Assembly: GCA_000222855.1 (NCBI GenBank)
Contig: GL995195.1
Span: 65,635-104,221, forward strand
Length of the DNA: 38,587 nt
Direction: 5' to 3'
Source of the DNA: Succinivibrionaceae bacterium WG-1
GTDB taxonomy: Bacteria; Pseudomonadota; Gammaproteobacteria; Enterobacterales; Succinivibrionaceae
The translations under genes were made by a program, and so were the position numbers. The notes under the pieces are model-generated. The model was not told where the DNA came from and made no database searches. It saw only the letters and a list, made by a program, of their open reading frames with translations. Below are positions 1 through 38,587 of this stretch, piece by piece; the first letter of the stretch is position 1, and the number at the start of each line of letters is the position of its first letter.

Positions 1-846
1 ATAGCAATTAGGTATACATATATCTTGAATTATTGCACCTTCATTTTCATATTTTTTTATAAATTCTTCAACAGCTGACGGTTTAATAATATTGTCATTT
101 TCTCCATAAATAACAACAGTTGGTATATCTAAATTTATATTGTTGTTTTTAATTTCTTTTATGGCTTTTAGCATTGCAAGAACCCAACTAGCACTAGGGG
201 TGCCACTTCTACATTGTGGATATTTATTATATAACTCAAAATATGCATTATGTTTATTTTCATCATGAGTATTAGCATTTACTCCAAATACTCTAGGTTT
301 AAAAATAGCTTCTTCTTTTTTTATTGGGTTAGCTAATTTTTTAGTTACTTTATTAATAACATACTTAAATTTTGCAAAATATTTTGTTAAATAATAATTA
401 TGTTCAAGTTTTGGTTCTAGTAGTGGGGAAATTAAGATTTGTCCACAGATACTTTCTGTTTTCTTCTTTTTTAATAAGTATAAAAGAGTGATAGCCGCAC
501 CCATTGAAATAGCCATAATAAAAATAGGAAAACCTTTAGGAAGTTGTCCAATTACTTTTTCTAAATCATTAACATAGGTATCAAAACTATCAATATGACA
601 CACTTCTTTTTTAGGGTATGGTCTTTCATTAAAACCCTGATATCTATGGTCATAAACATAGACATCACAGTTATTGTTCATTAATTCTAAATATGTTTCA
701 TCATATTTTAAATATAATTCATTACGTCCTTGCACTACAAGTACAACACATTTGGTTTGGGTACTTTTATAGTGAATTCCATGTAAGATATTACCATTTG
801 CCCCATAGAAATTATATGTTTCGCTTGTAAGATTCTTTTTGGGCAT
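1..846 (-). CDS. Alpha/beta hydrolase, PldB-like lysophospholipase (3' end cut by window edge)
   Basis: Read from the sequence: 282 codons stay open from an ATG at 846 to the left edge with no stop, so the C-terminus lies outside the window. The translation starts MPKKNLTSETYNFYGANG and has the alpha/beta-hydrolase pattern: VLVVQGRNE for the oxyanion region, a VYVYDHRYQG strand-turn, and a nucleophile elbow MAISMGAA in which Ser is the presumed catalytic residue. The elbow is A-x-S-x-G rather than G-x-S-x-G, as in the AHSMGG of E. coli PldB. DIPTVVIYGENDNII probably holds the acid; the catalytic His would be beyond the edge. The family hydrolyses monoacyl phospholipids or monoglycerides. The ATG follows the spoT stop after only 2 nt, so the two are probably co-transcribed and translationally coupled. 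The substrate is not predictable from sequence. Confidence 0.8.
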   Translation of the reverse strand, partial: MPKKNLTSETYNFYGANGNILHGIHYKSTQTKCVVLVVQGRNELYLKYDETYLELMNNNCDVYVYDHRYQGFNERPYPKKEVCHIDSFDTYVNDLEKVIGQLPKGFPIFIMAISMGAAITLLYLLKKKKTESICGQILISPLLEPKLEHNYYLTKYFAKFKYVINKVTKKLANPIKKEEAIFKPRVFGVNANTHDENKHNAYFELYNKYPQCRSGTPSASWVLAMLKAIKEIKNNNINLDIPTVVIYGENDNIIKPSAVEEFIKKYENEGAIIQDICIPNCY

Positions 847-848
847 TT

Positions 849-2978
849 TTAAGCTTTTTTCCTTGCAACTTTTATTACATTAGGGATTGCTTTTATTTTT
901 CTGATAATATCTGCTAAATGAATGCGGTCTCTTACTGTTACGATTAAGTTAATCATATATATTTGACCTTCTCTTTCTTCAGAGCTTATACCTTCAATAT
1001 TAGCTCCTGCAACAGATACGGCATTACTTATTTCACCTAAAATACCTTGATGATTTTTTATTTCTATTCTAAGAGCAGCATCAAATACACAGTTGCATGC
1101 ATTGCTCAAATCCCATGATACGTTTAAGAATTTGGCTGACTTTGTGGATAACTCTTTAATATTCAAACAATTTTGATTGTGAATAACAAGACCTTTTCCA
1201 GGATTTATATGAGCTATGATAGGATCTCCAGGAATTGGGTGACAGCAATTAGCGTACACATAACTTAAACCACCTGTGCCATTTATTGCACTAGGGGTTA
1301 TTGTGGCATGAGGAACTGTCCCGATAGGGGTATCCATATTTTCTCTATTTAATAACTTGTTGGCAGCTATTACTGTGTAGATATTACCAAGAGCTATATC
1401 AGTATATAATTCATCAAGATTTTTCTTACCAAATTCACTGAGTACATGTCTGATGTGTTCTGCTGGCAAATCTTCAATTCTGATATTACCGATAGCATTC
1501 TTTAGAAGTCTTTTACCAAGTAATTGACATTCTTCAATTCTTAAGCTCTTAAGATATTGTCTTATCTTACTTCTTGCTTTGGATGTAACCACACTATTTA
1601 GCCACATTGCATTTGGTTTAGCTAAAGGAGATGTTAATATTTCCACACTTTGACCTGATGCTAAAGGTCTATTGAGAGGGAAAGGATGGTGGTCTACTCG
1701 GGCTCCTATACATCTTTGACCAATATCAGAGTGAATAGCATAAGCAAAATCTACAGGAGTTGCCCCAATAGGCAATTCAAATATTTTACCTTCTGGTGTG
1801 AATACATATATTTCTTCAGGGAATAAATCAGATTTAACACTTTCGATAAATTCGAAAGAGTTTCCGGCACTTTGCTGTAATTCTAAAAGATTCTTTAACC
1901 ATCTTTGAGCATGAATTTGAGCTGTTGAATTTACAGATTCTGAGCCTTTTTCTTTATAATACCAATGAGCAGCTACACCTTGATCTGCCATTTGATCCAT
2001 ATATTCAGTTCTGATTTGAATTTCAATTGGTACACCATGAGGTCCAATAAGTGAAGTATGTAATGATTGGTAACCATTAATTTTAGGGATTGCAATATAG
2101 TCTTTGAAGGCTCCTGGTCTTGGTTTAAAAAGATTATGCATATGACCTAAAACACGGTAACAGTTATCAACATTTTCAACAATTACTCTAAAACCATAAA
2201 CGTCCATAATTTCATGAAATTGACATTCTTTATGAACCATTTTTAGATATATGGAATAGAGTTGTTTTTCACGACCTAGAACTCTGCTTTTGATATCTGT
2301 TTCTGATAATCTTCCTTTGATATCTTCAAGAATTGAATTAATGATTTCGTTTCTATTATTTCTAGCTTTTTTTACTGCTTCCTTTAGAACTCTATAGCGC
2401 ATGGGATACATGGCTTTAAAACCTAAATCTTGAAGTTCTTTTTTTACACTATAGATACCTAGTCGATTAGCAATTGGCGCAAAAATTTCTAAAGTCTCAC
2501 GGGCAATTCTGCGTCTTTTATCAGGTCTTAAAGCATCAATTGTACGCATATTATGAGTTCTATCTGCTAGTTTTATCAATATTACTCTGATATCACTAGT
2601 CATAGCCATAATCATTTTACGGAAATTTTCAGCTTGGGCTTCTTTATGATCTCTAAATTGAAGTTTATCTAGTTTGGTAACCCCATTTACAAGATTGGTA
2701 ATTGTTGGTCCAAATAATTGTTCTAGCTGTTCTTGATTGATAGGTGTATCTTCAACTACATCATGTAGTAATGCAGCCATAATTGTTTCAGTATCCATAT
2801 GCATATCTGCAAGGATAGTGGCTACAGCTACAGGGTGAGTAATATAAGGCTCTCCACTAGATCTTGTTTGACCTTCGTGGGCATTACGGGCTGTAACAAA
2901 AGCTTGTGCTATTCTATCTACTTGTTCTGTTGTTAAATATGATAGTAATTTGTTTTTTAAATCTTCAAATAAATACAA
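849..2978 (-). CDS. spoT: SpoT, bifunctional (p)ppGpp hydrolase/synthetase
   Basis: Makes and mainly degrades the alarmone (p)ppGpp in the stringent response. Domains in order: an HD hydrolase with HPVAVA and LLHDVVEDT, a RelA/SpoT synthetase (GREKQLYSIYLKM, DVYGFRVIV, GYQSLHTSL), a TGS domain (YVFTPEGKIFELPIG) and a C-terminal ACT domain (RIEIKNHQGILGEIS). I place the start at a TTG at 2978, not the ATG at 3035. It gives (M)YLFEDLKNKL, like E. coli MYLFESL; it puts the HD pair at His72-Asp73, the E. coli numbering; and AGGTG lies 5 nt upstream. The ATG at 3035 also lies upstream of the likely promoter -10. The product is then 709 aa (E. coli 702). The gene follows rpoZ as in E. coli, but a terminator separates them. 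The lysophospholipase-like gene follows directly. Confidence 0.97.
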   Translation of the reverse strand: MYLFEDLKNKLLSYLTTEQVDRIAQAFVTARNAHEGQTRSSGEPYITHPVAVATILADMHMDTETIMAALLHDVVEDTPINQEQLEQLFGPTITNLVNGVTKLDKLQFRDHKEAQAENFRKMIMAMTSDIRVILIKLADRTHNMRTIDALRPDKRRRIARETLEIFAPIANRLGIYSVKKELQDLGFKAMYPMRYRVLKEAVKKARNNRNEIINSILEDIKGRLSETDIKSRVLGREKQLYSIYLKMVHKECQFHEIMDVYGFRVIVENVDNCYRVLGHMHNLFKPRPGAFKDYIAIPKINGYQSLHTSLIGPHGVPIEIQIRTEYMDQMADQGVAAHWYYKEKGSESVNSTAQIHAQRWLKNLLELQQSAGNSFEFIESVKSDLFPEEIYVFTPEGKIFELPIGATPVDFAYAIHSDIGQRCIGARVDHHPFPLNRPLASGQSVEILTSPLAKPNAMWLNSVVTSKARSKIRQYLKSLRIEECQLLGKRLLKNAIGNIRIEDLPAEHIRHVLSEFGKKNLDELYTDIALGNIYTVIAANKLLNRENMDTPIGTVPHATITPSAINGTGGLSYVYANCCHPIPGDPIIAHINPGKGLVIHNQNCLNIKELSTKSAKFLNVSWDLSNACNCVFDAALRIEIKNHQGILGEISNAVSVAGANIEGISSEEREGQIYMINLIVTVRDRIHLADIIRKIKAIPNVIKVARKKA

Positions 2979-3020
2979 GATATCACCTGAATCGTATATA
3001 TCATTAGAAATTATAAGTAA

Positions 3021-3029
3021 ATTATAACA
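3021..3029 (-). promoter_or_regulatory. Likely spoT promoter (extended -10)
   Basis: On the minus strand this reads TG-T-TATAAT, an exact extended -10 element. No good -35 is seen 16-18 bp upstream, which extended -10 promoters tolerate. Predicted transcription start is near 3014, about 36 nt before the TTG start of spoT. Inference from consensus only. Confidence 0.55.
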
Positions 3030-3126
3030 CTTCACTTATGAAATAATAATGAAAATATATATAAATCGTTAAGTTTTAAGAATTTATTTCAAAGCTTTAA
3101 AAGTTAAATGTTCTGTTAAGAAAACA

Positions 3127-3155
3127 AAAAAAGGAAACCTTAGGTTTCCTTTTTT
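3127..3155 (-). terminator. Rho-independent terminator after rpoZ
   Basis: A 12-bp perfect stem (AAAAAAGGAAAC with GTTTCCTTTTTT) around a 5-nt loop lies 26 nt past the rpoZ stop. A T-rich tract follows on the minus strand. It should end most gmk-rpoZ transcripts before spoT, which then needs its own promoter. Confidence 0.85.
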
Positions 3156-3181
3156 ATTGTTAATCAAATTTTTGATAAAAA

Positions 3182-3469
3182 TTAATCGAATAAAGCAACA
3201 TTATCAATAGCAGGAAGTTCTGCAATTTCTTTATAATCGTCAGACTTTCTCAATTTGCCTTTTTGATCTTGTTTATCCATGAATTCTTCAGAAATAAGAC
3301 CTTCTTCGATTTCACGAAGTGCAATTACTGTTGGTTTATCATTTTCTATTTCAACAAGTGGATCACAATCATTTACAGAGATTTGACGAGCTCTACGTGC
3401 CGCCATAATTACTAAATCAAAACGATTTCCAACCTGCTTAACTGCATCTTCAACTGTAACTCGAGCCAT
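3182..3469 (-). CDS. rpoZ: RNA polymerase omega subunit
   Basis: Omega binds the C-terminal part of beta-prime, helps RNA polymerase assemble and forms part of a ppGpp site in proteobacteria. The 95-aa product starts [29 protein letters not shown], essentially the enteric sequence (E. coli 91 aa), with [14 protein letters not shown] following. The C-terminus is slightly longer and ends in an acidic ...DNVALFD. The start is supported by TAGGAAAC a few nucleotides before the ATG. The gene lies between gmk upstream (94-bp gap) and spoT downstream, the usual gammaproteobacterial order, so GMP kinase, omega and the ppGpp enzyme are side by side. A strong terminator follows it. Confidence 0.97.
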
Positions 3470-3515
3470 TATTGTTTCCTAGGAAAAGATATAAATTTTA
3501 TAAAATAATCACGAC

Positions 3516-3521
3516 ATTATA
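3516..3521 (-). promoter_or_regulatory. Possible rpoZ promoter -10
   Basis: The minus strand has TATAAT preceded by TTTG in the 94-bp gap between gmk and rpoZ, about 47 nt upstream of the rpoZ ATG. TTGTAG further upstream is 19 bp away, too far for a standard -35. It may give rpoZ transcription independent of gmk. Confidence 0.4.
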
Positions 3522-3563
3522 CAAAAAAAATAAGCTATTTCTACAAATAATAAATATTCTATT

Positions 3564-4205
3564 TTATTTACTATCTTCTTGGTAGCCATTTAGTAAATCA
3601 TGTAAAACATTTTGATATTTATCTTCTTGGTAATTCTTGGTATGACGATACGATGTTATGATACTCCAAAAGGCATCTAAACTTTCTTCAAAAATATCAT
3701 TAAGAATTACATAATCGTATTCTTTATAATGACTTATTTCGCGTTGCGCTTTTTGCATGCGACTTTTTATCACTTCTTGGGAGTCTTGACCTCTCGCATT
3801 TAAACGACGTTCTAATTCTTCTAAACTAGGAGGTAAGATAAATATTGACTTAGCACTTGGTTCTAATTTTCTTAACTGTTGCGCACCTTGCCAATCTATA
3901 TCTAATAATACGTCCTGACCTTTGTTTAAGGCTTCTTGAACTAATTCTTTTGAGGTGCCATAGAATTTATCAAATACTTGAGCCCATTCATAGAAAGCAT
4001 TTCTATCAATTAATTTTTGAAATTCATCTTTTGAAACAAAATGATAGTGGACGCCATTTTCTTCACCAGGTCTCATCGGTCTAGTAGTATGAGAGATAGA
4101 GAGATAAAGAGATTTATCTTGATTATGTTTTTCAAGTAATGCTTGAATTAGTGATGATTTTCCTGCTCCACTAGGAGAAGATACAATGAATAAGGTTCCT
4201 TTCAT
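3564..4205 (-). CDS. gmk: Guanylate kinase
   Basis: Phosphorylates GMP to GDP with ATP, a required step towards GTP, dGTP and ppGpp. The 213-aa product (E. coli 207) starts [18 protein letters not shown], with the P-loop SGAGKSS at residues 12-18. The GMP-binding region has [19 protein letters not shown], and the lid and nucleotide-binding parts [13 protein letters not shown] and [10 protein letters not shown] are intact. Its ATG directly abuts the stop codon of engB (TAA then ATG), so the two are translationally coupled. rpoZ follows in the same direction. Nothing unusual in the sequence. Confidence 0.97.
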
Positions 4206-4952
4206 TTATTTTAATCCTTTAAAATTTCTCCAAGCTGCTTCATCAAATTCAGGTTGATATTCTTCATCTTCTGTTGATTCTGTGATGCTTGGATCTATTC
4301 CGTTTTCTTCTTGGTATTTCTTAAATGCTTGATCTACTTTTTCTGAGTTTGTTTCATGAAGGTCTTCAAATAAAGAACTTAATATTTCTTTAGTTTCTAT
4401 AACCCCTAAATTACTTAAACTAGAAAATGGAATAATATCGAATCGTCCCCCAAATTCTGTCATTTGAACTTTTACATCTTGGAAAGCTTTTTGACGGGCG
4501 TTTCTTGATAGTTTATCTGCTTTTGTTAAAAGAATTAGAATTTGTAAGTTTGCCATAACAGCCCAAGTAATAACTTGTCTGTCTAAGTCTTTCAAAGGAT
4601 GTCTAATATCCATTAGAACAATAATTGCTTTTAATGAAGCTCTTTTTTGAAGGTATTCTGTTAATGATTTTTGCCATTTATTTTTTACAGCTAGAGGAAC
4701 ATCTGCAAAACCATATCCTGGTAAATCAACAATTCTTTTGTTAGGTTCTATTTCAAATAGATTTATAAGTTGAGTTCTACCTGGAGTCTTACTTGTTTTG
4801 GCTAATCTTTTTTGATTGGTAATGGTATTTAGTGCAGTTGATTTTCCTGCATTAGAACGACCAACAAACGCAATTTCTATACCTTCGTCAGAAGGTAACT
4901 TAGAAATATCTGGTGCACTTGTTATAAAATGGGTTTTCGCAAAATTTATCAT
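4206..4952 (-). CDS. engB: Ribosome biogenesis GTPase EngB/YsxC (YihA)
   Basis: Small TrmE-Era-type GTPase needed for maturation of the 50S subunit. G motifs: G1 FVGRSNAGKST, G2/switch TSKTPGRTQLINLF, G3 DLPGYGF, G4 LTKADKLS. I choose the ATG at 4952 (MINFAKTHFITSAPDISKLPSDEGIE), which matches the start of E. coli YihA. A longer frame from 5006 would begin inside a perfect hairpin and has no family counterpart. This gives 248 aa against about 210 in E. coli; the extra length is an acidic C-terminal tail (TESTEDEEYQPEFDEAAW). Its stop abuts the gmk start codon. An engB-gmk pair is unusual compared with E. coli, where yihA lies near polA. Confidence 0.95.
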   Translation of the reverse strand: MINFAKTHFITSAPDISKLPSDEGIEIAFVGRSNAGKSTALNTITNQKRLAKTSKTPGRTQLINLFEIEPNKRIVDLPGYGFADVPLAVKNKWQKSLTEYLQKRASLKAIIVLMDIRHPLKDLDRQVITWAVMANLQILILLTKADKLSRNARQKAFQDVKVQMTEFGGRFDIIPFSSLSNLGVIETKEILSSLFEDLHETNSEKVDQAFKKYQEENGIDPSITESTEDEEYQPEFDEAAWRNFKGLK

Positions 4953-5006
4953 ATATTTTTTGTTATCTTCTGTATTACTAAAATATTTATGAATAATAAA
5001 AAACAT

Positions 5007-5035
5007 ATTCTTGTAAACGATACGTTTACAAGAAT
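5007..5035 (-). repeat. Perfect 13-bp inverted repeat upstream of engB: terminator, 5' hairpin or operator
   Basis: Two perfect 13-bp arms (ATTCTTGTAAACG and its inverse) flank a 3-nt centre. On the minus strand the hairpin is followed by ATG then TTTTTTATT. It could be the terminator of the DUF3334 gene, which ends 41 bp before it. A TATAAT at 5043-5048 would start transcription inside it, so it could instead be the 5'-end hairpin of the engB mRNA. The half-site TGTAAACG/CGTTTACA also resembles LacI-family operators. Confidence 0.7.
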
Positions 5036-5042
5036 TCTTTAC

Positions 5043-5048
5043 ATTATA
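5043..5048 (-). promoter_or_regulatory. Possible engB promoter -10
   Basis: The minus strand reads GATATAATG, a perfect TATAAT. The best -35 at 17-bp spacing (CTAACG) matches only three of six consensus bases. Predicted start is at about 5036, the outer edge of the inverted repeat. Inference only. Confidence 0.35.
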
Positions 5049-5076
5049 TCAATTTTTTAGTGCTTCGTTAGTTTTA

Positions 5077-5804
5077 TTAGATTCCTAATTCTGCTAATAA
5101 ATCTGCAGCTTCATCTTTTTCACTCTTTGTTGGTTCTGGATTTTGCGCTGGAACTGATTTATTTGTAGGCTTGTAATCTTCTAAGATTTGGTCAGGATTT
5201 ACATTTTCTCTTGGTTCAAAAGAATCCATTTGCAAGAAATGAGTATTATCCATAGCTAATTCCATATAAAACATATTATTGTTTTGAGTATGGAAAGATA
5301 CGCGATGTGCTTTAGGTTTATCTAGATTGGCATTAATACTAATTTTTACCATTTTGTTTAGAGTTAACATTTTGGGTTGACTCTGAGTGATATAAGTATG
5401 TAAATCACGACTTACTTTAGATGTAAAATCACCTAAAATTTGGTTCATAAGTTCGCCCATAACGTTGCCAACTTCATCAGATGTATATGACTTGGCAAGT
5501 TCTTCAGGAGGAATACCCATATTTGTTAAATAACCAGTATAAACTTCCATAGCTGCATCTGCTGAGAAATTTATAATTACTAAACCAGAGAAAGCTCCGT
5601 CAAATAACACAAATGTACCAATATCAGGTTTTAAGCAAGTTTTCGATATTCTTTGAACCATGGGAGAGAATGTAATAGTACTATGAGTTACTTCTGATAA
5701 TACTGCACTTACAGAATGGCACAAAGATAGAAGAAAATCTTGTGTAGAAAATGTGTTATTTTGTGTAGGTTGTATTAGTTGATCTTTATTTTTGTTTTTT
5801 TCAT
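5077..5804 (-). CDS. DUF3334 family protein (frame broken near the N-terminus)
   Basis: Recognised from memory as the DUF3334 family of Vibrio, Shewanella and Aeromonas relatives, with a fold related to CheC/CheX-type chemotaxis phosphatases; no function is established. Conserved stretches: MVQRISKTCLKPDIGTFVLFDG, VIINFSADAAMEVY, SDEVGNVMGELMNQILGDF and QPKMLTLNKMV. The longest open frame starts only at a TTG at 5724, inside the conserved LLSLCHSV. Upstream codons in that frame (..TQDFLLSLCHSV) continue the homology but contain no ATG, GTG or TTG. An ATG at 5802-5804 (MKK..) joins this frame if the A7 run at 5795-5801 is read as A8. That gives 242 aa (MKKNKNKDQLIQPTQ..). The C-terminal tail is charged and ends AADLLAELGI. 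Sure of the family, less sure of the N-terminus. Confidence 0.85.
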
Positions 5805-5939
5805 TTTTATCGTAGGTTTCCTCTATTATCTCTTCAATAATAATTACATTCTAATATAATTAAATTTTAAAACTAATTTAGTAATTAAAAATTGAGAGCA
5901 ATGCACAATAAAAATAATTAAAGTTATACCTAGTATGTA

Positions 5940-6152
5940 TTATTCCTTAGGTCGGTATTTTAAAAATTCTTTTAAATAGTAGAATTCGTAAGGAGTTATA
6001 GCAAGAACACCACTAATAATGATTATTGCCATATACTCATCCGGAATTTCAGGAATTCCAAAGAAGTGACAACCTATAGCTAGAATCATTTCAATGATTC
6101 CAATTGTAAATAATATTTTGGCCCAAATTGGCGCGTGAAAGATAATTTTCAT
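5940..6152 (-). CDS. Small two-helix membrane protein, unknown function
   Basis: A 70-aa frame, MKIIFHAPIWAKILFTIGI.., with two clear hydrophobic segments (about residues 11-30 and 41-55) separated by IPEIPDEYM, and a charged end YYLKEFLKYRPKE. I do not recognise a family. The helix-loop-helix pattern with a positively charged end looks like a real small inner-membrane protein rather than a chance frame. The ribosome-binding site is weak (AAAGAAA well upstream). It lies alone between the glnG terminator and the DUF3334 gene, all on the minus strand. Confidence 0.55.
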   Translation of the reverse strand: MKIIFHAPIWAKILFTIGIIEMILAIGCHFFGIPEIPDEYMAIIIISGVLAITPYEFYYLKEFLKYRPKE

Positions 6153-6204
6153 AATTAATATATTTTTCTTTTGTAATAATATGAAAAAAAATAAGACAAA
6201 ATAA

Positions 6205-6259
6205 AAAGGTCTTATAACTAAATATAATGTTAGTAATTATATAATAGTAAAAGACCTTT
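6205..6259 (-). terminator. Probable terminator after glnG
   Basis: AAAGGTCTT (6205-6213) pairs with AAGACCTTT (6251-6259) across a 37-nt AT-rich loop that has further internal self-complementarity. On the minus strand it begins 12 nt past the glnG stop and is followed by TTATTTTGTC, moderately T-rich. The long loop makes it less certain than the other terminators here. Confidence 0.55.
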
Positions 6260-6271
6260 GTTTTTATTTGT

Positions 6272-7786
6272 TTATAAATTTGTTAGATCAAGATTTTTTA
6301 ATTTTCTTGTGAGTGTGTTTCTGCCCCATCCTAACAATTTGGCAGCTTCTTGTTTATGCCCATGAGTAAATTCAAGAGCTGTGGATAACAATATTTTTTC
6401 AAATTCTGGTATGGCTTCTGCTAAAAGGTCTGTATTTCCTTGTTTCAAATGTTCTTGAACCCATACTTTTAATAAGCTTTGCCAAGTATTATTTACATCA
6501 GATACCTGTTCATAACTATTGTTATTTGTTATTTCATATTCTTTGAATTCAACATTTGAGGAGGTGTTAGATTCTTGTGAATATGTATTTTCTTGGTCTT
6601 CTGATATAACTGTTGTTTGTGAATTTGGTTGTAATTCAGGAGGTAAATCTTGAATTGTTGCTTCCTGACCTGGCGCCATAACTGTTAACCATCTGCAAGT
6701 ATTTTCTAATTGGCGTACATTTCCTGGCCATGGTAATGTGCAAAGATATTTTTCTAATTCAGGATTTAGTTTCTTGGGTTCCACATTTAATTCTTTGGCT
6801 GCATTTTGACAAAATCTTTGAGCCAACATCACAATATCTTCACGTCTTTCATTTAATGGAGGAAGATGGATTCTTATTACGTTTAAACGATAAAATAAAT
6901 CTTCTCTAAATTTTCCTTCTTGAACCAATTTTTCTAGATTTTGGTGCGTAGCTGCAATGATTCTTACATCAACAGAAATAGACTGATGTCCCCCGACTCT
7001 GTAAAATTCATTGTTAGCTAAAACTCTTAAAAGTCTAGTTTGAACATCTAAAGGCATATCACCAATTTCATCTAAAAATAAAGTTCCTCCATTTGCTTGT
7101 TCAAATCTGCCTTGACGGCTGTTATTTGCCCCTGTAAAAGCACCTTTTTCGTGACCAAATAATTCTGATTCAATGAGTTCTTTAGGAATTGCAGCCATAT
7201 TGAGTGCAATAAAAGGCTTGTTAGCACGAACACTATGTTTGTGTAGTGCATGAGCTACCAATTCTTTACCAGTTCCGGATTGACCATTTATAAGAACGCT
7301 TATAGATGAACGAGAAAGTCTACCAATTGCTTTAAAAACCTCCTGCATAGAAGGAGATTCTCCAATTATGTCAGATTGGTTATCAAAAGTAATATTGTTA
7401 ATATCTTTATCTATATTTTCTTTTAATTGTTTTTCTGCTTTTTTTACTATGTTTATAGCTTCATCTATATCAAAAGGTTTAGGAAGATATTCAAAAGAAC
7501 CTTGTTGATATGAACTTACAGCACTATTTAAATCACTATGAGCTGTAGTTATGATTATTGGAATATTAGGATGAGTTTTATGAATGATTTTTAACATCTG
7601 TAAACCATCTATTCCAGGCATTCTAATATCTGAAATTATGATTTCAGGAGCATTAGTTTTGATGGCTTCTAATACAGATTCTGCATCTTCAAAAGTTTGA
7701 GTTCTGAATCCTTCTTGTGCTAATGCTTTATCTAGAACGAAACGAATTGAGCTATCATCATCAACAATCCAAACATTTGTAGACAT
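6272..7786 (-). CDS. glnG: Nitrogen regulator NtrC (NRI), sigma-54 activator
   Basis: Response regulator that, when phosphorylated by GlnL, drives sigma-54 promoters under nitrogen limitation. Three domains are visible. The receiver has VDDD at residues 8-11 and the phospho-acceptor Asp53 in IIISDIRMPGIDG. The AAA+ domain has Walker A GQSGTGKE, the sigma-54 contact loop GAFTGA, Walker B GGTLFLDEIGD and the R-finger region LFYRLNVIRI. The C-terminal Fis-type helix-turn-helix is HKQEAAKLLGWGRNTLTRKL. At 504 aa it is longer than E. coli NtrC (469); the extra length is a Gln/Asn/Ser-rich linker before the DNA-binding domain. Its ATG lies 3 bp past the glnL stop. Two matching binding sites lie upstream of glnA. 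Confidence 0.97.
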   Translation of the reverse strand: MSTNVWIVDDDSSIRFVLDKALAQEGFRTQTFEDAESVLEAIKTNAPEIIISDIRMPGIDGLQMLKIIHKTHPNIPIIITTAHSDLNSAVSSYQQGSFEYLPKPFDIDEAINIVKKAEKQLKENIDKDINNITFDNQSDIIGESPSMQEVFKAIGRLSRSSISVLINGQSGTGKELVAHALHKHSVRANKPFIALNMAAIPKELIESELFGHEKGAFTGANNSRQGRFEQANGGTLFLDEIGDMPLDVQTRLLRVLANNEFYRVGGHQSISVDVRIIAATHQNLEKLVQEGKFREDLFYRLNVIRIHLPPLNERREDIVMLAQRFCQNAAKELNVEPKKLNPELEKYLCTLPWPGNVRQLENTCRWLTVMAPGQEATIQDLPPELQPNSQTTVISEDQENTYSQESNTSSNVEFKEYEITNNNSYEQVSDVNNTWQSLLKVWVQEHLKQGNTDLLAEAIPEFEKILLSTALEFTHGHKQEAAKLLGWGRNTLTRKLKNLDLTNL

Positions 7787-7789
7787 GTT

Positions 7790-8857
7790 TTACTCCTTTA
7801 AAGGTAGAATAATAGAAAATACAGTATGATTCTTTTCAGAAGTGCATTCTATTTTCCCGTTGTGTTGATCAATAATATTTTGAGCAATTGATAAACCAAG
7901 ACCAATTCCTCCTGTTCTTCTTGAAACCATAGGATAAAAAACAGTATCAAGTATTTCTGGAGGTATTCCTGGGCCGTTATCTATGATTTGAATTACTACC
8001 GCAACCTTAACTCTGTGACCATTGATTGTAGTTTGCATTCTTGATCTTGTTCTGATAGTAATAATACCAGGTTGGCAATTATGTTCTTTTAATACTTGTG
8101 CTGCATTGCATGTGATATTTAATATTGCCTGTTCTATTTGTTCGGATGATAGTAAAAGTTCAGGAATTGAAGGATCATAATCTCTGATAATATTAATGTT
8201 AGAAGGTAGATCCATTGTTACTAATTTGCGAACTTTTTCTATAATGTAATGAATATTACAATATGTTCTTGGTAATGCTTTTTGAGGGCCTAGTAATCTA
8301 TCAACTAAAGCTTTTAATCTATCAGCTTGTTCTATAATAACTGTAGTATATTCTTTTACTTCTTCATGGCTATTTTTGAATAGACGTTCTAGTAACTGTG
8401 CCGCTCCTCTTAATCCTCCTAAAGGATTTTTGATTTCATGGGCAAGATTTCTTACTAATTGTTGAGCTGCTATTTGTTGAGCATGTTGCAAACTTTCTTG
8501 GTTTAATTTTTTTTGTTGATCGTTCTTTCTTATTTCTAGCAAGATATAAGATTTTTCTTGAATTATAGCAGGTGTTACTATTACTTCACCTTCTATGGCA
8601 CAACCTTCCGCAACAAATGTAACTTCGTAATCTGTATAGCCAAGATCTTTGCTACGAGAATGTTTGATTCGTTCTAAATCAAGGGAGATAACTTCGAAGG
8701 CTTGAGTAAGAGTTTTGCCGATAAATTTACGGGCACTTATATTAAAAAGCTGTTCTGCTGCATTATTAGCATAATGAATGACAAGAGAGGTATCTATAAA
8801 AAAAATTGCTGTTGCAATATTTTCAAGTATTTCATTTGCATTGTTATCATTAGTCAT
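7790..8857 (-). CDS. glnL: Nitrogen sensor histidine kinase NtrB (NRII)
   Basis: Cytoplasmic kinase/phosphatase that controls NtrC in response to PII. The 355-aa product (E. coli 349) has an N-terminal PAS domain (IATAIFFIDTSLVIHYANNAAEQLF), the phosphorylated His140 in NLAHEIKNPLGGLRGA, and a GHKL ATPase domain with N box ITCNAAQVL, G1 box DNGPGIPPEI and G2 box GGIGLGLSIA. There are no membrane segments, as expected. The ATG at 8857 follows AAAGG at a usual distance. A long perfect hairpin lies 23 bp upstream of the start, between the DUF4124 gene and glnL. glnG follows after 3 bp. Confidence 0.97.
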   Translation of the reverse strand: MTNDNNANEILENIATAIFFIDTSLVIHYANNAAEQLFNISARKFIGKTLTQAFEVISLDLERIKHSRSKDLGYTDYEVTFVAEGCAIEGEVIVTPAIIQEKSYILLEIRKNDQQKKLNQESLQHAQQIAAQQLVRNLAHEIKNPLGGLRGAAQLLERLFKNSHEEVKEYTTVIIEQADRLKALVDRLLGPQKALPRTYCNIHYIIEKVRKLVTMDLPSNINIIRDYDPSIPELLLSSEQIEQAILNITCNAAQVLKEHNCQPGIITIRTRSRMQTTINGHRVKVAVVIQIIDNGPGIPPEILDTVFYPMVSRRTGGIGLGLSIAQNIIDQHNGKIECTSEKNHTVFSIILPLKE

Positions 8858-8880
8858 TTACTTTGCCTTTGTGGTGCAAA

Positions 8881-8916
8881 GCCCTATAATGGTGCAACAA
8901 AGCACCATTATAGGGC
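8881..8916 (-). repeat. Perfect 15-bp stem-loop in front of glnL
   Basis: GCCCTATAATGGTGC (8881-8895) and its exact inverse (8902-8916) flank a 6-nt loop, 20 nt past the DUF4124 stop and 23 nt before the glnL ATG. No U-run follows it on the minus strand, so it is not a typical terminator. The loop (TTTGTT on the minus strand) is complementary over 5-6 nt to ACAAAG, which overlaps the glnL Shine-Dalgarno region. It carries TGGTGC/GCACCA units like NtrC half-sites, but facing the wrong way round. Confidence 0.85.
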
Positions 8917-8936
8917 TAATCACAAAAAAGTAAGAC

Positions 8937-9538
8937 CTATTTGTGATTTTTTGCGTGCGGATTATGTGGGTTTAGGATTGAATTTCTCAAAACATTAAAT
9001 TTTATTGGAGATGATGCAATTATTTTGCCATTTTTATTGATCATTTTGGCAGTCATAATATGTTCACCAGCAGGTACTGCTCGTAAAGAAACTCTATTTG
9101 AATTAAATGTTGAACCAAATAATGAATTATCTAGAAATATTTTTATAGAATAATCATTTCTAGGGATAGGATTTATATTTAAAGTAACATTTATAGTGCC
9201 ATCGTTAGCTCTAATTGTTTCACCATTAGATGGAGATAAAATACCTATTGAATAATTAATATCAGCTTGAGAATTTGCATTAATAGAAACTGCTTGAGGA
9301 GTATATTTGGATGTATTGTAATTTACTTTAGGTTTAGCTCCTGTGCCATTTAAAGAACCTGTTCCTGATACGTTTAATGTTTCTGCTTTTTTACTTTTGG
9401 CGATTTTTTATCATCTCCGTAGTGGGTAATACCATCTTCATCAACCCATTTATAAACGCTGTCAGCATACGCATAGCTCATGCAAGCCATAATAGAAATT
9501 GTTGCTGCTGAAATTATTTTTAAAAGAGATTTATTCAT
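8937..9538 (-). CDS. Exported DUF4124 domain protein (frame broken in an A-run)
   Basis: Starts at an ATG at 9538 with AAGGTG upstream. The first 28 or so residues form a signal peptide (MNKSLLKIISAATISIMAC.. SYAYA), followed by DSVYKWVDEDGITHYGDDKK, the hallmark of DUF4124. That frame stops soon after. The next frame continues without a stop to 8937, ending ..LNPHNPHAKNHK, and contains a beta-rich, Ig-like region (INYSIGILSPSNGETIRANDGTINVTLNI). One extra A in the A6 run at 9387-9392 or at 9403-9408 joins the two as a 200-aa protein. From memory, a DUF4124 gene between glnA and glnL is common in Vibrio, Shewanella and relatives. Its function is unknown; the location suggests nitrogen-responsive expression. 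Confidence 0.75.
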
Positions 9539-9874
9539 TTTGCACCTTCATTATTGTGAATATGAATTTTGGATATAATGACGTTTTTTACATTATTTTG
9601 AATGTTATTAAAACTATTTATGTATTGTTACTTTCTACGGAAGTTACCTTATAAATTTAACATATTTTTTTATATTTTATCGATATTTCATAATAAAAAC
9701 TTATTTTTGATGAGTTTTACAATTTTCATCGTTTTTTTTTGATAATGATACATTCAACAAGATTTATCAAATATAAAAAATTCTGAATAAAAATGAGATG
9801 AATATAAAAATAAAAAGCAGTCAAAATTACTTTTGACTGCTTTCTTGTTTTAGTTATTTATTTATAAAAATATC
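9539..9874. other. Intergenic stretch between glnA and the DUF4124 gene
   Basis: A 336-bp AT-rich gap. It holds the glnA terminator at its right end and the AAGGTG ribosome-binding site of the DUF4124 gene at its left end. The remaining roughly 250 bp should contain a promoter for the DUF4124-glnL-glnG genes. I see only AT-rich candidates and no convincing -35/-10 pair or NtrC site. Confidence 0.6.
9814..9843 (-). terminator. Rho-independent terminator after glnA
   Basis: A 13-bp perfect stem (AAAGCAGTCAAAA and its inverse) with a TTAC loop, 32 bp past the glnA stop. TTTTTATTTTTA follows on the minus strand. It should uncouple high-level glnA transcription from the downstream DUF4124-glnL-glnG genes. 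Confidence 0.9.
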
Positions 9875-11284
9875 TTATAAAGAATAATATAATTCGAATT
9901 CTGCAGGATGTGGAGTCATGCGAACTTTATCCACTTCTTTTTGCTTCAATTCAATGAATGCATCAATATATTCCTTAGAGAATACGCCACCAGCTAATAA
10001 GAATTCATTATCAGCCTTTAATGATGCTAGAGCTTCTTCAAGAGAACCACAAACTTGTGGAATTAAAGCTTCTTCTTCTGGTGGTAAATCGTATAGGTTC
10101 TTATCCATAGCTTCACCTGGATCAATGTGATTTAAGATACCATCGATACCAGCTAAAAGCATTGCAGAGAATGCTAAGTATGGGTTTGCTGTACAATCTG
10201 GGAATCTAACTTCAATTCTTACAGCCTTTGGAGAAGATACTGCAGGAATACGAATAGAAGCAGAACGGTTCTTAGCTGAGTAAGCTAACATTACAGGAGC
10301 TTCGTAGCCAGGAACTAAACGCTTGTATGAGTTTGTTGATGGGTTTGTGAAAGCATTTAATGCTTTAGCATGCTTCTTTATACCACCAATGTACCATAAA
10401 GCTAATTGAGAAAGACCACCGTATAAGTCGCCAGAGAATAAATTCTTACCATCTTTACCTAAAGATTGGTGTACGTGCATACCTGAACCATTATCACCCA
10501 TGATTGGTTTTGGCATGAATGTTACTGTCTTACCGTGTTGATCTGCAACATTCCATAATACATACTTTTCAAGAATAACTTCATCAGCTTTCTTTGTTAA
10601 AGTATTGAACTTAGTAGCAATTTCGTTTTGACCGCAAGTTGCAACTTCGTGGTGATGAGCTTCGATTTCCATGCCTAATTCTTCAAGAACAGTACACATA
10701 GCTGAACGTAAATCTTGAGAAGAATCTACTGGAGGAACTGGGAAGTAACCGCCTTTAACTGCTGGACGGTGACCCATGTTACCATCTTCGTATTCTGTAG
10801 AGCTATTCCAAGCTGCTTCAACGTCGTCAATTTCAACCATTGAGCCTTTCATTTGGCAACCAAAACGTACGTCATCAAAAATGAAGAATTCTGGTTCTGG
10901 TCCAAATAATGCGTAGTCAGCAATACCAGTTGATTTTAAGTATGCTTCTGCTCTTTTTGCAATAGAACGAGGGTCTCTGTCATATCCTTGCATTGTTGAA
11001 CTTTCTAAAATATCACAACGAATCATTACTGTAGGATAAGCATAGAAAGGGTCTAATTTTGCAGTTTCAGGATCTGGCATAAGAATCATGTCAGAATCGT
11101 TAATACCTTTCCAACCTGCGATTGATGAACCGTCGAACATTTTACCATCAGTAAAGAAGTCTTCATCTATACATGAAACAGGGATAGAAATGTGTTGTTC
11201 TTTACCTTTTGTATCAGTAAAACGAAGGTCCACAAACTTGGCTTCGCTTTCCTTGATTAGATCCATTACATTCTGTATTGACAT
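9875..11284 (-). CDS. glnA: Glutamine synthetase type I
   Basis: Makes glutamine from glutamate, ammonia and ATP; forms a dodecamer. At 469 aa it equals the E. coli length. Visible signatures: the beta-grasp region [24 protein letters not shown] with metal ligands, the ATP-site motif [34 protein letters not shown], and the adenylylation site NLYDLPPEE (Tyr at about residue 398). The adenylylation site and the lack of a GSI-alpha pattern mark it as the GSI-beta form controlled by GlnE. It is preceded by a sigma-54 promoter and two NtrC-like sites, and followed by a strong terminator. Divergent typA next door matches the E. coli arrangement. Confidence 0.98.
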
Positions 11285-11292
11285 ATTAAAAA

Positions 11293-11306
11293 ATCCTCCG
11301 AAGGAT
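11293..11306 (-). promoter_or_regulatory. Hairpin enclosing the glnA Shine-Dalgarno
   Basis: On the minus strand ATCCT-TCGG-AGGAT can fold as a 5-bp stem. GGAGGA, the glnA ribosome-binding site about 10 nt before the ATG, falls in the loop and 3' arm. The stem is short, so any effect on translation is speculative. Confidence 0.4.
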
Positions 11307-11343
11307 GTATCAAATAAAATTATTCGTCTGCTGGATTAACAAA

Positions 11344-11360
11344 TGCGATTTTTATGCCAA
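11344..11360 (-). promoter_or_regulatory. Sigma-54 (RpoN) promoter of glnA
   Basis: The minus strand reads TTGGCATAAAAATCGCA. The invariant GG (-24) and GC (-12) are separated by exactly 10 bp, as the sigma-54 consensus TGGCAC-N5-TTGC requires. Predicted transcription start is near 11334, giving a leader of about 50 nt. NtrC-like sites lie roughly 105 and 146 bp further upstream. Confidence 0.8.
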
Positions 11361-11430
11361 CAAAATTATTTATTTATTGCTCCATTTTGGGTTGTTTATG
11401 AGATTTTTTTCAAAATATGCATACATTTGG

Positions 11431-11447
11431 AGCACTAATTTTGTGCA
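11431..11447. promoter_or_regulatory. NtrC-binding site, proximal
   Basis: AGCACTAATTTTGTGCA has the NtrC dyad GCAC-N7-GTGC exactly (E. coli sites follow TGCAC-N7-GTGCA). Its centre is about 105 bp upstream of the predicted sigma-54 start of glnA, almost the same place as E. coli site 2 at about -108. Confidence 0.75.
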
Positions 11448-11471
11448 AATAATATTTTTGTTTAAAAATAG

Positions 11472-11488
11472 TGCAAGTATACTGTACA
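11472..11488. promoter_or_regulatory. Degenerate NtrC-like site, distal
   Basis: TGCAAGTATACTGTACA keeps the GC-A / GTAC-A symmetry with an N7 core but departs from GCAC/GTGC by one or two bases per half. It lies 41 bp from the proximal site, close to four helical turns, which would allow cooperative binding. Confidence 0.4.
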
Positions 11489-11728
11489 TACTTTTCTTTT
11501 TCTACACTGAAAGCTACAAATAGTAAAAATTATTTTATTTATGAGTGATTTTGTATATTTTTTGGCTCGATATGGAATTTGTTATGTGGAACTTTTACGA
11601 AAATGTAACTGTTTAAATTTTACTCAATTATAAAAAATTAATAATTATTATATTTTTTTAAAATGTGCTATGAAGATCACATGTAAAAATGTAAAATATG
11701 CACGTCATTTTTTTTATAGGGGTTTTTC

Positions 11729-13567
11729 ATGTTAGAGAATCTACGTAACATTGCCATTATTGCTCACGTTGACCATGGCAAAACAACTTTAGTTGATAAA
11801 TTATTACGCCAATCAGGTACATTAGATCGTTCTACCGCAGGTGAAGAACGTGTAATGGACTCTAATGATATAGAAAAAGAACGTGGTATTACAATATTAG
11901 CAAAAAATACAGCTATTCAATGGAATGGCTATCGTATTAATATCGTAGATACTCCAGGCCACGCTGACTTTGGTGGTGAAGTTGAACGTGTTATGAGTAT
12001 GGTGGATTCTGTATTACTTTTAGTTGATGCAGTAGATGGTCCAATGCCACAAACTCGTTTCGTTACTCAAAAAGCTTTTAAACAAGGCTTAAAGCCAATT
12101 GTTGTAATTAACAAAATAGACCGCCCAGGTGCAAGACCAAATTGGGTTATCGATCAAGTGTTTGACTTATTTGATAACTTAGGTGCAACAGATGAACAAT
12201 TAGATTTCCCAATCATCTATACATCAGCTTTAAATGGTTATGCTACTTTAGATCCTGATACTCCTACAGATAATATGAATGCTTTATTTGAAGCGATCAT
12301 TAAATATGTAGAACCTCCAAAGGCAGATCCTGATGGCGATTTCCAAATGCAAATTTCGCAATTGGATTACTCTTCTTATGTTGGCGTTATTGGTGTTGGT
12401 CGTATAACTCGCGGTAGTGTTAAGACTAATATGCCTGTTACTATTGTTAGTCCAGATGGTTCTACTCGTAATGGTAAGGTTGGCCAAGTATTAGGTTATT
12501 TAGGTTTAAATCGTTCAGAAGTTGCAGAAGCAAAAGCTGGTGACATTGTTGCAATAACAGGTTTAGGCGAATTAAAGATTTCTGATACAGTATGCGCAAG
12601 TTCTAATGTTGAGGCTTTACCTCCATTAACAGTTGACGAACCTACTGTAACTATGACTTTCCAAGTTAATACTTCTCCATTTGCTGGTAAAGAAGGTAAA
12701 TTCATCACTTCTCGTAATATCTTAGAAAGATTACAAAGTGAATTAACTCATAATGTAGCTTTAAGAGTTGAACCTACTAATGATCCTGATAAATTCAAAG
12801 TTTCAGGAAGAGGTGAATTACATCTTTCTATCCTTATTGAAAATATGAGACGTGAAGGTTATGAATTAGCAGTTTCTCGTCCAGAAGTTATTGTAAAAGT
12901 TGTTGATGGTCAAAAGTTAGAACCTATGGAAAATCTAACAATTGATATTGAAGAACAACACCAAGGTTCTGTAATGGAACAATTAGGTACAAGAAAGGCT
13001 GAACTAAAAGATATGGTTCCAGATGGCAAGGGTCGTGTAAGAATCGACTATATCATTCCTTCTCGTGGCTTAATTGGTTTCCAAACAGAATTTATGACAT
13101 TAACATCTGGTACAGGTTTAATGTATCATACATTCGATAGTTATGGTGAATGGAAGGGCGGTGTTATTGGCCAACGTAAGAATGGTGTAATGATTTCAAA
13201 TTCTACAGGTAAGGCTTTAGGATACGCAATTTGGTATCTTCAAGATAGAGGTAGAATGTTTATTGAACATGCTCAAGAAATTTACGAAGGTCAAATCGTT
13301 GGTATTCATAACAGAGATAACGATTTAACAGTAAATGCTTTACGTGCTAAGAAACTTACCAACGTACGTGCTTCTGGTACAGACGAAGCTATTGTTTTAG
13401 TTCCTGCTATTAAGTTCTCTCTTGAACAAGCTCTAGAATTTATTAACAACGACGAATTAGTTGAAGTTACTCCAAAGAGCATTCGTTTAAGAAAGAAACT
13501 TTTAACAGAACTTGAACGTGTGAGAGCATTCCGTGAAGTTGGTGGTTTAAGAGATCAAGAAGCTTAA
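11729..13567 (+). CDS. typA: Translational GTPase TypA/BipA
   Basis: Ribosome-binding GTPase related to EF-G and LepA, involved in 50S assembly at low temperature and stress adaptation. The 612-aa product (E. coli 607) has G1 AHVDHGKTT (residues 12-20), switch I ERGITI, G3 DTPGHADF and G4 NKIDRPGA, then a beta-barrel, EF-G III/V-like domains ([20 protein letters not shown]) and the characteristic C-terminal domain ([29 protein letters not shown]). AGGGG lies 6 nt before the ATG. It is divergent from glnA, as in E. coli, and convergent with yihY across a shared terminator. Codon use looks more GC-tolerant than the neighbours, typical of a well-expressed gene. Confidence 0.98.
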
Positions 13568-13603
13568 TTCTACTCTTACAACATAATCACATAATTATGA
13601 AAA

Positions 13604-13637
13604 ACAGGCTTAGACGAAAATCTAAGCCTGTTTTTTT
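13604..13637 (+). terminator. Bidirectional terminator between typA and yihY
   Basis: An 11-bp perfect stem (ACAGGCTTAGA and its inverse) with a CGAAAA loop, followed by a T-run on the plus strand. A-rich sequence on its left serves the opposite direction. It lies 37 bp past the typA stop and 40 bp past the yihY stop. Confidence 0.9.
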
Positions 13638-13676
13638 GTATAGATTGTAAACTTTTGTTTAATTGATATGATGATT

Positions 13677-14570
13677 TTAGGAATCAGAAGCTTTTGATTG
13701 ATTTTCTATAGCTTCATTGTTATTTTCTTTTGCTTTTTTATAGCAATCTAAACATGCAGATATTTCTGCCCCTAAAAGTACAATATACCAATTAACGTAA
13801 GTCCAAACCATGAGAACAGGAAGGGCGGCAACAGCTCCGTAAATAACAGCATAGTTCGAGAAATTTGTAATATAAAAAGTAAAAGCTCTTCTTAATATTT
13901 CTTGTAATAATGCTGCCACAAAAGCGCCTACTATAGCATGCTTAAAATTAACTTTAGTGGTTGGTACGCACATATAAACAATGAAAAGGATTATAAATAT
14001 AAAACCCATTGGCAAGATATTGAATAATATCTCTGTTATAGAACTAAAATGACTATTAACTATTTTGGCAGCAGCCATAGATGAAGTTATTGCAATACTT
14101 GCACCTAAGAGTATAGGACCTAGGGTTAATACAGTCCAATAAATTGAAAAAGTTGTTATACGAGTTCTTTTTTCTTTAGTATGCCAAATTTTATTTAATG
14201 TTATATCGATTCTACGTATTAAAGCTAAAGAAATAACAACTAAACTTGCTAAGCCTAGAGCAGTTGTTTTACTTGCATTTTTAATAAAGGTATCTAGATT
14301 TTCGTCTACCATCTCGCCTAATTGTGGCATCATATTATTCATAATAAAATGCATCATTTGATTTCTCATTTCTTGGAAGGCTGGAAATAGAGAAAAAACA
14401 CTAAGTAATACCGCAAGAACAGGTATTAGTGACATTAGTGTAGTATATGAAAGCGAAGAGCTAAGAACATCAATACAGTCATCTTGTATTCTTTTAGATA
14501 AAAATCTAATAAATCCTAACTTATTATATATGTAAGAGTATATGTTTTTTATTTTATTGATAATGCTCAT
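13677..14570 (-). CDS. yihY: YihY/BrkB (UPF0761) family inner-membrane protein
   Basis: A 297-aa polytopic membrane protein once mislabelled RNase BN; its function is not established. Family features: the amphipathic start followed by CIDVLSSSLSYTTLMSLIPVLAVLLSVFSLFPAF, then SLALIRRIDITLNKIWHTK, and four or so further hydrophobic segments, with NFSNYAVIYGAVAALPVLMVWTYVNWYIVLLGAEISA near the end. Total length matches E. coli YihY (290). The cytoplasmic tail is hydrophilic. It lies 41 bp after the AsmA-like gene on the same strand, and I see no clear ribosome-binding site before its ATG. It ends convergent with typA. Confidence 0.9.
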   Translation of the reverse strand: MSIINKIKNIYSYIYNKLGFIRFLSKRIQDDCIDVLSSSLSYTTLMSLIPVLAVLLSVFSLFPAFQEMRNQMMHFIMNNMMPQLGEMVDENLDTFIKNASKTTALGLASLVVISLALIRRIDITLNKIWHTKEKRTRITTFSIYWTVLTLGPILLGASIAITSSMAAAKIVNSHFSSITEILFNILPMGFIFIILFIVYMCVPTTKVNFKHAIVGAFVAALLQEILRRAFTFYITNFSNYAVIYGAVAALPVLMVWTYVNWYIVLLGAEISACLDCYKKAKENNNEAIENQSKASDS

Positions 14571-14611
14571 GCAGTGACTACTTGTATTGGTTGTTTAGAG
14601 TTTTTACTTGG

Positions 14612-16771
14612 TTATTTAATAATGCATTTATTAACTTTGGTAGTTAAATCATATTCTAAGTTTGATATGATTTTTGAATATGCTTGATTTTTATATGTTA
14701 TAGAATCTTCTTTGCATATACTTTGTATTTCATCAAAATATTTCATATTTATGGAAAAATTGTCACTTTTTAGAATGTCATTAAGGTTAATTTGAGGTTC
14801 ATTATTGGCTGATTGACTCTCAACATCTATGATAAAAGGTCCCTTAATGGCTTCTCCTTTTAGATTTATTTTTATAATGTTATCTGATTCTTTATTGTTT
14901 TCTTCTGTTTTTGTATGATTTATTGATATTTTTAAGTTAGAAATTTCATCAATAGCAGGAGCATTGTTACTAGAATATGAGCTTTTATTAAAAATATCAT
15001 AAAAGTCCTGAATATCTTCAGATTGCTCTATTTTATTAAAAATTTCATGAACATTTATTCCTTCTAAATTTGTGTTTTTAGAAGAAATTTCATGACTGGT
15101 AATAGAATATGCTTTTGTAAAGTTAGGTGTTAGAAAATAAGAAAAATCTTCTTCATTAGGAATACTAATATTGCCAATTATTTTAAAATCATGATTACCA
15201 TAAATATCAAATAAAATAGGTTCTTGGTGTTTGCTCCATTTTATGTCTTGACCTGTGATTTCAAAGTTGTAATATTTTTCAGAACTATTATCTTGTTTTT
15301 GATTAAGAGATTTTAAAATATTTTGATAATTATATTGTTTTGCTTGGGCTAAAAAATTGATTTTAGAGTTGTTATCATATGTTAATTCCCCTACAAAAAT
15401 ACCATTTTCAGAATCAATATGAGTTGTTAAGATTGGATTATTATAGATTGCTTTATTGAAACTAATAGTCCCCTGATTTATTGATAAATTATCAAGTTTT
15501 AATGAATGGTTATAAGGATAGTTTTGTATAAATAAATCTTTAATATCGATATTTGATTTATGAGTGAAAAAACTTAAATTTTCTAAATCACTTAAAATAT
15601 TGCAATTATTACATTGAAAGTGTTTTATTTTGGTTGTTGAGTTGAGATTTTTTAAAGTTTCTATTAACTGAGATGTAATATTAAATTCTAAGTTGTTGAT
15701 GGAAATATCTTCGATATCTAATACAGGAATTGTATTATTTTCTTCTTGTGATGAAATATAGCTAGCTGTAATGGTGATTGGAGCTTCATCTATAAATCCA
15801 GATAGTTTTATGCCGTGTTTCTTGTTCGCTTCAATTATGCCATTTACGATTGTAGTAATGCCAAAGTTTATTTCTCCAAATTTTCCTTGGATTCTTTTTT
15901 CAGAGATTGTGCCACTAAAATCATTGATTTTAGATAGCAATTGATGCCAATCATTTGCTTTTATATTGGTATTATTAGCTTGAATCTCATTAAAAATTAA
16001 TTTCCAATCAGGAACATTCCAGTTTTCTAGATAAGAGATATCTTGATTAAATAATTTTAAATTTTTAGCTGTAATTTCTTTATCTTTATAGTTAATATAT
16101 CCATCTAGTGTGATTGAGCCTTTATTCAAGTGTATTTCGCTTTTAAAAGGACATTTAAATATTGAACAGTTATTGTCTTGATTGACATTTATACTTGATA
16201 TAATTTGCTCATTAAACTTTAGATTTTCAATTTTTAAATCTGTTATTTTAGTTAAATATTTCTCATAATTATTATTTTGAAATATTGCTTCATTGGCATT
16301 TTCCAAATTGTGAGCTTTAAAAGTAATTTTTAGTTGTTCTTTAGTCAGTAAGTTTTTTATCCATAGATTTCTAATATTATCTACTTGTTCTATCCAGTTA
16401 TTACTAAAATATTTAGCCTTAAAATCATCTGTATCTGTAGTGATTTGAGGTTCGATGATATCTAAATCATTTATTTCAAATTTTTGAAATTTATTGGTTA
16501 TAAGTGATTCTTTATTGATATCCAAATAAAGTTCTTCAACTTTAATATCATTGGTAGCTAATTTATAAAGAGATATTGTTGTAGGATATAATAAATTATA
16601 TTGAATTTTTTCAATGGAAACTGGAGTGTTTAATTTATCAGAAAGCCATATTTCTAAAGGTTTTTTTATGAATGGTCCACGGACAAATAGGAAGGCTATT
16701 GCGATTAAGCAAATTGTAATTTTTATAGTACAAAAGCATATTCTTATTAAAATATTATTAGCTTTCTGCAA
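14612..16771 (-). CDS. Large AsmA-like envelope protein
   Basis: A 719-aa protein with one N-terminal membrane anchor (about residues 10-30, FCTIKITICLIAIAFLFV) and a long, hydrophilic, beta-rich periplasmic part. The segment after the anchor, KKPLEIWLSDKLNTPVSIEKIQYNLL, then LYKLATNDIKVEELYLDIN, has the layout of AsmA/YicH-type proteins (a basis set followed by repeated strands). That superfamily is linked to lipid transport between the membranes; the role of this member is unknown. Very rich in Asn, Ile, Lys and Ser, as expected from the AT bias. Its ATG lies 14 nt inside the 3' end of recG, so translation is probably coupled. Family assignment is by pattern only. Confidence 0.65.
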   Translation of the reverse strand: MQKANNILIRICFCTIKITICLIAIAFLFVRGPFIKKPLEIWLSDKLNTPVSIEKIQYNLLYPTTISLYKLATNDIKVEELYLDINKESLITNKFQKFEINDLDIIEPQITTDTDDFKAKYFSNNWIEQVDNIRNLWIKNLLTKEQLKITFKAHNLENANEAIFQNNNYEKYLTKITDLKIENLKFNEQIISSINVNQDNNCSIFKCPFKSEIHLNKGSITLDGYINYKDKEITAKNLKLFNQDISYLENWNVPDWKLIFNEIQANNTNIKANDWHQLLSKINDFSGTISEKRIQGKFGEINFGITTIVNGIIEANKKHGIKLSGFIDEAPITITASYISSQEENNTIPVLDIEDISINNLEFNITSQLIETLKNLNSTTKIKHFQCNNCNILSDLENLSFFTHKSNIDIKDLFIQNYPYNHSLKLDNLSINQGTISFNKAIYNNPILTTHIDSENGIFVGELTYDNNSKINFLAQAKQYNYQNILKSLNQKQDNSSEKYYNFEITGQDIKWSKHQEPILFDIYGNHDFKIIGNISIPNEEDFSYFLTPNFTKAYSITSHEISSKNTNLEGINVHEIFNKIEQSEDIQDFYDIFNKSSYSSNNAPAIDEISNLKISINHTKTEENNKESDNIIKINLKGEAIKGPFIIDVESQSANNEPQINLNDILKSDNFSINMKYFDEIQSICKEDSITYKNQAYSKIISNLEYDLTTKVNKCIIK

Positions 16772-18820
16772 TCTCTACTCCTGATTTATACCATCGTTCA
16801 ATAAGTTCATTCATTAGTGTTTCATCATTATCTGCTATTTTTACGGCAATGTTATTAGCTATTTCTATTAAATGAGTATCGCGTAGCATATTTGCCACTT
16901 TAAAGTTTAATTCACCTGTTTGTCTAGTGCCAATAATATCCCCAGGACCTCTTATTTTTAGATCTTGTTCCGCAATATAAAAACCATCAGAACTCTTTTC
17001 TAGAACTTTTAATCGTTCAACACCAACGCTACTGATATTATCTCCATATAAAAGGCAACAAAAAGCTTCTAGATTACCTCTACCAACTCTGCCACGTAAT
17101 TGATGTAATTGTGCAAGACCATGTCTTTCTGCATTTTCTATAACAATTAAAAAAGCGTTAGGATTATTTACGCCTACTTCAATAACAGAGGTTGCAACTA
17201 AAATGTCTATTTCTTTATTGATAAACTTTTCCATGATCTCTTGTTTTTCATTTGGTTTTTGCTGACCATGAAGCAGACCGACATTATAATTTGGAAGTTT
17301 TTCTTGAATATATTGCGAAGTATTGATGGCATCCTGACAATCGATGTATTCAGATTCTTTTACAAGACAACATACCCAATATACTTGTTCTTTTTTTCTA
17401 AATGAGTTCTAATATGTTCTATAACTTTATCTCTAAGTTTGATAGAACGTACAACTGTCACAACAGGTTTTCTATTTGGAGGTAATTCGTCAATAATAGA
17501 AACATCCATATCCGCGAGAGTAGTTTGTGCTAAAGTTCTAGGAATAGGGGTTGCCGTCATAGATAATACGTGTGGGGCATATCCACTAGAAGTTTGAGCT
17601 TTATGATTTAGGGATAATCTTTGTTCTACCCCAAAACGGTGTTGTTCATCAATAATAATTAAAGAAAGATTTTTATATTCAACATCTTCTTGAATTAAGG
17701 CATGAGTTCCTATTATTATCTGTACTGAACCTTCTTTTATTGTATTTAGTAATTCTCTCTTTTCTTTTGCTTTCATTTTTCCTGTTAAGATCGCAACCTT
17801 AACATCATACATTGCTAGAATTTGAGAAAAACTTTCATAGTGCTGCGTTGCGAGAATTTCTGTCGGTACCATCACCGCAACTTGTTTATTATGTAGGGCA
17901 ACTTGTAAAGCACTAAGAATAGCAACCATTGTTTTACCACAGCCTACATCACCTTGAACTAGTCTAGTCATTGGTTGATTTTTACTTAAATCATGGCTAA
18001 TTTCTAGAAAAGCTCTTTTTTGAGCATTGGTTAATTTAAATGGAAGCTTAGCTTCAAAATCATTTAAGAAATTCTCTTTTGGTGGTAATGCAAAAGCGTT
18101 AAAAGAGTGAATTTTCTTTTTTAATGCTTGTAGTGTTAAGTTATGTGCTACTAATTCTTCAAGAATAATACGTTGTTGGGAGATGTGTTTAAATTCAACC
18201 AACTCTAATATATTAGTATCATTGCTAGGCTGATGGATAAATCTTAGCGCTTCCTTAAAAGTAATAGGGAGTATACCAAATGGCAGAAGTTCTTTTATTT
18301 CTTCATTCTGTAAATAATCTACTGCTGATTTTAGATATTTACGCATGGCATTTTGTTTAATATTTGCTGTTAAAGGATACTCTGGAGTTAAACAAGCATT
18401 TGCATCTATAGTTATAAATTCAGGATTAGCCATTTGTAATGAATTATTGAAATTAGCCACTTTCCCAAACACAGTTACTTTGGAATTTATCTTTAAAATG
18501 TCAGCTTGGTATTTACTATAGTTAAAAAATACTAGTTGTAAAAATCCTGTATCATCTTTTATTGTGATATAAGCTGTAAGTTTTTTAGGATTTTTAGAAT
18601 TGATTTTACAATTTAATATGGTTCCCTGAACAACAGCTTCTAATGAATCATATAATTCTGAAATAGGAGTAATTTTGGAGCGATCAGAATAGTTTCTTGG
18701 AAAATGGAATAACAAGTCAGCAATAGTTTTGATACCTATCTTTTTTAAGGCAGCTGCTGACTTTGTTTTTTCTCCAAGTCCTGGAATACTATGAATAGAT
18801 TCTGTAAAAATATTACCCAT
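16758..18820 (-). CDS. recG: ATP-dependent DNA helicase RecG (frame broken in an A7 run)
   Basis: Branch-migrating helicase that remodels stalled replication forks. N-terminal wedge/OB part: IPGLGEKTKSAAALKKIGIKTIADLLFHFPRNY. Helicase domain 1: Walker A GDVGCGKT, motif II DEQHRFG, motif III TATPIPRT. This frame runs to a stop at 17360. Domain 2 continues in another frame: VYWVCCLVKESE, then ATSVIEVGVNNPNA and QLHQLRGRVGRG, to a stop at 16758. Reading the A7 run at 17391-17397 as A8 joins them into 687 aa (E. coli 693). The zero-frame codons there are GAA AAA AAG, which contain the dnaX-type slippery heptamer A-AAA-AAG. As written, the first frame lacks motifs IV-VI and could not work as a helicase. 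The AsmA-like gene overlaps the 3' end. Confidence 0.92.
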
Positions 18821-18884
18821 ATTTAATCAGTCTTAAGAATTTATGATAATTTTCTAAGTAAGAATTGCACCCCAAGTTTTTTTA

Positions 18885-20222
18885 CTAAACTAATGATTTT
18901 CTTACTTTTTCAGGATAAGAGTCAAAAGAAGGTAAATCATCTATAGAGGTAATTAGAGTACTATGTTGCATTAGATATTGTTTTTCATGCATGAATTTTT
19001 CTTGCATTAGATGGTTTTTATCATGTATTAACAAGCCATTTTCTAAATCTAGTCCCCAAGCACGAGGATTTAAATTATTCCCTGTGATTAAGGTATATTC
19101 TCTGTCAACACTTAAACCTTTAACATGGTAAGTATTTTGTTCACATTTCCATAGATTTATATGCAGATTGCCGGAATTTATAAATTCTTGATGTTCTGCT
19201 ACGAATTCACGAAGATTCATTTCATATAAGTATGGTACACAACCAACTTTATTGAATTCACTTGGTTCTCTTATATAGAAATCATTAGCTTCTTTATCAC
19301 CTACTAATAAGGTAATATCAACCCCTCTCTCTAAAGCTTTGTTAATGCTCTTTAGAACAGATTTAGGTAGATTAAAATATGGAGTAAATAGAACTATTTT
19401 TTGTTCTGCAATGTTTAATAGATTTATTATAGTTTTATTAAGAACATTATTTTTTCTTCCTAAACCAACTAAAGGTGTTATACCAATTTGATTGGCCTTA
19501 ATACTTTCATTTTCTAAGTTGTATGCAGAACTAGATAATATTTTTCTTAGATGCTTTATTTCTATAGCAAGTTCTTTCGCAGATGGAATACTGTTTTGTG
19601 ATAAATCTTGCACCGCATTATTTTGATGGAATACATTTGTACAATAGTTGCACATTGAATCTGCTAAATTTCGAGAATGTATTTCATGATATCTATCTAA
19701 GCGGAACTTTTTATCTTGTTCAAGATAAACATTATTTATACTTGCTCCACTATATAAAACAGTATCATCAAATACGAATCCTTTTAGGTGTAGTACCCCA
19801 AAGATTTCTCTCTTTTTTACAGGTACTCCATAAATTATAGGATGAAGCTGATTTTTACGAGCAATATCGTTATACCATACGCTATTACCTTGCTGTGGAC
19901 CTTTACCTATAAGACCTCGTTGTGCTCTATTAAAATCTACGTAGATTCTTACGTATAACTGTGGATTTTTTTCCATAGCTTTTAATAAAGCGTCCATAAC
20001 TTCTAAACCTGCTTCATCATGTTCAAGATATAAAGCACTGATACAAATTCTTTTCTTGGCGCTGTTTATAAGTTCAATAATGCGTTGTTTAAAAAGCGTT
20101 GTTTTTTCTAAAATATGATAACTATCAGGATCAACTGCAATTTGTGAAAGGTTATTGATCTGAGATTTGGCTTTAAATTTTCTATTTATTAGAATACTAT
20201 TTATAGAATGAAATACTTTCAT
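18885..20222 (-). CDS. pssA: Phosphatidylserine synthase, phospholipase-D type
   Basis: Transfers the phosphatidyl group of CDP-diacylglycerol to L-serine, the first step to phosphatidylethanolamine. The 445-aa product (E. coli PssA 451) carries two HKD motifs: H145-L-K147 then D152 in HLKGFVFDD, and a second HVKGLSVD later, in TYHVKGLSVDREYTLITGNNLNPRAW. No membrane helices are visible, as expected of this ribosome/membrane-associated type. AAGGAA lies about 5 nt before the ATG. It starts 8 bp after the stop of the aminopeptidase P gene and is followed 64 bp later by recG, so a three-gene transcript is likely. Confidence 0.95.
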   Translation of the reverse strand: MKVFHSINSILINRKFKAKSQINNLSQIAVDPDSYHILEKTTLFKQRIIELINSAKKRICISALYLEHDEAGLEVMDALLKAMEKNPQLYVRIYVDFNRAQRGLIGKGPQQGNSVWYNDIARKNQLHPIIYGVPVKKREIFGVLHLKGFVFDDTVLYSGASINNVYLEQDKKFRLDRYHEIHSRNLADSMCNYCTNVFHQNNAVQDLSQNSIPSAKELAIEIKHLRKILSSSAYNLENESIKANQIGITPLVGLGRKNNVLNKTIINLLNIAEQKIVLFTPYFNLPKSVLKSINKALERGVDITLLVGDKEANDFYIREPSEFNKVGCVPYLYEMNLREFVAEHQEFINSGNLHINLWKCEQNTYHVKGLSVDREYTLITGNNLNPRAWGLDLENGLLIHDKNHLMQEKFMHEKQYLMQHSTLITSIDDLPSFDSYPEKVRKSLV

Positions 20223-20230
20223 ATTATTCC

Positions 20231-22192
20231 TTAAAAAGCCACTGTGGCTTTAAGCAACCAATTTATTTCGCTATCATTTAAATGATCTTTTACAATTTCT
20301 CTAATCTTGAAATGATAATCATTTAACCATGTTCTTTCGTTATCTGTTAACATATCTTTGTTAATTAGTCTTAAATCAAAGGGAACAAAAGTTATTGGTG
20401 CGAGATTTAACATTGTTACTGAGTTATTTTTATGAACCGTTTCAACTACCGATAAATTTTCACATCTAATACCATACTCATTTTCTTTATAGTATCCAGG
20501 TTCTATTGAAGTAATCATTCCTGGTTGTAAAGGTGTGGAATGATTTCGTGGAGATATTGATTGTGGTCCTTCATGTACATTTAAAAAATGACCAACCCCA
20601 TGTCCTGTTCCATGGTCAAAATTTAAGCCTTGTTGCCATAATGGAGATCTTGCCAATACATCTAGATTTCCACCATTTATTCCTTTTGGAAAATGTATAC
20701 GATGAAGTGCTATTAAGCCTTTTAATACTAAAGTAAAACGTGTTTTTATTTCTTCAGTAATATTAGGACCTACCGCAATTGTTCTTGTAATATCAGTAGT
20801 GCCATCTAAATATTGTCCACCACTATCCACAAGGTATATAGAATCAGTTCCAAGAGCTCTCGGATTACCAAGATTTTTATGGTTGTAATGTATTACAGAT
20901 GCATTAGGACCTAAAGCTGAGATGGTATCGAAACTATTTTCTACAAAATGTTCTTGTTCTGCTCTAAATTTAAATAATTGATCGCTAATGGTTTGCTCAT
21001 TATGTAATTTAATTTGTTCTATTAACAAATTATAATTTGGATTACTTTCTAATTCTTCTTTTGGAATAAATAATGGTTCTGTTATATTATCGAGCCAAGC
21101 AAGGAATTTACACATTGCAACCGAATCTCGTAAATGGCATTTTTTCATACCAGCTACTTCGATTGGATTTTTGATTGCCTTTGGTAATTCACATAAATCT
21201 TCTCCGTAAGTTAACGAAGCTCCATATTGAATTAGATTTTCTATAATCCAAGCATTAGTTTCATTAGGATCTAAATAAATTTTGCTATTGCTTTGACCTA
21301 ATCTTTTTAATAATTCCCAAAAATTCTCTTCAGGATAGTAGTCAATTTTTCCGAAATGATGCTGAAAATTTGATAAATCTGCAGGTTTTATTTTTCGAGG
21401 ATCTACATACCATTCGACGTGTTCTGAAGCATATACAACCAAAAATCCATTAACAATAGGTAAGTTTGGTACGTCATTCCCACGCACATTTAAAAGCCAA
21501 TTAGATGATTCGCTTTTACATATAATGGTTAAATCGACAGATAATTCTTGAAGCTTTTGAGCTATCATTTTTCTTTTTTCTATGCTTGGACAGCCATTAT
21601 ATTTATCTTCATAGATATATGCACAGTTGATTTCTTCAGGAGAATCCTCTTTTTCTTTTAATGCAATTTCATTTTGTTTTAATGCATCAATTAAATTATA
21701 GCTTGTAATTACTAGTTCTATTTTTGATTCAGCAAGACTATTTTTTAATTCTTTAAATTGTTTATGACTGATACATTTTGCATCAATACCAACCTTACTT
21801 TTAGGAGTTAGTATTTTTTTGAGCCAAGTGATAACCTTAAAGTGTTGAAAATGAAAAGTATCCCATTCTGAATGACTTACTTGAATATTTGCTTGGGTAG
21901 TATATCTACCATCAACAAAAAGTGCTGCTGAATTTTGCAAGGCAACTTCTTCACCGATATCGTTGTGGGTAAGAATTCTACTCTGATTAGTAATTTTATT
22001 TTCGTTTTGTAAAATTACTGCAGTTCCTGCAGAACCGGTAAATTCTGAAATATATGATAATCTTTCTGATGATTTGGGAAGATATTCTGATAAATGTTCA
22101 TCTTCTCTATTAACTATCAAAGCGTCTAAACCTTCTGATGACATAATAGAGCGAAGCTTTGATAGCTTAGTATTAAACATAAAATTATCCAT
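20231..22192 (-). CDS. Aminopeptidase P family protein, large type (M24B)
   Basis: Removes N-terminal residues that precede proline. At 653 aa it is the large form with two creatinase-like N-terminal domains before the pita-bread catalytic domain, like bacterial and eukaryotic cytosolic APP, not the roughly 440-aa E. coli PepP. Dinuclear metal ligands are visible: Asp in YLVDSGGQYLDG and in TTDITRT, His in HGTGHGVGHFLNVHEGP, Glu in SIEPGYY and Glu in RCENLSVV. The N-terminus has YISEFTGSAGTAVIL and ALFVDGRYTTQA, usual for this group. GGAAG precedes the first ATG, so I keep MDNFMF as the start. pssA follows after 8 bp. Confidence 0.93.
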   Translation of the reverse strand: MDNFMFNTKLSKLRSIMSSEGLDALIVNREDEHLSEYLPKSSERLSYISEFTGSAGTAVILQNENKITNQSRILTHNDIGEEVALQNSAALFVDGRYTTQANIQVSHSEWDTFHFQHFKVITWLKKILTPKSKVGIDAKCISHKQFKELKNSLAESKIELVITSYNLIDALKQNEIALKEKEDSPEEINCAYIYEDKYNGCPSIEKRKMIAQKLQELSVDLTIICKSESSNWLLNVRGNDVPNLPIVNGFLVVYASEHVEWYVDPRKIKPADLSNFQHHFGKIDYYPEENFWELLKRLGQSNSKIYLDPNETNAWIIENLIQYGASLTYGEDLCELPKAIKNPIEVAGMKKCHLRDSVAMCKFLAWLDNITEPLFIPKEELESNPNYNLLIEQIKLHNEQTISDQLFKFRAEQEHFVENSFDTISALGPNASVIHYNHKNLGNPRALGTDSIYLVDSGGQYLDGTTDITRTIAVGPNITEEIKTRFTLVLKGLIALHRIHFPKGINGGNLDVLARSPLWQQGLNFDHGTGHGVGHFLNVHEGPQSISPRNHSTPLQPGMITSIEPGYYKENEYGIRCENLSVVETVHKNNSVTMLNLAPITFVPFDLRLINKDMLTDNERTWLNDYHFKIREIVKDHLNDSEINWLLKATVAF

Positions 22193-22215
22193 AAATAATA
22201 GCTTCCTTACTTGAC

Positions 22216-22913
22216 TTAGTCTTTTGGTAATTCTTCATTAGAAACTTCTTGAACGGAAGTTACTTTATATAAATTACCTAATTTATCGCAATAGATATTT
22301 TCGATAGATGTTTTCACTAAATTTAACTCATTATTTTCTTTCTTTTTCTTATGAGTAAAGTGAATTATTGTTAAATTGCAATTGCAGAAGCAAAGAAGCA
22401 TAAATATTATTATTAAGCTTCTGAATAATAATGTTTTTTCATCAAAAACTTGATATATAAACATTAAAGAAAGAATTGCGAGAATAATGCAGAATATTTT
22501 GGTGAAATATAAAACAATAGGGGTATATACATTTCTTGATTCTATTAAGTTAACGCATGTGAAGTTGGTTGCAGTAATAGAAAGAACTGTTGCAGATATC
22601 GCTAGTTGAATGTAGTTCTTTATGAATTCTTGTTCTAAATCAAACCAAATTGGAATTATCCACATGATGCAACTTACGATTGCAAAGAATATTGCAAATA
22701 TCCACATGAAATTATTGCTACATCTATTTCTAACATATAGATTGATGTTTATGCCAAAATTGAACGCAAATACAATTAGAGATGTACAAATAATCTTTAG
22801 ATCTAGTTCCAAGGTTTCAAAGTTTGGAAAAATTACGTTTTTAATACCAAGTATTAAAACTATAATTGATAGGATTGTAAGCGCATAAAATTGTATTTTT
22901 TAAAAGGAATCAT
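22216..22913 (-). CDS. Unknown six-helix membrane protein (frame broken near the start)
   Basis: No family recognised. From a TTG at 22812 there are 198 codons with five hydrophobic segments. Upstream codons in the same frame add another helix (QFYALTILSIIVLILGIKNVIF) but have no ordinary start codon before a stop. An ATG at 22913 (MIPFKK..) joins that frame if the A6 run at 22896-22901 is read as A7. The result is 232 aa with six predicted helices and a Lys-rich cytoplasmic tail beginning HFTHKKKKENN. The helices are rich in Cys, Ile and Phe. It lies upstream of the aminopeptidase P gene on the same strand (23-bp gap) and divergent from prlC. No homology supports it, only its membrane pattern and context. 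Confidence 0.65.
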
Positions 22914-23237
22914 AATAGAATCTTTATATTATTTTTAAAATTAAATATCAGTATTTACTTTATTAAACGTATTTTTTACATTTACTTATAACATTGATAT
23001 TTTACAGAATTTATCATATAAAAAAACGTTTCTTTAGGTGCTTTCATAGAAGTTTTTACTCAGAATTGTGAATTTAATACGAGAATGCTAAAAAAAACTC
23101 TTTCAGAAAGAAAAATATATTAAGTGCTTTTAATTTTAAACTTTTAAAAAATTCATTATAAAGTTGTGTTTTTTTATATTTATTATGTTTAAGAAAGAGT
23201 AAAATTTAGCATGTTAAATTTTATGGAGAGAAGATAA
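22914..23237. other. Divergent intergenic region before prlC
   Basis: A 324-bp, very AT-rich region between the membrane-protein gene and prlC. I see the prlC ribosome-binding site (GGAG, about 10 nt before its ATG) and a weak self-complementary TCTTTCAGAAAGA at 23099-23111. No convincing promoter, including no heat-shock-type one (E. coli prlC is heat-inducible), and no RNA gene. Confidence 0.5.
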
Positions 23238-25289
23238 ATGCAAGATAATCCGTTACTTTCTATTGGATTGTATCCTGACTTTGCGGAAGTAAAACCAGAA
23301 CATATAAAACCTGCTATCACTTATTTAATAAATTTATGTGAAGAAACAGTTTCTAATGTATTAAAAGAAGAAGAAAATTTAACAAATCCAACTTGGGATA
23401 GTTTAATAACTCCTGTTGAAGAGGTTTTTGATCGCTTTGATAAGGCATGGGGAACTGTTAGTCATTTAAATAGTGTTGTATCAACAGATGAACTTCGTGC
23501 AGCTCATGATGAAATGTTGCCTTTAATTTCTGATTTTTATACTAAGATTGGTCAAAATATTGAGTTATATCAAGCACATAAAAGATTCAAAGACAGTGAT
23601 AACTTCCAAAAATTAAATGCCGAACAACAAAGAGCAATAGAACTTGAACTAAAAGATTTCCAATTAAGTGGTATTGCTTTAAATGATGAAGATAAAAAGG
23701 TTTATAAAAAACTTAGTGCCAAATTATCAGAACTTGCTTCTAAATTTAGTAATAATGTACTTGATGCTACAAACGACTATTTTAAACAAGTTACAGATGT
23801 ATCCTTATTAGATGGTTTACCAGAAAGTGCAATACAATTAGCGAAACAGGAAGCTCTAAATAGAGGGGTAGAAGGATATGTTTTAACTTTACATATGCCA
23901 TCATATATCCCTGTAATGCAGTATGCAAAAAACAAAGAATTAAGAAAAGAATTGTATACAGCATATGTAACTAGAGCTTCAGAACTAGGTCCATCTGCTG
24001 ATAAATTTGATAATACTGCTGTTATTGAAGAAGAGTTAGAATTAAAAGATCAATTAGCAAAACTCTTAGGTTTTGACACATATGCGGATCTATCTTTGGC
24101 AACAAAGATGGCTGAAAATACTCCACAAGTGATTGAATTTTTAAGTCAACTTGCTTCTTATTCAAAGAATCAGGCTCAAAAAGAGCTTCAAGAAATCAAT
24201 GATTTTGCTGCAAATGAATACGGTGCAGTAGATTTAGAACCTTGGGATCTTTCTTATTACAGCGAATTATTAAAACAAAAGAGATATTCTATTTCAGATG
24301 AAATGATTCGTCCTTATTTTGCTTTACCTAATGTTTTAAAAGGTCTTTTTGAATTAGTTAGTAAAATATTTAATATTCAAGTTAAACAAAGTTCAAAACC
24401 AATTAAAGCTTGGCATAAAGACGTTAATTTATTTGAAATATTTAATGAAAAAAATGAATTAATAGGTAGTTTTTTTACAGATTTATACGCACGTGAAAAG
24501 AAAAATGGTGGCGCGTGGATGGACTCTTGTATTGACCGTAAGGTTTTAAAAGATGGTTCAATTCAAAAACCTGTGGCTTATTTAATCTGTAACTTTGTTC
24601 CTCCTATTGGTGATAAGCCTTCTTTATTAAACCACGATGAAGTTGAGACATTATTCCATGAATTTGGACATTGTTTACATCATTTATTAACAACGGTTAA
24701 TACTTCAAATTTGGCTGGTATTAAAAAAGTGCCTTGGGATGCTGTTGAATTACCTAGTCAATTCATGGAAAACTTTACTTGGGAACCAATTGTTTTAGAT
24801 TTCCTTGCTAAGAATATAGACACAGAAGAAAAATTACCAAAAGAACTCTTGGATAATATGATTGCTTCTAAAAACTATAATTCAGCAATGGCAATGTTGA
24901 GACAAATAGAATTTGCTTTGTTTGATTTTAGAATTCATAGCGAACATCAAAAAGGCAAAAATGCTCAAGAATTCTTAAATGAAGTGCGTGAGCAAGTAGC
25001 AGTGGTGCCAACAGTTGATTTCAATCGTTTCCAAAATGGTTTTACTCATATTTTTGCAGGTGGTTATGCTGCCGGTTACTATAGCTATAAATGGGCTGAA
25101 GTTTTATCTGCTGATGTGTTCTCTAAGTTTGAAGAAGAAGGAATTTTAAATCCAAAAGTTGGTAAAGAATACCTTGATAAGATATTATCAAAAGGTGGTT
25201 CTCAAGAATTTATGGATCTTTTTGTAAATTTCAGAGGCAGAAAACCAAAGGTAGATGCTTTACTTCGTCATAGTGGTATAAAGCAATAA
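23238..25289 (+). CDS. prlC: Oligopeptidase A
   Basis: Cytoplasmic M3-family zinc metallopeptidase that degrades short peptides, including cleaved signal peptides. The 683-aa product (E. coli 680) has the zinc motif HEFGHCLHHLL (the two His and Glu of HExxH; the third ligand Glu lies downstream in PSQFMENFTWEP), plus the family signatures SIGLYPDFAEVKPEHIKPAI at the N-terminus, GGAWMDSCIDRK, PVAYLICNFVPP and FAGGYAAGYYSYKWAEVLSADVF near the C-terminus. GGAG precedes the ATG. It is transcribed alone, ending convergent with rnb across a strong terminator. Frame fully intact despite several A6-A7 runs inside it. Confidence 0.97.
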   Translation: MQDNPLLSIGLYPDFAEVKPEHIKPAITYLINLCEETVSNVLKEEENLTNPTWDSLITPVEEVFDRFDKAWGTVSHLNSVVSTDELRAAHDEMLPLISDFYTKIGQNIELYQAHKRFKDSDNFQKLNAEQQRAIELELKDFQLSGIALNDEDKKVYKKLSAKLSELASKFSNNVLDATNDYFKQVTDVSLLDGLPESAIQLAKQEALNRGVEGYVLTLHMPSYIPVMQYAKNKELRKELYTAYVTRASELGPSADKFDNTAVIEEELELKDQLAKLLGFDTYADLSLATKMAENTPQVIEFLSQLASYSKNQAQKELQEINDFAANEYGAVDLEPWDLSYYSELLKQKRYSISDEMIRPYFALPNVLKGLFELVSKIFNIQVKQSSKPIKAWHKDVNLFEIFNEKNELIGSFFTDLYAREKKNGGAWMDSCIDRKVLKDGSIQKPVAYLICNFVPPIGDKPSLLNHDEVETLFHEFGHCLHHLLTTVNTSNLAGIKKVPWDAVELPSQFMENFTWEPIVLDFLAKNIDTEEKLPKELLDNMIASKNYNSAMAMLRQIEFALFDFRIHSEHQKGKNAQEFLNEVREQVAVVPTVDFNRFQNGFTHIFAGGYAAGYYSYKWAEVLSADVFSKFEEEGILNPKVGKEYLDKILSKGGSQEFMDLFVNFRGRKPKVDALLRHSGIKQ

Positions 25290-25326
25290 AATTACAAATA
25301 TTGAACTAAAAATTTTAATTTGAATA

Positions 25327-25366
25327 AAAAGCCCCAAAAGTTGTTGTTTTAACTTTTGGGGCTTTT
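25327..25366 (+). terminator. Bidirectional terminator between prlC and rnb
   Basis: A perfect 16-bp stem (AAAAGCCCCAAAAGTT and its inverse) with an 8-nt loop, between the convergent ends of prlC (stop 25289) and rnb (stop 25405). T-rich on the 3' side of both strands. Confidence 0.92.
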
Positions 25367-25404
25367 GGTTACGGTAAAATTTTAAGTTAAATTACAGAAT
25401 TTTG

Positions 25405-27464
25405 TTAGTCTATAATTTGTCCTACAATTGAACGATTAATATCGTCAATCTTGGTTATTTGTACTTTTACCTTTTGAGTTATTTGATAAGTTAGATTATT
25501 ATCAATATATATATATCCTTTTACAGGGTCTATATTGATACGATCGCGATTTTCGCAAATATTACTACCAGGAATAAATACTGTAGCGCCATTTTCTAGA
25601 ATTTGCGCTCTACATCCACCTTTACTAATATCAAATATTTCAGCATTAAAAATTGTCTTGTTTAGAAGATGTGGTTTTAAATATTCAACATATAACCAAT
25701 CTTTAACTCCTCTTTCGGCAACTTTATTTTTTCTACGAGCATCGTTCATTGATTCTATAGTTTCTGAATTTGGAATTAATGGTGATTGCAAATCAGCTAT
25801 GATAGATTTGATTAAACGATGATTTATCATATCCCCAAATTTTCTAATTGGAGAAGTCCAAGTTGCATAGTAATCAAGTCCTAAACTATAGTGAGGAGCT
25901 GGAGTTGAAGATATTGTAGCAAAAGCTTGCATTTTTCTGATGCGAGCATCAAGGTAGTCATTTTCTGATTCTGAAATCCAACGTTTCATTGCACAGAATC
26001 CCTTGATAGATAATAATTCTTCTTTATCTGTAATAGGACAATTAAATTCTTTTAGTAATTCTATTGCATCATTTATTTTTTCAGAATCTAAGCCACTATG
26101 AGCATTAAATATACCTGCATTTACCTTTTGAGCTAAAAGATTACCTGCGCAAGTGTTAGCAACGATCATTGCTTCTTCAACGATTTTGTTGGCAATTCTT
26201 CTTTGGGTAATTACGATTTCTTGTAGAGCTCCTTCTTTGTTTAATACAAAATCATATTCAGGTCTATCCTTAAAAATCGTAGTATGTTTTTGTCTGAACT
26301 CACCTCTTGCAATTGCAAAATTTCTTAATTCTTGAATTTGTTCTGCTATTACATCATTAGGCTTAAAATCTGTTTCAATGTTTTCAAGGTAATCAGAAAC
26401 TTTATCGTATACTAATTTTCCTTGAGATTTGATCACAGCAAGCATAAATTTGCTTTTTTCAAAATCTACTGCGCCGTCTTGATTGATATGAATTTGAGCT
26501 ACTAGGGAGTTACGTTCTTCATTTTCTCTTAATGAGCATAAATTATCGCTCATTTCTCTTGGTAGCATTGGGATATCTCTACCAGGAAGATAAATAGAAA
26601 ATGCTCTTTTGGCTGCTATTTTATCTAATTCAGAATTTTCAGGAATATAGCCTGTAGGATCTGCTATAGCAACACTTAAAGTCCAACTTTCATCTTCGTT
26701 GCGAGTGATATGCAACGCGTCATCCATATCTTTGGTTTTTTCACTGTCAATGGTTACAAATGGTAGATTTGTTAAATCGACACGTGGTAAATTATTTTCT
26801 AAGAATATATATTCTTTTTGTTCACTAGGGCATTCTTTTGGTAAGTCTAAGTCTCTTAAAACAACCCACCATGGCGCTTGAGGATCATTTGCATATGTTA
26901 TGTATTCTGATATTTCCACAATATGTACACCTTTATTAGTCATGGCATGTTTGGTCATGTTAGCTATAACCCAATCACCTTCTTTTAGTCTTCTATCTTT
27001 TACCAAGTTTTTAGCTTGAAATTCGTTTTTTATGGCATGATGATCTGCAACCGCAAAAAGCATTCCATTTTTAAATTTTACTCTTGCTAAAAAACGAGTT
27101 AGATAAGGTTGTACAAGTTCATATGGTTGAGCTTGTTGTTTATCACCATTTGATGTTATCTTTGCTAAAATTTTATCCCCATGAATAAGATTACGCATTG
27201 CAGGAGGTGGTAGAAAGTAGCTTTCTCTGTTTGATGTTTCTAAAAACCCATATCCTTTATCAGTTGCTTTTACAATTCCTTCAACTAAATTGCTAGCATT
27301 TAAATTTTTATTATTAATATTGGATGCAACAAAATTATTTGATTTCTTCTGTTCTTTTTTTACAGTATTTTCCTTAGCAACAGTTTCTTTATTGCTATTA
27401 GGATTATCTTTTTTTCTTTATTATATTGATTCTTTAGTTGTTGAAGGATTGGATTATTAAACAT
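25405..27464 (-). CDS. rnb: Exoribonuclease II (frame broken near the N-terminus)
   Basis: Processive 3'-5' exoribonuclease for mRNA decay. The main frame has the RNB core: FVTIDSEKTKDMDDALHI with the catalytic Asp cluster, AIADPTGYIPENSELD, YLPGRDIPMLPREMSDNLCSL, RRIANKIVEEAMI, ATWTSPIRKFGDMINHRL, and a C-terminal S1 domain (FDISKGGCRAQI). The first ATG of that frame (27198) is too late: upstream codons read GIVKATDKGYGFLE.. SYFLPPPA, the conserved N-terminal cold-shock domain. The natural start is an ATG at 27464 (MFNNPILQQLKN, like E. coli MFQDNPLLAQLK) after AGGAAAAAT. Joining them needs the A7 run at 27409-27415 to be A8, giving 686 aa (E. coli 644); the codons are GAA AAA AAG, again A-AAA-AAG. 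The extra length is a low-complexity Asn/Lys linker. Confidence 0.93.
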
Positions 27465-27574
27465 ATTTTTCCTAGTATTCTGAGAATGTTTTAACTTTGT
27501 ATTTATATAAAAGTTAATTAGCAATTGATTTTTTCATAGTGCTATTTTAATTATTATTTGATTAACTTAAAAGT

Positions 27575-27603
27575 ATCAAAATGACATATCTTATTATTTT
27601 GAT
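27575..27603 (-). terminator. Weak stem-loop after menE
   Basis: ATCAAAAT (27575-27582) pairs with ATTTTGAT (27596-27603), directly past the menE stop on the minus strand. The stem is AT-only apart from one G-C pair, with a short T-stretch beyond. It could be a weak terminator of the men operon; read-through into rnb is possible. Confidence 0.35.
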
Positions 27604-27608
27604 GATAT

Positions 27609-29161
27609 TTATGCACAATTTAATTTTGAAATAGCATATTCCTTAAATTTTTTTCTTTGAATTTTTAATGTTATTGGAAAATCTTGTGGCCAATTTAAGT
27701 AAATTTTAGGCACAAAAATTTTAGGTAAATATGAGCTAAATTCATTTTTTAATTCTGAGAGATTTTTATTTGTTTTTACTATAGCGCAACATATGTTACC
27801 CCAATATTCATCAGGAATAGGAACAATAACAATATCTTCGACAAGATTATATTTTTTGATTTCATTCTCGATAAATTCAGGACTGATATTTTCACCGCCA
27901 CTAATGAAGATATTATCTTTTCTACCATATATTTCTAAAATATTGTTTTCATATTTACCAAGATCTGAAGTATGTAAATATCCTAATTCATCTGTAATTG
28001 GAGTAATTTTATGATTTTCTAGTTTTCCTAAAGCTATTACATTTCCTTTTAGAAAAATTTCTTCGTGTACTATTTTGATATCAATAAAAGGGTGTTTTTT
28101 CCACTCATTATTTGTAAGTGAATATCTACATGTAATAACTTGTGAAGCCGTTTCTGTCATGCCATAACTAGTATATATCTTAATATTGGGAAATTTTTTG
28201 AGAAACTTTTCTAAAAGCTCATATGGCATAGGAGCGCCGCCTAAAATTATAGCATTTAAATTTAGGGCTTTTTCAAAAGGAACCTTAGGATTTTCAAACA
28301 AAGATTTTAGCTGAGTAGGAACAAGTGATAGTTTGTTAATATTATCTTTTAGTAATTGTTGTTCTATTTGATTTAATAATCTTTGGGGTTGCTTTTCTGG
28401 TAACACTATTTCTGATAGTGCTATTAATGATTTAAAAATGATAGATTGGCCACCAACATGATTTAAAGGCAAACTTAAAAAATATTTGTCTCCTTCTTTT
28501 AAAGGAAAAAGTTCATTAGCTCCAATTGCATTTAATAAAATTGATTTTAAAGTGTGAGTTATTTTTTAGGAGAACCTGTAGAACCCGATGTTTCTATAAT
28601 AGCAAAAGGATGTGAATGGTTTAAAAAAATATGTGATTTTAAACACAGATTTTGCTTGTTATTATGTGGGTTACTTGTTGATAGCTTGTATATAATCTGT
28701 TTATAAAAATCTTCATTAAATATTTTTTCATGTTCAATATGACAAATATTGAATTCTTTTAAATCGTTTATTTTTGAGATATCAACAGAAGTTGATAGCG
28801 GTATAAAGCTTACGTTTAAACGCATAAGTGCCAACACTGTAATAATATAACTAACAGTTGGAGTCGCAATTATTGTGAATATTTTTATATTTAAAGAACT
28901 ATTTTCATAATTGTGGATATCTTTTGAGTCTGTTGTGGATTGTTTTTTATATACTTGGTAACCAATATTTATAAAGTTTTCTTTTATATATTGGGTTGCA
29001 AGGGAGACAATGTGGTCTAATTCTTGGTAAGAAATTTTTATATTGTTATTTGATATCGCAATTTGATTAGGAGCAAGTAATGCTGCTCTTCTTAGAGGGC
29101 ACAATATATTGTTATTGTTTAGGATATTATTGATATAGTTGGTTAATTCTAAAGTACACAT
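27609..29161 (-). CDS. menE: o-Succinylbenzoate-CoA ligase (frame broken in an A6 run)
   Basis: Activates o-succinylbenzoate to its CoA thioester with ATP, for menaquinone. ANL-superfamily motifs: the P-loop TSGSTGSPKK ends the first frame (29161 to a stop at 28559). The second frame continues ITHTLKSILLNAIGANELF, LPLNHVGGQSI, YTSYGMTETASQ, GYLHTSDLG, YGRKDNIFISGGENISPEFIE and a terminal Lys region (IQRKKFKEYAI). Reading the A6 run at 28562-28567 as A7 (CCT AAA AAA ATA ACT) joins them into 517 aa. As written, the break falls right at the phosphate-binding loop, so neither half could work. Last gene of menFDHBCE; starts 12 bp after the corrected end of menC. Confidence 0.9.
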
Positions 29162-29173
29162 TTTTCGTTTCTT

Positions 29174-30116
29174 TTATTTTAATTCTTTTATAAATTTCTT
29201 TATAAAAATTTCTTTATCTAAAGCTTCATCTATAAAATATTTTTGTGTGTCCGTTCCAACTGCGATTAAATTTAATTTAGTAGAAATTTTTTCTAAATAT
29301 TCAATTCCTATAGGAGATTCAAAAGCTGAAGATAATATGAGATTATTGTTAATATTATTACTCGTTTGGGATATAAATTTAGGTAATATATTGCTTGATA
29401 AATAAAGATTTAAGCTTGGTTTTTGTATTAAATATATTTTTTATTTTTAGTGTTTTTTCTTTATTGTTGATAAATTTATTAAACACATTTTGTTCTCTGG
29501 CTAATTCATCAAGACCAAGATTGCAATTACAATTGAACGATGTTTCTAGACTATTACAAGGATCTTCTATATATAGCAGTTTTTTACCTAATAATTGAGA
29601 AATATTGTTAGCAATTTGTGGAGTTATTTGTAAATTAGCATCCACTATTATTTGGATATTATTTAATAAAGAGATTCTCTTTATTAAATATAACTCATCA
29701 TTTTGATTATATTGTCCAAATTTTATTTTAAAAGTGATGGGACTATTTTGATTGTTTTGTTCTTTAATTTTTTTTTCTATTTCTAAATATACTTCAGTAG
29801 GATTTCCTAGAACGAAATTATAAGGAGTGGCTTTATCTTCATAATTAGTCATAGGATATTCAAGCATCAGCTTAGCAAAAGCAACAGAAGGTAATGTTGG
29901 TTTGTATTCTATGTTATTGTTGAGCGCTGTTACTAATAGTTTTGCTTCTTCGAAGGCTGAGGTGAAATCTTCAGTAGAAAAATTTGGTAATGGAGCGATT
30001 TCTCCCCAAGTATCATCTTTATTTATTAGTAATCCTTTTCTGCTATTTAAGCTTAAATTTTTCATTTTTACTTGATGCTTAAAAGGAATATCGTAATAAA
30101 ACAATTTGTAAGTCAT
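29174..30116 (-). CDS. menC: o-Succinylbenzoate synthase (frame broken before the last catalytic Lys)
   Basis: Dehydrates SHCHC to o-succinylbenzoate; enolase superfamily. First frame: FKIKFGQYN with the K-x-K motif, IIVDANLQ (first metal Asp), LYIEDPC (Glu) and GLDELAR (Asp). It then runs off into KTKLKSLFIKQYIT and stops at 29379. Another frame gives YLIQKPSLNLYLSSNILPKF and ISSAFESPIGIEYLEKI to a stop at 29174. The KPSL lysine corresponds to the catalytic Lys235 of E. coli MenC, so the truncated form would be dead. The change needed is +1: either one A too many in the A6 run at 29437-29442, or two As lost nearby. The product would be 313-314 aa (E. coli 320). menB lies upstream and menE downstream. 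Confidence 0.88.
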
Positions 30117-30168
30117 AAGTTGTTTTGAACTTTAGTGATTCTTTGGGGAGTATATTTTTATATTGTTA

Positions 30169-31031
30169 TTAAGGGTTTCGTTTAAATTTAGAGAAGTCAG
30201 GTTTTTCTCTTTTCGTTAAAACGCGTTTCTACCTTCTTGGCCTTCTTCTGTCATATAGAAGAGCATAGTAGCGTTACCTGCAAGTTCTTGTAAACCTGTC
30301 TGTCCATCGCAATCTGCATTAAGAGCTGATTTTAAACATCTTAAAGCAATTGGGCTTTGGCATAACATTTCACGGCACCAAGCAACAGTTTCTTTTTCAA
30401 GATTTGCAAGTGGAACTACAGTATTAACTAATCCCATTTCTAATGCTTCTTGGGCATTATATTGTCTACATAGGAACCAAATTTCACGAGCTTTCTTTTG
30501 ACCTACTATTCTTGCCATATAAGAAGCACCAAAACCACCATCAAAAGAACCAACTTTTGGACCTGTTTGACCAAAAATTGCGTTGTCTGCAGCAATTGTC
30601 AAATCACAAACCAAATGTAAAACATGACCACCACCAATAGCGTAACCTGCAACCATAGCAACAACTGGTTTTGGACAAGTTCTTATTTGTCGTTGTAAAT
30701 CTAATACGTTTAAATGGTGTACCCCTGATTCATCTTTATACCCACCATAATCACCACGAATTTTTTGATCTCCACCTGAACAGAAAGCTAAATCACCTGC
30801 TCCAGTAAATATAATTGCACCAATTTTTTCATCGAAACGAGCATCACTTAGTGCTTTTTCCATTTCAATTACTGTTTGTGGACGAAAAGCGTTTCTTACA
30901 TGTGGGCGATTAATAGTGATTTTAGCAATACCATCTTTGGATTTGTGATAAAGAATATCCGTAAATTTAAGAGATTCGGTATATTCTTGCCATTCAACTT
31001 TTTCATAAAGTGAAGGATCATTTTTTTTCAT
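30169..31031 (-). CDS. menB: 1,4-Dihydroxy-2-naphthoyl-CoA synthase (last residues out of frame)
   Basis: Crotonase-family enzyme that closes the naphthoquinone ring from OSB-CoA. Very close to E. coli Men[69 protein letters not shown] and [13 protein letters not shown] start at the ATG at 31031 ([15 protein letters not shown]), preceded by AGAGAG; a longer frame from 31127 has no family support. The written frame stops straight after GRNAF at 30216. The next frame gives [15 protein letters not shown] and a stop at 30169, nearly identical to the E. coli end [14 protein letters not shown]. One more T in the coding-strand T4 run (30218-30221) joins them, giving 287 aa (E. coli 285). Confidence 0.95.
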
Positions 31032-31170
31032 GTTGTTCTCTCTATACTTGTATATAAGCTGTGAATATATTGTGTGTATATTGTTTACTACTAATATTAT
31101 TCTGTGGATATATGGTGTATAACGCAATAATAAATAATATCATTTTATTAGTAAATAAGGGTATTAAATA

Positions 31171-31914
31171 TTATTGATTTAGTTTTTCCATAAAATCTGT
31201 TATTTCTGAAATTACAGCTGCAGAATTAGAAAAATGACAGTTATGTCCTGCATTAGGGATCTGCTTAATTACAATCTTTTCATTATTGTAATTTTTAATT
31301 TTGGAGGCAACTAAACTAAATTTTTCATCTTTTTCACCATATAAATATTTTATTGGCAAATTGCTTTGTTTCAATTTTTCGCCCATAAAAGGCATTTTGG
31401 CTAAACTTAAATTTACTAAGCATTCTGCCATTTTTTTACCAGATAGTGATTTTTTACTACGAACTAAAAACTCTTTATCTTCTTGAGATAAGTTTGCAAA
31501 TAATGGTTGTTCATACCATTCTTGTAATGTTGCTTGCATATCTTGAGAACTAAATTTTTGCGCCCATTCTTTGTCATTTTTAAGACGAAGATTTTTTTGT
31601 TCTTTATCAACTAATCCAATATTTGCACTTTCAATAATTAAGCCTCGAATCTTGATTTTTGGTCTTTCTTGATTTAAAGCATAATTTAAAGCAATTCGGC
31701 CGCCTAAAGAATAACCGTAAAGTACGCATTCTTTAACTTTTAATGTTATAAGTTGTTCTTCAAGCCAACTATTAACGTTAGAAAAATCTACATTAGCATC
31801 ACTACAACCATGGTTAGGTAATGATAATAGTTCAGTTTGGTAAGGTAGGAAACTTGCTACTTTTAGATATTCATTAACAGAACCTAAAAATCCATGAAGG
31901 AAAACAATATGCAT
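31171..31914 (-). CDS. menH: SHCHC synthase (MenH)
   Basis: Alpha/beta-hydrolase fold lyase that removes pyruvate from SEPHCHC to give SHCHC. The 247-aa product (E. coli 252) has the oxyanion motif HGFLGS at residues 7-12, the nucleophile Ser69 in YGYSLGGRIAL, the acid in YLYGEKDEKF and the His in NAGHNCHFSN, plus LSLPNHGCSD near the start. GGAAT lies about 7 nt before the ATG. It sits between menD (91-bp gap) and menB (about 140 bp, the largest gap in the operon, possibly with its own promoter). Frame intact. Assignment to MenH rather than another hydrolase rests on motifs plus position. Confidence 0.92.
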   Translation of the reverse strand: MHIVFLHGFLGSVNEYLKVASFLPYQTELLSLPNHGCSDANVDFSNVNSWLEEQLITLKVKECVLYGYSLGGRIALNYALNQERPKIKIRGLIIESANIGLVDKEQKNLRLKNDKEWAQKFSSQDMQATLQEWYEQPLFANLSQEDKEFLVRSKKSLSGKKMAECLVNLSLAKMPFMGEKLKQSNLPIKYLYGEKDEKFSLVASKIKNYNNEKIVIKQIPNAGHNCHFSNSAAVISEITDFMEKLNQ

Positions 31915-32005
31915 TTTATATTCCTAAATTTGTGAACGAATTTATTTGTTATCTATTGATAAGAATTGGACTTGTTATCAATAGAACATTTTTTATTTAT
32001 TATTT

Positions 32006-33688
32006 CTATTTTGATGTTAAAAATTGAGTATATGCTTTTAATCCTGCGTCTTCATTAAACTTTAATTCTATAACACATCCCATTTGCACGTTTTGAGTTA
32101 TCTTACTAAGTGGGGTCTTTAATAATGAAGCAAAATCTTCTTTTGATTTAGGATTAAAATAATGAATGTTAAAAGCTTTACATATTAATTCAAAATTTAT
32201 ATCCACCTTGTTAGTAAAAAACTTTTCTTTTACTTGTTGTTTACATATTGGGAATTTATCGAAAATTTTGCCACCATTATTGTTAAAGATTATAAGTTTT
32301 ACAGGATTTTGTTTTAATAGTGCAATACTAGATAAATCATAGATTGTAGAAGTATCTCCAAGTACTGCTATTGTGGGTTGATTTTTGCTTATGCCACATG
32401 CTGTAGCTATAAGTCCATCAATTCCTGATAATCCTCTATTTGAAAATATATTATGTGATGAAACAAGTACAGTATCAGCATATCTTGCAACCAAACTATT
32501 TCCTAAAAATAGTTGTTTTTCAATCGCATGGTTTATTTCATTAAACATTTCTATTTCTGAATTTTTCGGAAATTCTGTTTTATTACGATGGTTACAAGCT
32601 TTTAATAATTCACATATACTATTAGTGTATCTGTGAATTATCTGTTCATTATCTGTGGATAATTCAGGACAATCAGCTGCAAATGTATCGAAGTAGTTAA
32701 TTATAGAATATACACCTTGTGAATTAGTTGCATTTAAATTCTCAAAATATTTACTGAAAAAATATTTTTTAGCAGTGCTTTCATTGATAATTTCTAGTAA
32801 ATTATTAGATATAAATCTGCCTTCAAATATAAAAAATGACTCACAATCTTTTAGATATTTAATAATTCCTGTTTTTCCCACTATATCTAATTCATATGCT
32901 GAAATTACTCCAGGATATTTTCTAAGGTTACTTTGAACGTCTGCAATGATTGGGATGTAGTTTGCAACTGCAAATCTATATAACATTTCTGTTTCATTGC
33001 TATTCATTGCTCCTACAATGAATACAGATTTAAAGGCAGGGTTATTTTTTATAAGCTCTACAATGTTATTAAATTGAAGATGCTTATTGGGAATTGAACT
33101 TAAGGCTATATTCTTAAAAGAATAATCAGAATGTTTATATGCTACTATATTGGCGTCATAGTTACCGTATAGTGGAGCAGCAAGTTCAACGTTAATATGC
33201 AATGGAACTTGATAGTGTTGTGCTTTTATATAATGTTGTAATATTCTGTTGCAGATTATGTTTTTACATTCTGTATCTTGGCTATTAAAACCTGGTATAT
33301 TTAAGAACTCTGCATATGCACCAAAGATATTATGTTGATTACATGTTTGATTGGAGCCTACTTCATGTAATTCATAAGGTCTATCTGCGGTAATTATTAT
33401 TAGTGGAACATGAGTTGTATGAGCTTCCATCACAGCTGGAAATAAATTTCCTACAGCGGTTCCTGAAGTTGTTATGATGCAAGAAGAATTAAAAGTACCT
33501 TTAGTTGTTCCCAATCCAAAGAATCCTAGACTTCTTTCATCAAATAGAACATCTGCATTTATCCTTAAAATGTCTAATGCTTGAGAAAATGGTGCATTTC
33601 TAGAACCAGGTGCGATTGCAAAATTTTTAATATTTAAAGTTTGCAATATTTTTAAAATAAAAGTAGCACTATTTATACTATTATTCAT
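32006..33688 (-). CDS. menD: SEPHCHC synthase (MenD)
   Basis: Thiamine-diphosphate enzyme that adds a succinic-semialdehyde unit from 2-oxoglutarate to isochorismate, the first committed step to menaquinone. The 560-aa product (E. coli 556) shows APGSRNAPFSQAL, FDERSLGFFGLG with the ThDP-activating Glu, TTSGTAVGNLFPAVMEA, TADRPYEL and GSNQTCNQ near the N-terminus, and GIDGLIATACG and the ThDP motif GDTSTIYDLSSIALL .. NNNGGKIF near the C-terminus. GGGAG precedes the ATG. Frame intact. It follows menF after 37 bp, the classical menF-menD order. Confidence 0.96.
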   Translation of the reverse strand: MNNSINSATFILKILQTLNIKNFAIAPGSRNAPFSQALDILRINADVLFDERSLGFFGLGTTKGTFNSSCIITTSGTAVGNLFPAVMEAHTTHVPLIIITADRPYELHEVGSNQTCNQHNIFGAYAEFLNIPGFNSQDTECKNIICNRILQHYIKAQHYQVPLHINVELAAPLYGNYDANIVAYKHSDYSFKNIALSSIPNKHLQFNNIVELIKNNPAFKSVFIVGAMNSNETEMLYRFAVANYIPIIADVQSNLRKYPGVISAYELDIVGKTGIIKYLKDCESFFIFEGRFISNNLLEIINESTAKKYFFSKYFENLNATNSQGVYSIINYFDTFAADCPELSTDNEQIIHRYTNSICELLKACNHRNKTEFPKNSEIEMFNEINHAIEKQLFLGNSLVARYADTVLVSSHNIFSNRGLSGIDGLIATACGISKNQPTIAVLGDTSTIYDLSSIALLKQNPVKLIIFNNNGGKIFDKFPICKQQVKEKFFTNKVDINFELICKAFNIHYFNPKSKEDFASLLKTPLSKITQNVQMGCVIELKFNEDAGLKAYTQFLTSK

Positions 33689-33725
33689 TTTAGGCTCCCG
33701 TGCAATTTAATCTCAGTTTTTATAT

Positions 33726-35056
33726 CTAAGATAAAGCATTTACAATATTTTTAATAATATCTAATAAATTTGAATTATATGATTGTAGGATAGGTGTCAT
33801 TTTTATGCCTGTTTCTAGCCATTCATCCCTAGAATTAGATGTTGGCATAATTCCTGCTCCGGCATAAATCTTTATAGAATTTTGGGATATATGAGCAGAT
33901 CTTAGTAATACTATAAATTCTGAGTTAGTTTCATTTATTATTCCCACAGTTCCAGAAAATAATTTTTTTCGATATTATTAAATTTATTAATAAAACTATT
34001 GGCAATATTTTTAGGATAACCAAGTATTGCAGGAGTTGGATACAAAGCGTTTAAGATGTCTATTGCATTTGTAGCATCTTTTAGATTACCTTCAATTGGA
34101 GTTAAGATGTGAGTAATATAAGCTAGCTTTCTTAAAATTGTAGGTTTTACTGCTAACGCTAAACATAAATCTTTTACATCGTCCACAATACTTTGTGCAA
34201 CTATTCTATTTTCTTCAAAATTTTTATTATCACACAGTAGATTTTCATCTTGATATGGAACTGCAGATCCTGCAAGAGCTTCGGTATATAACTTATTTCC
34301 TTTTATTGCAAATAGAGTTTCGGGGGTAAATGAAATAAAGTTCTCATCAAAAGGACTTAAATCATTATCATTTGCAATGAAAGCAAAAATATAATTAGAT
34401 TTTATAGAATTGTCTGAAGTTAGAGATTTTTCGTGTAATACACGATTTTTTAATATTCCAAATATAATTTCATCTTTGTCATGTGTATGTGGAAATTTGC
34501 ACATACGAGAGAGTACAACTTTTGAAAAATTTTTATCCTGTGTAAAAAATTCCTGAGCTGTATTTACGGATTTATCAAATTCCTCGAATGATGGAATAAG
34601 TTCAAGTTCTTTTAAGTCTACAAGGTATTTTTTTTCTTCTGCATTTGCATTATCTGTAAAGCTATTCAAATTTGCTAATAAAAAAGCAGACAATTGGTAA
34701 ATTGTAGAGATTTCAACACCGTTTATAAAAGATGTTTCATAGACATTTATTTCTAAATTCTTATTATTTAGTACAAATAAAATCTTTGGAGTATATTGTA
34801 AAGAATGTTTATTATCTATAGTTTTGAGAACGAAGGAAAATTCTTGTAATTGTTGAGCTGCACCAATACCGATATGCCAAATATCAGTTTTGGTTCTAAA
34901 TATGGTAATTCTTTCTTTTGTTTGCGTTCTAAAAAAATATGCAAGATTTAATAATGTATTATGATATAAATCTTTTTCTTTAGTATTTATTTCTATTTTA
35001 GTTCTCTGGCATGTAATAGGCTTTTGATTCAATAGGTTTATAATTGTCTTAAGCAT
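33726..35056 (-). CDS. menF: Isochorismate synthase (MenF; frame broken in an A7 run)
   Basis: Converts chorismate to isochorismate; chorismate-binding family with Mg2+. The first frame (35056 to a stop at 33938) has DKNFSKVVLSRMCKF, ISFTPETLFAIKGNKLYTEALAGSAVP and LYPTPAILGYPK. It then ends NIEKNYFLELWE. The second frame continues LFSGTVGIINETNSEFIVLLRSAHI and IKIYAGAGIMPTSNSRDEWLET to 33726. One extra A in the A7 run at 33963-33969 (GAA AAA AAA TTA TTT TCT) joins them into 443 aa (E. coli 431). The second part holds the conserved Arg, the YAGAGI loop and the likely Mg-binding Glu, so the short form should be inactive. First gene of the men operon and divergent from menA across 114 bp. Confidence 0.92.
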
Positions 35057-35170
35057 ATATCTTATACTGCCTCAAAAATATATAATTAACAAAACTTCTT
35101 TTTTATATTTTATAGTTATTTTTAATTTTTAAATAAAAAAATTATCATACCACTAATTTAGAGGAAAATA

Positions 35171-36091
35171 ATGCAATTAAAAGTTTGGATCAAAAATGCT
35201 AGACTACGTACTTTACCATTATCTTGTTCTGCGGTTCTAGCAGGAGTTTTTCTTGGTTTAAGTCAATTAACAACAATCGATTCAATTGCTTATTATGTAA
35301 TTTTAAGCACATTGATTATGATAACAGCGGTATTTCTTCAAGTAATTTCTAACTATGCTAATGATTATGGAGACTCCATAAGTGGAGCAGATAATGAAAA
35401 TAGAGTTGGTCCTAAAAGAGGATTAATGCGAGGAGATTTTACGAGAAGCCAACTAAAAAGAGCTATCATAACATTAGTTCTAATTACCATGATAGTTGGA
35501 CTTTTAACTTTAATTTTAGCATTTTATGATAATCCCTTTGCTTTATTTTCTTTCATTTCTCTTGGTGCTTTATCATTGATAGGGGCAATTACCTATACTG
35601 TAGGATTGGTTTATGGATATAAAGGTCTTGGAGATGTTAGTGTATTTATATTTTTTGGATTAGTTGCTGTTTTAGGTGCTAGCTATATCATTTCAAAAAC
35701 ATTTGATATAAATACTTTAATATTTGGAATGATGTCTGGTTTTATGGCTGTAATGGTTTTAAATGTAAATAATTTAAGAGACCACAAGAATGATTCTTTA
35801 ACAAATAAAAATACTTTAATAGTAAAATTTGGTTTGTCTTTTGGCAAAAAATATCATTTTATTTTATTGTTGTTATCTATATGTTGTGGCATATATCTTC
35901 TTTCTCCATATTTCTTAGCAAATTATTTATGGTTAATGTTTTTAATTGTTTTTATTCCACTTCTAAAATCTGCAATTTTTTGTATCAATAAGAATCATGT
36001 TGATGCTCAGTTAGACCCTATGTTAAAGAAAACATCTATCTCAGCTTCTTTAATTAATATTTGCTATGGTGCATTGTTTCTCATATGTTAG
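35171..36091 (+). CDS. menA: 1,4-Dihydroxy-2-naphthoate polyprenyltransferase
   Basis: UbiA-family membrane prenyltransferase that attaches the isoprenoid tail to DHNA to form demethylmenaquinone. The 306-aa product (E. coli 308) has the signature NYANDYGDSISGADN (prenyl-diphosphate/Mg Asp-rich site), VGPKRGLMRG, the second site NVNNLRDHKND and about eight to nine hydrophobic helices. It starts MQLKVWIKNARLRTLPLSCSAVLAG, typical for MenA, after AGAGGAAAAT. In E. coli menA lies far from the other men genes; here it is divergent from menF, so one 114-bp gap could control the whole pathway. Frame intact. Confidence 0.96.
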   Translation: MQLKVWIKNARLRTLPLSCSAVLAGVFLGLSQLTTIDSIAYYVILSTLIMITAVFLQVISNYANDYGDSISGADNENRVGPKRGLMRGDFTRSQLKRAIITLVLITMIVGLLTLILAFYDNPFALFSFISLGALSLIGAITYTVGLVYGYKGLGDVSVFIFFGLVAVLGASYIISKTFDINTLIFGMMSGFMAVMVLNVNNLRDHKNDSLTNKNTLIVKFGLSFGKKYHFILLLLSICCGIYLLSPYFLANYLWLMFLIVFIPLLKSAIFCINKNHVDAQLDPMLKKTSISASLINICYGALFLIC

Positions 36092-36273
36092 TATTATTGA
36101 GATTGGAATAATTGATAGAAAATAATTTGTAACTTTTCTTATTAGGTCGTTTATTGTTCTAAATAATGTTTAAAAAATCATAAAATAATAAAAAATAAAT
36201 TAATTCAAATTACTTTTTTGTTATTGTTATATATGTAGTTTTTGATGAACTACAATTTTTACGGAGTATATGT

Positions 36274-36561
36274 ATGTCAAATGAAATAAAAAAAGAAACC
36301 TGTGACCAATGTGGTTGTAGCATTGAAATTGGTACAGTTATAAGTGATGATGATAATGTGTATGAATTTTCATTAGAAGGAAATAAGGAAGATGTTATTT
36401 CTAAGTATAATGAATATGTAGAAATTGCCAAGTCTGCAGATGAAAATGTGCAAATTGAAATGTCAGATAAAGAAGATACAATCTTTGTTAGAAAAGGAAA
36501 ATTTGTTTTTTCTTGTTCTGCTGAAAAAATGATCTTTCAATTAAAGAGTGACGCCTTATAA
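36274..36561 (+). CDS. YfcZ/YiiS family protein
   Basis: A 95-aa soluble protein of the YfcZ/YiiS family (DUF406), found in gammaproteobacteria, with no established function. The match from memory to E. coli YfcZ is the N-terminal Cys-rich CDQCGCSIEIGTVISDDD (E. coli has VCCCMDVGTIMDN) and the C-terminal FVFSCSAEKMIFQLK (E. coli FACEAEMLIFQL). ACGGAG is 8-9 nt before the ATG at 36274. The CxxCxC cluster could bind a metal; that is inference. It stands alone, with menA upstream on the same strand and a hairpin terminator downstream. Confidence 0.85.
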   Translation: MSNEIKKETCDQCGCSIEIGTVISDDDNVYEFSLEGNKEDVISKYNEYVEIAKSADENVQIEMSDKEDTIFVRKGKFVFSCSAEKMIFQLKSDAL

Positions 36562-36569
36562 TTTCAACT

Positions 36570-36606
36570 AATCTCTCTTAATGTGCCAAGTAAGTTAAGA
36601 GAGATT
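36570..36606 (+). terminator. Terminator after the yfcZ-like gene
   Basis: AATCTCTCTTA (36570-36580) and its exact inverse (36596-36606) flank a 15-nt loop, 8 bp past the stop codon. TTAATAATTT follows, moderately T-rich. Confidence 0.75.
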
Positions 36607-36836
36607 TTAATAATTTAAATCATAAAATCTTTATAAAATATAACTTTTGCAATAAATCTAAGTTTTAATTAGCATTTGCGATTCATTCATCATATTTATA
36701 TAAATAAATTATTAATGGCTATCATTTAAATATAAATTTGTTTTAATATCTTTTTTATGGATTGACTTTATAAAAATCTATATTTAGTTTTAATTTTCTT
36801 TCATATCGCTAATTTTAAATAAAAAACATAAACTAA

Positions 36837-36858
36837 AAACTAATAAATTTATTAGTTT
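36837..36858. repeat. 22-bp perfect palindrome
   Basis: AAACTAATAAA followed directly by its inverse, with no loop. It lies 137 bp upstream of mltF. It could be an operator, but AT-only palindromes also arise readily by chance in such sequence. Confidence 0.5.
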
Positions 36859-36994
36859 AAATTTAGATTGTATTAATTAAATTAAAATCATATTTAGTAT
36901 TAATATTATTAAACTTAAAATTAAGAGTTACATCAAAATAGAAATTTTTTAATGTGTTAAAATTTATAACATATGTTAAAAATAGAGAGAGTTT

Positions 36995-38522
36995 ATGCTT
37001 TTTGAATTTTTACAAAAAAGATGTAAATTATTTTTTATCTGCAATCTTATAATTCTTGCTTGTATATTATTTACAGGTAAAGCTCTCGCGTCTCCAGATT
37101 TTGAACAAGAAGATGAACAAATTGTTTTTTTAAATTCTCAAGGTGATTTACCTACAATTTTAGAGAATCATACATTACGTGTTTTAGTTTCATATGACAA
37201 TGTTGGTTTTTTTATGGATAAAGGCCGACAAGATGGTTTGTATGTTTCTTTAGTAAAAAAGTTTGTCTCTCATTTAAAGAAAAAATATTTAACAGCTGAA
37301 CGCATGAAGATTTATTTTATCCCTGTACGAGAGGATGAAATGATGAATCTTATTGCGGAAGGGAAAGGCGATATTGCGATGGGGATAAGTCCAACGCAAG
37401 AATATAAGAGATTTGTTGATTTTACTATTCCTGAAAAATTGTGGTTAAAGGAGATATTTGTAGTAAAGAATTCCGACTTTCCAATAAATTCGTTAAATGA
37501 TTTGGCTAATAGGGTGGTTTGGGTTAGAAAAAGCTCTAGCTATTACGAAAGCCTACAATTATTAAATGATTATTTAAAAGCTCATAAGCTTGCTCCTGTT
37601 ACAATTGTTGAAGCAGATGAGTATTTGACAGATGTTGATTTAGTCGATATGGTTTCTAAAGGAGAAATTCCTGCCACTGTTGTTAATGATAGTAAAATAG
37701 TTATTTGGAAAAATTCTTTGATAATATTAGTTTTATGTAAATGTGCCTATAAAAGTCAATGGAACGTTGAATTGGGCAATTAGACATAATAGCCCCAAAT
37801 TATATAAAGAAGCCAATTTGTTCTTAAGAAAATACCGAGATGGAACTCCTGAAGGTACAAAGATCTATGATCGTTATATGCGTACTCATTCTGCTTATAA
37901 TTCAAGAGTTGCTAGCAACAATCATATGCAATTAGGGATAAGTGCAGATAAATTTAAAAAATTTTCCAAAATATTTCAAAAATATGGCAAACACTATGAT
38001 ATAGATTGGATTCTTTTGATGGCACAATCTTATCAAGAATCAACTTTAAATCCTGATGCTCGTTCTGCACGAGGAGCCGTTGGTATTATGCAAGTTTTGC
38101 CAACAACTGCTCAAGAATGGTACATAGGTATCCAAGGTGTTAATGATCTTGATAATAATGTGCATGCTGGTACTAAATATATGCGATATATTATAGATGC
38201 ATATTTTAACGAACCCGAAATTCAAGAAGTTGAGCGATTAATGCTTGCATTAGCAGCATATAATAGTGGACCTAATAGAATCACAAGATATAGAGATGAA
38301 GCAAGAATTCAAGGTTTGAATCCTAATATTTGGTTTGGTAATGTTGAAAATATTGCAGTAAACCATGGAGCAACAGAAACAGTAAATTATGTAAAGAATA
38401 TTGCGGAATTATATATATCATATCAAGAAGTTTATCGTATGAATTCATCAAAAGAACAATTTCAAGACACTTCTTATATTGCTCCATTAAGAATATTTGA
38501 TTTGTTGGCAACAAATTTTTAA
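36995..38522 (+). CDS. mltF: Membrane-bound lytic murein transglycosylase F (frame broken mid-gene)
   Basis: Two-domain periplasmic enzyme that cleaves peptidoglycan glycan strands. The N-terminus has a signal/anchor (FFICNLIILACILF, about residues 13-26), then an SBP-type regulatory domain (LRVLVSYDNVGFFMDKGRQDGLYVSLV, GKGDIAMGISPTQEY). The C-terminal SLT domain has the catalytic Glu in MAQSYQESTLNPDARS, GAVGIMQVLPTTAQEW and LALAAYNSGPNRI. The first frame stops at 37783, and the second covers the SLT domain to 38522. The simplest homology-based fix is two lost bases, in the A5 run at 37709-37713 and the T4 run at 37731-37734, giving WKKFFDNISFYVNVPIKVNG and 509 aa (E. coli 518). One surplus T in the T4 run is the alternative. 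As written, the first frame lacks the catalytic domain. Confidence 0.9.
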
Positions 38523-38587
38523 TAAGTTTTCTTAAAATTTTAGTTTAGAGCATTAAATTGTAAAAAAGACTCATTCAAAATAAAGAA

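Follow-up and report, generated by a model that had tools for sequence, protein, structure and literature searches.

The frame changes that interrupt eleven genes in the 38,587-nucleotide stretch of the Succinivibrionaceae bacterium WG-1 genome analysed here (hereafter the window) can, with a high degree of confidence, be attributed to homopolymer-length errors in the draft sequence, an artefact to which the comparison of sequences points. Such errors would mostly leave a run one base too short and sometimes one base too long, at about 2 per 10 kb over the draft, and the genes are very probably intact in the living organism. Homopolymer-length error in the assembly was also the leading hypothesis of an initial annotation of the window. 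Among the explanations considered it appears the best supported, because the slips recur elsewhere in the genome but not in the relatives, strike indispensable genes present in one copy, go in both directions, and in part fall in runs of 3-5 bases.

Within the window, the frame changes were followed in the sequence itself and examined by Pfam searches on the separate halves; the named genes other than that for a small membrane protein (called 'six-helix') were also put through frame-tolerant alignment to proteins of E. coli K-12 and of relatives. A frame change is present in all ten genes that the initial annotation had named, at or near the coordinates given there. In addition, an eleventh broken gene, absent from that list, was found at 18885-20222; we take it to be phosphatidylserine/cardiolipin synthase-like from a reading of its protein sequence alone. 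It had been claimed that one added base restores a full-length product in eight of the ten genes. This is plainly the case for seven (DUF3334, DUF4124, recG, the small membrane protein, rnb, menE and menF). The eleven sites are collected in Table 1.

Table 1. Frame changes in the window and the runs at or near which they fall
Gene	Position	Strand	Run and frame change
DUF3334	5795-5801	-	A7, one base short; start codon out of frame with the conserved part
DUF4124	9387-9409	-	Either of two A6 runs, one base short
recG	17391-17397	-	A7, one base short; helicase split
Phosphatidylserine/cardiolipin synthase-like (pssA-like)	18895-18898	-	A4, one base short near the C terminus; relative G007 at 61% identity
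Small membrane protein ('six-helix')	22896-22901	-	A6; start codon and body in different frames; weak
rnb (RNase II)	27409-27415	-	A7; start region and body in different frames
menE	28562-28567	-	A6, one base short
menC	29420-29442	-	Frame change of +1, through one extra base or the loss of two
menB	30201-30221	-	One base too many in each of two short runs (near 30221 and 30205); C-terminal end out of frame
menF	33963-33969	-	A7, one base short; chorismate-binding domain split
mltF	37704-37735	+	T3 and T4 runs; probably two missing bases, separated by about 29

In recG, Pfam places the wedge and DEAD domains in one half and Helicase_C together with RecG domain 3 in the other. Full-length RecG proteins align through the junction, and the shift placements obtained with E. 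coli and with two relatives lie at most 21 bases apart. Loci related to the RecG half are distant, with a best identity of 40% among the best 80 of 355. The halves of menE and those of menF belong in each case to one family, at profile positions that are adjacent or slightly overlapping. For DUF4124 the Pfam domain lies on one side only, and a 43%-identical relative aligns through the junction; the second of its two candidate runs, previously placed at 9403-9408, lies at 9404-9409.

For three of the genes (DUF3334, rnb and six-helix), the shift comes after the start codon but before the conserved part, and the evidence for it is that the start codon occupies another frame. Within the conserved part, DUF3334 and rnb align without any event. 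The conserved part of DUF3334 is matched from 5796 on by relative G007 at 67% identity, and the N-terminal peptide of rnb is similar to the start of E. coli RNase II. For the six-helix gene, the relative is only 22% identical.

The menB gene had been described as missing one base and is better read as carrying two extra ones. An alignment that reaches the end of relative G007 (84% identity) requires both runs to be taken as one base over, and the aligner likewise gives two extra bases against E. coli (82% identity). In menC one extra base is most likely, a sign that is weak because the reference is only 30% identical and because the alignment to E. coli MenC ends before the site. In mltF, Pfam finds the solute-binding half and the SLT half in different frames. 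The missing bases near 37706 and 37735 are seen only at a lowered frameshift price, and at the stricter price the SLT end alone is aligned, with zero events. A third shift, at 37032, came out at the lowered price too; we took it as spurious.

As the initial annotation had remarked, not every run is affected: the window holds 149 A/T runs of at least 6 bases, most of them without a break. By our own tally, a break coincides with about 4 of 32 A/T runs of 7, with about 4 of 107 runs of 6 and with none of 10 runs of 8-9. Part of the slip sites lie in runs of only 3-5 bases. An Rfam scan of the window gave no match at gathering scores.

The genome is a 2.95 Mb draft in 43 contigs, 93.3% complete, with the window in contig C1. 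Relatives were searched among 31 genomes: besides the genome itself there were 18 from its family and 12 from its order, and no other member of its genus was among them. The sample outside the window comprised 18 stretches (14 and 4, two of the 14 consisting only of Ns), about 9% of the genome, and that from relatives comprised 20 stretches from ten genomes, with one N-only stretch left out. A codon-usage hidden Markov model was run on both with identical settings, trained per genome on its own stretches, and calls whose interval touched Ns were removed. Outside the window, 64 frameshift calls were obtained in 263,911 known bases (2.43 per 10 kb), as against 15 in 353,822 bases (0.42 per 10 kb) in the ten relatives (binomial p 4e-12). 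The 14 stretches, which lie at the starts of contigs and in one case at a contig end and were chosen regardless of genes, gave 53 calls in 188,711 bases (2.81 per 10 kb); the 4 stretches picked for housekeeping genes and urease gave 11 in 75,200 (1.46 per 10 kb). The first, stricter settings of the model recovered only 2 shifts in the window and were then relaxed. At the final setting it finds 5 of the 11 broken window genes and makes one false call, at 16764, where genes overlap. Because the model both misses and over-calls, only the contrast with the relatives is used.

Window and sample together contain 70 calls in 302,498 bases, 50 of the deletion type and 20 of the insertion type. An A/T run of at least 6 bases lies in 27 of the 50 deletion-type intervals, as compared with a mean of 4.0 and a maximum of 9 for random coding intervals (300 draws). 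For the insertion type, a run of at least 5 is found in 9 of 20 intervals (random mean 3.0, maximum 8), and a run of at least 6 in 4 of 20, which is within the random range (mean 1.0, maximum 5); some insertion-type calls are overlapping genes, as at 16764. The deletion class is thus clearly tied to runs, and the insertion class less clearly. The spectrum of A/T run lengths shows no visible truncation as compared with the relatives, the ratios of successive lengths being broadly alike. Truncation is not strictly required by an error reading, because only a small share of the runs would be wrong. Comparison of the 23S rRNA gene with that of 8 relatives revealed no lone homopolymer indel. The spectrum and the 23S rRNA results are compatible with a small share of errors, yet give no support for one.

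Alignment to homologous proteins provided a control on these rates. A reference set of 259 reading frames from relatives was placed at a minimum of 35% identity and 50% coverage, with one best match per place (99 of 379 kept). In the present genome it covered 29 genes with 11,547 codons and showed 6 events, distributed over 4 genes, although the window, itself picked for breaks, contributes 19 of these 29 genes and 3 of the 4 that are broken. In the relatives, 70 genes showed 0 events over 31,369 codons. With 64 E. coli proteins as references, 54 were placed here, with 7 events. The break in rpoB abuts Ns, and rpoB was therefore dropped from the counts. This left 6 broken genes of 53, three of which lie in the window, as compared with 0 of 19 in the relatives, a difference that is not significant (p 0.15). 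The fair test, in our view, joins both sets and excludes the window and rpoB: 4 of 48 genes are broken in this genome and 0 of 85 in the relatives (Fisher p 0.016). In-frame stops were absent from the 15,966 aligned codons of one set and from the 11,547 of the other, the two sets sharing genes.

The four broken genes outside the window are rplV (encoding L22), murJ (broken twice), rpoC and rseP. L22, MurJ, RpoC and RseP are indispensable in such bacteria. Over the whole genome, rplV occurs in one copy, as only two overlapping pieces, and murJ, named from its match to TIGR01695, in one copy made of three pieces. The rpoC gene is found in one place, where the conserved C-terminal segment goes on in another frame, and rseP is shifted at a T run. 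Most of the ribosomal protein genes tested are intact. A lineage in which rplV, murJ, rpoC and rseP were dead could not live; the death of the window genes therefore cannot be deduced from like lesions. These sites also show slips in both directions and in short runs: menB is two bases over, rpoC slips at 3-4 A, murJ at T6 and at T4, and the rplV site has no adjoining run longer than 4.

The initial annotation had proposed two further explanations, namely tolerance of real run-length changes through slippage and very recent inactivation, and both fit the data worse than errors do. If the run lengths were real, the frames could be restored in the transcript by RNA polymerase slippage in the manner of Blochmannia and Buchnera. 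The AT-rich genome, the many slips at A or T runs and the well-conserved halves speak for such a rescue, and the genes proposed to be rescued by slippage in those two organisms likewise combine an AT-rich genome with a frameshift in an A/T run of an otherwise conserved gene. Rescue by slippage would be expected to need a long uninterrupted A/T tract, of about 9 bases or more. The present sites have runs of 3-7. In the part of the Blochmannia vafer genome report consulted, eight genes with poly-A or poly-T frameshifts, some of them informational, are thought to be rescued by slippage; tracts of at least 9 are common and reach 12, and one frameshifted tract consists of 11 A (PMC3017870), well beyond the runs of 3-7 found here. 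The present case further differs from Blochmannia and Buchnera in its 2.95 Mb genome, in slips that go both ways and in far more genes affected. In Buchnera, transcript insertions rise exponentially with run length and are of the order of 1e-5 per nucleotide overall, and that transcript-error survey detected no restored frame and seldom found deletions in runs (PMC5574713); genes with an extra base in short runs, such as menB, would need just such deletions. Moreover, 4 broken genes of 48 outside the window would imply hundreds of genes to be rescued, and we consider this explanation very improbable. A broader version takes the draft run lengths at face value and supposes that an unusually slippery polymerase or ribosome lets the organism tolerate +1 and -1 shifts by the hundred, including those in L22, MurJ and RNA polymerase beta'; in our judgement its chance of being correct is equally slight.

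Programmed -1 ribosomal frameshifting at heptamers of the A AAA AAG type would act on the ribosome rather than on the transcript. A zero-frame A AAA AAG is indeed present in recG and rnb, as in frameshifting of the dnaX type, and at one of the two DUF4124 runs, and menF has the weaker form A AAA AAT. With DUF4124 and menF counted, a zero-frame X XXY YYZ heptamer is found in four of the nine base-short window genes, and five are without it. None occurs in the pssA-like gene, menE, mltF, DUF3334 or the six-helix gene, nor, by eye, at the rpoC, rplV, rseP and murJ sites. Hence, unlike in dnaX-type systems, the heptamer is absent at most sites. In addition, genes with an extra base cannot be served by a -1 shift, since they need the opposite one, and the relatives encode the aligned proteins in one frame (0 events). 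We regard such programming as extremely improbable. On the other hand, many genes might recently have been inactivated in a dying or hypermutating lineage. Since the halves are well conserved, any inactivation would be young; the conserved halves fit such an event, and a few nonsense-like changes are present. Against it, rplV, murJ and rpoC, each found in a single location, are hit, and extrapolating the net excess, about 2 per 10 kb, to the whole genome would give several hundred breaks. Pseudogenes would be expected among dispensable genes, with indispensable ones spared, and the breaks do not follow this pattern. Real inactivation on this scale is thus very unlikely.

Homopolymer-length errors in the draft have, on the contrary, well-described technical counterparts. 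The observations would fit a flow-based chemistry such as 454 or Ion Torrent, and equally a long-read consensus that had not been polished, and the reads would then be expected to carry other run lengths at the broken sites. Drafts produced by 454 sequencing contain homopolymer indel errors of the same kind. According to the consulted parts of two reports, Ion Torrent assemblies of Listeria contain single-base indels in runs with a mean length of 5.5 and a maximum of 9, adenine being the most affected (PMC12046094), and an assembly from older-chemistry long reads fell from 23.3% to 5.6% pseudogenes after correction (PMC12007338). Such drafts share with the present one the single-base indels, the preference for A/T runs and the splitting of genes genome-wide. 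Unlike in Ion Torrent, 454 or long-read drafts, some of the slips here lie in very short runs. The mechanism named in the initial annotation, homopolymer under-calling, thus holds as far as run-length error is concerned, and is too narrow if under-calling alone is meant, because some runs are too long. Gene or pathway loss should not be deduced from this draft. The menB, menC, menE and menF genes of the menaquinone pathway seem broken, but so, in the same manner, do rplV and murJ. The breaks are almost certainly ordinary errors in the reading of the DNA, and not a biological oddity or feature.

The codon model also called 8 read-through stops in this genome, as against 0 in the relatives. Their presence means that the lesions are not purely indels. 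Of these 8 stops, we judged three to be abutting genes, one to lie beside Ns, one to be uncertain and three to be possibly real; for the last three, substitution errors are as good an explanation as real changes. At 4206 in the window and at 8160 and 13936 of stretch L167, what the model takes for a read-through stop is mimicked by two abutting genes that share a frame. The abutting pairs are engB/gmk (in the window), rpmD/rplO and rpsS/rplV, engB and rpmD being the names we presume for these genes. One of the few nonsense-like changes is a TGA within a gene resembling what we take to be rlmI, at position 17523 of stretch L166.

Some further observations concern the genome as a whole. No 16S rRNA gene was found in it, and the 23S and 5S rRNA genes stand alone on a 3.3 kb contig (L136, G000:C39, 1-3287), which suggests a collapsed rRNA operon. 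A tRNA scan of 14 stretches gave two tRNA genes. The urease alpha subunit is encoded at G000:C41:127878-128228 (L156).
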